Shown here in pieces: positions 1-64,000 of a stretch of 64,000 bases of DNA (position 1 is its first letter; every line of letters begins with the position of its first letter). Both the position numbers and the translations under genes were made by a program. This DNA is from Diplolepis rosae (lineage: Eukaryota; Arthropoda; Insecta; Hymenoptera; Diplolepididae). A model generated the notes under the pieces. That model was not told the origin of the DNA, ran no database searches, and worked only from the letters and a program-made list of their open reading frames with translations. The stretch lies in contig JAPYXD010000586.1 in NCBI GenBank assembly GCA_030998225.1, forward strand, positions 196,501 through 260,500, read 5' to 3'.

Positions 1-432
1 TGAAAATTTGTCATCCGTTATTATTTGTTAACTTTAACAACAAATAATATAAACAAATGCACCATATGGGCATTTGTAGGCAAAAACGAGCCGAATTTCC
101 TCCGAATCTTCATCATAATACATTGCTTGTGATGCTGACAGATGTTATCTTGTCATCTGACATTATTTATCAACTTTAGCAACAAGATTGGGTGTATGAA
201 TGCACAAAATGAGGAAGAAAATATCATCCATAATTCTTTTCGGGGATTCAAATGGACAAATGCACAAAGTCAACAAATAATGTCGGATGAGAAGATGACA
301 TCAGTCAACATCACGAGCAATGTATTATAATGACGATTCGGTAGAAATTCGGCTCGTTTTTGCCTACAAATGCCCATACGGTGCATTTGTTGTTAAAGTT
401 AACAAATAATAACGGATGACGAATTTTCACGA
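1..432. repeat. Foldback (inverted-repeat) element
   Basis: Bases 1-178 and 266-432 are imperfect inverted copies; both arms share the ATTTGTTAACTTTAACAACA block and the GGCAAAAACGAGCCGAATTT block. A centre of about 90 bp separates them. This is the form of a non-autonomous foldback or MITE-like element. The left end may lie outside the window, so no target duplication can be assigned. The short ORF at 142-330 spans arm and centre and is not credible coding. Confidence 0.75.
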
Positions 433-1169
433 TGAGATATCATCTTAGAGATGGGAACGATTGATTCCGATGCTTAATTGGATTGCACAAATGACCAATC
501 CATTCCGCTGACTAATTGTTATATCTATTTGTTTATAAAAAATGAATTCACATGTCAACAAAATTATTCCATTCTATATACTCCTACGCACCGGAGCTGG
601 GGTGTGACAGGCCTAAGAACAATTTACTCCAAGAAATAAAAAATAATATTCGAAAAATCGACATTTTTTCCGCTATTTACATTAACATAAAAGTTGTAAA
701 AACAACAAATTTAAAAATCGGCCTGCAGCGATCTCTTCAAAATTTAATGTTGGATTTTTCAAAAAAAAAAAAATAAATAAATATCAAATCGGTCAAGAAT
801 TCAGCTCAGAAAATGATTTTGAACCTCGTTTTTCTATTTCACTCCACTGTGCAACCTGTCCAATGGCTTTTTCGAGTTTTCAAGCGCTCGACCGATTATT
901 GCATCTGGCCGCTCAAATGTTCATAATTTAAAAAATATATATCGATTCAAATTTTGTGTAGCTTTCAAATCTATTATTGTAACTTAAAAATGATGCACAA
1001 AATTGTGTTTTACAATAAACATGAGGTTCAAGTTTGAAATTAATATTGTGTTTTTGTTGTATATGCAGTCTTTTAATTTAAAAATCCAAAAGCTCTATAA
1101 AAAGAAAAAACATTAGCTCTTTAGGAAATGAATTAAAATATTCCAGAGGTAAGTATTTACTGCTCAAAA
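433..1169. other. AT-rich non-coding DNA
   Basis: No gene recognised. The ORF at 552-776 ends in an A-run and resembles no family. Confidence 0.5.
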
Positions 1170-2720
1170 TTTAGGAAATGATTCACGATCACGAAGCCAA
1201 AGTTCACTTGTTTTCTCTAAAAAAAACTACTGAGGATCGTAAATTCAGAAATAATGATCGCAGAACCATAAAATTACTTGATTTTATATGGAAAGCAACT
1301 GTGGATCATAGAACCAGTGCTTCAATTTATTCGGTTGAAGAAACAATTGAGGATCACGAAGACCGAGCTTGACTTGTTAATTCTAGAAAAAGCTTGAAAA
1401 TGATTAATTTGGAGTTTTCGAAGTCCCTGATTGCGATTCTTTCTTATTATATGTAAAGAAACAATTTTGAATAAGTAAGAACGAGCTTCACTTATATTAT
1501 CTGAAAAAACAAATAGAGATCGTTATGGCAGAGCTTTACTTGTTAATACTAAAAAAAAGTTTGAAAATTATTAATTTAGAGTTTTCGAAGTCGCTGATAG
1601 CGATTCTTCACTTATCCTCTGTATAAAAAATGACGATCTGACGTTAACTTGTTTTCTATGAGGAAGCAACTGAAGATCATAAAGTCAGTCAACAGACCAT
1701 CATAGAGACACAGAATGAATTGATTTTATATGTAGAGTAACTATGAATCATAGTCAGTGCTTTAATTTATTCCTTTAAAGAAACAATTGAGGATCACCAA
1801 GACCGACCTTGACTTGTTAACACTAAAAAAAGCTTAAAAATAATTAATTTGCAGTTTTCGAGATCGTTGATTGCGATTATTTCTTATATGTAAAGAAACA
1901 ATTATGAATCACTGAGATTGAGCCTCACTTGTTTTATTCGAAGAAACAAATGAAGATCGTTATGACAAAGTTTTACTAGTTATCAGAAGAATAAGCTAAG
2001 AAATGATTATTAATGGGTCTTTGAGGTCAGTGATTGCGATTCTTTTTTAATATATGTAAAGAAACAATTGAGAATCACTAAGATTGAGCTTCACTTCTTA
2101 ACACTAGAAAAAGCTTAAAAATAATTAATTTGCTGTTTTCGACATCGTTGATTGCGATTATTTCTTATTACATGTAAAGAAACAATTGAGAATCGCTAAG
2201 TTTGAGCTTCACTTGTTTTATTTGAAAAAACAAATGAAGATCCTTATGGCAGAGCTTTACTTGTTATCACAAGAATAAGCAAGGAAATGGTTATTAATGG
2301 GTTTTTGAGGTCGGTGATTGCGATTCTTTTTTATTATGTGTAAAGAAATAATTGAGAATAACTAAGATTGAGCGTCACTTGTTTTATATGAAAAAACAAA
2401 TGAAGATCGTTACGGCAGCGCTTCACTTGTTAACACTAGAATAAGCACTAATTTGATTCATTTGGGGTTACTAGGTCGTTAATTGCGATTCTTCATATAA
2501 TTTCCGTGAGAGAACAAATTACGATCTCTAAGACCAAAGTTCGCTTGTTTTCTCTGAGAAAGCAACTGAGGATCCTAAATTTAGCCAACTGACGTTCACA
2601 GAACCAGAGAATTACATGATTTTATATGAAGAGCAACTGTGGTTTATAGAGTAAGTACTTTACATTCTTCCCTTAAAGAAACATTTGCGGATCACCAAGA
2701 CGGAGCTGTACTTCTTCTCA
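1170..2720. repeat. Degenerate tandem repeat array
   Basis: A block built on TTGCGATTCTTT, then ATGTAAAGAAACAATT, then a GAGCTTCACTTG-like segment recurs in the same order near 1431, 1871, 2034, 2152 and 2319. A shorter relative about GATCACNAAGACCGAGC is interleaved. Spacing is irregular, about 120-240 bp. Copies are diverged and ORFs in them are short, so this reads as an old satellite-like or minisatellite array. Confidence 0.6.
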
Positions 2721-3461
2721 GTTAAAAAAAAAAGAGAAAAAAAGCAAAGTAATCATTGCATTAAAATTCAAAAGGAAAAAACAATATTGATTAACAGGTA
2801 CTTCAATGTTTCTGAAGCTTCCACACTTGTATATGAGGAACAAACAAAATGTGCGAAGCACCCTAATTAATGGATGGCAAGGGAATTCACGTTCTAAAGT
2901 CACCTAAATTAGTGAAAGGCAATAGTTACATCTCGCAAAACATGAGTTACCATTTTCAAGCTGATTTCAGTTACTAAAAGTTGAAATGTTTAGGGTAAAC
3001 CTCCTGTATTAGATCAGTAATGTTAAATTTTGATTTTCAGACGGAAAAACAACAGCAATGTACGAATTTATACCGAATCCATGCGCCAAGTTTGGAATTT
3101 CATTATTCAAGGTTATGTTCGGAAGTTGTAAGACATTGAAAACACAGTTTTTGTGAAAAATGGCTATACAATTATGGAATATCATTAAAGCAGGTACTTT
3201 CAGAATACGTCAAACAAGTAATTCCCTCAACATATGTTCGTTAATATTTATGCCTTTCAACCATCTCCCAAATTTTCAGACAATATTCTATATAATCATG
3301 AAACAATGTGTACTAATATAAAATTCAATTTGCTTTACTCACTTCTCACTACATACATATATCGAACGTGAGCGGGAAATTTTGTATTACGGGACTGCTA
3401 CAGCGGCCGTTAAAACAACCTCCTGTAATTGGGAGTTGTAAATAATTCACACATAACACGT
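2721..3461. other. Non-coding DNA left of the first LTR element
   Basis: AT-rich sequence with no recognisable coding. The overlapping ORFs on both strands at 2685-2903 are low-complexity and unsupported. Confidence 0.45.
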
Positions 3462-3636
3462 TGTTATGCGTAATAACGTACAAAGATGTTTTGAGAATGT
3501 TACTGAGTCATTCGCTTAGAAAGCTCAGTAGTTAGTACTTTATTGGTCGGACAAGAACTGAGGAGCGGGCCTTGCGCTCTACATTATATAGGCCTCGAGT
3601 GCTAATAGAAGGGGTATCTTACCGTTGAGCATACCA
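3462..3636 (-). repeat. 3' LTR of minus-strand Ty3/gypsy element
   Basis: On the minus strand the repeat runs from TGGTATGC to GCATAACA (175 bp). It has a TATATAATGTAGAG core, a TCAGT initiator-like site and AATAAA, the same layout as the 179-bp LTR at 16331-16509. The 103 bp at 3462-3564 are identical to 9568-9670 at the other end of the element. A purine-rich tract on the minus strand (AGGGGAG, about 3637-3645) abuts it and is the likely plus-strand primer. Confidence 0.75.
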
Positions 3637-3849
3637 CTCCCCTGTTTAGAATGAATTTAGTCCCTAAATTTTGAGACGTCTATTTTTGTGTGGTTCAGTT
3701 AGCAAAGGCTGAACGCTCGCATTGTAAGTGATCACATGCGCGTGTGTGTCTATTTTAGTTTTAACGCAAAATAAGCATATTCTTTTCGGGATACAATTTT
3801 TTTTTTTACAATTCAAATAATCCGAACTTGTAACTAATGTACAGTGTGA

Positions 3850-4821
3850 CTAATCATAGCTAGTGATAGCAGAGTTATCATCTGTATCAGCATCTGAAAA
3901 ATACGGCATACATTGGTCTAAACGTATTCGAGTGATCTTATCTTTAATTCTAATTCTTAGATTGTTATTGTCGATGTAATCTAAGACTTCAAAAGGACCT
4001 TTCCAGGCAGGTTCTAATTTATTTTGCTTAGTGTTGTTAAGTGTTGCGACAAGATCTCCTGCTTTATATATTGGATGTTTTCTAGTTATATTTTCATCAA
4101 GTCTCCTTTTTGTCTTTTCCATTTCTACCTGGATTCTCTCTCGGGTTTTGGATATGATCTCTTCGTGTTTCTTCTTCCATTTTCTTATCAGATCCTGATA
4201 AGTTAGGTTAGGTGAGGTGTTGACCGTTGACGGGATATTGGGTGTTTTTCCGAATGATAAGTCATAGGGAGAATGTCCAGTCGTTTGATTGGTAGTAGTG
4301 TTGATGACGAAATTGATGTATTTTAATTTTTCGTCCCATTGTTTATTATTTTCAGCAATACTAGTCTTGATCAGGTTTACTAGTGTAGAGTGCATTCTTT
4401 CGATGTTCCCGTTTGATTGCGGGTGGAATGCAGTTGTTTTAATATGCCGAATGTTCAATGCGTTTTCAAATTGTGTCATTAATTCCGATAAGAAGTTTGA
4501 TCCTTGGTCAGAAAGTATGGTCTTAGGTGCTCCAAAAGTATAAATGTAGTGATCGATTAAGGCTTCTATTATTGAATTCGATGATTCATTCTGCAAAGGT
4601 ACGAGAACTTTATATCTTGTTAGTCTATCTTGCATACTGAGTATGTAACGATTTCCTTTTTGTGTTTCGGGGAGTGGCCCAAAGATATCTAGTGCCAATT
4701 TTTCGTTAGGTGCTAGAGGTATATCAGGTAATATGCTCTTCGCTTGATTCTTTATGCGCGTTGTTTTCTGTAGTTGGCAAATGGGGCAAGACTGCACGTA
4801 TTTTTTAATTTCATTGTCCAT
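3850..4821 (-). pseudogene. pol: Integrase of Ty3/gypsy element (3' part of pol)
   Basis: 323 codons. The N-terminus holds the end of the HHCC zinc site (CPICQLQK). The core shows the D,D,E triad: LALDIFGPLP, then ILSDQGSNF, then NGNIERMH. The C-terminal half has the basic stretch and the WKGPFEVLDY (GPY/F-like) module of Ty3/gypsy integrases. The frame is separated from the upstream RNase H frame by a break near 4822-4852 that cuts the HHCC region, so the polyprotein cannot be made as one chain here. Element neighbours are RNase H on its 5' side and the 3' LTR 200 bp downstream. Confidence 0.9.
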
Positions 4822-5708
4822 TCCGAGCCATAAGCCGATGGTCTTAGGCTTTTACAGCGTGTTCTTTTCTCCAAGATGAGTGGAGTGTGCTTCTTTGATT
4901 ATAGCTAGCTTTTCTTCTTTTGTCAATTCTCTGGTAGGTGTGAAACATAAGTGGAAATTTAGATGAGGGTAATAATTTGAGAGAAATTCCATTATTTTCT
5001 GAAGTATTTCCTTTTGCAGTGGGGTAAATAGTGGGTCTCCGAAAATAAGCCTTATGATGGTTAACTTTTTGCTATTAATTTTCTCTATAATCAGCAGTCT
5101 CCAATTTATAAATTCCGTATGCATGTCAAGTTTTTCGGTTGTCATGTCTTCTGTAGATTCGTTCTCTGTTTCCTCCGAAGGTTCTCTCATCCTTCTTGGT
5201 GGTAAATTGATATTTTCCTCTCTTTTTAGTACCCTATCTTCTGTTATAACTGCGGTACCGAAAATTTCAATTTTCTGTGGTTGAGTTTTTAATTTCGCAG
5301 TTCCATCTTCCTCATCGGATATTCCTGCTTCCCACATTGCTTGTTTTGAAATATCAGATGTTATAAGGAAAAGTCGGGATAAACAGTCTGCAAATTTGTT
5401 TTCTTTTCCTTTTACGTATTCGATGTCGTAATCGTATTCCTCCATTCTTAATCGCCATCGAAGCAATCTTGAGCTAGGATCCTTGACGTTATGGAACCAG
5501 ACCAAAGCTCTGTGATCCGTTTGGATTTTGAATTTGTTACCAAGGAGACACTGTCTCAAACGCTTCATAGCCCATACTATAGCTAAAAGCTCTTTTTCTA
5601 AGGTACTGTATCTTTCTTCAGCTTTGTTGAGGGTCCTTGAGATGAATAAGAATGAGTGTCCATTTTGACTAAGAACTGCTCCTAAGCCTTGATTTGAGGC
5701 GTCAGTTG
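4822..5708 (-). pseudogene. pol: RNase H and connection region of Ty3/gypsy pol
   Basis: The segment 5568-4852 reads KIQTDHRALVWFHN and LRWRLRMEEYDYDIEYVKGKENKFADCLSRL (shown in part), the end of a Ty3-type RNase H. An acidic linker of about 130 residues then leads to the integrase zinc region. The beginning of RNase H (TTDAS-like) is visible in another frame at 5725-5570, so there is a frame change near 5709. Its product would degrade the RNA strand during reverse transcription. Confidence 0.8.
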
Positions 5709-6452
5709 TTAAGGTGAATTGTTAAAATTTGGAAACCTTAACACTGGTGCTGATGTTAATGCATTTTTCAAGTCGTAGAATGCCTTTTCGCAGTTTGATG
5801 TCCAGTCAAATATTGTGTCCTTTTGAGTTAGCTTAGTGAGTGGTCTTGCAATGCTTGAAAAGTTTTTTATGAATTTTCTATAATAAACAGATAGTCCTAG
5901 GAAGGATTGCACGTCCTTCACGGTTTTCAGTTCTTTAAAGTTTTTGATCGCGCTTAACTTTTCTGGGTTAGGTTTCACACCTTCTTTGGTTATTATGTGT
6001 CCTAAGTACTGCAATTCAGGTTTCAAGTAACGACATTTACTGGGTTCTAAACGTAGTCCAAGTTGTTTGATTCTTTGCAAAACGTCTTCCATATTTTGAT
6101 TATGTTGTTGGATAGTTTCTCCGAAGATAACTATATCGTCAATGTATGCGAAACATTTGTTACCAATTAATCCGCGGAATGCATTGTCCATCATTCGCTG
6201 GAAGGTTGCATGTGTGTTCTTTAATCCAAAAGGCATTCGATTGTACTCAAAGTGTCCTTGTGAAGTGGAGAAAGCTGTATATTTTTTGTCTTTTTCCTTC
6301 ATCGGGATCTGGTTAAAGCCCGCTGATAAGTCAAAGGCAGAAGAGAATTTTGCTTTGCCTAATTGATCAAGGATATCGTCTATCACGGGCAAGGGATAAG
6401 CATCCTGGTCTGTGTCTTCATTAATTTTTGGATAGTCTATGACCATTCTCAA
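5709..6452 (-). pseudogene. pol: Reverse transcriptase core of Ty3/gypsy pol
   Basis: 247 codons with the RT finger and palm motifs: DAYPLPVIDDILDQLG, FDLSAGFNQIPM, MPFGLKNTHATFQRMM and the catalytic FAYIDDIVIFG (YIDD). It continues into the thumb (YLGHIITKEGVKPNPEK) and FLGLSVYYRKFI. The upstream pol ORF ends 1 nt away in another frame (WIVPKKEIS then stop), so a small indel splits RT near 6450. All catalytic residues seen are intact. Confidence 0.9.
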
Positions 6453-7311
6453 CTTATCTCCTTTTTAGGTACTATCCATAATGGAAAGTTAAAAGGTGAT
6501 TGGGATTCTCTAATGATTCCTTTTTTCAAAAGTTTCTCCGTTTCTTGTAATGCAAATTCTTTGTGTTTTTCGGGTAATCTGTGTGATCGTAAATTAATGA
6601 TTTTTCCAGTTTTAAGTACAATTTCGTTTTCCATTAGATTTCTACATGGTAAAGGTTCAGTGTCAAGTGAAAAAACTTCTTGATATTTTCTTATTATCTT
6701 TTTAATAAATTCCTTTTGTTCTGGTTCCAAATGTTCCAATTTTGATAATTTAAGAATTTCTTGTAATCGTTGCCATGATTCATCCCTTTTTGGAAAGTTC
6801 ACGTCTCGGGAACACATAGTATAAATTTCTTCATATTTAATTCTTTTTGGTATTTCTGCTGGTTTCGTTGAGTGATTTTGAATGGGTACTTTTATAATTC
6901 CGATCTTAATTTTATATATCCCGTCCGGTACTGTGTCTTGATCGCTTATTAATACATCTTGATCGTCTCCTGCCGCCGGGATTCTAAATATTTTTGATGT
7001 TTTTGCCGGTATAAAATCTCCATCTACCTGTAACGGTAATTTCTTTTTATCCAAAACTAAAAAATCTGATGTAATTGCATATCGGTCATGTTTCGAGAAA
7101 AATTTGAGTCCGATAATTCCATCTTCCAGTAGGGGAAAATCGTTGGGGATAATATGAAATATGTGTTCTTTATTGAAAAAGTTAAATTTTACGGTTTCCC
7201 TTGGAACGTGTTCGTCCCGTCCCATAACAAATTTTTTAAAGTGTTTTTGTCTAATGTCTCGTTCGTCTAGGATTTTTTCTTTTATCAGGTTGATTGCTGC
7301 TCCAGAGTCGA
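6449..7311 (-). pseudogene. pol: Protease and RT N-terminus of Ty3/gypsy pol
   Basis: A retropepsin active site, VDSGAAINLI, is read at about 7308-7279 on the minus strand. It is followed by the flap-like PLLEDGIIGLKFF segment and then the RT entry region (PFNFPLWIVPKK). Gag ends immediately upstream in a different phase, the usual Ty3/gypsy order. The frame terminates at 6449 inside RT because of an indel. The ORF from the first Met (7225) misses the protease active site, so the real coding begins upstream by fusion or frameshift from gag. Confidence 0.8.
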
Positions 7312-8714
7312 CTAGAAGTCGGTAACTTCCTGTTCTCCTTCTTGCTCTAATAGATCTGAGTCTTCCGCATACGGCACAAACTCGGCTGAGTCCTCGAAGT
7401 CCATTTGTTCTTGTACTTCTTCCGGTGTCATTTCGATTGCATCCGTGCTTTCCTCTTGCAGCATTCTTATTGGTTGTGGGGGTCTTTTTACGTTCTGGAC
7501 AGGTTGAAAACCCTGCCTAATGTGACATTGATTTGCAAAATGACCTGTTTTACCACATTTATAACAATTCATTCTTACCCTGTCTTCCAGTGGTAGTGAA
7601 TGATTGGGTGTTTTTATTCCATTAGTGTTGGCGTTAGGTCGTGATGGTGGTTGCCGCCTAGGTAGGTACTTCAATACAGGTCTCGTGACTACCCTTGTTC
7701 TTGTAGGTTGACTTTCTCTTAACCACATTTCGGTTTCTATGGCATGCGTCTGTGCCTCTGTTATTGTATTGGGTTTTAAAAGTCGTATCTGTATACCTAT
7801 CTCTTTCCTAAGGTTCAAAAGATATCGGTTCACTGCTTCCTGTTCTTCGAGCTTAATTTTAATCGACGTTCGGTAGGATTGATATGCTGTGCCTGTACAG
7901 CGTAATTGATTTCGTTTATAATCTGTCTGAATCTAAGTGTAAAATTTTGGACAGACTCAGTTGCTCCTTGTTTACAACTCTCTAGTTTTGATTTTAAAGC
8001 TAATATTGAATTTGATGATTTTAAATTTTGTCTTAGTGCATCATATAAATCTTCGTATGAATTTATTTGTAGAAATCTTATTGCTTTTTCTGCGAAGCCA
8101 GTAATTTTATTTGCCATAATTAAATCCAGTAGTAAATTAGGTTGTGAACATCTCGATTTTGCTCTCTTTACAGTTTTAATGAAATCCTCTATTCCCATGT
8201 CGTCTTGTCCGTTGATCCCTCGTATAGTTTCAATCGCGGTCTTTGCGTTGATTCTGTCCTCATCGATGATGTGTGGTGCTGAGGGGACGGGGAATCGTAC
8301 GAAAGGCTGTGTGTTGATGTTCTCATTTCTGAGTCGTAAATTTTCTTGTGCTTGCTTTTCTTCTCGCTCTTCTTCGGACGAAGAGTCATTGGTCACCTCT
8401 AGGCGTTGTGTCGTTTCCCTGTCGGTTTCCACTTCTCCCGAGCAACCTACTTTCACTGCCAGCTTAGAGATCTCTTCTATTCTGTTGTCGTTTTCTCTTT
8501 TAAGCATATTGAAAGAGAGAGTGAGAGATTCCATTTGGGCGAGCATTCGTCCTAACAGTTCTACCGTGGTGTGGGAGGGGGGCTTGGCCCGGACAGGTGA
8601 ATGAACTCGAGACATTGGAGCTGTAGCGGATGGAAGGTTTAGAGAAAGTGACCAGTCGATCTGGTACAAAGTACCGTTTTGATATTTGTAAAACGCCGGT
8701 GTGCCTATTTTCAC
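7312..8714 (-). pseudogene. gag: Gag of Ty3/gypsy element (frameshifted)
   Basis: Two adjoining frames make up gag. 8714-7830 (294 codons) holds a coiled-coil-like N-terminus and the capsid-like region (FVRFPVPSAPHIIDEDRIN, LKSKLESCKQGATESVQNF). 7833-7312 continues with a basic linker and one zinc knuckle, CYKCGKTGHFANQC (C-x2-C-x4-H-x4-C). The frames meet near 7850, consistent with a 1-nt indel. The N-terminus is clearly homologous to the gag fragment at 15127-15486. Confidence 0.8.
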
Positions 8715-9567
8715 CTAATTTCCCTATTTTGATGAATGTTTGCGTAACGAATGGATGTGTCGCGTTACAATATTAAATGTTTCGGTTTTTAATACTGTAA
8801 AATTCGAATCAATCGCCTATTGCAATTCCTTAGATTTTAATAGTAGTGTATTTGTTTTATTGAGGAACGACCAGTGCTCTGGAACACCAAGAGTATAGTC
8901 GACCCGATCTCACCACTTCTTAGCCTCGCCTGTAATGTAATACAGTCGCCGTTCAACGAACGTAAGGAGGACTTATACTCAATGGCCTGAGATCGCTTCA
9001 AGTCGCGAAGTTACAATGCTTAGATTTATATATTTTTTTTTTGCTTACGGTTTCTCGCTTCCGCTAACAGCTAAGATTCAGTGTCTCTGGATTCCGTGGA
9101 GTCCGCTGCGACTTTCTCAAGCGATGACGTATCAACCACTCTTATGCTTGCTGGAAACCGATTAGTTATTTGCTGCTATAGAGGTTATGGGCGTTGGTCA
9201 ACCTGGTCCAATTCTTCTTAGGTTCTTACCGTCTATGTGACGTACCTCTTCCGCCTGTTTGCGGGACTCGTTACAATTTGAATGTTCTTTAATCTGAATT
9301 TACGTAGTATAGGGCCTACTATGTTCAGCGCCTTATTATATTCAGATAAATACTAATTCACTTATTTTAATTTCTTTCGGGCTTACCGTAGTGAAGTCCG
9401 GAGTTCTTGCCTCAATGAATCTCGTAAGATTCTCACTTGCTTCTGGTCCGTAGAATCCAGTTTCTTTTCTCAGTGCCGTCCGCGTTTCTATATGATTCCA
9501 ATTAATTTATTCCGTAGAATTTCGAGAACCGAGAAAACTTAGCGGATCCTGGCAGGATCGCAAAAAA
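8715..9567 (-). other. 5' leader and primer site of the Ty3/gypsy element
   Basis: Untranslated leader between the 5' LTR remnant and gag. It is similar along most of its length to the leader at 15487-16330, for example the ACAGTCGCCGT.CAACG.ACG block. Next to the LTR the minus strand reads TGCGATCCTGCCAGGATC (about 9545-9562). This is the same primer-binding site as in the second copy, but one base of TGG is lost. Confidence 0.65.
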
Positions 9568-9670
9568 TGTTATGCGTAATAACGTACAAAGATGTTTTGA
9601 GAATGTTACTGAGTCATTCGCTTAGAAAGCTCAGTAGTTAGTACTTTATTGGTCGGACAAGAACTGAGGA
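9568..9670 (-). repeat. 5' LTR remnant lacking U3
   Basis: 103 bp identical to 3462-3564. Similarity stops at the TCCTCAGTTC point, which by comparison with the complete LTR is about where transcription should start (TATA box plus initiator). No U3 is present beyond it; unrelated AT-rich DNA follows. Confidence 0.7.
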
Positions 9671-10136
9671 TATAGTTTATTTTGAATAAGAAGAGCCACG
9701 CAATAAAATTTTATATTCTTTTTCGCGCGAATCGCCAAGTACCATTAAAACACGAGAGTTTATTATTTTAAACTTCTCTTTTAGTTATTTAGCAGCAAAG
9801 TCGACGATCAACTGACGCTTACTCGTTCTTGTCGTCCTCTTGTTGTCTATCGCTCGGTCAGATCCAGTTGAGGGCGGCGAAAACACGTTACACATTCCTT
9901 TGGTTATCATTTCATTTTAAGAGAAATAAATTAATTAATTTTTATTATATACGTAAATGATAGGAATTAATGTTTACAGTATTGTAAAAAAATATTAATA
10001 ATACCAAATGACTTGAATACGTTTCCCTGATTACATAAGTCACGTTGGATTGGTGCTTGTTAGGTTAAGGATGAAGTTTTTTATTATTGGCCATTTATTC
10101 ATCACATACATAAGTTATTCCCATTCAGTTAAGTTA
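9671..10136. other. Non-coding DNA between two transposons
   Basis: AT-rich sequence with a GC-richer patch at 9780-9895 ending CACGTTACA. The patch might be a fragment of another LTR, but no partner is seen in this window. Confidence 0.4.
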
Positions 10137-10239
10137 CGTTAGATCAGCCCCCTATATCTTGCCACCAAATGCATAGGAAAAAAATTACGTGAAAGCTGAC
10201 TGCCGCCGGTGGCGGCGCTGACTGTTCATAGGCCCTATA

Positions 10240-11050
10240 TTCAAAAAAATGCATGGGAAAGAGCATAAGAAACTAATTTTCTCCTAATAAAAACTATTTT
10301 ATCGCATTTTCTTATACATGACAATAACCTAATAAGATCTTCATATTTTCCACAAAATTTATTCTTTTCGAAAAGATTAAGAAATTCACTTTAGGCAGAA
10401 AATCTAATTTCTAAATTCTGGCGGGAATTGCATTATTTGTATCATGTTTTTTATTAATACTAATGATTAACCTCGTTAAAATAAAATTTGATAATTTTTC
10501 ATATTATACAACACATATATAATATAACCTATAACAAAAACATATAATATACATACTATATATTACTACTGTAATTAAATAAAACTCCTTTTCAAAAAAA
10601 ATATTTCAAAAATACTGTTTGGAATTTGGACTAAAATTTGTTAATATAATAATATGAAATATATTAATAATATATTATGATAATATATTATAATTCAAAG
10701 CAGTGAAATAGTTTTAAAACAAATTGCACTTAGATTATTGTATAAATAACATCGAGTAAAAGTGATTTTTTAATTGACTGGAGTATATTTAATAAAAGTA
10801 ATTCTCTGATAACTTATATTAACGTCTAATTTTTTTGTTTAGATGATACGGTGGTCTCATCCACTTTGAACATCTCATAAATATAATATTTGGTATGTGA
10901 GCACATTATTAAGTTAGGCCTCAGTCAGCTTTGCTGCCTTTTTCTTTTCAAGATCGGCCTTCTTTATATCAGCCATCTTAATTTTTTTAAATTATAAATT
11001 TAAGTTTTCAATTCCTATTACTTTAGGAATTCTATGTAATTCAGTAAAAC
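10240..11050. other. AT-rich interior of the P-type element
   Basis: Very AT-rich (TATTAATAATA runs near 10600-10700). No reading frame resembles a transposase, so the catalytic part appears deleted or decayed. Confidence 0.5.
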
Positions 11051-11950
11051 TACACTGCAAAAAGAAGTGTCTTAATTTCAGATACTTGAGTAGTCATATC
11101 TAAGATGTTTCGGTAGTCACTTTTAAGTTGCTTAAAACATCTTATTTGAATACACGTAAAATATCTTAAGTTGAGCCATCGGTAACACAGATTACTTAAG
11201 TTACCGACAGTTTATTGTTCCTATAACCTCTACACTGTGAGAAATGAGAAAAAGCTTACGGCATACCGGCGTCTGCTACACATGTGGTGGCTTACATGGC
11301 TGTACGTACTTCTTAAAAAAATTAATTCAAGTGAATGATCTATTGGAAAAGGAGACAAGCGACTTAGCAAACGTATCCAATACGTTAAAACAGAAGGTAT
11401 ACCTGATATCGAGTCACGTGTTGCTGATACGATTTACACTTATTACATGTAGCTCCACATCCGTCATATGTAAAGTTAGAATAAAGAATCATGTCGATGA
11501 AAATGAACAATATATTCCTCTAAATGAGTTGATATTACACCACAGAAGAAAAAGATGGAACAGTCAAAACGCTCCATTTCTTGAGGTTATGAACAGTAAC
11601 TATAACCCTACGATAGATTCTATCTTTCGACCACTACTTCTTTGACACTTTACGCGTCTTAGTTTTTGCTAACTTATTGACCTGCTATATCTTACAATTC
11701 AGAAACATCTTATGCCAGAACCATCTTATGACATCCTAAACATCTTAAACTAAAACACATTATCTAACTCAATCAAGTATCTTATTTTGTAAGACGGAAA
11801 TCACATCTTTATTCGTATCAAAATACGTAAGACGTCTTAATTTTGAATAAGATACTTCGTGAGACATCTTATTTCAAGACAGAAGATGGCAAATTGCCAT
11901 CTTATATCTTACAGTAAGATACCAGGTAAGACACTTCTTTTTTCAGTGTA
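11051..11950. mobile_element. Nested small DNA transposon with CACTG termini
   Basis: An 896-bp insert at 11053-11948 has 22-bp terminal inverted repeats with one mismatch (CACTGCAAAAAGAAGTGTCT and its counterpart). It is flanked by TA at 11051-11052 and 11949-11950. Sub-terminal sequence is full of CTTAAGA and AAGATG(T) motifs in both orientations. TA duplication suggests a Tc1/mariner-like mechanism, but the termini match no family I can name. Confidence 0.65.
11244..11645 (+). CDS. Unrecognised ORF inside the nested transposon
   Basis: 133 codons in the middle of the CACTG element. It has CYTCGGLHGC near the N-terminus and a short leucine- and glutamate-rich stretch. I see no transposase signature. 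It is the only long frame in the element, so it may be a decayed or captured exon, or chance. Confidence 0.2.
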   Translation: MRKSLRHTGVCYTCGGLHGCTYFLKKLIQVNDLLEKETSDLANVSNTLKQKVYLISSHVLLIRFTLITCSSTSVICKVRIKNHVDENEQYIPLNELILHHRRKRWNSQNAPFLEVMNSNYNPTIDSIFRPLLL

Positions 11951-12205
11951 TGAGCTATAAAAAGTAAGGAATCTAAATTAACAAAAAATCTATACATATT
12001 CTCTTATAAAGTTCAAAACTTTATTTTAATAACATAATTGTTAGAAATCAGAAATTTTTTTTCCATTTCAACACAATCCAATTTTAACAGACTCGCATTA
12101 AATTTAATTCAGAATTTTAAAAAATATTCTTTTTCATCTATTCTTTATTACAGTCACTTTCATTTATCTATTTTTTACTTATATCACACAAAATGTTTGT
12201 AACTC

Positions 12206-12393
12206 AATTTATTTGAGATAAGTATTTGAGAGACATTTATTGCGGTGCAAAAAAAATTCATTGCACAACTAGATACAATTAATTAATATTGAGACATTGA
12301 ATTTATTTGAGATAAGTATTTGAGAGACATTTATTGCGGTGCAAAAAAAATTCATTACACAACTAGATACAATTAATTAATATTGAGACATTG
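12206..12393. repeat. Two-copy 94-bp tandem duplication
   Basis: Units at 12206-12299 and 12300-12393 differ at about one base (CATTGCAC or CATTACAC). A recent local duplication inside the P-type element. Confidence 0.85.
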
Positions 12394-12539
12394 AATTTTA
12401 TTATATTATGAAATTAATTGTTAATATCTCTATTAAATAAAATCTTTTATTTTAAACTAATTGAGAAAATAAACAATGTTTTCGATGTACTTGCTCATCC
12501 CAAAACTGTTACTCCGTCGGGCGAATAGGTTAACCTCTC

Positions 12540-12731
12540 TTAAAGAATATCTTCTGGCTTAAAAAGCACTTCGAAAATCGCATCACCTGCTTTTAATTTG
12601 ATGTAATCGCGAAGGATAGCAATTTGCCATAATTTTATCGTATTTTCATCCTTCGGTACAATGAAAAAACGATCTTTGTCAGAGCAAGACTTATATCCGG
12701 ATTTGCATCCAAAACACACACATTTCACCAT
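12540..12731 (-). pseudogene. THAP zinc-finger exon of a P-type transposase
   Basis: 63 codons starting MVKCVCFGCKSGY. The Cys pairs near the N-terminus, the FFIVPKDE segment and the LWQIAILR helix with its tryptophan follow the layout of a THAP DNA-binding domain, which in P transposases recognises the element's subterminal repeats. The zinc site should close with a later Cys and His that are not present before the stop. This is therefore one exon or a truncated domain. It lies about 220 bp from the right terminus of the 10145-12948 element, the expected place for the transposase N-terminus. Bases 12732-12948 hold the subterminal repeat. Confidence 0.6.
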
Positions 12732-12956
12732 TTTTTACATCCATTTTTTTGGAAATTTGTTTCTAAACTTGCGAACATTATCTCACTACCGTTCAAGAAC
12801 TCGAAAATTTCAAAATTTACAGAGAAAAGCTTAAAAAACTATGTTTTGTAATGTGATTTTCGTGTAAGTCGGCCCAATGAACAGTCAGCGCCACCATGGC
12901 AGCCAGTCACAATTCATGTCATTTTCAACTCAGAGATGCAGGGGGCTGCGTTAGAT

Positions 12957-15126
12957 CACTGCGTTGTAGGCTAGGGAAGACGTTGGCCATTTCTGCATCG
13001 CATACATAAATTTTTTCCGATCAGTTGAATTACGTTTGATAAGTGCTTTGAGACGGCCCAGCCTCAAGTATCCGCCTTTTGCGATGAAACGGGGGCAAAA
13101 TCCGCGAAATTGGGCTTATTTTTAGAACAAGTAGGTTCCCACGAGACTCGCACGAAGGAATTGCGATGTCTCATTGAGTATTCGCCCAGTAATGAATGAT
13201 TTACTTCCAAAGCGGAAGTGAATGTGGCAAGGACGAGGCAGTCAGCTTTTCACGGACATTTTCGTTCGTATTGTCAGCGAGCACCATACTAACCTGTGGT
13301 TGCTGCCACACGACCAATCACCCGGGTCAAGCAGCGTAATGCATGATCGCTGGATGGGCGTCCCACGCTGTTATTTCTATTATTTTTTTTATTTTTTATT
13401 ATTTATTAGCTACGATAGGCTTATTTATTTATGTACATGGGAAGGGTTAATCATAGATAATAAATAAAAATTAATAATCACACAAATACGACAATTATAA
13501 TTAAATATAATCATAATTACATTATAAAATATAATAATAATAAAATGTTATAAATAAAGATAATTAAATAAAAATTATGCCGTGGGCGCCAGACCTTGCT
13601 TGGGTCAACTCCGAAATCCCTCATAAGCAAACAACCACAAATTAGAATATTATAACCCCCAAATTAAATGATTCGAATCCAATCTTAGCCCTCAGCCTGT
13701 AACACCGAAACCTACGTGCCACAAATGGCTAAGTTAGCTCAGCCCCCATCTACTGGGCCGATGGTAGAGCGCGTGGTTCGTTCTAACCTACCGAAATCAG
13801 TCCATGAAAATAAATGAACACAACCATTACATAAAATGGAAAACTTAGTGGAACTTTATTCTATGATCTACATTAATGAATACATATCTGGGATGCTCGA
13901 CAACGTTCGCGACCAACAAGCGCAACTCTACGACCTAACCTCAATTAGCATAACCCACACCACGTAACAATAATTTTCGCGACCACCCACAACGATCTAA
14001 CTTCGCACACTTATCCCACTCACATCCAATTCGCTTCCCCGAACAATTTATTTTTGTGGCGTTGGAGAGGATCGGAAAGCCTCCTCAGCCCAGATTTAGT
14101 CAATTCGAGTATTCTTGTACAGAAGGAATCCGTTACTCAGTGTGGCACGGTCGGGGAGCTCGATTCCAAACACGTGGCTGACTCTTTGCCGCCATTAACT
14201 TACTAGTCTGTCCCGAGCGAACCAGCCTCGTCACGAGATTCTTACCTTAGCGATCTTTCCGCCGCTTGTCAAATTTCCACAATTGTTCAACAGTATGCAC
14301 AGATTGCCTTTTTCGATGTTATATTCCTTATCTTATTATTCAATTCAATCCAAATCTCAATCAGTCCAACACTATTCACTCTCCACCTCTTCGCTCTCGC
14401 AACGCTTAACAGAATGTCGTCTCCTCTTCCGGCACTCCTTTCCAACACACCCTTAACCCGCGTCCTCATGTCTACTTGTAGAAGTCTTGGACAATAGTGG
14501 GGGTGTCCCCAAGTTTTAATATCTTCATGTTGGAACTGGAACCATCTCAATTGTTGACCAATGGGAGTGATGTGAAGCAAGAATGGCAGTAAACAGTCCC
14601 ACGGCGATCAGGAACTGGCAGGTTCGATGTCCAATCCTCTTCGTCGTCCAATAAGAGAAGACACTGCAGGTGGAACTGGACTGTGATTGGACGAATCAAA
14701 GACTGCGCGGCGTCAAGCGCGCTTACGGCTCGGGTGAACGGCAATTATAGTGGGGCATGTATCAATCCGTTGTGGCGTCCTTCCGTTGCGTTTTCTACAG
14801 ATAGCGCTGCGGTCGGGTCTGAAGCCTGATGGGGCGACTTTAACGATGCCCGTTGTAGATGGAGCAACTACTGGACTCCTGATTATGGTGGTTTCTTCTT
14901 TAGTGTCGTCTCGCCGGCAGTGCAAAAATATAAAAAAAGGCATAATTACTAACCGACCATGGTTGTATGTGGATTCTTCGGTATCGGAGCGTCAAGTTAC
15001 TTAAGCTACATTTTATTTATTAACGGGTGACTCAGGGTCACAAGACCTATTAAGTGCGAAATTTAAACCCTAAGATCAACAGTCTTCTTTCATTCGCTAA
15101 ACTAGAAGTGACTCGACACAATTTCT
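12957..15126. other. Stretch without recognised genes
   Basis: Mixed composition. 13222-13467 and the overlapping ORFs at 14287-15004 on both strands resemble no family and overlap each other, so I do not call them. 13400-13580 is AT-rich; 13570-15000 is GC-richer and may be unidentified retroelement sequence. No duplicated ends were found. Confidence 0.4.
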
Positions 15127-15486
15127 TTAGATAATACGCGATACAGGTGGCGTTGTGAGTCGTAGAAATTCTACGACGTCACAACCGTAAATATTTTCCG
15201 GTCTTGGTCTAAATGTTTCTTTTCTTTCGAATGTTTTTTCTTCGTCCAAAGAATGATCGTCTGTCGCTTCTGGTCGTTGCTGGAATTCACTATCTGTTTC
15301 TACTGTCCCTGCTCCTCCTAATTTCTGTGATAATCTTGAAATTTCATCTATCCTATTTTCGTTTTCTTTTTTCAGGGCGTTGAATGACATAGTCAGGGTT
15401 TCCATTTGGTTCAGAACCCTTATTAGTAATTCGTCAGTGGTGTAAGAGGGGGACTGGGCCCTGACGGAAGATTGTGCTCGAGACAT
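15127..15486 (-). pseudogene. gag: Gag N-terminal fragment, second copy
   Basis: 119 codons starting MSRAQSSVRAQSPSYTTDE, clearly homologous to the gag N-terminus at 8610-8714. It shares the LxxQMExLTxSFNxLKxENxNRIxEIS coiled-coil segment. Homology ends near 15127, so the element is truncated after the first part of gag. The leader and 5' LTR follow on the right. Confidence 0.75.
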
Positions 15487-16330
15487 GAGAGTGGTTGTGA
15501 TTGGGAAATTTAAAGAGGATGAGTCCGTACCGTAGGATGAGTCAGTTTGATAGAGCGTGCTATCTCGGTGGTTATCAAACGCCAGTGTACCTACTTATCT
15601 TTTGTTTGTGATTCGGGTGTAGAATGTCGCGTTAAAATTTTAAATGTTTATTTTTTAATACAACAAAATGCAGTATAAGTTGCTACAAACTGCTACTGAT
15701 TTTGAGGTAGTGATACTTAATTTGTTAAGGGTGGCCAGTGCTTGTGAACACACAGTGTATAGCCAACCCGACCTTGCCTCAACTTTACCTCACCTGTACC
15801 GTAGTACAGTCGCCGTGCAACGTACGTAAAGAGGATTTATACTCTAAGGCCCAAGATCGATTGAAGAAATGTTTACAATACTTTCACTTTCTAGAAGTAA
15901 TGCTTACTGTGCTACTCGTGGCCTCATGTGGAATCCGTAGACCGCCTGCCTTCCTTGACGTGTCGAAGAGATGAGTCAGCTTACTGTTGCTTAACCGGTT
16001 TCCTGGCTGGGCGTTGGCTGCTTACCTACGCAGATACGCCTTCCGCCTGATTGCGGGCCTCGTTCAATTTTAATGGAATCTTTCACTGATAATTTTCTTA
16101 GAATAGTGGCTACTAAATTCGCCAACTAATTTTAATAATCAGCTACTTATTCCTGTTTTCGGGCTTAACGTAGTGAAGTTCGGAGTTCCTCTTATTTTTA
16201 AAACTTCGTAAAGTTTCTTTCGCTTCTTGGGTTCGTGGATTCCAAGTCTCGCACAGGTCCGCGTTCTATGTGGATTTCCGTAGAAATTAAAAACCGAGAA
16301 CTTGAGCGAATCGTGGCAGGATCGCCAAAA
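15487..16330 (-). other. 5' leader and primer site of second Ty3/gypsy copy
   Basis: About 840 bp of leader homologous to 8715-9567. On the minus strand, three bases after the LTR, it reads TGGCGATCCTGCCAC (16313-16327), the TGG-initial site expected to pair with a tRNA 3' end. The complement CAGGATCG-CCA suggests a tRNA-Arg type acceptor; that identification is from memory and tentative. Confidence 0.65.
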
Positions 16331-16509
16331 TGTTACAAGTGAAAACAGAACTTTCTATTTTTGAAAAGTAGTGACATCAAACTGATGTCACTTTGTGTAT
16401 TTTATTCTTGAGAGGAGATTTTAGAGAGAACTGACGAGGCCTGCCTGAACCTCTACATATATAGGCAGCTAACCCTGGGGGAAGGAGGTCATCATCTGGC
16501 CTGGTAACA
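16331..16509 (-). repeat. 5' LTR of the truncated second copy
   Basis: 179 bp, reading TGTTACCAGG to CTTGTAACA on the minus strand. It has TATATATGTAGAG, an initiator-like CAGTTC and AATAAA. Its layout matches the 3462-3636 LTR but the sequence is diverged, so this is a related subfamily. Confidence 0.7.
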
Positions 16510-16667
16510 ATTTCTTAATTATTAAATAAATTATTATTTGCATAGTTTATGATTTTGTTACATAAATGATTGACATTTTATAACTTTATTACGTAAATTA
16601 ATGTTAGTTAATGGGACTAAAAAAGGGAACACTATTTTCTAGTGAAGTTTGTACTTTTTAATTCATA

Positions 16668-17960
16668 TACACTACCGTCGGAAATTGTACGCACGGTGCT
16701 TCCGATCGCCATTAAAAATCACTACTGACTTTGAACCACGATATCTCAGTGAAAAAAAGAGATAGGGGAATTTTAAAAATACAGTTGGAAAGCTTATTAA
16801 TTTCCACGTCTAGTGATGCTCAACAAATATTTTTTTGACTTTCTGAAAATAATACAGCACGTGAGGAGTTAAAAAACAAAATTCAAGATTTTCTCAAATT
16901 CTCTACCTCAACTTGAACTTATTGCATGACCTAGGAAAATTTTTTCCAAAATCTGCAAATTATACGACATAAAGTCTAACATCTTATCTTCAATTTAAGC
17001 CAAGAAAACTTGAAAAATATTCATGGGTACCCGAGATACGATTAAAAATGTTCAATCGTATCTGAGTTGAATTTTAATCGATGATCACGGTTCTCGGACG
17101 GTTTGTTGCTCAGATCCTTCGTTGAGGCAGGACCGAAATGGCCACGCACAAAGGTGGCGCTCAAGTGGAGCCCTCTTATATGTATTTTTGATTCTGTCCA
17201 TTAGTAATTTTTATTTCTAATTGTTCTAAATTTAAAAAAATTTTTTTTTTTAATTTGTGATTATTAAGAATTATTTAAATCCAATATTTTCCCCATATTA
17301 ACGAATAGAAGAATGATATGTAAACATTTTTTATTTCTTAAAATTCTTATAAACTAGAACATTAATAAAAATGTTAACAGTCATTGTAAATATTAACTAA
17401 GAATGAAAGGAAAGGAAATAAAGGAAACACGTTCTTGGATCAAAGAACATATAAGAGAGCTCCACTTAAGCACCACCTTTGTGCGTGGCCTATTCGGTCC
17501 TGCCTCAACAAAGGAGGCGAGCAACAAACCAGCCGAGAACTGTGATCGTCGATTAAAATTCAACTCAGATACGATTGAACATTTTTAATCGTATCTCGGG
17601 TACCCATGGATATTTTTCAAGTTTTCTTGGCTTAAATTAAAGATAAGATGTTAGACTTTATGTCGTATAATTTTCAGATTTTGGAAGAAATTTTCCTAGG
17701 TCATGCAATAAGTTGAAGTTGAGGTAGAGAATTTGAGAAAATCTTTAATTTTTTTTTGAACTCCTCACGTGCTGTATCATTTTCAGGAAGTAAAAAAAAT
17801 ATTTGTTGAGCATCACTAGACCTGAAATTTCATAAGCTTTCAAACTATATTTTTAAAAATGCCCTATCTTTTTTTTCACTGAGATATCGTGGTTTAAAGT
17901 CAGCAGTGATTTTTAATAGCGATCACAAGCACCGTGCGCACAATTTCCGACGGTAGTGTA
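16668..17960. mobile_element. Long-armed foldback DNA transposon (TA duplication)
   Basis: The element at 16670-17958 starts CACTACCGTCGGAAATTGT and ends with its inverse, flanked by TA. The arms (about 16670-17180 and 17450-17958) are inverted copies of roughly 510 bp with scattered differences. An AT-rich centre of about 270 bp separates them. TA flanks suggest a Tc1/mariner-type origin. The ORF at 17403-17588 lies in the arm and is a by-product of it. Confidence 0.75.
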
Positions 17961-19921
17961 TGTCAATCACATTTTTTATTACAGTTGGTATTTTCTTGAT
18001 TCTAATAATACTTGAAACGATGATTAAGCTATTGACTTACATGTTTTTAAAACTCTATAGTTATTAAAAAAATGTCTCTCCATAACATTCAATACAAACA
18101 CTCGTTTCCATCAAACAATTATCTAAAGTTAAATTTATCTACACACATCTAAATATGTTTAAAATATAAATTTTAATAAACAGTAATTGATATTACACAA
18201 TTTTTTAATTACCGTATTTACAAAACACTGTTTGATGTAAAAGCGTGACTGAACGGCACGCATGCGTAGCATGACGCGGACTCCCATTTTCAACTTACGC
18301 TTCTTTCCATTTGCATAGTCTATTCTTCTCGCAGATACGGTAAACTACGTTTCAAAAATTTGGTACTTTGCGCTATTACTTTTTATTTTTCTCATACGTA
18401 CTTAAGTAAAGGGAAGTATCATAAACATACTGGCGACTTTATCTCAATTTTGACAAAAATTGCAGATACGCTCATTTTCATTTGCACAAAAGTACAAGAA
18501 TGAGGTTGCTGATGGTATGTCGAGTCCTCTGTTAGGTAAAAAAATGAATACAGTAGGAACCATCCTACTATTTATTTGTTTAATACTTTATAAAAAATAA
18601 GTGACTTCTGAAGTTATATGAATAACATAAATGTTTAGAGCGCCAGGCCGTCTGATAGCAAAACATTTGAATACAGTAAAAATTCACGTACTATTCACTG
18701 GTTATGTAAATATCTACTGAAAAAGATGTTGATTCTGAAAGTGCAAAAACTATCTTGTCGTTAATTTATGAGGCGCTTAGATTGTGAAACAATTAAATGC
18801 AATACGAACTCCAGGGTGTCTAGCGATCCTTGAAAACCTTGAAAACCTGGAAATCACCTTGAATTTTGCATGAGAACCTTGTATTCATTTTTTTTTTTTA
18901 TAAATAAACGTTTATTTTGTATAAATGTGAAGAGTTATTAAGCGGGTGTTCTCATGGATTGGCCGTACTTTGAAGCGTTTTTTGGCATTTTACTGTAAGA
19001 AAACTATAATTGATTTTTTAATGCGGTTTCTTTTAAAATTTTTATAACACCTTGAACTACATAATTCAGAAAACTTGTATGAAAAAATTTGCACGGTTTG
19101 GCCACTGCACCCTTGCGAACACAGGCCTTCCAAAAAAAGTTGGTTGATGGTTTCCATCAAATCTCAAAAATGGCTGGTCTGAAACACAAGAGTAAATGTT
19201 TTTCCTAATCTATGGTATTTTTTATAAACAATAGGAAAAAAAACGTCCGTCAGACGATAGCGAGTACATTTCCACACATTTAACATTTTTTTAATCAAAA
19301 TCCGTCTACTAGTTTCTTAGAAGTCGTGGGAGCCAGTTTCGAATAAGTATTTTCGAAAAAAACGCATTTAAAATTTCCAATTGAAAAAAAGCGACAACTT
19401 GAGCTTAACTTAATTGACGTAATTGCCATAGTAAAACAAGTCGTGCATCTTTGAATCGTAATATACTTATGTTCTGAAGGTTGCTCTATAAGATTCATTC
19501 GACAGAATCGTAGTTTATCCACTTGCAAATTAAATATGGTGGCATTTATAACAAAAAACGTTGAAAAATCTAAATTAAAAAATTTTAGCCGTCTGATGTC
19601 ATATCGAAAAAATTTCTCACGGACTCGAAAGACCGCTAGAAAACGGCACAAATATATTTCATTTTTAATATATGTTAAACAATTATTTTGCAATCTACGA
19701 TGTATGCCTCAAAAGTGCAATTTTCTCAAACAACAAATTGTTGTTTTTACCCCAAGGTAATGGTTAGTATGGCTTCTTATAACGAATCTGTATTCAGATT
19801 TGCAATTTTCATTTGTTGAAACAATTTAAATAGACAAATTTTTGTTAGAATGTTCAATAGCTATGATTTCACACATGAACATTAAGTACATCAAAATTTT
19901 TTTTCATGAGCGTGTTACGTA
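17961..19921. other. AT-rich DNA without recognised genes
   Basis: The overlapping ORFs at 19295-19760 lie on both strands and show no known domain. Some fragments look like decayed transposon but I cannot name them. Confidence 0.4.
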
Positions 19922-20295
19922 CAATTAGTCAGCAATTCCAGATCCATAGATCACACCTTCCTCGTACTCTGCGAACTCGTTCTTGGCACCGTAGGGATTT
20001 ACGTCTAAAATCCCTTTAAAAGTGTTTGAATCGGCGTCCCCTACATATGTCATGTACCTGACAGCATGCTTTTCCATGGACCTTGAAAACATTTCGACGA
20101 TCCCATCTACCTCTATTTTTCCAGAGCTTTCCTCGTGATTAATAGTGCAGTTTTCAGCATGGGATTCATACCAGGGTTAGAATTTCTGAAACGGATCACC
20201 CAAATTGGATGAAAATTCAAATCTACTTCAAAATGATTTTTTACGATAGTGTTTACCATTCTTGACATAAATCTAAAGTGATTTCGTTCAAACAT
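19922..20295 (-). pseudogene. Mutator-like transposase fragment
   Basis: On the minus strand from about 20120 to 19922 a frame contains GIVEMFSRSMEKHAVRY, then YVGDADSNTFKGILDVNPYG. This resembles the GDxDS-x-T-(x)n-NPYG segment of the insect Mutator-like transposases. The aspartates in GDADS would include a catalytic one. The upstream part (20295-20113) is in another frame. The retrovirus LTR begins 22 bp beyond. Only a short piece remains, so the family call is tentative. Confidence 0.45.
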
Positions 20296-20504
20296 TTTTT
20301 TTGTTTATAATATTAACTGTCACGTCCCGCGACGTATTTGAATGTATATAATACACACAGGCTGGTTTGAGTTAGAAATCTATGAGAAAATCGATAAAGG
20401 GGAATAGGGAGTAGGGGAAGTAGGGAGCAGTATAGGGCCCCTTCTCCTCTAAGAAGATATGACTACGTCACGATTTTCGCTGACCGTCAATTTGTATGAA
20501 AAAA

Positions 20505-20540
20505 TATAAAAGAAGCCCACACCAAGAGAAAGCAGTCAGT
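20505..20540 (+). promoter_or_regulatory. LTR core promoter
   Basis: TATAAAA at 20505-20511 is followed by an arthropod-type initiator TCAGT at 20536-20540. The initiator A is 33 nt downstream of the TATA start. The same arrangement occurs in the 3' LTR. Confidence 0.65.
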
Positions 20541-21026
20541 AAATTCTTCGTCTAGTTCGACACTTAAATTTTCCTTCGGATTTATAACCGGTCTCGCGAC
20601 AATAGTCCAGTGCGGTATTTCAATTTAACTTCGGAAATCTCTGAGTTTGAGATTAATAAAATTCGATTGGGACAATTTAAAATCCAAGTTCGGGAGTCGT
20701 AAAAGTCATCGTAGACTTGAATAGATCTTGTAAAGATCTTCGAACAGTGTCGTAAATTTGAATCGCCGCCCTTTACGGAATATACCTGTGCGGCCTATAA
20801 CTCCGTCTCTCTCACACACTTGGAATACACCTGTGGGGATCCAGTACTTACAACTCACCGCCGTGTGGATTAAACCTCAACACAACTTACGAATCATAAA
20901 GGTACCGAACCTCTCTCTCTCTATCTTTATTCTTTGTCTCTTTCTCACCTACGTACCAACCAGCCTGTGCCTACATTATATAAGAATTGTCTTAACGAAT
21001 GTATATCCGGAAATTTTAACCAGTAA

Positions 21027-21032
21027 AATAAA
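21027..21032 (+). terminator. LTR poly(A) signal
   Basis: AATAAA followed within 20-45 nt by T- and GT-rich sequence (TTGTATTATTTT, TTGTGTCTTTC). In the 3' LTR the same site (38636-38641) would end all viral transcripts. Confidence 0.55.
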
Positions 21033-21135
21033 TTCAATTTGTATTATTTTCATAATCATTGTGTCTTTCATTGACTTATCCTCATCCCTAAGCGAGGATC
21101 ATTCGATCCTAACTTAAAACGAGGAATCTTCGATC

Positions 21136-21144
21136 AAAGTAAGT
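21136..21144 (+). promoter_or_regulatory. Major 5' splice donor in U5
   Basis: AAA|GTAAGT with the intron starting at 21139 is a near-consensus donor placed just before the LTR end, upstream of gag. The same ATCAAAGTAAGTATT block is kept in the related LTR at 52918-53700 (minus) and in the fragment at 55884-55966. Splicing from here to the acceptors listed below would remove gag-pol. Confidence 0.6.
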
Positions 21145-21182
21145 ATTTACGTATTTGTGACGTAACATACTTCCTTTTTTTC

Positions 21183-21200
21183 TGGTGCATCGGCCGGGAA
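21183..21200 (+). other. Primer-binding site, tRNA-Gly type
   Basis: TGGTGCATCGGCCGGGAA lies 15 nt after the LTR. It is the complement of a tRNA 3' end TTCCCGGCCGATGCA-CCA, which I recognise as the conserved animal tRNA-Gly(GCC) 3' end. It would prime minus-strand DNA synthesis. Confidence 0.8.
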
Positions 21201-22270
21201 ACACAAGTCAATTGAAAATTAACGCATTGATTATTTCTAGTGAATAAATAAATGATTATGAAATATTATTTCAACTTGTAACTTGAAATTTCAATAAAAT
21301 AGATTTGTTAGATCACAAAGGGATTTGACCTTGAGGCTAACCTTAATGATTTAATAATCAAATCATTTCTTTGAAATTTTATAATTTATATAAATTGTAT
21401 AAAATAAAATAAGTTTGAAAAATCACGCAGGGATCTGACCTTGAGGCTAACCTAAGTGATTAAGTAACTTATCTTATTTAAAAAATTATTCTAATTTGTT
21501 AACTAAGTTTTGATTTAAGTTAAAACAAACAAAAAAAAACAGCACACGAGAGTATAAGTCCCTTTTGGGTACGTTGAACGGTCACCATTGATTACGATCA
21601 TTGGGTAGGGCAAAGTTCGAAGTGCTTGTGATTGTATTGTTTATAACTTTGATTTTAACTCTGTTAAGGAACAGAATATTTTTTTATTTGCAAAGATTGT
21701 CCAAGGATCTGAGCTTGAGCCTAACTTGTCCAGTCTAGAGAAGAATAAATTGTGCATAACTCGAATCTTATCTGATCCTTGTTATAAACAATTTTATTTA
21801 TTTAAACAAAAAAAAAACAATTTATAATTTATTAATTTAATAACATAGATTATTATAGTTTACAAAAGACACACGTGGTTGGTACAAAATAAATATACAT
21901 ATATATATATATTGTTATAATTTTAACAAATGTTTTATTTAACATTATAATTTTACAAAAAAATTTGAGCGATTATTTATTTATTTGAATGTTTTATAGA
22001 ATTATATTCTCATTTTGTTATTTTATTTCCCAATAAAAGAGTACAAATTTTAATTTTGTTATAAACAAATAAAAATAATTAAATAATTATTATTAATATC
22101 ATTTTTATGATTGGTTTTAAACTAAAATTATACTTTTACTAATTTCACTTTATTAACAAACAAAATTTTACATGTAGTTTTTTAAAATTGTTATAAACAA
22201 TTGATAATTAACAATAAATAATCTAAGATAACGCTCAATAAAAGGGAAACTGTAAAATTATAATGACTCA
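21201..22270 (+). other. Long leader with three related repeats
   Basis: About 1.07 kb of AT-rich untranslated RNA. A block GGATYTGACCTTGAGGCTAA occurs at about 21321-21344 and 21430-21453. A weaker version (GGATCTGAGCTTGAGCCTAA) occurs at about 21714-21733. Copy 2 is flanked by AATCAC and GTGATT, which can pair, and each full copy contains a CCT-TG-AGG mini-hairpin. Position suggests a packaging or translation element; this is inference. Confidence 0.55.
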
Positions 22271-24139
22271 ATGTCAAATTCAAATACCCCTGTAGAATCC
22301 GCCCAAAAGGTTATCACACGTAGTAAAGCCAAACAAGATAACCAACTCGCAAAAATTGTGGATCAGAATCAAATAGATTTCTTGAAACTAAAAAGATCAG
22401 GTAAAATCAAGGGAAATTTAGTCGATAATAAATACAAAGATATTTCAAACCCTTTTCCTGCTGAACAAGAATTAGATGACACTCTTCAGCTAGACGATTC
22501 ACGTTTTGACAAGACGCTAATTAATGATCAAAGCATATTAAGTGAAAATTCCAGTAAAACTAGCGGGTTTCATTCAAGTTTTTGTCAAGATTTAAGCATT
22601 GTGACAGGATCTAGTAATCAAGATCAAACTTTAACGAACGAATTATCTTATTTTGACGAATCTAATTTGCTAAGCTCAACGGTAATAACAATAGAAAACA
22701 AAACTTTGAAAGAAAAATTGAAAACCTCATTGGCACGCGACTCTCTAATTAGTAACAACGATAGCGACGACGACAAAAGCGATACAGAAGTCATAAATCA
22801 GGATAATCCCGTAATAGTAAGCAACGAAGAGATGGCCGTAGCCATACCTAACAGCCAGCAGGTATCCTTACGCGACGCGCTAGAGGTGGTCCCTTTGTTC
22901 GACGGAAGTAACCTCCCATTGTCCCATTTTATTGAGGGTTGCATGGAAGCAAAGGCAATGCTGCCGACACCTGCTGCCCAAGAAAATCTTGCACGTCTAT
23001 TGAGAGGTAAATTGTCTGGTGAGGCACGAAAATGTATTTTTGGGTCAACGTATGCAACAATAGAGGAATTAATAGAAAAATTGAAAAGAGTATATGCCCC
23101 TGCGAAAAGCGTATATCAATTGCAGGGAGAATTAGGTAATACATTTATGTGGGAAAGAGAAAATGTCCTTTCCTATGCTGCTAGAATTAAGGAAATTGCT
23201 GATAGAATAGAAGATGCTCACAGACTTAATAATGACGGTCAGGTAGATAATGCTTTCAAACAAAATTTAGAAAGAGATGTAATTCAATGTTTTATACGAG
23301 GTTTGCGTCCTGAGTTAGAAATTCGTGTAGAAGAAAAGGACACATTTAAGGAAGTAGTTAATGATACAATAGACATAGAACGAAGACTGGCTGCATCTTC
23401 TGCACTGCGAAGTAATAGAAATACGGATTATTTAAAAACCGAAGAATCAATTAATAATAATAAAAGTAATAAAACCACCCGATTCAACGTAGCACTTGAA
23501 AATAAAACTATTTGTTTAATTTGTAAAAAACCAGGTCACACAACTGAAAAATGTTTTCATTTAAGTAAAGCTCAAGATGCAGTTCTTAACAATAAACAAA
23601 AAAAATTTTTGCATCCTAACCAACAAGGATATAGTAATTTCAATGGTCAAAGAAGTAATAATAATAATAATTTTGCAAAAAACAATTACAATAATTTTCC
23701 AAATAACAATTTTTTAAGAAATAAAAATTATAATTTTAATAATAACAACAATCATTTTTTACAAAATAGAAATAACAATTATGGAAACAATAATAATAAT
23801 TTTTTACAACAAAGAGACAACAATAATAATAATTTTCCTAGAAATTTCTACAATAATAACAATAATGTTAATAATACTAATAGACTTTTGAATCCAGGAC
23901 AGTATAAAAACTTTAACTCAGGACAGTTTCAAAATCGAAATAAACCATATGAAAATAGATTTTTACAAAATAATAACACTCAACAAAATTCAAATTATAC
24001 TGAAATAATTTGCAATTACTGTAAACAACCCGGTCATTTAGTACGAGACTGCAAGATACGACCAAATAGCCAATCCCAAACAGCTAATCAGGAAAACTCC
24101 AAAGCTCTCCCCAGCACGGGTGCACTGAGGAAAGCATAA
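22271..24139 (+). CDS. gag: Gag polyprotein
   Basis: 622 codons, intact. Residues 1-190 are an acidic/serine-rich N-terminus. About 195-390 is the capsid-like region, including LSHFIEGCMEAKAML and a stretch ending TIDIERRLAA, typical of Ty3/gypsy Gag. Two zinc knuckles follow: CLICKKPGHTTEKC near residue 416 and CNYCKQPGHLVRDC near 580 (both C-x2-C-x4-H-x4-C). They are separated by an asparagine-rich segment of about 120 residues (runs of N with F, Y, R). Gag should form the particle and bind the RNA genome. The poly-N spacer between knuckles is unusual. The ATG at 22271 is the first in frame after the leader. Pol follows in the -1 frame, overlapping from 24088. Confidence 0.93.
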   Translation: MSNSNTPVESAQKVITRSKAKQDNQLAKIVDQNQIDFLKLKRSGKIKGNLVDNKYKDISNPFPAEQELDDTLQLDDSRFDKTLINDQSILSENSSKTSGFHSSFCQDLSIVTGSSNQDQTLTNELSYFDESNLLSSTVITIENKTLKEKLKTSLARDSLISNNDSDDDKSDTEVINQDNPVIVSNEEMAVAIPNSQQVSLRDALEVVPLFDGSNLPLSHFIEGCMEAKAMLPTPAAQENLARLLRGKLSGEARKCIFGSTYATIEELIEKLKRVYAPAKSVYQLQGELGNTFMWERENVLSYAARIKEIADRIEDAHRLNNDGQVDNAFKQNLERDVIQCFIRGLRPELEIRVEEKDTFKEVVNDTIDIERRLAASSALRSNRNTDYLKTEESINNNKSNKTTRFNVALENKTICLICKKPGHTTEKCFHLSKAQDAVLNNKQKKFLHPNQQGYSNFNGQRSNNNNNFAKNNYNNFPNNNFLRNKNYNFNNNNNHFLQNRNNNYGNNNNNFLQQRDNNNNNFPRNFYNNNNNVNNTNRLLNPGQYKNFNSGQFQNRNKPYENRFLQNNNTQQNSNYTEIICNYCKQPGHLVRDCKIRPNSQSQTANQENSKALPSTGALRKA

Positions 24140-27100
24140 ATCGAGAACCACTGGCATCCACTTCTAACGATCATACAACAACAACAATAAATATTTCAAA
24201 GTCCACTTCAATTCCATCAATTATAATATCAACGGAAGGTCTAAAAAATCCAACACACATGATGATTGATACTGGTGCTGCTCGAAATTTAATTAAACAA
24301 AAGGTTCTCAACCCTGAAGTACCCATAAATAGCCAAAACGTATTGAAACTTACAGGAATTAATGATTTACCACTTTACACGTTAGGACAGGTAAAAATAA
24401 ACATTTTTGGTTTTCCAACGATATTTAACATTATTCCCAATAAAGTCCCAGTAGAAGAAGATGGAGTATTGGGATCAGAATTTTTTCAAGATAATAGTGT
24501 GAATATAAACTATACTTCAAAATGCTTAGAAATTGAGAATCACTGTTACCCTTTTAAATCTACCAATACATTTACTATTCCAGCTCGAACAGTTATAACA
24601 TTTTATGTTAATATAAAAAATACAGAAAAGAGTGAAGGGTATGTACCTCGATTGCATATCCAAGATGGCGTCTACGTAGGTGACGCAGTTGTAAAAAATC
24701 ACAAGGGAAAAGCCTATTTAAAATTTGCAAACACAAATGAAATCCCAATTACATTATCCGTCCCATTAGTTAATTTAGAAGACTTTGAAGAACAAGAATG
24801 TTATAAACAAATTGAAAAATTAATTAATTTCAAACAAACAAATAACGAAGATTTATCAAGTAAAATATTAAATAACTTTTTAAAAACTGACAATTCTCTA
24901 ATTAACTCATGCAAATTTTATAATGTAACAGACGAAGACAGAGTAGAATGTATTAAAAAACTTCTTCGATTAGACCACTTAAATCAAGATGAATATGAAC
25001 ATGTAGAAAAATTAATTAAAAATAATGCAGACAGATTTCAAATCCCAGGAGAACCACTTGAAGCTACTAATGTATTACAACATTCAATTCCTACTGTAGA
25101 TGACGCTCCAATTTTTTCAAGACAATATAGATTTCCCCCAGTTCACAAGGAAGAAATTACAAGACAAGTCGATGAATTATTAAAAAATAAAATAATCAAG
25201 CCCTCACAATCACCATATAACACTCCAGTGTGGATAGTTCCTAAAAAACCTGATTCCCAAGGAAAAATAAAATGGAGAATGGTTCTTGATTTTCGTAAAT
25301 TAAATGAAAAAACAATTGGCGATTCGTATCCTTTACCTAATATAAACGATATACTTGATTCTCTAGGATCAGCAAAATATTTTTCAGTGTTTGATTTAGC
25401 TACCGGTTTTCACCATATAAAAATGAACCCAAAAGACTCTCATAAAACCGCATTTTCCACACCTCACGGTCATTACGAATTCGATAGAATGCCTTTCGGT
25501 TTAAAAACTGCACCAGCCACATTTCAGAGATTAATGGATTTAACATTAACTGGATTAATCGGAACGGAACTTTTTGTATATCTTGATGACATAGTTATAT
25601 ATGCAAATACTCTAGAAGAGCACGAAATTAAATTCAACAATTTAGCAGAAAGACTTAGAAAAGCAAATCTTCACTTACAACCAGACAAATGCGAATTTTT
25701 ACGACCTGAAGTAGGATATTTAGGTCATATAATTGATAAAAATGGAGTACGTCCAGATCCAAAAAAGATAATAGCTGTAAAAAACTTTCCAGTCCCAAAA
25801 ACACAGAAAAATGTTAAACAATTTTTAGGCTTAGCAGGATATTATAGACGATTTATTGATGGATTTTCAAAAATTGCAAGTCCTTTAAATCAACTTCTAA
25901 AAAAAGATATACCTTTTAATTGGACAGAAAAACAACAAGCAGCTTTCGATATTTTAAAAGCAAAGTTATGTGAAGAACCACTTTTACAACGACCTGATTT
26001 TTCTCAACCCTTTATACTCACAACAGATGCCTCAGGATTTGCAATAGGAGGTATTTTATCACAAGGTAAAATAGGTAAAGATAAACCAATAGCATATGCT
26101 TCACGTAGTCTAAGTGATACTGAGAAAAAATATGATACATATGAAAAAGAAGCTCTTGCTATAATATTTTGTGTAACTCATTTTCGTCCTTATTTGTATG
26201 GAAGAAAATTTACCTTAGTGACTGATCACAAACCTCTAGTTTGGTTTCAAAATTCTAAAGACCCGTGTTCACGAGTATCACGTTGGAGATTAAAACTCGC
26301 AGAATATGATTTTGATGTAATTTACAAAGCAGGAAAAATGAATGTAAATGCAGATGCTCTCTCAAGAAACCCTATTGATGATAGCCAGGAAAAATCAAAA
26401 TATTTACAAGTTGATGACAATGATACTTTCATGACTTCTAAAGAAAAAACGTTTTCCAAGAAAACTTTTACAAGAAATAAACAAGAAAACTCTAAAAATA
26501 AGGTAAGACCTTTAAAACGAAAAAACTTGAATCCAGGAATGGTACCAGACGACGTAGATCATTTTAGCGAAATTCCAGAAGCCCAAATATTAAATATTCA
26601 CACAAAAATTCCAGAATTTTTACAAGAATTCCTTAGTGAAGAATCATTTAGTGAGATTGGTAAGAATATTTTAAAATACACAAATTTATTCAAAAATATG
26701 GCTTCAAGACTTATTTTTATGACAATATTTTTATTAAGTCCAATGTTTTCAAAAAAATACGAAAATTTATCATGGAAAACTATTACTACAAGAGCTCAAA
26801 AGAGAATAGAGCAAGATAAAGCAAAAAATATGAATCGAAATGAAACTCAAGAAAAATTAGACGAAAATTTTTCTTCTAAACCTCTTGTGAAAAAATCACG
26901 AGGTAGGCCAAGAAAAAATCTACTTACAAATTTAAAAAATATCCCCTCCCAAACAAAAAGAAAGAGAGGTAGACCAAGAAAACAAATATTTGAAAACGAA
27001 TTACCAGAAATAAATATGCAAAAGCGAAGCCGAACAAAAGTAGAATCAGATTCCGACTCTGATCCTGATTATTTAGATAATTTGAAACAAACTCAAGCAA

Positions 27101-27471
27101 AAAACATAAAGAAGAAGAAGAATGCCAAGAAGCCAAAAAATGTTAATGAATTTGAAAGTGAAGAAAGTGAAGAAAGTGAGAATTATTTTTCAACCTCAGA
27201 AGATGAAATCAACGACATTGAAACCTCACACGAAGGAAACAATGAAGAAAATTATGAAGAAAATTTGGAAGATAACTTTGAAGAAGATTTTGACGAAAAT
27301 TTCAAAAAGAATTTTGAACAGAATTTTGAAGAACATTTTGGAGACGATCTTGAGGAAAATTTTGAAGAGAAGTTTGAAGAAAACCAAGAAGAAAAATTGG
27401 AAGAAGAATTTGAAGAGCCTTATTTTGAAAAAAAATTTGAGATTAAACCGAAGATCTCAAATAAATTGTGA
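24088..27471 (+). CDS. pol: Pol: protease, reverse transcriptase, RNase H, AT-hook tail
   Basis: The frame opens at 24088, 52 nt before gag stops, in the -1 phase, so -1 frameshifting is the likely expression mode; the first Met is at 24259. Residues counted from that Met: protease DTGA at 4-7; RT from about 290 to 520 with FDLATGFHHIKM, MPFGLKTAPATFQRLM and YLDD at 441-444; RNase H from about 585 (TTDASGFAIGG) to 710, ending NVNADALSRNP. Then comes an insert not usual in this family: two AT-hook motifs (RGRPRK at about 881 and 903) and a very acidic Glu/Phe/Asn-rich tail from about 960 to the stop. Integrase continues in another frame. Confidence 0.9.
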   Translation, partial: SGKLQSSPQHGCTEESINREPLASTSNDHTTTTINISKSTSIPSIIISTEGLKNPTHMMIDTGAARNLIKQKVLNPEVPINSQNVLKLTGINDLPLYTLGQVKINIFGFPTIFNIIPNKVPVEEDGVLGSEFFQDNSVNINYTSKCLEIENHCYPFKSTNTFTIPARTVITFYVNIKNTEKSEGYVPRLHIQDGVYVGDAVVKNHKGKAYLKFANTNEIPITLSVPLVNLEDFEEQECYKQIEKLINFKQTNNEDLSSKILNNFLKTDNSLINSCKFYNVTDEDRVECIKKLLRLDHLNQDEYEHVEKLIKNNADRFQIPGEPLEATNVLQHSIPTVDDAPIFSRQYRFPPVHKEEITRQVDELLKNKIIKPSQSPYNTPVWIVPKKPDSQGKIKWRMVLDFRKLNEKTIGDSYPLPNINDILDSLGSAKYFSVFDLATGFHHIKMNPKDSHKTAFSTPHGHYEFDRMPFGLKTAPATFQRLMDLTLTGLIGTELFVYLDDIVIYANTLEEHEIKFNNLAERLRKANLHLQPDKCEFLRPEVGYLGHIIDKNGVRPDPKKIIAVKNFPVPKTQKNVKQFLGLAGYYRRFIDGFSKIASPLNQLLKKDIPFNWTEKQQAAFDILKAKLCEEPLLQRPDFSQPFILTTDASGFAIGGILSQGKIGKDKPIAYASRSLSDTEKKYDTYEKEALAIIFCVTHFRPYLYGRKFTLVTDHKPLVWFQNSKDPCSRVSRWRLKLAEYDFDVIYKAGKMNVNADALSRNPIDDSQEKSKYLQVDDNDTFMTSKEKTFSKKTFTRNKQENSKNKVRPLKRKNLNPGMVPDDVDHFSEIPEAQILNIHTKIPEFLQEFLSEESFSEIGKNILKYTNLFKNMASRLIFMTIFLLSPMFSKKYENLSWKTITTRAQKRIEQDKAKNMNRNETQEKLDENFSSKPLVKKSRGRPRKNLLTNLKNIPSQTKRKRGRPRKQIFENELPEINMQKRSRTKVESDSDSDPDYLDNLKQTQAKNIKKKKNAKKPKNVNEFESEESEESENYFSTSEDEINDIETSHEGNNEENYEENLEDNFEEDFDENFKKNFEQNFEEHFGDDLEENFEEKFEENQEEKLEEEFEEPYFEKKFEIKPKISNKL

Positions 27472-28273
27472 AAAAATCGATAAAGATCATGATAATTATA
27501 ATCGCCCACCCCCAGAACCTCCTCCTATAAACTCTCAAACAGAAAAAATTATAACAAGGAAAAATTTAGTTGAATGTCGCGATCAATTAACTATGCGAAA
27601 AGATAATTATGCATATTTTGTTACAACAAATGGAACTCCTCGCGACAACGGATCAAAAACTTTAGAAAAACGTGAAATTTTACCAAAATTTAAAAATTTA
27701 CAAAAAGGGATAGCAAAAGAGATTAAAAAAGGAAACTACTACCATTTTGCACTTCCAATTGAAGAAGAAACTAAAGACAATTTATCCGAAACATTAAATA
27801 ATATAAAATTATCAATATACTCATTACATGAATTATCTCAAAATCTGAAGTTACGGTCAATTAGTATTTCTAAAACTTCCAGAATTAATCATATACTTTG
27901 GGAAGAAGTGAAATCAATTTTTGACTCAATTTTTTCAAATTCAACTACAAAAATTATAGTTTGCAATGGAATAACGCAATATCCAACAAAAGAACAACGA
28001 ACTCATTTAATCGAAGAAGCTCATTCTTCAGCATTAGGAGGCCATAAAGGCGTCACAAAAACTTATAGTCGAATTCGCCAAAAATTTTTTTGGGAAAATA
28101 TGAAAGTAGACATTCAAAAATATATTCAAGGCTGTTTACAATGTCAACTGAAAAAATTAATCAGAGTCAAAACAAAAAACCCTATGGTAATCACTGACAC
28201 ACCCACTACTGCTTTTGAAAAAATATCAATGGACATTGTTGGTCCACTACCTGAAACAAAATCTGGTAACTTA
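27440..28273 (+). pseudogene. pol: Integrase N-terminal half (interrupted)
   Basis: Reads on from pol in the +1 frame after about 27440-27471. A linker (PPPEPPPINS) leads to the HHCC zinc domain (HSSALGGHKG, then CLQCQLKK) and the first catalytic aspartate (ISMDIVGPLPE). The frame then runs into the mariner insertion at 28276. The same phase is open upstream to 27122, but there it gives only a basic shadow of the acidic repeats, so the true entry is by a frame change near the TGA at 27469. This is either an indel or programmed +1 shifting. Confidence 0.85.
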
Positions 28274-29033
28274 TAAAGGGTTTCCCAATAGGGGTGATAT
28301 GATTTTGAATGTCCCTATCGGGCTCATTTGAAATGAAATTTTTGACGTCTGCTGTCAGTTGTCATCAGTAAGGTTTGCCATTTAATCATGAGTAGTTTCA
28401 CGCTTCCACAACGTTTGGAAATTGTCCAATTATTTTATCAAAATTCGAGAAGTTTTGTCGGTGTTCAAAGAGCATATCGTGCAAAATATGGTCGTCATTC
28501 TGCTCCATCCGCGCTCTCAATTTGTCGAATAATCGATAAGTTGGAGAGTGAATTTACTCTATTGGATACAAAGCCTAAAAATCGTATGCGTACCGCACGT
28601 TCTACACAGAATATAGCCGCCGTACAGGCCAGTATCGAGGAAAACCGTGAATTGTCCGTGCCACGCCGATCTCAGGAATTGGGCCTGTCCAGGATGACTA
28701 CCTGGCGTATTTTGCGATTGGATCTTGGCCTGCATCCCTATAAGATGATTCTGGCCCAAGAACTGAAGCCTAATGACCATCGTTTGCGTCGGGAGTTCGC
28801 GGATTGGGCTCTGGAATCAATTGAAAATGATCCCAATTTTCATAAAAAAATCATCTTTTCTGATGAGGCGCAATTTTGGCTCAAGTCTCGGGTGACAATA
28901 GGCCTATATATTGTTTAAATCATAAATGGCATATAATAACCAATATAAAAAAAAAGATTTCGATCAATTCCGAATGAATATTCAGTGTTTTTTTCAATTT
29001 CAAAACATATCACCCTTATTGGGAAACCCTTTA
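28274..29033 (+). mobile_element. Mariner/Tc1-type insertion in integrase
   Basis: The 756-bp element at 28276-29031 has terminal inverted repeats beginning AAGGGTTTCCCAATA and extending through GGGTGATATG with one mismatch. It is flanked by TA. With this assignment the two integrase halves lie in compatible phase on either side, which supports the chosen boundaries. It carries a truncated transposase. Confidence 0.85.
28388..28918 (+). pseudogene. Truncated mariner/Tc1-like transposase
   Basis: 176 codons. The N-terminus (LPQRLEIVQLFYQNSRSFVG) is the helix-turn-helix region common to one group of insect mariner-like transposases. A second HTH (VPRRSQELGLSRMTTWRIL) follows. The catalytic part begins with the first aspartate, IIFSDEAQFW, but the protein stops about 15 residues later. 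The second and third acidic residues are missing, so it is inactive and would have been moved in trans. Confidence 0.85.
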
Positions 29034-29035
29034 TA

Positions 29036-29799
29036 TTCTAACGATACAAGACAATTTTACCAAATATTCTTTAGCAATACCTCTTCCTAATCACCAAGCT
29101 AGTACAATAGCAGATGCTTTTGTGAAAAAATTTATTTGCATATTTGGATCACCAAAAGGAGTACTTACTGACCAAGGCAGAGATTTTTTAAGTAATTTAT
29201 TAAAAAGATTGGCAAAACGTTTTAGAATTAAACAATTTCGTACCACAGCTTTTCATCCTCAATCAAACGGATCATTAGAACGTTCACATCATGTTTTAGG
29301 AGAATATCTCAAACAATTTGTAGCAAAAAACTCAGAATGGGATGATTGGCTTGAACTAGCAATGTTCTCGTATAATACTAGTGTACATGAAGGCACAAAA
29401 TGCACACCCTATGAATTGGTTTTTGGTAAATTAGCTCGTGAACCTTCCAGCGAACCTTTATCACAACAAGAAAAATTACAAACGTATGATGATTATTTAA
29501 TTAATTTCGTAACTCAACTACACGAAATGCGAACACAAGCAAGAGAGAATCTTATTTCAGCAAAAGAAAAATCGAAAATATATTATGATAAAAAAATAAA
29601 TCCTTTAGAAGTAAAAATTGGAGACAACGTATTTTTATTAAAAGGAGGTAAAATAAAAAAACTAGAGAACCATTATACAGGGCCTTATGAAATATTGGAA
29701 GTGTTAGGAAAAGGGAATGTCAAAATAAGCTATAAAGGCAAACCTACTGTAGTTCACATTAATAGACTAAAACGCTCACACGTACAAGTACAAAAGTAG
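29036..29799 (+). pseudogene. pol: Integrase C-terminal half
   Basis: Continues the integrase core with the second aspartate (VLTDQGRDFLSN) and the glutamate (NGSLERSHH), completing the D,D,E set across the insertion. It ends with a GDNVFLLKGGKIKK / HYTGPYEILEVLG module (GPY/F-like) and VHINRLKRSH. The first Met is at 29122, but homology starts directly after the insertion. Together with 27440-28273 this would have been a complete Ty3/gypsy integrase. Confidence 0.9.
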
Positions 29800-30020
29800 A
29801 TAAATAAAAAAAATATAACAAACAAAATATCTTTACTTTAATTATAAAAAATATGTATACATATACAATTTAAATAAAATATAGAAATTTTATTTTGTCG
29901 ATAAATGGTAAAAATAAAAAAAAAATAAAAATATACATATATAAAATTTATATAAAAATATATATTTTATATAAAAAATATATACAACAAATTTAGACAT
30001 AACACATTATTCCAGATATA
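29800..30020 (+). other. AT-rich spacer between pol and the accessory block
   Basis: Extremely AT-rich with TATA-like runs (ATATATTTTATATAAAAAATATA). It ends in an acceptor-like ATTATTCCAG. Confidence 0.5.
30003..30015 (+). promoter_or_regulatory. 3' splice site before the CARD gene
   Basis: CACATTATTCCAG with AG at 30014-30015, 5 nt before the ATG at 30021; branch-like ACATAAC upstream. Confidence 0.45.
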
Positions 30021-30302
30021 ATGGATCAAATTCATCGCAAACGCATAGATGATCTCATTGAAATAGTTCCCTGTTTTATCGACATGGTAGCTCTCTGGCC
30101 ATACTTAATTCAAACTGGAATTTTTAACCAAGACGACTGTAATATTCCCACATGGAGCAAAAACCTAAACAATCCAGATACAATAAAAGACATTTTTTCA
30201 ACAATCAAAACAAGAGGACCAGACGCATACAAAAACTTGATTATCAGTTTACGCCTATCAGATCATATTGTCATAGCTGACATGTTGGATATTATAGACT
30301 AA
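30021..30302 (+). CDS. CARD-domain protein
   Basis: 93 codons, essentially one domain. The pattern fits a caspase recruitment domain: N-terminal charged helix (HRKRIDDLIEIVPC), a hydrophobic helix leading to LIQTGIFNQDD, and the diagnostic IKTRGPDAYKNLIISLRLSD followed by IADMLDI. CARDs form six-helix bundles that pair with CARDs of initiator caspases and adaptors (in insects Dronc and Dark). A free-standing CARD in a provirus is best read as a decoy that blocks apoptosis or immune signalling; that is inference. It is the first gene after pol, in its own frame, preceded by a splice-acceptor-like site. Its composition matches its neighbours. Confidence 0.8.
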   Translation: MDQIHRKRIDDLIEIVPCFIDMVALWPYLIQTGIFNQDDCNIPTWSKNLNNPDTIKDIFSTIKTRGPDAYKNLIISLRLSDHIVIADMLDIID

Positions 30303-30430
30303 GTACATAAAATAAAAAACTTAATAAATATCATAAAAAAATATATATGTATACAACAGTAATAACAAAATTGTTTATTAAGTAATTTTATTCATTCTTT
30401 TTTTTACAAAGCAAGCTGCTAATTGGAACC

Positions 30431-30442
30431 TCCTTTTTCCAG
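30431..30442 (+). promoter_or_regulatory. 3' splice site before the first envelope
   Basis: TCCTTTTTCCAG with AG at 30441-30442, 2 nt before the ATG. A branch-point-like TGCTAAT lies about 25 nt upstream. The strongest acceptor of the set with the one at 33882. Confidence 0.6.
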
Positions 30443-30444
30443 AG

Positions 30445-32007
30445 ATGGGATTACGAGGCTTCCTTTTGGCACTGCTCATTTGCAAATTCAACTATATAAC
30501 AACAGTCTACGCCATCATAGGATTCGATTGCGGTTCAAATCAATCAAATATTACGACATTATCTTTACTAGAGGTAGGAGAATGTGATCTACCTCGATCT
30601 CAAGTACATGTTGAAAGAGTTTATATACAACTTTTACAATTAACTGGATTTTCAAATACAAAAGTAATACAATGCAAAATAGAAATTCGACGCGCCATCT
30701 CTCATTGTGGTATGCATTCTCACAGTTCCATAGTTGCAAATGGCCACAGTGAATATATACATGATGTTACACGAGATCAATGTAATCAAATGCACACAAT
30801 AGGAACATTTTTAGTAACCCCTTCTCTTCAGATATCAAAGTTAAAAGTAAATGAAACTTCATTTCATAGCGTTACTTTAGCAGGTTCTGTAACACCTAAT
30901 GGAGACTGTACTGGTACACAATTTTCTGACCCATATGGAACATGGAATAATGTCGTAGTCCAAGCAATATTCAAAATAACTTTACAAGAACATTACGCGA
31001 CTATTCATTTAAATTCAAATAAAATTCAATTAGGATCTGGAATAATATGCACACTTTCAGACACATTCTGTACAGACGTAGAATATGGACAGACATTCTG
31101 GGACACATTACCTAATGACGTATGTAATTTTAACAAATATGAAATTATTTATGAAGGACCAGCAAATAAAACATATGACAACACGACAGACATTTCTGAA
31201 ACCTTGTATTCTTTAACGACTGAAGATATAACCTTTGTACTGGCTGAAAAAACAAGAAAACCGGTTTGCAGTTACGTTTTAATACAAACTGAACATCCAA
31301 AATTATTAATTTTTGAAACCAGACCTGGGAATTCATTTTTAGAAAATAAACATTTAGAAGTTCAAAATATGGACATTTTCACATACGTCAACTCTAAATT
31401 TATATATGTAGAACGACACATACGCACTGAAGTAAATAGACTTTATCACGATGTTCTTACTCAACGATGCATACTTGAACAGCAAGTTTTTAGAAATACA
31501 TTAACCTTAGCAACCCAATCACCAGACGAATTTGCATATCATTTAATGAAAGGCCCAGGATATATGTCAGTAATTGCAGGAGAAGTAGTACATATCGTAA
31601 AATGTATACCGGTTGAAGTAAAATATCGCAAAACTGAAGAATGTTATCTACAACTACCAATATTTAGAGGAAATCAATCCTTTTTCCTTTCTCCACGAAC
31701 TCATATATTAACAAAATCAGGTATCCAAACAAATTGCAATTCTTTCCTTCCACCAATGTACCTTTTTGGAGAAACCTGTTACAAATTACTTCCAAATCCT
31801 GTCGAATCCATAGCACCGACTATAATTAAACCTCTCACAAAAGCAACCTGGAAATACACAAATCCTTCATCCTTAGCAACAAGTGGCATTTATTCTCAAT
31901 CTGACCTTGATAAGCTACGAGATCATATAATGTTCCCAGCAGAAAAACCAATGATTTTAAATTCCTTAGCTAGAGAAATAACAGGACATGCGACTATTAA
32001 TCAATGA
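30445..32007 (+). CDS. env: Chuvirus-like envelope glycoprotein, ectodomain
   Basis: 520 codons. A signal peptide (about residues 1-23, hydrophobic LLALLICKF) is followed by the GFDCG...NITTLSLLEVGECD start. This DCG / N-x-T / C arrangement marks the glycoproteins of chuviruses and of insect retroelements that captured them. There are many paired cysteines and several N-glycosylation sites. Glycoproteins of this group are regarded as class III fusogens related to rhabdovirus G. No membrane anchor lies in this ORF: it ends at a TGA (32005-32007) followed two codons later by a TAA, and the anchor is in the next ORF in the same frame. This copy is therefore probably nonfunctional unless the stops are read through. 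Confidence 0.75.
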   Translation: MGLRGFLLALLICKFNYITTVYAIIGFDCGSNQSNITTLSLLEVGECDLPRSQVHVERVYIQLLQLTGFSNTKVIQCKIEIRRAISHCGMHSHSSIVANGHSEYIHDVTRDQCNQMHTIGTFLVTPSLQISKLKVNETSFHSVTLAGSVTPNGDCTGTQFSDPYGTWNNVVVQAIFKITLQEHYATIHLNSNKIQLGSGIICTLSDTFCTDVEYGQTFWDTLPNDVCNFNKYEIIYEGPANKTYDNTTDISETLYSLTTEDITFVLAEKTRKPVCSYVLIQTEHPKLLIFETRPGNSFLENKHLEVQNMDIFTYVNSKFIYVERHIRTEVNRLYHDVLTQRCILEQQVFRNTLTLATQSPDEFAYHLMKGPGYMSVIAGEVVHIVKCIPVEVKYRKTEECYLQLPIFRGNQSFFLSPRTHILTKSGIQTNCNSFLPPMYLFGETCYKLLPNPVESIAPTIIKPLTKATWKYTNPSSLATSGIYSQSDLDKLRDHIMFPAEKPMILNSLAREITGHATINQ

Positions 32008-32013
32008 ATATAA

Positions 32014-32475
32014 TTGACAAATTTATTTAAACAAGAAGTAATTGATAAAATTGCTGAATCAGCTTGGGGTAGATTTTGGACAGTTTTTACAAATTTCGGT
32101 ACTACTAGTGCAGGTATAATTGGATTAATTATAATAATTAGAGGGATCAAATTAATAGCAGATACCATTATTCATGGTTATGCATTGCATAGATTATTTG
32201 GATGGTCTCTCCATTTACTAGGCGCCTTCTGGGATTCGGTCACTAACCTTTTGTTACACTTAGGTACCAACCGACCTGCTGGACCTCCCGCTGAGAGCCA
32301 TCAACCACTGCTTACAGCTTCAGCACCACAAAACTCTATAGAGGAAACTAAAAGTTCATCTCCTAACGAAAATACCAATTCAGGTAAAGATCATAATAGT
32401 ACGAAGACTACTCTTTATCCTCACTCTGAACTAAAAGAAGAACTTAGTAGATCACATTATTCAATCCGAATCTAA
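32014..32475 (+). pseudogene. env: C-terminal stem, membrane anchor and tail of the first envelope
   Basis: About 153 codons in the same frame as the ectodomain, separated from it by two stop codons and lacking a nearby ATG (the codon at 32014 is TTG). A membrane segment GIIGLIIIIRGIKLIA lies at about residues 34-50, then a second hydrophobic stretch (LFGWSLHLLGAFW), then a hydrophilic serine/threonine-rich tail. This is the expected anchor of the glycoprotein. An independent small membrane protein is less likely. Confidence 0.65.
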
Positions 32476-32485
32476 CATCTTAAAG
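32474..32485 (+). promoter_or_regulatory. 3' splice site before the two-dsRBD gene
   Basis: TCTAACATCTTAAAG with AG at 32484-32485, 1 nt before the ATG. The pyrimidine tract is weak but the TCTAAC branch-like motif is good. Confidence 0.35.
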
Positions 32486-32486
32486 A

Positions 32487-33218
32487 ATGTCGCATGTTCC
32501 TTTCACAACCTTACTAAACAAAATTATTCAACAAAGAGGAGATCCACCCCTCATTTATGAGATACTCATTGAACAAACCAATAATAATGAATGTCTATTT
32601 CACGTTAATTTACAATATAACAATTATATAATAATGAATAGTGGCAAAAATAAAGAAAACGTAAAGCAAAAGGTAGCACAAAATTTATATAATGCCTTAA
32701 TTAATGAATCAAAGGAAACAAATCAAAACGTCCAACCGAATTCTATTGGTAAAAATTTCAAAAAATTAAACGAAATTTGCACTCAAAATAAAATCGAATA
32801 TCCAAAATATACAGTATTACGAGTAAAAACTTCATCAAAAAACTCAACATACATAGCAATTTGTTTTATTAATGATATCAAACGAATAGGAATTGGAAAC
32901 ACAATAAAAACAGCAATGGATTTCGCAGCTATAAAAACGATAAATTCTCTTTTGCAAAAAGATAAAAAATGTGAAGTAAATTTAATAAACTCACTAGAAC
33001 ATTTGCATGTTACAATCCAAGAATCACTTATAAATGATCCAAAACCTTCAACGAGTGGTCAGATAACAAAACCTAATATTAACAGTCGTTTTAAAAATAT
33101 AAATCCTTATAAAATAAAAAGAAATAATACTTCTACTACATCGCCTTTTTCTGGAAAAAGCTTTAAGAAATGTTTTAAATGCGGATATAGACCCCCCAAT
33201 CAGTACAATAAATTCTAA
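32487..33218 (+). CDS. Protein with two double-stranded-RNA-binding domains
   Basis: 243 codons. dsRBD 1 spans about residues 5-72 (FTTLLNKIIQQ, then YEILIEQ, then a KQKVAQNLYNALI helix). dsRBD 2 spans about 90-160 (FKKLNEICTQNKIEYPKYTV, then TAMDFAAIKTINSLL). Both show the alpha-beta-beta-beta-alpha layout with diverged final helices. A Ser/Asn-rich tail ends in CFKCGY, which looks like the start of a zinc knuckle of the type complete in the two sister genes. dsRNA binding suggests shielding viral dsRNA from Dicer-2, that is suppression of RNA interference; this is inference. It begins 11 nt after the envelope tail stop. Confidence 0.75.
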   Translation: MSHVPFTTLLNKIIQQRGDPPLIYEILIEQTNNNECLFHVNLQYNNYIIMNSGKNKENVKQKVAQNLYNALINESKETNQNVQPNSIGKNFKKLNEICTQNKIEYPKYTVLRVKTSSKNSTYIAICFINDIKRIGIGNTIKTAMDFAAIKTINSLLQKDKKCEVNLINSLEHLHVTIQESLINDPKPSTSGQITKPNINSRFKNINPYKIKRNNTSTTSPFSGKSFKKCFKCGYRPPNQYNKF

Positions 33219-33228
33219 TATAAATATT

Positions 33229-33242
33229 CCATACTGATTCAG
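33229..33242 (+). promoter_or_regulatory. 3' splice site before the second dsRBD gene
   Basis: CCATACTGATTCAG with AG at 33241-33242, 13 nt before the ATG at 33256. The TACTGAT may serve as branch site or lie too close. Confidence 0.45.
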
Positions 33243-33255
33243 GAAATCATCTATA

Positions 33256-33840
33256 ATGGAGCATTATTATGATGAGCCTACCCACGTGCGAAGTTACAAA
33301 AAAAAGATATGTAGAACAGACTCTCTGGGACTTTTAAACCACGTGGAAATTTTGAGAAATTTTACGATAAAATATGGATTACCGTTACCACAATACATCG
33401 TTTATCCTGATCCAAATTCAAAAACCAAATCATTTTTTCTTGCTCAAGTTAATACAAACGATCATTTTGCTGTACAAGCAGGTCCTACAAGCGAGTTAGC
33501 CGAAAATAGAGCTGCTTTAAAATTACTACAAATATTAATAAGATCTTATGATCTTTGCGATGAGGATTTTTATAATAATAAATGTAAAGAAACAAAAAAA
33601 ACGAAGAATCAAAGTGTTCAAACTGATCCAAGACCAAAATTAGTATCATGGAAAAATTCATGTAGATATTGTAACACTCAAATGCATGCTACAAAAGAGT
33701 GCCGTAGACGGAATGTTTTTAAAGCTGATAAATCAACACAAGTTCCCCCTCCACTTCCACCACGAAACTCCTCAACATTTAGTAATCTATTTTCCCCTTT
33801 TTTCCAAAAAACTTCTAGACCTAAATCCAACCATATGTAA
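33256..33840 (+). CDS. dsRBD and zinc-knuckle protein
   Basis: 194 codons. One dsRBD at about residues 25-95: LLNHVEILRNFTIKYGLPLPQYIV, then FFLAQV, then the canonical helix SELAENRAALKLLQIL. It is followed by a zinc knuckle CRYCNTQMHATKEC (C-x2-C-x4-H-x4-C) at about 135-148. A proline-rich VPPPLPPRN near the C-terminus looks like an SH3-type ligand. The dsRBD plus retroviral knuckle layout is shared with 37019-37468. Likely role: dsRNA sequestration. The C-terminal part overlaps an open phase of the next gene, but that gene's own ATG is 58 nt downstream of this stop. Confidence 0.8.
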   Translation: MEHYYDEPTHVRSYKKKICRTDSLGLLNHVEILRNFTIKYGLPLPQYIVYPDPNSKTKSFFLAQVNTNDHFAVQAGPTSELAENRAALKLLQILIRSYDLCDEDFYNNKCKETKKTKNQSVQTDPRPKLVSWKNSCRYCNTQMHATKECRRRNVFKADKSTQVPPPLPPRNSSTFSNLFSPFFQKTSRPKSNHM

Positions 33841-33856
33841 ACATCCAATTTATCCA

Positions 33857-33882
33857 ATACTAATCCTTTTTTTCTTTTTCAG
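33857..33882 (+). promoter_or_regulatory. Branch point and 3' splice site before the second envelope
   Basis: TACTAAT (33857-33863) followed by CCTTTTTTTCTTTTTCAG with AG at 33881-33882. It is a textbook acceptor 16 nt before the env ATG. Errantivirus env genes are known to be expressed from spliced mRNA. Confidence 0.75.
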
Positions 33883-33898
33883 CCATTCGAGAAGCATA

Positions 33899-35680
33899 AT
33901 GAAATTCCTATACCAACCACCTTATGGCGTATACTTGATGCTAATTCTGTTTTTCACTTCTAAAGCAGATAACTTGTATATCAATTCACAATTTTATCAC
34001 TCATCTGGTATTTATTTTGAACCAATTTCAAAAATACGTCTATTTTCCGAAAATTATAATTTTATCTCTTATTTTGACATTTTGCAACCAGAAAACTTAA
34101 AATATAAAATAGTAGATATATCTCACAAACTTTATGAACATTGTATACTCACAAATATTGCAAACAACTGTAATATATATAATCACCACACTCAGCTTGA
34201 ATTTATGAAAGAACGTATAAATTATTTTCTCGGAGAAATTTCATTTATATCCAGACAAGCTCATAACATCACTAAAATTCCCAAAAATAGTGATCCATTT
34301 TTACATCAAATTCAAAAAGTTCTTCTACAATCAAAAATAAGACAAAAAACTTCTCTTTATTGGCCTAAAGAAAATTTGTTCCTACTCCCAAATCCATTTT
34401 CTGAACAACTTGAAAACCTTTCATCCAATCTCAACAACGTTACGATGTACAAAGACTGGCATAAATCAGAAATTTTCCCAAATTTGCACATTTATAGAAT
34501 TCTCGCAGCAAATTGGCTAATGGACTTGCATGAAATATCCCGATCCTTTCTATCACTCCTAACACAACTTACGGAAGCTATAACCCATGCCGCTACAAAT
34601 TTATGGCACCCCATGCTGCTTCCAGATACCTTTCTAGACTTCAAATCCAACAAAGAAGATCCTCACCTTCCAACGTCTCTTTTTTCTATGGTCATTCCAT
34701 TTTCTAAAATAAGATACTTTACTTTCAATAACTACTTAATTTTTACTATGACCATACCAATTCCATCTTCTGAAGAATTTCAAGTATTTAAAACACATTC
34801 AACCCCTATACATTTTGACTTCAACACTGATTATATTATACCTATATTCATAAAACCTCAATTTTCTTATATCGCGTTTTCTCCAAATAACGAATCTTAC
34901 TTCACAACAAATGAAAATTTCGTCGCGTCATGCCACCAAAATGGACTTCAAAATTTTTGTCACCCTCCTCATTCCATATACAGTACTCAAAATAATCCTA
35001 TTTGCGAAACATCAATGTTTATAAAATCCCAACCGTATAAATGTAAAACATTCATAAGTTTCAATGAATATCCTTTTTTAACACCACTGTTGTCACACCG
35101 TGGATGGCTTTATTCAACTATTCTTCCTAAGCAAATCTTTTTATCTTGCTCCAAAAATTCCAAAACCCTTATTACTCTTCAAGGAATAGGAATTTTACAA
35201 ATAGAATCTGACTGTAATTTGGACTCATCAATTCCATACTATAATATTAAAAATTACCCAAAAATAATGGATAACTCAATTCCACTTAGTAAATCGACCA
35301 CTTCTCTTGAAATAATTTCTCCCTTCTTATATAATATGTCGATCACAGAACCTCACTTGTTAAAAAACGTATTACATCTTTTTCATAAAAAAGATGACAT
35401 GCTTATATCGACTTTTGAAAGTCATGTTTTTCTACTCACAAAATATGCTAATATTCAGAAAATTATCCCATCTATTTTTAATTCTAGTGCACATAAAATA
35501 TATATAGCACATACTATAGTTACTTTTCTTATAATAATTATTCTATTAATAATACTAATTAAAATTCAAAAAATTTCAAAAAAAACTAATAAAAATATAA
35601 ATGAAATTAAACTAGATCAGAAAACTCCTCTTAGCCTATCAACAAAACCTCTTCTAAGTGACCTATCATTCAAATTTTAA
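33899..35680 (+). CDS. env: Second envelope, errantivirus/baculovirus-F type
   Basis: 593 codons from the ATG at 33899, chosen because a signal peptide (YLMLILFFTSKA) follows and a splice acceptor precedes; the phase is open to 33686 but that part overlaps the previous gene. The start of the mature protein (SSGIYFEPISKIRLFSENYN) has the pattern seen at the start of errantivirus Env and baculovirus F-type fusion proteins (class I). A membrane segment IVTFLIIIILLIILIKI lies at about residues 541-558, with a cytoplasmic tail of about 35 residues. No clear furin site (RxxR) is evident, so the cleavage state is open. It is unrelated to the first envelope. Confidence 0.75.
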   Translation: MKFLYQPPYGVYLMLILFFTSKADNLYINSQFYHSSGIYFEPISKIRLFSENYNFISYFDILQPENLKYKIVDISHKLYEHCILTNIANNCNIYNHHTQLEFMKERINYFLGEISFISRQAHNITKIPKNSDPFLHQIQKVLLQSKIRQKTSLYWPKENLFLLPNPFSEQLENLSSNLNNVTMYKDWHKSEIFPNLHIYRILAANWLMDLHEISRSFLSLLTQLTEAITHAATNLWHPMLLPDTFLDFKSNKEDPHLPTSLFSMVIPFSKIRYFTFNNYLIFTMTIPIPSSEEFQVFKTHSTPIHFDFNTDYIIPIFIKPQFSYIAFSPNNESYFTTNENFVASCHQNGLQNFCHPPHSIYSTQNNPICETSMFIKSQPYKCKTFISFNEYPFLTPLLSHRGWLYSTILPKQIFLSCSKNSKTLITLQGIGILQIESDCNLDSSIPYYNIKNYPKIMDNSIPLSKSTTSLEIISPFLYNMSITEPHLLKNVLHLFHKKDDMLISTFESHVFLLTKYANIQKIIPSIFNSSAHKIYIAHTIVTFLIIIILLIILIKIQKISKKTNKNINEIKLDQKTPLSLSTKPLLSDLSFKF

Positions 35681-36018
35681 CTACTTCTTTTCAAACGTAT
35701 CTATAAACTGGAAAGGACCCATATGTTCCATCCTTTCAACCTTCCTGGTACAAGTACAATCCATCCTTCTCTTTCTATACTGTAAAACCACAGCATGATC
35801 ATTGGGAATGTCCCTTTAGAAGAACAGTTTTTGTAAGGGTATTGTAATATAAGAATTGTTTTTCTAATGGAGAAGTAGAATACCTTTCAATAATGTATAA
35901 CTTCTGTTAGAATCAAATTTTGGTACTTTTGCACGAATTAAATAGATAAAGTATAAAAATTATATAATCAAGGGTATAGTTAAGTAAATTTAGATCCCTT
36001 TCTTTTTAAATTTATAGA
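35681..36018 (+). other. Spacer after the second envelope
   Basis: AT-rich, no coding seen. The part around 35815-35835 (AGAAGAACAGTTTTTGTAA) has a counterpart in the minus-strand relative near 55745-55770, showing common descent of this junction. Confidence 0.5.
36003..36017 (+). promoter_or_regulatory. 3' splice site before the first Cys-rich gene
   Basis: CTTTCTTTTTAAATTTATAG with AG at 36016-36017, 1 nt before the ATG at 36019. Confidence 0.5.
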
Positions 36019-36426
36019 ATGATTCCGACTGCGGCAGAACCGATCGTGTTCCACTCAGGACCTGTGGACGGTGTATGTCCACAGGATTATCCAATCACAT
36101 ATGGACATTTAATAAATAGTTTTTGTTTCGACTTAGAAGAGTCAACCTTATTCATTTATTACAGTCAGCAAACAACAAAGAAATTTTGCCAATTTTGCTT
36201 CGAAAAATTACCAATTCCAGAACAAAATGAATACGAATTCTGTACCTCATGGCACTCAGTTTGTAAAATACAATGCGTTAATATGAATTGTAACGGTTGT
36301 AGGGAAGCATTAATAACGCCACGCTGTAGGGCAATCGACTGTAAAGGTTGTACTGAGCAATTCTTAAAAAATAAAATGCAACTTCAATTAGGAAACGAAG
36401 TTATAGTTGAAAATGTTTTTCGATAA
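36019..36426 (+). CDS. Cys-rich (zinc) accessory protein A
   Basis: 135 codons, no family recognised. The N-terminal half holds PVDGVCPQDYPITYGHLI, then a C-x2-C pair (FCQFCFEKL). The C-terminal half is dense in Cys (CTSWHSVCKIQC, NCNGCREALITPRC, DCKGCTEQFL), probably binding two or more zinc ions. The final module C-x2-C-x-E-x(n)-C-x2-C-T-E is shared with protein B at 36548, so the two are probably paralogues. A RING or treble-clef fold is possible, but I cannot assign ligase function. A homologue is kept in the minus-strand relative at 55149-55554, with the PVDGVCPQ block conserved. Confidence 0.7.
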   Translation: MIPTAAEPIVFHSGPVDGVCPQDYPITYGHLINSFCFDLEESTLFIYYSQQTTKKFCQFCFEKLPIPEQNEYEFCTSWHSVCKIQCVNMNCNGCREALITPRCRAIDCKGCTEQFLKNKMQLQLGNEVIVENVFR

Positions 36427-36530
36427 AATATTATAAATTGTAGTCATAAATAAAATTTCAAATATGTCTAGAAAATTCTCTTTAAGCAAAACACTGTTAG
36501 GATCTAGTTAGTATTTTAAAGCTCAATAAC

Positions 36531-36543
36531 GAATTTGTTATAG
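36531..36543 (+). promoter_or_regulatory. 3' splice site before the second Cys-rich gene
   Basis: GAATTTGTTATAG with AG at 36542-36543, 4 nt before the ATG at 36548. Confidence 0.4.
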
Positions 36544-36547
36544 AAAA

Positions 36548-36910
36548 ATGCTGCCGCATGATTTTGAATCCATTCAAGCCGAAAATCCAGAAAACGACGA
36601 ACAGTACTACCAACCGTATATCGATCAAATAATTATGAAACATTTTTGTTGTTACTCTCCAGAAAACGAAATATATCAGAATACTTTAGATCAAAAATTC
36701 ATATGTAAAGAATGTTACAGATTTAAAATTACCTTTTTTGAATCAGAAATATCTGTACCTTTCCTTAACCGCCACATTGTAACCACGGATCTTAACGGAT
36801 TAAAATGTTCTGTCTGCGAAGAGCAAATTTTTTTCATACGTTTCAGAGCAGACCAATGTTTTCTTTGCACTGAATATCTCTTTGAGTTAGCAAACGCGGA
36901 AAACGAATAA
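36548..36910 (+). CDS. Cys-rich (zinc) accessory protein B
   Basis: 120 codons, no family recognised. Cysteines: FCCYS near residue 37, FICKECYRF near 57, then LKCSVCEEQIFF and QCFLCTEYLF. The last two make the C-x2-C ... C-x2-C-T-E module also present at the end of protein A. The middle segment (ITFFESEISVPFLNRHIVTTDL) is conserved in the broken homologue at 54654-55102. It could be a zinc ribbon acting in protein or nucleic-acid binding. Function unknown. Confidence 0.7.
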   Translation: MLPHDFESIQAENPENDEQYYQPYIDQIIMKHFCCYSPENEIYQNTLDQKFICKECYRFKITFFESEISVPFLNRHIVTTDLNGLKCSVCEEQIFFIRFRADQCFLCTEYLFELANAENE

Positions 36911-36997
36911 CTTATAATCCATATACATAATTATTAACAATAATAATAACTAATTTCCATTTATATCAAATTAAATCACAAACAACTCAAATAGATA

Positions 36998-37009
36998 ATT
37001 CTTTTGCAG
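36998..37009 (+). promoter_or_regulatory. 3' splice site before the third dsRBD gene
   Basis: ATTCTTTTGCAG with AG at 37008-37009, 9 nt before the ATG at 37019; this argues for 37019 rather than an upstream start. Confidence 0.55.
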
Positions 37010-37018
37010 ATAAGGACA

Positions 37019-37468
37019 ATGGCAATGCAACAAAGAGATTTGACAAAGGGTAGCGCAGTACAAATACTTAATGAAATAAGTATTGAATATGATTTTTCAA
37101 TACCAGAATACACAGTAAAATCTCTTGGAATACATCAAGAACTACCGCCATTCGAGGCAACTTGTGAAATTTTAAAAAATAATGTAACCTATGCTTGTGT
37201 TGGAGAACCTGCGTCCCAAAAGAAAGTAGCAAAACAAAATGCAGCAGCTAGAGTCTTGGAAACACTTTCCACGAAATATATATTTTTAGAAGAAAAGTTA
37301 GAAAAATGCTTAATAACAGAATCTAAATTTTATAATATAAGCGATAAAAACAATAAAGAAGCTTTACAAAAATGGACTAATTCATGTGAAAGGTGTTTTC
37401 AAAGAGGACATTTAGCTCGTAACTGCCGCAACCCTCTACGTAATAAAAAATATAAAAATAACCCTTAA
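37019..37468 (+). CDS. dsRBD and zinc-knuckle protein, 3'-most gene
   Basis: 149 codons from the ATG at 37019; a TTG at 37004 in the same frame lies across the acceptor and is not used. dsRBD at about residues 10-80: AVQILNEISIEYDFSIPEYTV, then FEATCEI, then the canonical SQKKVAKQNAAARVLETLS helix, with the KKxAK lysines that contact the RNA backbone. A zinc knuckle CERCFQRGHLARNC follows at about 122-135 and a basic tail. Same layout as 33256-33840. A homologue with the knuckle and dsRBD core survives at 54128-54516 (minus). Probably a dsRNA-binding suppressor of RNA interference; inferred from domain only. Confidence 0.82.
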   Translation: MAMQQRDLTKGSAVQILNEISIEYDFSIPEYTVKSLGIHQELPPFEATCEILKNNVTYACVGEPASQKKVAKQNAAARVLETLSTKYIFLEEKLEKCLITESKFYNISDKNNKEALQKWTNSCERCFQRGHLARNCRNPLRNKKYKNNP

Positions 37469-37915
37469 AAAATATTTTCACTAATCTACTACATTATAAA
37501 AATTATATTTTATATATTACAGCATGTTATTTATAATTTACAAATATAAAATACCCCATTCACGTATAAAAAATATTAATGTATTTAGTTATATAACAAA
37601 ATAAATCATTGTAACCTTATATTAATACTAAGTTCAAACTATTTTGAAAAAAAAAAAAAAAAAAAAAACTATGTAATAATTTATAACAAGACAATATAAA
37701 TTTTTATCCAAAAAATATGTTAATATTTTAATTTATCAAATTGTGAAAATGCAAAAAAAAATACAAATTGTAGAACAAACGTAGAAATGAATGTTATATT
37801 TATCATTCAGATATTGTTATCAGAAAAAGAGTTGAATGTATTTCTTCAAAACAAAAAAAATGTATTCTTCTACCGAAGTTTCGATCGCGGATCGTTAACT
37901 CCCCGCGCTCGAACT
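37469..37915 (+). other. 3' untranslated region with A-run
   Basis: AT-rich, no coding. An A-run of about 23 nt lies at 37646-37668. The end (CGAAGTTTCGATCGCGGATCG) is GC-richer and leads into the polypurine tract; a similar block follows the LTR at 53711-53750 (minus). Confidence 0.6.
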
Positions 37916-37926
37916 GAGGGGGGAGG
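37916..37926 (+). other. Polypurine tract
   Basis: GAGGGGGGAGG directly abuts the 3' LTR. The expected primer for plus-strand DNA synthesis. Confidence 0.85.
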
Positions 37927-38776
37927 TGTCACGTCCCGCGACGTATTTGAATGTATATAATACACACAGGCTGGTTTGAGTTAGAAATCTATGAGAAAAT
38001 CGATAAAGGGGAATAGGGAGTAGGGGAAGTAGGGAGCAGTATAGGGCCCCTTCTCCTCTAAGAAGATATGACTACGTCACGATTTTCGCTGACCGTCAAT
38101 TTGTATGAAAAAATATAAAAGAGGCCCACACCAAGAGAAAGCAGTCAGTAAATTCTTCGTCTAGTTCGACACTTAAATTTTCCTTCGGATTTATAACCGG
38201 TCTCGCGACAATAGTCCAGTGCGGTATTTCAATTTAACTTCGGAAATCTCTGAGTTTGAGATTAATAAAATTCGATTGGGACAATTTAAAATCCAAGTTC
38301 GGGAGTCGTAAAAGTCATCGTAGACTTGAATAGATCTTGTAAAGATCTTCGAACAGTGTCGTAAATTTGAATCGCCGCCCTTTACGGAATATACCTGTGC
38401 GGCCTATAACTCCGTCTCTCTCACACACTTGGAATACACCTGTGGGGATCCAGTACTTACAACTCACCGCCGTGTGGATTAAACCTCAACACAACTTACG
38501 AATCATAAAGGTACCGAACCTCTCTCTCTCTATCTTTATTCTTTGTCTCTTTCTCACCTACGTACCAACCAGCCTGTGCCTACATTATATAAGAATTGTC
38601 TTAACGAATGTATATCCGGAAATTTTAACCAGTAAAATAAATTCAATTTGTATTATTTTCATAATCATTGTGTCTTTCATTGACTTATCCTCATCCCTAA
38701 GCGAGGATCATTCGATCCTAACTTAAAACGAGGAATCTTCGATCAAAGTAAGTATTTACGTATTTGTGACGTAACA
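37927..38776 (+). repeat. 3' LTR (850 bp)
   Basis: Same length and ends as the 5' LTR, with one base difference seen (38123). The poly(A) signal is at 38636-38641. The flank continues with the TTAAC duplication. Confidence 0.97.
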
Positions 38777-38781
38777 TTAAC

Positions 38782-39600
38782 AATTAAAAATTTTTTGTCA
38801 CTTTTTTTTTTAAAATTAATTCTGGCTGATCTAATTATCCGATTTTTATGTTTTTTGTGACAATGGAATCGTCATTTAACATAGATTGACTATGATTTTT
38901 CCCGATTTGAAAACTTGAAATTTTATGTGAAATTTTAATACTTGTTTATAACAAATTGATAACCAAATGTCTTCTTCATCGGATTTCGACTGGAAAAAAC
39001 CACATGTACTTCATTCAATTATCTTTCATATTCCGTTGAGAAAAAAAATCGCCCGCATTTTGGAACGATCCAATTCGGTCGAAAACATAGTCGGGCGACA
39101 TGCCAAAACTGTGCCGTTCGCTCGCGCGCATTTATTCCTCACCGCACAAATGCTTCGTGCTATGTAAAAAGGATTTCTTGGGTGAATAAATAATAGATTT
39201 TTGAAAGGTATATAAGTAGTATACGATCTTGACATCAGTTTATTTAAATTTAGCACAGAATGGGTAGTATTTTCAAGGATGATATACTCCTTAAACAGAT
39301 CACTCAAATATGGTCAAAAATTACTCCTACTTGTTATGGTATATTTTCGATATGCATTGACAATGTGAACTAAAATCCAGATTAATTTTGCAAAAAAATT
39401 TTTTTCTCATTTTTATTGTTGTTTAATGTAATGTCAATTTAAATATGATCGAACGTTCGGAGCGCGCTTTGACACAGAGCGTTCGACGCCTTTGAACACG
39501 TTAGTTGCTAGCGATCGTCATTTGTTTTTTCCCACATCATTATCATTTTTGCTTTTGTAGATCAGTTTTTTTGGCAAAGTGGTTTATGCTATATCTGTCA
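38782..39600. other. DNA right of the provirus
   Basis: AT-rich. The ORFs at 38967-39167 (plus) and 39026-39307 (minus) overlap and match no family. Confidence 0.4.
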
Positions 39601-39629
39601 TTATCATCATTATCATTATTATTATTCAG

Positions 39630-40173
39630 TCGAGACACCCCAAACCACGGCGTTAACTACCGTGCCGAGGGCCGCATGGCATCAGGGAGTGGTGTCTCAC
39701 ACGGTGTCTCTAGGAAACCAGGCCACCTCCTAGAGTATTGAGGCCTTACCCCTGCATGCGGGGCTCTGCAGGGGCGGACCGAATACTTCCCTAGCTACTC
39801 GTGGGACTAATCATGGAGCATTTCAATTTAAACAAAACGATGTGTGAAGAGATGATCGGAGGGGACTTGGAACATGCACCTCCCTATCAGGGATGGTATA
39901 AAGGAGATGAAGAAGGGGCTCGGGGCGCTGCGGTACGACATCGACGATACCGTATGCTACCTCGACTCCTTCGAGCACTTAATGAGAGGCCTCATGATAC
40001 AGAAGATAAAGGAGGTAAGACCGCCAAAACAGAAGCGAGTTGTGGACGAGGGGAGCCAAACCCTTCCACATCCTGCTGCGAGGTCCACGCTGGACACACG
40101 CAAGCGGACCAGAGAGCCGACTGCGAGCCCGGAGGATTTTCCTTCAATTAAATATTTTAAATCCGGTTATTAG
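39630..40173 (+). pseudogene. 5' fragment of an R1-like non-LTR retrotransposon
   Basis: GC-richer than its surroundings. 39630-39820 looks like a 5' untranslated region (ACACCCCAAACCACGGCGTT, then GGGGCTCTGCAGGGGCGGAC). The frame at 39874-40173 reads MKKGLGALRYDIDDTVCYLD and later PPKQKRVVDEGSQT and RKRTREPTAS. This resembles the N-terminal part of ORF1 (Gag-like) of R1-clade elements. It ends at 40173 without zinc knuckles, so it is truncated. The overlapping frame 39801-40151 is a shadow. Confidence 0.45.
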
Positions 40174-40523
40174 GTCAATGAATATTCGTTTTGCCTAATA
40201 ACCAAACGCGCGTGTCCGTGCTGTTAATATTTTCAAGAAATGTGGTAAGTATTTCATTGTTTTAAATCCATAGAAGATATCTATCTAATAAAATATTAGA
40301 TTGAGAACAATGAAAATATGGATTTCAGAGTGAAATTTCCCCACTTTTTGATCTTTTTGCATGATAATTTCCAATAATAATGATAAATCATGATTAATAA
40401 TGAATAGTTTTTTGAAGAAATAATGTTTGAACAATAGATTTGCTGAAAATCTGATATTTTGAGAAAGTATTTTCATTTAAACATATGTATTTTCTGGGTT
40501 TTATGTATTTGGTGTCTTCATTA
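40174..40523. other. AT-rich non-coding DNA
   Basis: No feature seen. Confidence 0.5.
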
Positions 40524-40603
40524 TACAAGGTGCGTTCCAAAATAAACGAGACTGAGCTAAAATAGAAACGACAGGAGCTTTGTTCTGATAAATCCGAGTT
40601 TAT

Positions 40604-40942
40604 TTATTCAAAATAGTCCCCTCCGCCCTCGATACACTGTTTTGCGCGATCCAAAAGCTTTTCGAAAGAGTGTTTCAGGTCATTGATCGGAATGTCCTTC
40701 AGGATGTCGGTACAAGCCTTTTGGATGGCCTCTACGGACGCAAAACGTTTTCCTTTCATGGTCAAATGCAATTTTCCGAATAGGTAGAAGTCACAGGGAG
40801 CCATATCAGGCGAATACGGTGAGTGGTTGACGGATAAAATGTGATTTTTGGTCAAAAAATCAGTGATAAGCGTTGAACGATAGGCTGGCGCATTATCGTG
40901 CAAAAGGCGCCAACTGCCATTTTCACAGTATTGCGGCCTCAC
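40604..40942 (-). pseudogene. Mariner transposase, catalytic C-terminus
   Basis: 112 codons. LLHDNAPAYRS holds the second catalytic aspartate and PDMAPCDFYLFGKL the third. The spacing is 34 residues, the D34D signature of mariner. The first aspartate and surrounding domain are missing, and the frame does not join the N-terminal part. Confidence 0.88.
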
Positions 40943-40996
40943 ACGGCGAATTTTCGGTCATAATGCGATGAATTGAATCTTTTGACATGTTTAATT

Positions 40997-41314
40997 TCAT
41001 TGCGATGTGTCGCAAAGAAGAATTTGCTCATTTTTTATAAATTCACGCACAATTTCATTATCACTTGGTGTAATCACGAAACTTTCCTGACCGAGATGTT
41101 CGTCGTCCTTCATATCTGCACGACCTTCTTTGAATCGTTTAAACCACTCATGGACTCTGGCACGGAATAAACAATTGTCACGATACACTTGTTTCATCAA
41201 TTCAAACATTTCAGTAAAAGTTTTACCAAGTTTCAAACAAAACTTAATATTCGCTCTTTGTCCGAAGTTCATTTTTCGAACGATGCTATAAACACACTGT
41301 CCCTTATAAAGCAA
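40997..41314 (-). pseudogene. Mariner transposase, N-terminal DNA-binding part
   Basis: Helix-turn-helix region: RANIKFCLKLGKTFTEMFEL, then ARVHEWFKRFKEGRADMKDD, then the HTH-2 start (TPSDNEIVREFI). It ends in a stop before the catalytic domain. Distant from the 28.4-kb transposase, so the window holds two mariner lineages. Confidence 0.85.
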
Positions 41315-41465
41315 TAACTAGGCTTCTAATTGTCCGTTAGTCATGAAATTTTGACAGAACGTCACTGAAGGATGTACCTTTCTAATTCCTACTCCCATCA
41401 GAAGATAGCTCCACTGTAAATAGCTATGTTGAAAAAGTCTCGTTTATTTTGGAAAGCACCTTGTA

Positions 41466-42066
41466 GATCATGGAAAAAGTATCAGAAAAAAAGATTAAAA
41501 AGCTTTATACTAAAACGGATATTATAAATGCCATTGAGGATATAAGGCAAAAACGATAGTCAATTAGTGCTGCAAGCTCTAAATATAATATATTCTATTT
41601 GTAAAATCTTTTCAATATTTTTTTTTTTACAAGCGTAGACCTAAAAAATGTTTCCTTAATATTTCCCAGTGTTTATTATGATTAAAAAATATCAAATCCA
41701 TATCAATAAAATTATAATATTCTCTTCTCCGAGTATTGGTGCAGCGCTGTCCGGCTATTGGATCAATTCACTTTTCCCGTCCAGCAATTGGCTCCAGAGC
41801 ATTATTTAATAAAGAGAATTATTAAAATGGATTATTCAGATTTAACACAACTCTGGACTTTTTGTTATAGTAGGGAGGACACATGAATGACATTTCCTTA
41901 GACGTCCGGCTATTCATGCTTTTACCTTAATTTGTTAGTTTTCGATCAGCCGAAGAATCAACACATTATTACCCTCATTATGGTTCAAATTTTTCTTATT
42001 AGTTTTTGACTCTATGCGACTTTGAAACATTTGCATGCTTACAGCAAGTATTTCTTAATTGAAAAT
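41466..42066. other. AT-rich non-coding DNA
   Basis: No gene recognised. Confidence 0.5.
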
Positions 42067-42070
42067 GGTG

Positions 42071-43447
42071 CTTCTTCGCTGGACCGGCGTTGTCTCCTGT
42101 CGACATCTTGGATCAATTCACCAGTTAGTTTGAACCAGTTGAGACCAGTTTGAGGTAAGATGCCATTAAATTCAAAAATTGGTCAACCTACAGTACCGGT
42201 CAGAATTGTGGGACTACCTGTTTTTCGATAATTGCTTAAATTATCCTAATGTGAATTATATAGTATAAGTGAAAAAATTTGTTCTCTTAATTAAATTCAG
42301 AGCTATCAAAATTCTCTATAAAATGAGCCCAGCATGTATTCGTTTTGTTAAAGTTTGAAGAAGTTATTGCAGAAGTAGTCAAAATTTCAATGCTTTCTTA
42401 ACTTTTAAATAACTTTCGAAGTAATCAACATTTTTTAATGTTCTTGGGCTCATTTCAGAGCTAAGATTCTATAGAATCGCATTAAATTGTCATTATGAAT
42501 CTATAGATTTTTTCTTGCATAAAGCAAAGAGTTAAAATTGTAACAAAAAAGTAGGGAAATTTCGAAAACATTTCATCTGTAGGTAAATCATAATAAAGAT
42601 CGTATGAATATATATTTTAAGGGAATTAGATACAAAATTGATGATTATATCTTTTATTTATCTCATAAAAATGTTTTTCTCAGCAAAAGCTATATTGGAA
42701 TTTTTCCAACTTTTTTATTTGAACTTTAACTTTAACTTTAACATCAATTACAACATTTTTAATCGATTTTTTAGAAATTTAGCTTTAAAATTAGTCCAAG
42801 AACATCAAAAAATGTTGATTACTTTGAAAATTATTTAAAATTTAAGAAAGCATTGAAATCTTGAGTATTTCTGCAATAACTCCTTTAATATTTAACAAAA
42901 TGAATCCATGCTGGGCTTACTTTATAAAGAATTTTGATATCTTGTAAAGCGTTGCTACATCGGCAAAAATTAAAATCGAAAAAAATGCGAATATAGTGCA
43001 TTTTTTGACAAAATTTGTTTATTAACATGCAAATTAATCCAAATATAAAAAAATATTTTCCGAGGTGGCGGAAACTCCAAAAGAGGTAGGTTGACCAATT
43101 TTTGGATTCAAGTGCATCTTTGAACCCTTCATGATCCTGAAAAATTCGACAACAGGGTATTTATTTTGTCAATTTCAGTGGATCGCAATAAAGGACGGAT
43201 GTCTCCCCAAAGTTGATGCGTACTTTTGCTTCATGAAAGGCTTGTAAACAAAGAAATTAGATAAAAGAGAACAACGGAACATGTCAATCAAGATTTTTTC
43301 TTTCTTCAAAGCCTATTTGTGAAAAAAGCGATCTGTGTATTGTGATTATATATATAGCCAAAGCATCTCGAAAAGTCAACTGATTCAAACTAACTCCTGA
43401 ATTGATCCAAGATGTCGACAGGAGACAACGCAGGTCCAGCGAAGAAG
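42071..43447. repeat. Nested inverted repeats (foldback)
   Basis: Outer arms 42071-42134 and 43382-43447 are inverted copies; the right one includes the first codons of the hAT-like pseudogene (GATGTCGACAGGAGACAACG). Inner arms about 42158-42490 and 42780-43125 are longer diverged inverted copies (AATTGGTCAACCTAC and its inverse; AACATTTTTTAATGTTCTTG and its inverse). This is either a foldback element inserted next to a duplicated gene end, or a palindrome formed by inverted duplication. Confidence 0.65.
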
Positions 43448-45013
43448 CAGAGGCAATTTATTACGTCCTTGATGAAGGGATACCCCTTCCTTCAAGAAGT
43501 CAATGATGATGGAAAAAAGGTTCTCTGTACCATTTGAAATTAAGAATTATAGGCTGTAAGCATGCAAATGTTTCAAAGTCACATAGAGTCAAAAACTCAT
43601 CAGAAAAATTTGAACCATAACGAAGGTAAAGATAACAAATCTCAAAAATTCTCACTCAACTGGTTGCAAGATGTCCGGTTTGACTCTTGGTTGCAAGCGG
43701 TGGCTGAGGACGAAACCAAGTTTCGTTTCACTTTATGCCAAGTTGAAAGGTCTTGTGAATGTGGTGTTGGTAATGTTGTTTGTCACGCTGAAATGCCCGA
43801 TCACGTGAAAAATGTAAAGAAACAGGCTTGAAAACTCTGGATGACCCATCGGCGGAAGTCATTTATGAGTCTGAAAATTCATTCAATTTTAGTTAAAAAA
43901 ACCCGCGAGGTTGAATTCGTTCAGTTGGAATGCATTTCTATCACGCCGTATCGAACGATGTCCAAATTTCTAAAAAATTTCAAGAAACAGACCCTGCAAT
44001 CTTTTAAAAGATGACCGCAAGTGTATCGAAAGTTTTGGCTGTAGTTTTTCTCGAATACGCGATTACGAGATGGCTTGGTCGACATGATTGCATCAAAAGA
44101 GTGCTTGAATTATATGATTCCCTTTCAGACTATTTTAGAGAATTATGCGTTTCGGAAAAAAATTTAGATTTCGAGGAAACAAAAGATCAATTATTCGATT
44201 CAAAAACCAAGGCATATTTAACTTTTTTGCAATACATTTTATGCTAGTTCACTCAAAATCTTTTCAATTTTTAAAGATCATCGCCAGACATTTTTTGAAG
44301 CCAGCAATTTTACCTATTTTGGCCATTGAGAAAGTAGATGTTTCTTTAAGTCAAAATTAAAAATCTTCGGACGCAGTTTCTTTCGGACCTGACTGCGAAA
44401 AATCCTGGACAAATTGTCTCGGGATATCGGAGCAAACGCAGCAGTAATTCAAGAGATCCATCAAAAATACCTTAATTTTCATGTAGAAGCTGTTTCACAA
44501 ATATCAGAAAGATTATATTACATCCATGATGAATTTTACAGTCGCTTAGTTGTTTTCAGTGTAGACTGCGCTTTGATCGGCGACGATAAAAAAATCAGTT
44601 TCGATGACGTTAAATATTTTGCTTCCAAGTTTCGAGAATTCAATGAAGTTGTTTTGTTCAATGAATGGCGTCATCTTCAACTGAAGTTTTATTCTCAGCC
44701 CGAATTAAACATTCTCGGTTTTGATGCAATGTGGAAAACGGTTCTTTCACACAGAGGCGAGGACACACTCCAATACACCTTCGAAAAGAACGTTTTCTTT
44801 GTTGCCAGACATCACGACTAAAAACGTAACAGATTGTCTAATAAATCTATCAGCGCGTTAACTGTAGCTAAATTAGCATCAAAAGAAAACGATAAATCTG
44901 CTCGAAACATTCAATTCACTGAGGATCAGTTGTCACAGATGACGTCTTAAAATTTGTATGAAGCACCGCCAAAGAAAGCGAATCTTTTGACTTTGTATAA
45001 AGGAAGCGAATAA
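43412..45013 (+). pseudogene. hAT-like transposase pseudogene
   Basis: Several frames in succession. MSTGDNAGPAKKQRQF opens at 43412. 43562-43831 has a BED-like region (FSLNWLQDVRFDSWLQAV, then FTLCQVERSCECG). 44011-44247 holds TRWLGRHDCIKRVLELYDSL, the TRW(L)-x-R segment typical of hAT transposases. 44414-44821 is the following helical region, and the end reads PPKKANLLTLYKGSE at 44965-45010. Stops and frame shifts separate these pieces. The family is inferred from the order of motifs. No clear terminal repeats seen. Confidence 0.6.
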
Positions 45014-46179
45014 ATGTTTCCCGGTTTTTTCTAAAAGTTCGAAAAAAATTTCAAAATTATTTTTGTTTACTGTTTTATATATGAAACTGAAATCAATTTT
45101 TCATTAGGTCCTTAGTTCCTTTTCAGTTCCTACTTTTTTTCTTCGTTTGCAACCAAGCTGTAGGTCAGATTTGTATTTATTTTATATTTTATCCGTTTGT
45201 TTGTGTTTTAATCTGAACCGTCCGCCGGACTAGAATTTCATCCGTGATTCGATGGCGTCATTGATTTGCGATTACTTCTAAAAAAAGTCAATTGTTCAAT
45301 TTTATTGTACATCCTTTTATAAAAGTTTTATTAAATGTTGCGCCGTTATTGTAAATTATATATAATTTATATCATAATTAAATGTTTCGATTGTTTTGTT
45401 AAATTATGTTTTAAGAAGACCAAGGGAAGTAGTTTTTGTAATTTTCTTAGTTTTTCTTAGTCACTTTTGTTTATTTTGCTTCAAATATTTTATTTTTCAG
45501 TTAACAATTTTTTGTTTGTGTGCCTTTTTGCTGAAAGTAGAATTCGATTGCTTCAAAAATTTTCAACTGATTGCAATTTTAGAATTTTCTATATTACATC
45601 GTTAATTTATTTGCAAAATTCGTGGTTTCAATTTTAAGAAATATGTAGTTAGAGAAATAACGCTTCTTCTTTTCGATATTTTGAGGACAATCTGCCTGAA
45701 ATAAACATCTAAAGGATCCTGTAAAATTTTATAAGGATTTCACCTCTTTAAGAACAAACTTTCCGTGAAATTGGATGTCAATAAATGATTCAAATTTGAA
45801 TCAATATATAAAATGAAAAGATTTTTACTTTTTCAAATTAAAGCTTAAATCAGAAGTTTCAAATTTCAATACTTCTTACCAATTTCGAATATTTAAAAAA
45901 ATTTCAATAAGAGAGTTATTTTCTATTAAGAAAAGATAAACGTAAAATTCAAGTTTAAAATTTGCATTCTCAGTTTTATGTTAAGAATATTTTTGTCTCA
46001 CAGTTTTGTAGCCTAAGACCAGAATTTTTTATTAAAAACATGAAATCCTCTACAAAAAATCTTATTACTACTTAAGAAGGTCTTATGGATGATTTTCAGG
46101 CAAATTTTTTTCCAAATATCAAGAAAACGATAGTGATTTTTAAAATTTAAATTTTAAATGGTTCTTGAACAGAGGTTAT
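45014..46179. other. AT-rich DNA without recognised genes
   Basis: No credible coding; 45396-45605 is a hydrophobic chance ORF. Confidence 0.45.
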
Positions 46180-47295
46180 TTTATTATTGTCCTGGTCCGC
46201 ATGGAGTCTGATTTCAGCGTTTGTCTTAGCCCCTCGGCCTGCGTTTATTTGCATCATTTTAATGCACTTGTTTTCGCTCTTATCCTTTTCAGGTCGTGCT
46301 ATAATTTGTTCTGCTTATAACTCTATCCAAGGCCGCCTTGTACGCTGGGCACTTTTTATTTCCTATAGAGTGATCCGCTTTCTTTTTAGCTTTTTACAGG
46401 CCGGACACGTTGGTTCCTTTTTGGCCTTGGCATCTGGGCATTCGTTCGCAATTTAACCTGTTTTGGCGCAGTAGGAGCAGGTTTTTTCTGTTATTCTACA
46501 GAATTTTTGCCACGGGCCCATACATCTGGCAATTAAAGCATCTGGGGACCCCTCTCAAATCTTGGATCTTACATGACATCCAGCCTACGTAGATTCTTTG
46601 TTTATCGTCCGCTCGTTTTATGGCCCTTATATTTGGAAATACCTTAACGACCCAATTTGTTGACACTTCAGTTCTCCTTGCCATTTTGAATCTGGGTTGG
46701 AAGTGTAGTTCATATTCTGCTTTTGTTATTCCCGTGAATAGGTCCTCGTTTTGATCATAAATTGTTTCTGTGGTTTCGGGTTCAGAGAGGCACTTTGAAA
46801 TGTCGAAAATGACTATAGGAGGGTTTGATGCACCTGCCTTTATAACTTTATATCCCTTTTCCTTCAGAGTATCATGCTGTTATATTTTTGTAGGTCCTCA
46901 GGTGTAGCCGTTTTTATTGCCAATCCACCGTCTCGTGTTCTCCTAACTCCCTTTATTTTGGTTTTTTCTTTTATTGGGTTCATCAGTTTCATTATGTTTT
47001 GTTTTAGTTCGTCTCCTTCCATTTCATCCACTCCCTCTGGAGGTTTGATTATGGAAACCTGTGCTAGTTGAGGAATTCCTTGGGGCATCCCCGTAATTTC
47101 AGGTATTTTTTGGGTCGCTGTAATTTTAGCTGCTTGCGTGTAGGTTATTTGTGCCATTTTTGCGTTTGCCAACATGTCTAGTCTCTCTCCAAAGTTTTCC
47201 CTTTCCGACATCATTCCTTCCATGACGCCCTTTAGATACGTGTTCCGGGTGGTTAGGTTAGTGACAATGCCCGTTAAGTCATTTACCATTTCCAT
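46180..47295 (-). pseudogene. ORF1 of a non-LTR (R1/I-like) retrotransposon
   Basis: 47295-46864 reads a helical N-terminus and then LKQNIMKLMNPIKEKTKIKG and VRRTRDGGLAIKTATPEDLQ, the pattern preceding the zinc knuckles in R1/Jockey-type ORF1 proteins. 46684-46496 continues (VVKVFPNIRAIKR, VPRCFNCQMYGPVA). Knuckle remnants CSYCAKTG and CPACKKLK follow in other frames to about 46350. Near 46220 the start of an ORF2-like segment (IKMMQINAGRGAKTNAEI) appears and then ends. Frame shifts and stops make it nonfunctional; no reverse transcriptase remains. Confidence 0.65.
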
Positions 47296-47641
47296 TATTT
47301 TTTACGGTCAGTCCATGCTTTGTTTCAATGAGACACTTAGATTCCCCTAGTCCCAGCGCTCGTGCCTGCGCGACCTCCTGTGCTCTCCTAGCAGCCTGAC
47401 CCGCTACAGAATACCAGCACCTACGAATTTGGCTGTTCCAGCGCCCACCCCTATTTTCCTGGGACACTTGTCGCCAGGTTCGATGGAGTTGCGCCTGTTG
47501 AACGGTTTCAGTCGACAGAAGTAGGACCCGGGCTAGGAGCAAACCTGGGGAGCATCGCGGAAGGTTCTCCGGGCGCCCCTGCACGCCTGAAACAGATAGA
47601 CAAGAACAATTCAAAATCAATAGATGATAAACGAAACAAGG
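47296..47641 (-). other. Upstream region of the non-LTR remnant
   Basis: GC-richer; the ORFs at 47279-47620 are unsupported. It ends at the repeat that starts near 47642. Confidence 0.35.
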
Positions 47642-48060
47642 ATCCTCTTCGTGGTGTGCTGAAGTGCCGTGCCGCAGTGTCGTAACGTCTCTTCTATCGT
47701 CCTGAAGCCTCGGCCGTGGCTCGAGTATTGATCGCTATCGAGCGGACGTTGATCTCGTGCGGGTGGACCTCGTGGTGTTCGTGTGTATGTGAAAAATAAA
47801 ATCAAAATAAGGATTAATTCACTACTACGTGACAGTGATCGGAATCTTTGGTCTGGCAGTCGGGAATAGGTTCCCGGGGAGTCTAACCTCTCCCCTGAGG
47901 TAAACAATTATTGAGCATACTTTATATAAAATAAACCTTGAATACAAGTCGAAGTCAGGAGCCTACCAAGCACATTACGCTCGACCCCTGATTTTTGACT
48001 GTCACAGACAGCCTGGGGCATGATTCTCTGCTCGAGGTCGAAACTTTAAATTCAATTGTC
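47642..48060 (-). repeat. LTR-like direct repeat, left copy
   Basis: About 415 bp similar to 52226-52642 in the same orientation, sharing ATCGTCCTGAAGCCT, CTAACCTCTCCCCTGAGGTA and the AAATTCAATTGTC end. Read on the minus strand it starts (T)GACAATTGAATTT. Orientation and the pol-like remnants between the copies suggest LTRs. Confidence 0.55.
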
Positions 48061-48666
48061 ATATTATTGTGCGAGGATAAGTACCACGTCACAACTTCCT
48101 CTGCCCAAGATAAGGTCTAAAGAGGCGAACAGGAGCTTGACTATCTCGCTTGTGATTTTTTTAATTTGTGAGTTTAGCTTTAGAGCTACAACCAAACACT
48201 AGACGAAAGTTCATGGGCCACAGATTCCCAGGTGCCAGACTATAGGTTCCGATTTGTATTATGGTATTATTCTTATGCTAATAAATAAAATAACTCAAAC
48301 CTTACTTTCAACGTCGGGGAATGGATTACTGCCCACCGACAACAATTTACTTATAATATATACGAGTATGACGGGCCCGCTCATGATGGAAACCCGCTCC
48401 GCTTAAGCTATAAGCCTTTATGAATTACCTCAAGCTACTGTCCTACTCTACTTGTAACCTAGGCTAGGTTTAGGCTGAATGAAATTGACACTGACTATAA
48501 ATATCAACTATTCATTTGTTGGGTTATCTGCCCACCAACTTGGGCTCACAGGGGTCTCTGTCTGACGAGGAAAAAATAGAAAATACAGTAAATGATAATA
48601 ATGAAAGGAAATCATAAAATAAAAAAAATAATAAAAGAAGTAAATAATTTTAAAAAAAAATTACTT
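48061..48666. other. Interior of the 47.6-52.6 kb element, no coding
   Basis: No recognisable protein; decayed retroelement sequence is likely from its position. Confidence 0.35.
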
Positions 48667-48997
48667 TCACACCGTGGGGTGTCGATTTTCATCCCACAGG
48701 GGGTAATGTAGATATTTGTGCCCCGGTTGGCGGCACTCATGGCAAAGGCCCTTCAACGCTTTGTGCCGGTCCGACCATCCGGCATTCTTGGTCCTCCGGA
48801 TTGCTGGGTCCTTCTGGATGCCCAGGAGGGCCCTTTCCTTTGGGTCTTGGGGCATTGTGCAGTTGCTGGGCTCTCTGGGGCTTAGCTTGAGTTGCTGCGG
48901 CTGTTATTACAGTGAAGTGGTACCCTTCCAGATAGTACCGAAACTTCCGGATCACCAAAACGCTCAGCCTCGGATAGTACCCGACTCGCATATGCAA
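48667..48997 (-). pseudogene. pol: RNase H scrap and zinc-knuckle-like ORF
   Basis: 48997-48737 contains VLVIRKFRYYLEGYHFTVIT, a Ty3/gypsy RNase H segment that then breaks off into unrelated proline-rich sequence. The overlapping frame 48855-48667 holds CHECRQPGHKYLHYP, a degenerate C-x2-C-x4-H motif. Most of RT and integrase is missing. Confidence 0.5.
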
Positions 48998-49195
48998 TTA
49001 CGCGTTCCTGACCGTCCAGTGCCTGGATGACTACAGCCCCTCGACCCGATTCGCTTGCTTCCGTCTGATCTTCAATCCGGGCAGTATTCGGATAGCCATT
49101 AAATGAGTGAAACCATTGAAGGTGACCGGCAAGAGGGCGGTGCCCAATACGGATTCAATATTTCCGTTGGCCATCAGCACGATGCTTGATCGACT
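48998..49195. other. Decayed pol region
   Basis: Between the protease and RNase H scraps; no RT motif found, so RT is deleted. Confidence 0.35.
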
Positions 49196-50017
49196 TCAAT
49201 CAACTTTACATTCTCCCGGCGCGAAAAGGGGGACGTTTGGTGAACCCAAGAAGGTCTTTGTTGACCCGGTGTTGACCAATGAATGAAACTCGGCCACACC
49301 CACCTCGATATCGAGGTACAGTCGCGACGTGATGTCTGGTTCTGAGCAGGAATCACGCGTGCTCTGAACTTCAGGCAAGTCAACCACTTCTCTACTTGAA
49401 GGTGGTTGCGGTTCGGAAGTTATAATAACTCCACCTTCTAACTTAGGCAGGAGTTGGCTTCCCAAGTTGACATCAGCCATATCACTCGACTCCGGTAGCC
49501 TAAGGACATTTGAACTCCGCTCGTCTACTTCGAGAGGGCTCTCAATACTGTAGGAATCACGCATTACAGTGCCTGTCGATGCGAAGTGACCAGATTCGTG
49601 TAACGGAGAAATCACGCATCCGTTATCGCATAAATCTTTGAGATTAGGTCGACTTAGATTAATACCGGCCGGAGTTTCATCAATTATAGCCCATTTAGAG
49701 CCAATAAACGCGTCTGAACTAGTTAAAGTCTTAGGACATAGGCGGTCAGCGTCTCCGCTGCCCTGAGGCGAATGAAGCTGATTTAGATCGTGATTCAGAA
49801 CCGGGCTACCTCCCGAGTTCTGAGATGAATCGAGGTGCGGTTGATTATAAGTTTTGAGAATCACTGAGGGGTTCATAGCGTGAGTCAAATCCGAATTGAA
49901 GAAAGATTCAGCCATAATTGAATTTAGGGTCCACTGGTGAACAAAAGGAGGAGCACTGACCCTGAGCTTGCTCTCTTCTACACGTTTCCCTGGCAGTAGT
50001 CGGAATCGCATGTTCAC
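49196..50017 (-). pseudogene. pol: Linker and aspartic protease of the 47.6-52.6 kb element
   Basis: 273 codons. Most of it is Ser/Pro-rich linker of unknown role. Near residue 245 it reads YLDIEVGVAEFHSLVNTGST, the retropepsin approach strand and active site, but the catalytic D of D-T-G is N here (NTGS). The protease core then breaks off. This order (gag knuckles, linker, protease) fits a Ty3/gypsy element on the minus strand. Confidence 0.6.
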
Positions 50018-50355
50018 TTTACCCGATCATGCTTACCACAGATGTGGCAGAATCTGACCCAAGGTGTCGGACACTGCGTCCACGCGTGGTCCTTCTTCCC
50101 TTATTTGAAGCAAGGGGGTTCCGGTTTTGGAGTCCGCTCTATAACTGGGGCGCGGCCTCCTTGACGCGCAGCCTCAGTGCCTCTACTAGGCACGGCCGAA
50201 TCATTCTTCTTATTGAACTGCCTGTAGATTCTATTCGGGCCCGTTTGATTATTTCCCTGTTGATTACCCCCGTCGGGTTTCTCGGAGAGCGACTTCAGAT
50301 CGTCTAGTTTTCTACCCGTAATTCTTCGAAATGCCTGAATGGCACGGTCTAACAT
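50018..50355 (-). pseudogene. gag: Gag C-terminus with broken zinc knuckles
   Basis: 50355-50101 is a basic linker (ITGRKLDDLKSLSEKPDGGN, then NQQGNNQ) ending PEPPCFK and a stop. Past the stop the same frame gives GKKDHAWTQC and CHICGKHD, remains of two knuckles. The stop stands where the second Cys of the first knuckle should be. Confidence 0.5.
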
Positions 50356-52225
50356 GACTTCGTAACTTCCTAGTGGAATGTGTCCATTTCTCGAAACTTT
50401 ATACTCGAATCGAACTTCAATAAACCAAGAATCTATTAATATTTGTTGGACACCTTTTCCAAATTATTCAAAATCCTTTAACTAGCGCTTTTATTTTGAA
50501 CCAGGGCAGGCGAAACTTCAGAGCCTAACCTGATGTTTGAGTGATGAGTGACTTCGCATTCGCTTGGCGTTTAAAACTTGAATGAAACCAGCACTAGGCA
50601 AGTATTATAGACTCCCTGTTAGTTTAAAACAATATACAGAAAATTGCACATGAATCAAGGAAGCATAAAAACTGTTACTCAGCCAATTACTACCGCTAGA
50701 CAATCCTATTTATTATTATCTAAGTAAGTTCCCGACTGGTGAATCTTTAAAACCAGTCCCGAACCCATAGAGCCTGACGTGACAGTTGCTAACAAAATTT
50801 GAATATAAAACTTCCACTTACTAACACTGCATCGGAGTCGGTTTAGATTCATTTATAATTTATAAAAAAAAAAGTTAATGAATTTATAAACCAATGCTTA
50901 GAGGTTATGGACCATCCAGCTTATTCGTGGTCCATATCTCATTTCATCCCAGTATAACCCGCTTCCAAGAACTTTGGTCCATTTATGTTGAATTCTATTG
51001 TTTTAAGATAAATTCTTAACCAGCATCGTATTTAAAATGGCTGATTCATTTTACAGCTTCCCTACTGGATGCTGGTTCGAGACATATTCCTGAAGGTCAA
51101 GTCCACCTTTCAATACATATCAACCATTTCCATTTCCTGAATTTTTATTTGTTCCGCCGAATTGTCACGTTGGGTCTAAATTCTAGGAGCCATCAATTAC
51201 AAATGTTACATCTACAAAATTCAATCACTAATATTACGTCTACTATAAATTATTTTTCAAAAAGCGGGGCTCCATCATGCCGACCCACCCCTGAGATTCC
51301 GAGTTCGAATGTGTCCGTGATTTGCCACGCTATGACGCTACGCAAGCGCCACTTTATAACCTTATATTTTATTTTAATGATGGATTCGAGGAGTTTAGGT
51401 TAGGTTACTTTTTTTTAAAATAAGAATTAATTACTTGTCCGAATCACTTATCGAATATTACAATATTTATTCAGAATCTCCGTAATTACAAAGTTCGGGG
51501 TACTACTTTGCACCCCGGGCAACCTAGCCCGACCAGATACAATGTTCCGAACACGACATGGTTTCGATTACTATGGATAGAGTTGGGCGGCAAGTAATTT
51601 TCTTAAAATAACGAAAATTGCTATATAAATACAACGTAATATTAATTGATTGGCCCACTCATGACGGGTCACCCTGTACCTTCGTAACCGAAGCTACAGG
51701 GATCACCAAATACCGCGGAGAATGCCAGGTAAGGAGCAGCGTCACTGCTCACGACTACGGACACTGAGAGTTCGATATGTAATGTTTATTGTTCGGGGCG
51801 CAAGAACCCGTGCCCTTACAACGAGCCGGCGACACTACTCAATTTCAATGAATTAGCCACAATTCTCAATAAAGTCAAGAAGATAAATACTCAAAAACTA
51901 CCTGAGATTCTCCTGCGTCCTCTCCAGCTTCCTCGGCTCGTCATCCTCTTTTCGTTAATTAAATTTGATAAACTTGAAATCTTTCCTCCAGCCACTTCAG
52001 AAGCCGAACAGGGAATGAATTGAGAATGGGGAGATCCGCTGTCGTGCTCGCGAAACCGAAAGACGGTGGCGCTTACAAAGCTTACCGACATTACCGACAT
52101 TTACGCTGAGTTCATAGTCGCGAGCAACAGGTGACGAAGGTACGCCTACCTTTAGCACCGCCACGTGGCGATTACCGGGATTAAGCTCGTCGCGCAGGTT
52201 AGTTTGTTGACAACCTGTCAACAAA
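50356..52225. other. Leader or decayed gag side of the 47.6-52.6 kb element
   Basis: No capsid motif seen. A 13-bp-stem hairpin (CCCTGTACCTTCG and near-inverse) lies at 51691-51720. The ORF 51997-52440 runs into the repeat and is not called. Confidence 0.35.
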
Positions 52226-52642
52226 GCGACGGCGAACTCCTCTTCTTGGTGGCCGCAGTGGCGTAACCTCTCTTCCATCGTCCTGAAGCCTGGGCCGTGG
52301 CGCGAGTATTGATCGCCAGCGACCGGACGTTGATCTCGTGAGGGTGGACCTTGTGGTGTTCGCGTGTGTGTGAAAAATAAAATCAAAATAAAGATTATTC
52401 TACTACTACGTGACAGTGATCGGAATCCTTGGTCTGGCACTCGGGAATAAGTTCCCGGGGAGTCTAACCTCTCCCCTGAGGTAAACGATTATTGAACATA
52501 CTTTGTATAAAATAAACCATGAATACAAGTCAAAGTCAGGAGCCTACCGAGCACATTACGCTCGACCCCTGACTTTTGACTGTGACAGACAGCCTCGGCC
52601 ATGATTCTCTGCTTGAGGTCGAAGCTTCAAATTCAATTGTCC
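52226..52642 (-). repeat. LTR-like direct repeat, right copy
   Basis: Counterpart of 47642-48060. Noticeably diverged, so the element is old. Would be the 5' LTR on the minus strand. Confidence 0.55.
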
Positions 52643-52917
52643 ACGTCATAACCCATACATAAGTATGTGCGTATACACACGTGTGGAGATGTGGAGAAAA
52701 GTTAGAAAAGCATTGGAATGATTGTATCGCATTTGAAGGTGATTAAATTGATGAATAAAAACGAATTTTGCAATGTGTTGTATAGATGTAATCGGGCGGG
52801 TTCAGGACTCCATGTTTCCGATTTACTTAAAATTTTAAGGATTGATAGACCAACATGAATAATGAAGAAACCCAAAATTTGAGATTATTACATGCATTAT
52901 TCAAAAAGTTATGGTAT
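52643..52917. other. Spacer
   Basis: AT-rich; nothing recognised. Confidence 0.4.
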
Positions 52918-53700
52918 TGTTACGTCACAAGTACGTAAATACTTACTTTGATCGAATATTCCTCGTTTTAAGTCAGGATCGAATGTTCCTCGCTTGGGGA
53001 TGAGGATAAGTCAATGAAAAGACACAATGATTATAAAGTAAGAAAATGTAAGTTTATTTGAATTATAAATTTAATATTATAAAATTCTAAAGTTAAATAT
53101 AAAATGTCAATCCAAATAACAAATCGATGCATACAATATGGCACGGGCAATTGGTAAAATAGAAACTAACAAGAGAGAGAGAGACAGAGAGAGAGAGAGG
53201 GGTGTTCTGTACCTTATTAGTTCCTTAAGTTCCCTTAAGTATAATCCTCACAGGTGTGACTGAGATGCGATTCCCACAGGTGTGACTGCGATAGAGTGAA
53301 TATCCCACAGGTGTGACAAGGACACAACAACTATTCTTCTTGACACCGAGTCTAGGATCCTTTCAAGGATTGAAAAAACAGACCACGGTAAATTTATGAC
53401 TCTCGGGTCTTAACACTGTCAAACTGCACGGTATAATTTTCTCACGCTGAGAATCCTTTTTAGTCTTTTAGAAATTGTCGCACTCAAATTCTGCTCAGAA
53501 GATTAATTTTCCCTTGGCGGCGTGTCCTTTTTATAATATATTTTTTGGTGACGTCATGCATTGCGCAGTCTCCCGCAGCGTGTGACTTAGTTATACCTAT
53601 CTTTTCAATAGGTGGTTTTCTCTCTTAGTAATTTCACCAGATTTTTCTCTAGACCTAGCCTGTGCCTATAGTACATTCTAATACGTCGCGGGACGTGACA
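52918..53700 (-). repeat. 3' LTR of a second, truncated copy of the big retrovirus family
   Basis: 783 bp; on the minus strand it starts TGTCACGTCCCGCGACGT and ends GTGACGTAACA, like the 850-bp LTRs, with diverged middle. It keeps the donor block ATCAAAGTAAGTATT and a related CACACCTGTGGG element present three times (53242-53320). A (GA)n run lies at 53171-53198. Confidence 0.88.
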
Positions 53701-53711
53701 CCTCCCCCCCT
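53701..53711 (-). other. Polypurine tract of the second copy
   Basis: Minus strand reads GGGGGGGAGG directly against the LTR, as in the main provirus. Confidence 0.7.
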
Positions 53712-54127
53712 AGTTCTAGCGCGGGGGTGAAGCATCGGCGATCGAATCTTCGGAAGAAGAATACATTCATTAATGTTTTTGAAGATACATTGAATTTCTA
53801 TTTCTGATATAATAACAAAATGTGAAGGATAAATACAACATTCATTTTGGCGTCTGTATTACAATTTGTATTCTTTGCATTTTACCATTTGATACATTCC
53901 AATATCGAACATTTTTTTTAATGTCATAAAAATTTATATTATCTTAATATTGTAATTTTTTTGTTATAAATAATTACATAGTTTTTTTTGAAATTGTATG
54001 AACTTAACATAAGGTTACATATGATTTTTGTTATATAACTAAATAAATCAATAATTTTTATTTCATATTCGTAAATTATAAATAACATGCTGTAACATAA
54101 AACGTACTTTCATAATGCCGTAGATTT
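53712..54127 (-). other. 3' untranslated region of the second copy
   Basis: Resembles 37469-37915, including the CGATCG-containing block next to the tract. No coding. Confidence 0.55.
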
Positions 54128-54516
54128 TTAAGAATTATTTTTATTTTTTTTATTACGTGAATGGTCGCGGCGGTTATGAGCTAAATGTCCTCTTTGAAAA
54201 CACCTTTTACATGCATTAGTCCATTTTTGCAAAGCTTTTCTACCGCTTTTACCACTTATTGTTAAGAATTTTGATTCTGTTACTAAGCATTTTTCTAACT
54301 TCTCTTCTAAAAATACATATTTCGTGGAAAGTGTTTCCAAGACTTTAGCTGCTGCGTTCTGTTTGGCTACTTTCTTTTGGGACGCAGGTTCCCCAATACA
54401 AGCATAGGTTAAATTATCTTTAAAAATTTCGCAAGTCGCTTCAAATGGTGGTAGCTCTTGTTGTAACCCTAGCGATTTTACAATATATGAGGGTTCGAAG
54501 AAATCATACTCTATGC
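54128..54516 (-). pseudogene. dsRBD and zinc-knuckle gene, second copy
   Basis: Homologous to 37019-37468 over the dsRBD core and the end: SQKKVAKQNAAAKVLETLS is readable at about 54380-54324 and the knuckle CKRCFQRGHLAHN at 54220-54180. The last knuckle Cys is changed to Arg (NRRDH). The 5' end is missing: homology stops near 54516 with a stop codon next to it. The first Met left is at 54340. Confidence 0.8.
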
Positions 54517-54653
54517 TTTAAGATGTACAAAAAAAAGTTTCTTTTTTCGCCGATAGAATATTTTAATTTATTAAGGTTTGTCGTTACATTATGGCACAAC
54601 AAATAAAAATAGAAAGGGAAAATTTTTTAACGAAAGTTATTAATAGATATTGT
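54517..54653. other. Break between two accessory pseudogenes
   Basis: No homology to the main provirus noticed; a small deletion or rearrangement point. Confidence 0.35.
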
Positions 54654-55102
54654 TTATATTACACGTTCGACACAAGTTACGCATAAATTTGCTCTTTGCC
54701 GCATCTAAAAAATTTGTGTATCGCAAAGGGAGAAGTCGAGGCTGGATAGTTCTAAGGTATAATATAAGTCTTTAGTGACTATGTGATCTATTCGGACAGG
54801 TAATGTTACTTCGGTTTCAAAGAAGCTAAGTTTTGTCATCCAACAATCCTCGCAAACAAGTTTTTTTCAAGTACGTTCATATAGAAGTTTTCGATAAGGG
54901 TTGTGCAGCAGTATTTCGACCACAAATGATGTTCAAAATACAGCTGCACATCCTGCTCGCTTGCTCGAACTTCTTCTGCTTCGATTGTTTTGATTTCTTG
55001 GGGCAGAATTTTTCTAAGGAGAAATTTACAATATTTAAAGAAGTTGAAATATTTGCAAAATTTTCCAATTTTTTGTATTAAGGATTCTATTAAAATGTAC
55101 AA
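54654..55102 (-). pseudogene. Cys-rich protein B, second copy (frameshifted)
   Basis: Two frames carry the homology to 36548-36910. 55102-54845 ends near NVLEKNLFARIVG. The neighbouring frame then reads LSFFETEVTLPV, HIVTKDL and, after one internal stop at 54704-54706, ANLCVTCVERVI, matching the middle and the final C-x2-C module. One frame shift and one stop are evident. Confidence 0.7.
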
Positions 55103-55148
55103 AATTTTTCATGCGTGAGTACATGCGTGGAAGGTAGATACATATAAA

Positions 55149-55554
55149 TCAAGCAGGGATATTTTCTACCAGAACTTCGTTTCCTTGACTAATTTTAAAT
55201 TTGTTATTTAAATATGTTTTGATGCATTCGTTACAATTAGCTGCTATTTATCGCGGAATAATTAATAGTTCTTGACAACCGTAACAATTCATATTTATGC
55301 ATTGCAATTTACAAATGGAATGCCATGAAGTAAAAAATTCAGTTATTTTGAGTTTCCTGATCTAATTTCTCGAAACAGAATTGATAATATCTTTTTGTGG
55401 TTTGGTGATTATAATATAAAAACAATGTCGAGGGTTCTAATTCGAAGCAATAACTCTGTAATAAGTCCGCGTATGCTATCGGATATTCTTGCGGACATAC
55501 ACCGTCTACTGGTCCAAGATGGTTAACAATAGGTTCAGTTGGATTCGGTATCAT
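55149..55554 (-). pseudogene. Cys-rich protein A, second copy (broken)
   Basis: 55554-55339 is clearly homologous to 36019-36426 (GPVDGVCPQEYPIAYADLLQ; YYQFCFEKL). After a stop, another frame continues (TSWHSICKLQCINMNCYGC, later GNEVLVENI). There is a frame shift plus an internal stop. It proves that the pair A and B with the dsRBD gene is a heritable block of this family. Confidence 0.8.
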
Positions 55555-55883
55555 TTACTACAAATTGTAAGGATAGATTTATTTTATTAAGGTCTGATAA
55601 GGAGGTTGAATAATAACTTTGTACACATTTTCTAATCATTGCAAGGTAAAACATTTTGCTAAATGTATTTTACTTTCCGTCAGAAAAACAACTTTTATAT
55701 TACAGTTTGTTTTTTCTTTAGTTAGAAACATTGAAGGCGTGGGTACAAAAACTGTCCTTCTGACGGTATAGAACTTGCAACTATCATGCAGGTGATCTTT
55801 AAGACAAGAAAGGATAGAATATACCTGTGTTTGAAAAAAAATTTCTAAAGTGACTTAAAAAAAAAGGGGTAAAAGGAAGAGGA
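55555..55883 (-). other. Remnant of the spacer upstream of Cys-rich A
   Basis: Has weak similarity to 35700-35840 of the main provirus (GAAGGACAGTTTTTGTA). No envelope coding is left, so the copy is truncated about here. Confidence 0.45.
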
Positions 55884-55966
55884 AAGCGAGGATCACTCGA
55901 TCCTAACTTGAAACGAGGAATCTTCGATCAAAGTAAGTATTCACGTACCATACTTGTGACGTAACA
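55884..55966 (+). repeat. LTR end fragment in plus orientation
   Basis: Matches the last about 85 bp of the 850-bp LTR, including GAGGATCACTCGATCCTAAC, the donor block GATCAAAGTAAGTATT and the GTGACGTAACA end. It points opposite to the neighbouring minus-strand copy and is joined directly to a gag-like ORF. Confidence 0.8.
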
Positions 55967-56315
55967 TTAATGTTACCATTTGCCCTGAAGGTGTATGAAG
56001 AGGAGGATTATTAATTTGGTCTACCATTTTAAGAATTTTGTTTTTACTTAATTTACTACCGAATTTATTGCTAGACTTTTTACTGGAATTATCACCAGAT
56101 TTATTACTAGAATTTTCATAATAAGATCCTAAATTGACAACTGTATTGTTATCTTTGTCAGAACCTGACGTTGAATTATTTAAAAGTATTTCGTCTTTTT
56201 CCTCTCCTCCTCTTGGTAATTGGTGTTTTGGTGCAAAAGGGTTATATTCTTCTATTCCCCCTCTTAACTCATCATTATTGTGAGCTTGCGTCCTAGTGAT
56301 TCGCTTATCTGACAT
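55967..56315 (-). pseudogene. gag: Gag-like N-terminal fragment
   Basis: About 115 codons starting MSDKRITRTQAHNN, followed by an acidic and Ser/Asn-rich stretch with repeated KSSNKFG-like segments. The ITR-x-x-A start and the acidic, Ser-rich character recall the start of Gag at 22271. It is cut off where the LTR fragment begins. The gag assignment is tentative. Confidence 0.4.
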
Positions 56316-56455
56316 GGGTAATTCAGAATATCAAAAGATTCGTAAAATTTGTTTAGGGAAATAAGTTCAGTAAAACAAACATTTACTATAAAATTTTCTT
56401 TATTATAGAATAGAGAAGGATAAAAAAACACAAAAATAAGAATAATTTACAAAAT

Positions 56456-56824
56456 TTATATAAAAAGAAAATGCAAACAGCATGGAATTTGAATTTTTAA
56501 TTTTAAAAATGATTTTTCCAGGTTGTCTATTAGATTTTTATGATGCTCGAATGTTTCCTTGCTCTCTTTAATGGCGTTTACAAAAGTTGTGGTGGTTTTC
56601 ATGGCGAGTTTCACGAGTACATCATTGTCCTCATGTAGAATTTTATTCTCTTCCTCTAGTTATTGGATGGGTTTATTTAGAGTATTGAAATTACTCTGAG
56701 AAATTCCGTCATTCTCTTGGCGGTGGTTATCACAATACCTCAAATCCTCCACGTAAACCTGCAGCTTGTGAAGTTCTTCAAGGATAAAATTCTCAGTTAT
56801 TGTGCTGTTGGTAGATGCAATCAT
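56456..56824 (-). pseudogene. Coiled-coil ORF with an internal stop
   Basis: Starts MIASTNSTITENFILEELHK. Heptad-like leucines run through LEEENKILHEDNDVLVKLAM and FEHHKNLIDNLEKSFLKLK. A TAA at 56660-56662 interrupts it. No family recognised; it may be an accessory gene of the minus-strand element. Confidence 0.35.
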
Positions 56825-57000
56825 GCTAAAGAAGAAAACACTTAATTATTTCAATTTCTCCGATCAAATCTTGGTTTCATAAATTTCAACATTATTTGTT
56901 CGAATTTATGTATTTTAAAAGAAATTATTACAATTTATTAATTTTTTTTCTAGGGATTTTGTAATTTTGGTTATTCCTTTCCCAGCAGGAATAACATGTC
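56825..57000. other. Short spacer
   Basis: AT-rich, nothing seen. Confidence 0.4.
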
Positions 57001-57543
57001 TCACGAAAGACCGTGATTCAAACAGTTTTCGCATAAACTGCTGCGAAAGAGATTTATTTTTTCCTCCAGGGTCAATATAATTGATGGTTCCTGGGGTTGT
57101 GGTTCAGGTTCAATTGTTGGCAGTGTGTCCAGATTTGAGACGCGAACGTTACGCACACAACGCCAACAGCAGTAGGTACGTGAGAATGGTTGCGCGCGCA
57201 GCGTAGTGTGTCTGCTGTTCGCAGTGGTTCTCTGAGTTTTCTCTGGTTGAAGGCTCCTTGTCAAAAAGAGAAAACCAGAGAAAACTCAGAGAACCACTGC
57301 GAACAGCAGACACACTACGCTGCGCGCGCAACCATTCTCACGTTCGTACTGCTGTTGGCGTTGTGTGCGTAACGTTCGCGTGTCAAATCTGGACACACTG
57401 ATTGTTGGAAGAGGTGGGATAAATTCCTCTTCCTGTTTTTCTAAATTCGCTAGCTTTGCCAATTTAGCCTTTTTTCTCAATCTCTGCCTTTTCGTGGGTT
57501 TATTACGTCTATGCGTCAGATACCCGTGGTTTACTCCGCCCAC
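57001..57543 (-). pseudogene. Unrecognised basic ORF split by a MITE
   Basis: The 5' part (57543-57409) is very basic with an Ala/Lys/Leu-rich helix (RLRKKAKLAKLANLEKQEEE). The 3' part (57112-57001) is proline/glutamate-rich and ends LCENCLNHGLS with a C-x2-C. A palindromic transposon sits between them. The phases on either side would be compatible without it. No family recognised; position suggests an accessory gene of the minus-strand retroelement. Confidence 0.4.
57113..57408. mobile_element. Near-perfect palindromic hAT-type MITE
   Basis: The 280-bp element at 57121-57400 starts CAGTGTGTCC and ends GGACACACTG, flanked by the 8-bp duplication ATTGTTGG (57113-57120 and 57401-57408). Arms 57121-57248 and 57273-57400 are 128-bp inverted copies with only a few mismatches around a 24-bp loop. 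8-bp duplications and CAGTG ends fit hAT. Mirror-image ORFs on both strands (57149-57331 and 57190-57372) are by-products of the palindrome. Confidence 0.9.
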
Positions 57544-57794
57544 TACAATAGAGGTTTAGAATTTTATATTTTCCTACAAAAAAACGATAATAGAAAGATT
57601 TTTATCTTAAGTAATCTCCTAATTCTTTTTTGCTCCTTTGGGAGTAGAATAAAATTTCATTCTATAAAAAACCAAAAGTAGTCGATGGGCATATCTACTT
57701 CATCCTTTTCTTAAGTAACATAGCCCTGACAGCTTGTTCAGAGGCATCTGTGGTATCTGCGTATTTTTCGGAAGCTTTTCTGTTGCGAGCGTCC
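57544..57794 (-). other. Spacer and end of RT region
   Basis: Contains a decayed frame with RNase H-like words (ASEQAVRAMLLKK near 57745-57705); too short to call. Confidence 0.35.
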
Positions 57795-58170
57795 TCATTC
57801 CCATTTTGTACCCTTCTTCAGGAGATTGGACAAGGGTTTTGCTAGCCTTACGTAGTCTTTTATAAATCTCCTATAGTATCTTGAAATGCCTAGGAATTTT
57901 CGAATAGCCCGGACTGTCCTCGGTTTTGGGAATTTTCTAATAGCGGCTATCTTAGCGGGGTTAGGTTTGACTCCATCACGGCTGACTACATGGCCCAGAT
58001 AAGCTACCTCGGTTCGTGAGAATTCGCACTTGTCCAGCTGAAGCTTTAGATGCGCCTCTTTCAGTCTATTGAACAATCTTCTGGCTTTTGTGTCGTGTTC
58101 CTTAAGGTTTCTGAATGAATAACAATGTCATTCAGATAGACAAAATAACCCCGCTATTGTATTGCCTTTC
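57795..58170 (-). pseudogene. pol: Reverse transcriptase fragment
   Basis: 58076-57795 reads LKLQLDKCEFSRTEVAYLGH and later FLGISRYYRRFIKDY, the RT thumb/connection of Ty3/gypsy. Just upstream, in another frame, is VYLNDIVIHSETL: the catalytic YxDD box with its first Asp changed to Asn. The N-terminal half of RT is deleted. Confidence 0.8.
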
Positions 58171-58392
58171 GGTCTGTAGTACAACTTGGTCTGTCGCATC
58201 GTGAGAATACCTATATAATTTTTCGGCAATCACTTCCTTATCCATTGTTGGAATTCGGTGCTGAATCAGGTGAGTGCTGCTAATTCTCTCGCTACTCAGG
58301 TGGAAAATATCAGCGTAGTCATCTGCCCATCTAAGAACATAATCCTTCTCTTCATCATTTAAATGAGAAAGGCGCAGGCTCCTTTTTCCTCC
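58171..58392 (-). other. Decayed pol between protease and RT
   Basis: No continuous frame; the large deletion of RT lies here. Confidence 0.4.
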
Positions 58393-59100
58393 TTAGGCAC
58401 GCTCTGCATATGAGCACTGATATCCCCGTATGCCTAGGGTAGAGTACTCGAGTTCTGAGTCAGAGGAATCTTCACCGGAAAATGTATAGAAATCGAACGG
58501 TATGACCTCCTGGGGAGCAATTTCTATATCTATGTCATATTTAGTGGTATTGATGGCAATTGCGTGCCAGACGCCATTGTGTGTCGAGACTGCTACCTCT
58601 CCAAGGTTGAGCCTTTCAGGAGTATCCAGTTTAGGCAGGTAGCCTTCAGCAACCTCTGGGTTTGTGACGCTTATAGCAATAGGTTGCGTCTTTCTAGCCC
58701 TAATTTTTAATATTCTGGAAAAAGGTTTGATTTCGGTTTTAAATGATTCTCTGGCTTCCTGTGATTCTCGATCGATAAAAGGGATCAGTGTAATAGGGTT
58801 GGAAGCAGTTACTAATGCGTTGTGATAGAAGAAAATTTGAGCCTGTTCTTGCATTAAATAGGGTTTCCCTAGAATTCCATCTGGTGAAATGAGGATACTA
58901 TTTTCCACGGCATGTAATTCCACTAGGGTGTTTAGTATTGAAAGGTTGATGGTGCCTATCGTGATTACGGGGAGGTTGGTTATACCGGCGATCAGGATTG
59001 ATCCTGTCGGGTCAAGAATTAGTTCTTGACGCAAGGCGCTTAGTTTGATTAAATTAACGTCCGAACCTGGGTCCAGGAAAAAACTAGCTTTGCTCTCGGT
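58393..59100 (-). pseudogene. pol: Protease region of minus-strand retroelement
   Basis: 213 codons from the Met at 59034; the phase is open to about 59100, where it reads FLDPGSDVNLIKLSALRQEL. This is a retropepsin start in which D-S/T-G is DPG. The GILGKPYL segment corresponds to the second protease loop. The rest (AISVTNPEVAEGYLPKLD, LGEVAVSTHNG) matches in style the linker before RT in the main provirus Pol (EGYVPRLHIQDGVYVGDAVV), so the elements are distantly related. Confidence 0.65.
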
Positions 59101-60010
59101 GAGTTTGGTTCGTTGCTACGTCCGAGTGACGAACCTGTTGGCAGTTTAAATTCTCCGGAGACCCTGGTGAAGTCGATCTAGGAGGTGTCATGGCTCCTGG
59201 CGGCCTATTATACCCGCGCCATGGTTGATTATTCCCGGGTCCGTTCCTATTCGGGGGTTCAGAAGGGTACTGCGGCACAGGTGGAAGGGGTGGGTATGAG
59301 TAGGGGTATTGGTAGGTTGTAGGGTATGGTGGGGGATAAGAGTAGGGGAACTGTAGTGGGTATGAAGAATTCTGTGGCGGGTATTGATGCAATGGTTGAT
59401 GTGGAGGTGTTGGATTGCATGGGTTGGGGACTTCTGGTGCAACTTCGCCTTTTGCTCTTTCTGCCTTGTCTGGTTTAACCAGCTGTCTGGTATCAGGGCT
59501 AGGTGATCGCGCGCGTTCCGGGATTTTCTCGTTTTGCGGCATGATGTGGTAAAATGACGCTGAGGGCCTTAGACTTTTCGTTTGCCTTAGTCTTTCCTCT
59601 ATGTGGAGGGCATGATCGAGGGCTTCACCATGGTCCTTTGAATTTCTGGTGTCCACGAAGGTAGACATTGCATCCGGGAAACCCTTAATGAATGCGTCTG
59701 GTGCACAATCCACCATCGGTTTCATCATGAAGGTACTCTCACTTACTTCATGAAGAGTACCGGCATAATGAACCTGCGTATACTTATCCTCGATTGCATG
59801 TTTTGCCCCACTCAGCAAACCCTGTACTCGGTCGTAATAGTCGCTTACGGTTTCCGTTTGTTTCATCCGCAGGTTCACGATAGACTCAAAGTACCATTGA
59901 TATTTCTTCGAAGGGGCGAAACGTTTTTTTAAATGACCCATTAGGTCGTTTACCCGATTAAATCTCTTGTCCCTAACGCTTTCTTGCGCGACACCTTCGA
60001 GTTTACTCAA
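59084..60010 (-). CDS. gag: Gag of minus-strand retroelement
   Basis: 308 codons, uninterrupted. The N-terminal part has Ty3/gypsy Gag features (LMGHLKKRFAPSKKYQWYFE, then TVSDYYDRVQGLL, then DAFIKGFPD and LDHALHIEERL). The second half is a Pro/Tyr-rich stretch of about 80 residues (YPPPYPTTYQYPYSYPP) with no zinc knuckle, so RNA packaging would rely on other residues. A related ORF at 60113-60328 may be its true N-terminus. It probably continues into protease by frameshift. Confidence 0.7.
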   Translation of the reverse strand: MSKLEGVAQESVRDKRFNRVNDLMGHLKKRFAPSKKYQWYFESIVNLRMKQTETVSDYYDRVQGLLSGAKHAIEDKYTQVHYAGTLHEVSESTFMMKPMVDCAPDAFIKGFPDAMSTFVDTRNSKDHGEALDHALHIEERLRQTKSLRPSASFYHIMPQNEKIPERARSPSPDTRQLVKPDKAERAKGEVAPEVPNPCNPTPPHQPLHQYPPQNSSYPLQFPYSYPPPYPTTYQYPYSYPPLPPVPQYPSEPPNRNGPGNNQPWRGYNRPPGAMTPPRSTSPGSPENLNCQQVRHSDVATNQTHREQS

Positions 60011-60112
60011 AACAACTTTTATGGAACCGGGTTCCGTGGATTCCGTGATTTATACTGCACTGTTTGCGGTGTTCTGCTAAAATTCCTTCAGTGGAGGATT
60101 TTTACCGTCAAA

Positions 60113-60328
60113 TTATGGTACGTGATAGGTGCTTTGTTGAAGAGTCATGCAATATAATTCCGAAGCCGTAGCTTCACTAGCATCTAAATTCATTGATTGA
60201 TTAGGAGGCGCGATATTAGGGTTGGTTCCGGATAATGAATGGGTGACATTCGGGTATGCTTCAGTAGTTGATTCGCCATGGTCGTTACCGATTGGCTCCC
60301 TAAAATTACAGGTTCGATTGTCGTACGA
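60113..60328 (-). CDS. Possible N-terminal part of that Gag
   Basis: Starts MSYDNRTCNFREPIGNDHGE, Ser/Thr/Asn-rich, 71 codons. A stop or frame change separates it from the capsid-like part that begins at 60010. Unrecognised on its own. Confidence 0.3.
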   Translation of the reverse strand, partial: SYDNRTCNFREPIGNDHGESTTEAYPNVTHSLSGTNPNIAPPNQSMNLDASEATASELYCMTLQQSTYHVP

Positions 60329-60774
60329 CATTTTAAAACGTGCAGAGAATCCGGAAAATTTGACGTGAATTCTTGAAAGGTTGTAAATATTTATTTTTAA
60401 ATAGGTTTTTGTATTCCTATGGGTGGACACACTTACGAGTATAGTGATATGCTTATAATTATAACACAGACACATATTCACACACAAAAACAACAATGTA
60501 CAGAAGAAAGAGAAAAAAATGTATCTGATAGTGGCCTATTATTAGAACTGGGAACTTCAACTTGTAGTGAACTTCGTTTCATTTATTATTATTTCAGCTG
60601 AGGTAATTTCAAGTGACTCAAAATTTTGTCCTCACTAGGAGTGGAAAAAAAGGGTGACTTTGAACCTTGTCTGGCGTTTTAAATTTCGACGGTACAGGAG
60701 TCGAATTACTCTGACATTTTTTCAGTTTCTGATTCTGAGTTAATTATGATAGTTTCAGCGTCAGAAATTTCGTT
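60329..60774. other. Upstream region, no gene recognised
   Basis: Short ORFs on both strands, none convincing. Confidence 0.35.
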
Positions 60775-61173
60775 CTACGAAATACCCCTATTTAGGGCCC
60801 TTCCGATATTAACTTGTTTAATTTCACGTGGGGGATGATTCTCCTCTCTATAAACTTGCCTTCTTTGTTCAAGGACCTCACTGATTTCCAAATCTATTAT
60901 TGTAATTTGAGGGACTTCGGGCGTGATTTCAGGTGCAGGCACTTCTGTACGTCGGACAGATAGGACCACACACACTTGAATGTTTCTTTCGACAGAAAAT
61001 ACTACATTTTGATAGAGTGATGAGTGAATAGGTGTGCCTTGTTGTTTTTTCCGGAACGTTTTCCCGTAATGGGTGGTTCCCGAAGAATGGGATTTTTTAT
61101 CAGGACATAGCAGTGTTCGCAGAACGTGGACGTAAACGGCCCCCACCACTGAACTGTGTGGATCCTCACACAA
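60775..61173 (-). CDS. Unrecognised ORF
   Basis: 132 codons. The C-terminal half (EVPAPEITPEVPQITIIDLE, then EVLEQRRQVYREENHPP) looks like real protein: Pro/Glu-rich and then charged helix. The overlapping frame 61002-61202 contains FCEHCYVL. Its Pro/Glu/Ile wording is reminiscent of the 57001-57112 segment, but I could not establish homology. Confidence 0.3.
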   Translation of the reverse strand: MCEDPHSSVVGAVYVHVLRTLLCPDKKSHSSGTTHYGKTFRKKQQGTPIHSSLYQNVVFSVERNIQVCVVLSVRRTEVPAPEITPEVPQITIIDLEISEVLEQRRQVYREENHPPREIKQVNIGRALNRGIS

Positions 61174-61639
61174 CCAAACGTTGCGTGTCGGTGTGTCCCC
61201 ACTCTCTAGTTTCGATTTAATGCTGGCGGCTGTTGAACTAAGATCGAGAATTATGTTTCTCTCGACTTCGTGTGAAAGAGGCGCGAAGCAGGCGACAAAT
61301 TCGGAATGATAAAATATATAGTTTAAGATATTAGCTTTTTTTTTATATTTTGATAAACACTTACCTAAAATGAATATAAGATAGATTTTTTTGAATTTTA
61401 AGGAGATTTAGACACTTGATAAATAATTTTTTAGTAAAATTTATGGTTCAATAAGTGTTTAAAGTCTCAAAACAAAATATCGATTTATATATTTTTTAGC
61501 CTTGTAAATAAATTATTTGAAATTGAAAAATAATATGGACGATAATTCATATCAAGATATCATAAATCATGAGATTCAAATTTAAAAAATAAAAGGTTCG
61601 AATAAAATACTTTGAAAATTTTTTTTGAATGTAAATATG
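61174..61639. other. AT-rich spacer
   Basis: Nothing recognised. Confidence 0.4.
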
Positions 61640-61805
61640 CACCTTTTTTATAATGTGTAGCATCTTTTCACATGACTACTTGAATATACAAGTGTGAAAA
61701 AAGAATTCTATTATTAAAATTATCTAAATTATATCTAATTTTGCACACAAAATTACACATTGATATTTCTATCTTATGAAGTAAAATTGACAAATTTTAT
61801 AATAA
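61640..61805. repeat. Left part of an inverted repeat around the solo LTR
   Basis: The minus strand of 61690-61805 resembles 62885-62980 on the plus strand (TTTGTCAATTTTACTTCATA and ATTTATCAATTTTGCTTCAT). The LTR at 61806-62782 sits between the arms. Confidence 0.55.
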
Positions 61806-62782
61806 TGTTAGGTCAGAAACGTAACACTTCTCTTCTTTAAAGATCTCCTCGTTTTATGTAAGGATCGGAAGGATCCTCTTTAAGGGATGAAGAATAGTCA
61901 GTGATTGAGAATGGTTAATGATATAAAATATATTTATTGAAAATAAAATTATATTGAGTAAGCACCATGGAAACGGAAATTGAATTGAGTTGTAAGGTAC
62001 CTGGTGATTACCCTGACTCTTAACTTGCTTGGTGACGAAATGAGTCCAGTAGAGTGAACGTAGTAACTTGAGTCCTCACTTGTAATCTTTGAGATAGATG
62101 TTGTCACATAGGAAATTCGTAGTCCAGCCGGTTGATATAGTTAACTCTTTGATCCCAGTTTCAAAGAGAATTTGGAAGGCGATTCCCCTTCACTTTTAAA
62201 GTTGTTGAACTCAGCGTCGAATTAGAATTGGTTTGGCTAGCGGTAGAAATCTGGTGAAGCTGGACTAGACTGACTGGATTGCACTCGCGATATAGATTTG
62301 ATGGCACTGAAGTGGACTCGCGTTGGTTACATTGTAGAAATCGGACGTTGACTAACTAACTTAACTGAACTCTACTGGAACTTTCGCTTTTTATAGAACT
62401 TTGAAAGGTCAACTATGACGAGTAACATGTTATGACCAGTCACATGTTATCACCAATCACATGTTATTACCAGTCGCATGTTATTACAAGTTACATGCTA
62501 TTGCAAGTTACATGTTGTGGCTGTAGTGTTTCTGATAAATGCATGTAATAGTGCGTTGATACTGTAGGGCTTCATTCATTTTCTCTCTGGGTCAGTCGAT
62601 TTGTTATCATGTGTGTGTATTATAACGACACATGGTAATTTCATATTGATCATCCTATTGATCTGTAGATTTGTCTATAACTTGCGTCGATAAAATCACA
62701 TTTGCTGTAATGCTGTCGTGATCCCTTTATTGGTTTCTTAATATGCTTGTTACTTGTGGCGGTAGAGTCGCGGGACGTGACA
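61806..62782 (-). repeat. Solo LTR of a related retrovirus subfamily
   Basis: 977 bp. On the minus strand it starts TGTCACGTCCCGCGACTC and ends CTGACCTAACA. It shares both the start and the block around CCTCGTTTTA.GT.AGGATCG with the 783- and 850-bp LTRs. ATAA lies on both sides (61802-61805, 62783-62786). No primer site or polypurine tract adjoins it, which fits a solo LTR. The U5 donor block of the other LTRs is not conserved here. Confidence 0.75.
62422..62520 (-). repeat. 17-bp tandem repeats in the solo LTR
   Basis: About six copies of a 17-bp unit close to CACATGTTATTACCAGT. On the minus strand they lie in U3, where enhancer repeats are common in LTRs. Confidence 0.75.
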
Positions 62783-63780
62783 ATAATAAAGTACTAAAAA
62801 AATTTTTTTTTAATACTTCGCAACTTTCATATGGCAATTTCAATAGATAAGCGTGAATAAAAGGTTTTATTTACAAAAAAAATCAATAGATGTATTTTAT
62901 TATTATATTTATCAATTTTGCTTCATACCAAAGAATGCTCAATGTGTGATTTCGCATACAAAATAAGATATAATTTATTTTACTTTTGAATAATCAAACC
63001 TTTTATTTATTTACATTTAATACATTTATTTGTTGAAATTGCCATAAAAGATGTCAAGTATAATAAAATGTCTTTTTGAGGTATTTTATTGCAAAGTAAT
63101 TTCCATAAAATTTATTTTATGCTAGAGGAATTTAAGGTGTAATTTTCAATACAAAGTTAAATATGGTTTTTTTTTTCAATAATCAAACCTTTTATTCAAA
63201 ATTAGGTATTGAAAAAGAGGCTCCTAAAAAGTGTTACGTATTTTGAAAGCTTTTTCAAAGTATTTTATTACTATAATATCTGTCAATTTTGCTTCATATT
63301 AAAGAAATCTCAAGGTGTAATTTCGTATGCAACATTAGATAAAGTTTATATATATTTAAAAATAATCAAACCTCTTATGTATACTTTTATATTGAAGTAG
63401 TCATACGAAGGATTTTAAGTGTTCTAAAAGCTTTTCCAAAGCATTTAATTCCATGATATATTTTTTTCATATCAAAAATTATCAAAATTTGACATTATTG
63501 TAGTATGTTATCTTTTTATGAAATTAAAATTTTTCTTTCAAATTGAGCTCATTAGATGCACAATTTTATTAACTTTCATTATATTATTTGGAATTTTTTT
63601 TTAGTTGTTATTATCAAAATCAATTCACTTTCAATATAAATAAAACAACAGGTGAAATAAAATTTTTTTAAATGTTTTCATAAAAATTAAGCCACTTGAA
63701 CAAAAGCTGAAACAACAAATTGTAAACATTTAATTACCGATGTATAATTATAATAGTATATTACGTGCCTAGGCGCACAA
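62783..63780. repeat. Degenerate repeats right of the solo LTR
   Basis: AATCAAACCTTTTAT recurs near 62993, 63181 and 63366. TCAATTTTGCTTCATA with a following AAAGAA and GTGTAATTTCG block recurs near 62918 and 63287. An old, diverged tandem array; ORFs in it are chance. Confidence 0.5.
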
Positions 63781-64000
63781 TGAGGGTTATTGCGTGACGA
63801 GCGACAATGCTCGCAAGAGATCCAAGTCAAGGCGTAGTCGAGGTATAGCCGAGACGAAGCTGAGGCGCGATCAGTCCTGCGAGAATTGTCGCAAGTCTCG
63901 TAATTTCCCGAATTGTGTGCATTGGCACGTATTCTATTTTATGTGGCTCCGGTGCGTATACGAGTTTTTATGCGTACACTCGAATCTAATCTAGTATTGT
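63781..64000. other. CpG-richer segment at the window end
   Basis: Composition changes abruptly to many CG dinucleotides (GCGTGACGAGCGACAATGCT; CAAGGCGTAGTCGAGG). This could be the start of another mobile element or a promoter region, cut by the window. The ORF at 63794-63994 (RKRSKSRRSR) is not supported. Confidence 0.3.

What the first reader, a model, noticed from the sequence alone, without database searches (positions are those of the whole stretch)
20318..38776. Provirus with eight extra genes: CARD, two envelopes, three dsRBD genes, two Cys-rich genes
Seen: one pair of near-identical LTRs encloses gag, pol and a further 7.7 kb of same-strand ORFs, each separate and each with recognisable domain or Cys pattern. 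Known: Ty3/gypsy elements carry at most one env and rarely any accessory gene. Inference: this is a complex insect endogenous retrovirus with a host-counter-defence module, a layout I do not know from any described group. It is the best candidate for an undescribed system in this window.
Basis: partly seen in the sequence, partly recalled or inferred. Interest (0 to 1): 0.95.

Follow-up and report, generated by a model that had tools for sequence, protein, structure and literature searches.

The report
Retrovirus-like element with eight extra genes
A retrovirus-like element found many times over in one (likely insect) genome carries two different viral-type envelope genes plus six further genes, three of them predicted to bind double-stranded RNA, which would help it evade the host's antiviral defences.

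Summary
Two 850-bp LTRs (one mismatch) with target duplication TTAAC enclose gag, pol and eight same-strand accessory ORFs: CARD-like, class III (Monjiviricetes-type) env1, dsRBD1, dsRBD2, F-type env2, Cys1, Cys2, dsRBD3. Of 40 scored gag-region matches in the same genome, 29 continue into this block and 11 are a short form without it. Twelve of 14 copies with both ends read show exact 4-bp target duplications, all different: no mis-assembly. Variants shared between copies hold relatively fewer amino-acid changes and stops than singletons (N/S/stop 38/43/1 against 185/76/18; p = 1.6e-4), so the block was selected while it replicated. Splice-acceptor-like sites precede the accessory ATGs, with one donor-like site in U5. 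I read it as a complex, Ty3/gypsy-type endogenous retrovirus with separately spliced accessory genes. The counter-defence role is inferred, not shown. The window's own copy is broken (mariner-like insert in integrase, stops in env1). The short form keeps a relic of env2's acceptor next to pol, so env2 is probably the ancestral envelope and CARD-env1-dsRBD1-dsRBD2 a later insertion.

The parts
20318..21167 (+). 5' LTR, 850 bp; TSD TTAAC at 20313-20317
21139..21144 (+). splice-donor-like AAA|GTAAGT in U5, the only GTRAGT between 20318 and 24200
   Evidence: use as a donor is inferred
21183..21200 (+). primer-binding-site-like stretch 15 nt after the LTR (tRNA-Gly assignment recalled, not tested)
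   Evidence: sequence
22271..24139 (+). gag, 622 aa, two CX2CX4HX4C knuckles
24259..27471 (+). pol: RT and RNase H (protease-like DTGA at the start, by eye)
27122..28276 (+). integrase, N-terminal part (H2C2)
28274..29032 (+). mariner-like insert of about 757 bp with terminal inverted repeats and a DUF4817 ORF; not in 17 other copies; boundaries approximate
29122..29799 (+). integrase, C-terminal part
30021..30302 (+). CARD-like gene, 93 aa; acceptor-like CAG 5 nt upstream (weak)
30445..32475 (+). env1, class III / Monjiviricetes-type fusion glycoprotein; two in-frame stops in this copy; acceptor-like CAG 2 nt upstream
32487..33218 (+). dsRBD1, 243 aa, two dsrm stretches and a C-terminal CxxC; only an AAG, no YAG, before the ATG
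33256..33840 (+). dsRBD2, 194 aa, dsrm below cut-off, C-terminal zinc knuckle
33899..35680 (+). env2, F-type (Baculo_F), C-terminal transmembrane stretch, no RxxR; acceptor-like CAG 16 nt upstream (best of 332 AGs)
36019..36426 (+). Cys1, 135 aa, 12 Cys, three CxxC
36548..36910 (+). Cys2, 120 aa, 8 Cys, three CxxC; weakly similar to Cys1
37019..37468 (+). dsRBD3, 149 aa, dsrm plus CX2CX4HX4C knuckle; acceptor-like CAG 9 nt upstream
37927..38776 (+). 3' LTR with purine tract directly before it; TSD TTAAC at 38777-38781
52918..55554 (-). diverged second copy of the 3' part in the same order: Cys1 55554-55158, Cys2 55009-54666, dsRBD3 54518-54128, 3' UTR, LTR

Best explanation
This is a Ty3/gypsy-type endogenous retrovirus, repeated at many places in the same genome, whose long form carries eight accessory genes that are predicted to be expressed from separately spliced mRNAs and would serve cell entry (env1, env2) and evasion of host defence (three dsRBD genes, CARD). 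Shown: the anatomy, the recurrence of the gene order, the independent insertions and the selection signal. Inferred: (1) the full-length RNA is spliced from the U5 donor to an acceptor before each accessory gene, as in complex retroviruses. (2) Env1, the class III glycoprotein, is the working fusion protein; env2, the F-type protein without a furin-type site, is the older envelope, now with an attachment or assembly role. (3) The dsRBD proteins coat double-stranded element RNA and keep it from Dicer-type nucleases. (4) The CARD protein caps or decoys a host CARD assembly such as the Dark/Dronc apoptosome. (5) The short form, with gag and pol but no accessory gene, is a derivative that spreads inside the cell or uses the long form's particles.
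For: Anatomy. Same order in other copies: of 19 distinct copies covered by 10-kb stretches, 14 carry the block (one with an internal env1-env2 deletion, one with a foreign insert, one with a Cys2/dsRBD3 deletion, one cut in dsRBD3, one seen only from dsRBD2 on) and 5 are short; all 40 matches typed give 29 long, 11 short. Exact 4-bp TSDs, all different, in 12 of 14. Selection: shared variants N/S/stop 38/43/1 against singletons 185/76/18, Fisher p 1.6e-4; for the six non-envelope genes alone 15/13/0 against 70/22/7, p 0.03; against the diverged copy dsRBD3 dN/dS 0.24, Cys1 0.11 with dS near saturation. Splicing: acceptor scores (generic weights, recalled) before the eight ATGs exceed those of 126 other ATGs (0 of 100,000 draws as high); weight-free test p 3.5e-5, and 8.6e-5 against 152 minus-strand ATGs; env2's acceptor is recognisable in the short form and a TAG is kept before Cys1 and Cys2 in the diverged copy. 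dsRBD paralogy. CARD: 28 of 40 relatives match Pfam CARD at E <= 1, best 1.3e-5. Order in public contigs: P0038 runs from env1 into dsRBD1, P0088 from CARD into env1.
Against: No transcript, protein or particle data. dsRBD1 has no YAG before its ATG; CARD and Cys2 acceptors are weak (rank 58 and 103 of 332), and dsRBD3's start is not recognisable in the diverged copy. CARD and dsRBD2 fall below Pfam cut-offs; the CARD model is poor (pLDDT 60) and its PDB matches, though mostly CARDs, are not significant. Profile searches of the PDB found no dsRBD or CARD. dsRBD2 is open in only 4 of 12 copies and env2 in 7 of 13. The selection signal gene by gene is thin: CARD has no shared variant, Cys1 one, and Cys2 and dsRBD3 five each with N above S. 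11 of 40 copies do without the block. Functions (2)-(4) rest on domain identity alone.
Confidence: 0.6

Rival explanations
1. The dsRBD-plus-zinc-knuckle proteins serve the element's own RNA (export of unspliced RNA, packaging or translation, Rev-like), not counter-defence; the rest of the architecture is as described.
For: dsRBD2 and dsRBD3 end in the same CX2CX4HX4C knuckle type as Gag; a retroelement with many acceptors needs a way to export unspliced RNA, and Cer1 of C. elegans encodes such a factor (PMC10309623, seen in the listing with title and abstract start only).
Against: Three copies of a dsRNA-binding fold is more than a single export factor would need (inference); dsRBD3 carries a KKxAK-type stretch (motif recalled), which fits dsRNA binding.
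Confidence: 0.25
2. The accessory genes are passengers: captured by chance, carried by the active lineage and now decaying, so that the long form succeeds despite them.
For: 11 of 40 copies lack the block; many single frames are broken.
Against: Shared variants are depleted of amino-acid changes and stops; dN/dS 0.24 and 0.11 against a diverged copy; CARD and dsRBD1 relatives keep their sequence in other public contigs, although many of those are broken too.
Confidence: 0.07
3. Assembly artefact or nested insertions that merely look like one element.
For: Nested insertions do occur here (mariner-like insert; one copy inside another's pol).
Against: 29 of 40 matches carry the block, on many contigs; different 4-bp TSDs; both LTRs near-identical.
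Confidence: 0.02

Closest known systems
Errantiviruses (env-bearing gypsy elements of insects)
   Same: gypsy-type gag-pol, F-type envelope after pol
   Different: Those known to me carry one env and no dsRBD, CARD or Cys genes (recalled); here a second, class III envelope and six other genes. The 2025 survey of 289 errantiviruses (cited in PMC13172572, passages read) is not held.
Anakin, BEL/Pao elements with a chuvirus glycoprotein in mosquitoes (PMC7642597, passages read)
   Same: Captured Jingchuvirales-type glycoprotein within LTRs; forms with and without it coexist
   Different: BEL/Pao, one glycoprotein, no accessory genes mentioned in the passages read. For Gypsy, PMC10084718 (passages read) reports association of such glycoproteins in Hymenoptera but no clear capture.
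gypsy elements with type III glycoproteins (PMC13172572, figure legends among passages read)
   Same: Class III envelope in a gypsy element
   Different: No two-envelope element or accessory block in the passages read
Bdelloid LTR retrotransposons with extra ORFs (PMC5408684, passages read)
   Same: LTR elements that capture non-env ORFs
   Different: The passages read describe one ORF3 of varying type, not a set of eight genes
Complex retroviruses (lentiviruses, spumaviruses; recalled)
   Same: Several accessory genes from multiply spliced mRNAs, some against host defence
   Different: Retroviridae of vertebrates; I know of no such accessory gene set there
Group I alphabaculoviruses with GP64 plus an F-like protein (recalled)
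   Same: Class III fusion protein together with an F protein lacking a furin site
   Different: Large DNA viruses; parallel only

Membership tests
Ty3/gypsy LTR retroelement (Metaviridae) | Paired TG...CA LTRs with short TSD | tested here: met
Ty3/gypsy LTR retroelement (Metaviridae) | RT-RNaseH before integrase; gag with CCHC | tested here: met
Ty3/gypsy LTR retroelement (Metaviridae) | RT groups with Ty3/gypsy in a tree | not tested
   no reference set at hand
Errantivirus | F-type envelope downstream of pol | tested here: met
   (Baculo_F 63.6 bits, cut-off 24.1); short-form relic puts its acceptor next to pol
Errantivirus | Furin-type RxxR site in the F envelope (recalled) | tested here: not met
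   window copy only
Errantivirus | Single envelope, no accessory genes (recalled) | tested here: not met
Monjiviricetes-type fusion glycoprotein (env1) | Pfam PF24664 above cut-off | tested here: met
   678.3 and 115.1 bits against 27
dsRNA-binding domain proteins | Pfam dsrm above cut-off | tested here: inconclusive
   met by dsRBD1 and dsRBD3, not by dsRBD2 (18.3 of 23), which is similar to dsRBD3 at E 3e-9
CARD | Pfam CARD above cut-off; six-helix death fold | tested here: inconclusive
Viral suppressor of RNAi | Blocks siRNA silencing | not testable with these tools
   needs an assay
Troyka retroelements | CG...CG termini and 3-bp TSD (PMC12440569, abstract and first of five parts read) | tested here: not met
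   TG...CA and 4-bp TSD

The most novel reading that the evidence does not exclude
A lineage of complex retroviruses evolved independently in invertebrates, from a gypsy-type element: it replaced its F envelope with a class III one, kept the old one as a helper, and assembled a spliced counter-defence cassette (three dsRBD RNAi suppressors, a CARD decoy, two zinc-binding regulators) analogous to lentiviral accessory genes, while shedding an accessory-free short form that lives alongside it.
Probability: 0.35. Interest if true: 0.93.

Novelty: new variant of a known kind. Interest (0 to 1): 0.82.

Why it matters
Arthropod LTR elements with an envelope are known, but a set of eight selected, apparently separately spliced accessory genes in one is, as far as my nine searches reach, undescribed. 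If the dsRBD and CARD proteins act as proposed, it would be a retroelement that answers host RNA silencing and cell-death pathways with dedicated proteins, testable gene by gene. The coexistence of long and short forms would also let one ask directly what infection-related genes cost and gain a retroelement.

Tried and rejected
Mis-assembly: rejected by recurrence and TSDs. Troyka: rejected by termini and TSD length. Env1 as two genes: rejected, both parts match one Pfam model in order and 8 of 12 other copies are open throughout. The DUF4817 ORF as a ninth accessory gene: rejected, it lies in a mariner-like insert missing from 17 other copies. Structure of Cys1: model useless (pLDDT 44); PDB profile search without a convincing hit. 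CARD structure: low confidence; the designed-repeat hits 8g8i and 8eoz are taken as chance. Viral contigs: no relative of dsRBD1, CARD or the first env1 ORF (the tool may leave out the window's own genome); env2 was not searched there (one search was a frame error and was not repeated). PDB searches with env1 and env2: nothing convincing. Rfam and tRNA scans of the window: none. Naming the host by symbiont 16S and a search for the diverged subfamily failed because the genome search did not complete.
Full report
CHECK. The window lies in a 758-Mb genome of 428 contigs. The two LTRs (20318-21167, 37927-38776) differ at one of 850 positions, begin TG and end CA, and are flanked by TTAAC. Between them lie gag, pol and a further block of ORFs on the same strand. 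Pfam gives a zinc knuckle for gag; RT and RNase H for pol; integrase H2C2 and, just at its cut-off, an integrase C-terminal domain; CARD (19.5 bits, cut-off 23.9); Monjiviricetes fusion glycoprotein (678 and 115 bits on two consecutive ORFs); dsrm (54.8 bits, two stretches); dsrm (18.3, below the cut-off of 23); Baculo_F (63.6); and dsrm (31.1). Cys1 and Cys2 match nothing above a cut-off, but have three CxxC pairs each and a short mutual similarity (E 0.001 for the single comparison).

THIS COPY IS BROKEN. The integrase gene holds an insert of about 757 bp with terminal inverted repeats and a DUF4817 helix-turn-helix ORF, of mariner type by my reading. It is absent from all 17 other distinct copies in which both sides were read. 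env1 has two in-frame stops; 8 of 12 other copies are open throughout env1 and so lack them.

RECURRENCE. The gag-region search returned 40 scored matches (94-100% identity) of 3060 candidates. In one search, 20 stretches of 10 kb covered 19 distinct copies (L026 is the same place as L011): 14 carry the block and 5 are short. Of the 14, L016 has lost part of env1 to env2, L015 has a foreign insert between env2 and Cys1, L023 a deletion across Cys2/dsRBD3, L010 is cut in dsRBD3 with no LTR found behind it, and L019 was seen from dsRBD2 on. Stretches of about 1 kb typed 18 more (12 long, 6 short) and one more long (L064); the last is a long copy whose pol is split by another long copy (L065, L066). 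With the window itself: 29 long, 11 short. The 20 copies typed from short stretches were not read along the whole block. A separate search with the 3' block gave 40 scored matches (96-100%) of 1408 candidates. By hand, 12 of them (window included) lie on the same contig and strand as a match: ten at 13.3-13.8 kb, the window at 14.5 kb because of its insert, and one at 16.3 kb (L015/L045, foreign insert).

INDEPENDENT INSERTIONS. Both ends were read for 14 copies (12 long, 2 short). Twelve have an exact 4-bp duplication, all different (CTTG, AATC, AAAG, GTAT, ATAA, CAAT, GCTA, GTTA, TCAA, ATCT, TTTG, CACG); the window has 5 bp; one copy has three of four letters. For three further copies (L010, L018, L020) one end was not found; for three short ones (L024, L025, L027) the 5' end was not fetched. 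The LTR pairs of five copies differ at 0, 1, 1, 4 and 9 positions, so these insertions are recent.

SHORT FORM. The five short copies read through the tail share the gag region at 95-99% with the long form, a pol end 94-95% identical (89%, with a deletion, in L024), a tail of about 1.5 kb with no + strand ORF above 84 aa, and the last 71 bases before the LTR. The tail holds one relic: 65 bases in L009, 74% identical to window 33857-33919, with branch-point-like CTAAT, pyrimidine tract, CAG and the bases after it, about 110 nt past the pol stop; all five show the match. This is the env2 acceptor. I infer that env2 once stood directly behind pol and that CARD, env1, dsRBD1 and dsRBD2 were added between them in the long form, while the short form lost its env. 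The near-identity of gag and LTRs between some short and long copies suggests recombination between the forms.

SELECTION. Among up to 14 long copies plus the window, with the window's letters as reference and only two-state sites counted, variants in the eight accessory genes with one state in a single copy are N 185, S 76, stop 18; those with both states in at least two copies are N 38, S 43, stop 1 (Fisher p 1.6e-4). The neutral expectation is about 3.4 N per S (which used another reference and gave 200/82/20 against 43/46/1). Singletons are closer to neutral decay after insertion; shared variants have passed through replication under selection. The envelopes give most of the counts (115/54/11 against 23/30/1, p 0.002); the six other genes together show the same ratio with less weight (70/22/7 against 15/13/0, p 0.03). 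Gene by gene the counts are too small to test (CARD no shared variant, Cys1 one). Frames open, k of n copies covering at least 95%: CARD 12/13, env1 8/12, dsRBD1 9/12, dsRBD2 4/12, env2 7/13, Cys1 13/14, Cys2 9/13, dsRBD3 9/12. Some single-base indels may be assembly errors.

DEEPER COPY. On the minus strand of the same window, Cys1 (55554-55158), Cys2 (55009-54666), dsRBD3 (54518-54128), a 3' UTR and an LTR follow in the same order. dsRBD3: dN 0.118, dS 0.485, ratio 0.24; Cys1: 0.258/2.26, ratio 0.11, dS near saturation; Cys2 is too diverged to score and holds stops. The UTR is 73% identical, dsRBD3 85%. Nothing upstream of Cys1 from the block was found in the window for this copy, so it says nothing on the envelopes, CARD, dsRBD1 and dsRBD2.

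EXPRESSION. Before the eight accessory ATGs an AG ends 1-16 nt upstream (best-scoring AG within 25 nt). With a generic acceptor score (weights recalled), env2's is the best and env1's the third of 332 AGs in the block, and the eight together exceed every one of 100,000 draws from 126 other ATGs. Without weights: a YAG lies within 20 nt before 7 of 8 against 45 of 126 control ATGs, and the pyrimidine content before it is higher (Mann-Whitney p 3.5e-5; 8.6e-5 against 152 minus-strand ATGs). dsRBD1 has no YAG; CARD and Cys2 are weak. The diverged copy keeps TAG before Cys1 and Cys2 although the bases around have changed; dsRBD3's start is not recognisable there. The only GTRAGT in 20318-24200 is AAA|GTAAGT in U5. 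I infer one spliced mRNA for each accessory gene; no transcript was available.

ELSEWHERE. The protein search lists 39 relatives of dsRBD1, 51 of CARD and 20 of Cys1 (the window's own protein or an identical one included) on short, unnamed public contigs. Some fuse neighbours by deletion or read-through in the same order: CARD-env1 (P0088), env1-dsRBD1 (P0038), dsRBD1-dsRBD2 (P0036), dsRBD1 to env2 (P0015). They may come from the same or a close species. No relative of dsRBD1, CARD or the first env1 ORF turned up in IMG/VR.

LITERATURE. Nine searches returned no LTR element with two envelopes, dsRBD or CARD genes, as judged from listings, abstract starts and the passages read. PMC7642597 (passages) describes Anakin, a BEL/Pao element with a chuvirus glycoprotein. 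PMC10084718 (passages) finds Gypsy fragments beside such glycoproteins in Hymenoptera but no clear capture by Gypsy. PMC13172572 (passages, legends) mentions type III glycoproteins in gypsy elements. PMC5408684 (passages) describes single extra ORFs in rotifer elements. PMC12440569 (abstract and first of five parts) describes Troyka. The survey that could hold relatives (Chary and Hayashi 2025) could not be read.

VERDICT. A real, selected, multi-copy element with an unusually rich accessory block. What it works like: a complex retrovirus. What it is: a Ty3/gypsy-type endogenous retrovirus related to errantiviruses by its F envelope; errantivirus membership is not claimed, since the single-envelope layout and the furin site are not met and no RT tree was made. 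The counter-defence function is the likeliest reading of the domains but untested.

Noticed in passing
window 3850-8714, - strand: A second gypsy-type element (gag, RNase H, integrase; IN about 35% identical to the finding's); no accessory gene was seen there.
   Followed up: partly
window 57771-60010, - strand: Remains of a third gypsy-type gag-pol, with LTR-like fragments at 55884-55966 and 61806-61904 nearby.
   Followed up: no
window 28274-29032: Mariner-like insert with terminal inverted repeats and a DUF4817 ORF inside the integrase gene.
   Followed up: yes
L065 and L066 (G000:C230): A long copy has inserted into the pol of another long copy; the nested one (L011) has the 4-bp duplication AATC.
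   Followed up: yes
window 1273-2549; 12206-12393: Irregular repeats, part of them 166 nt apart, and a 94-bp tandem pair with 99% identity.
   Followed up: no
window 16661-17967 and 57121-57400: Long inverted repeats (93% over 316 nt; 98% over 128 nt with a 24-nt spacer), possibly foldback elements.
   Followed up: no
L019 612-4843: Beside one long copy lies a related element whose gag is 88% but whose RT region is 97% identical to the window's, so further, mosaic subfamilies exist.
   Followed up: no
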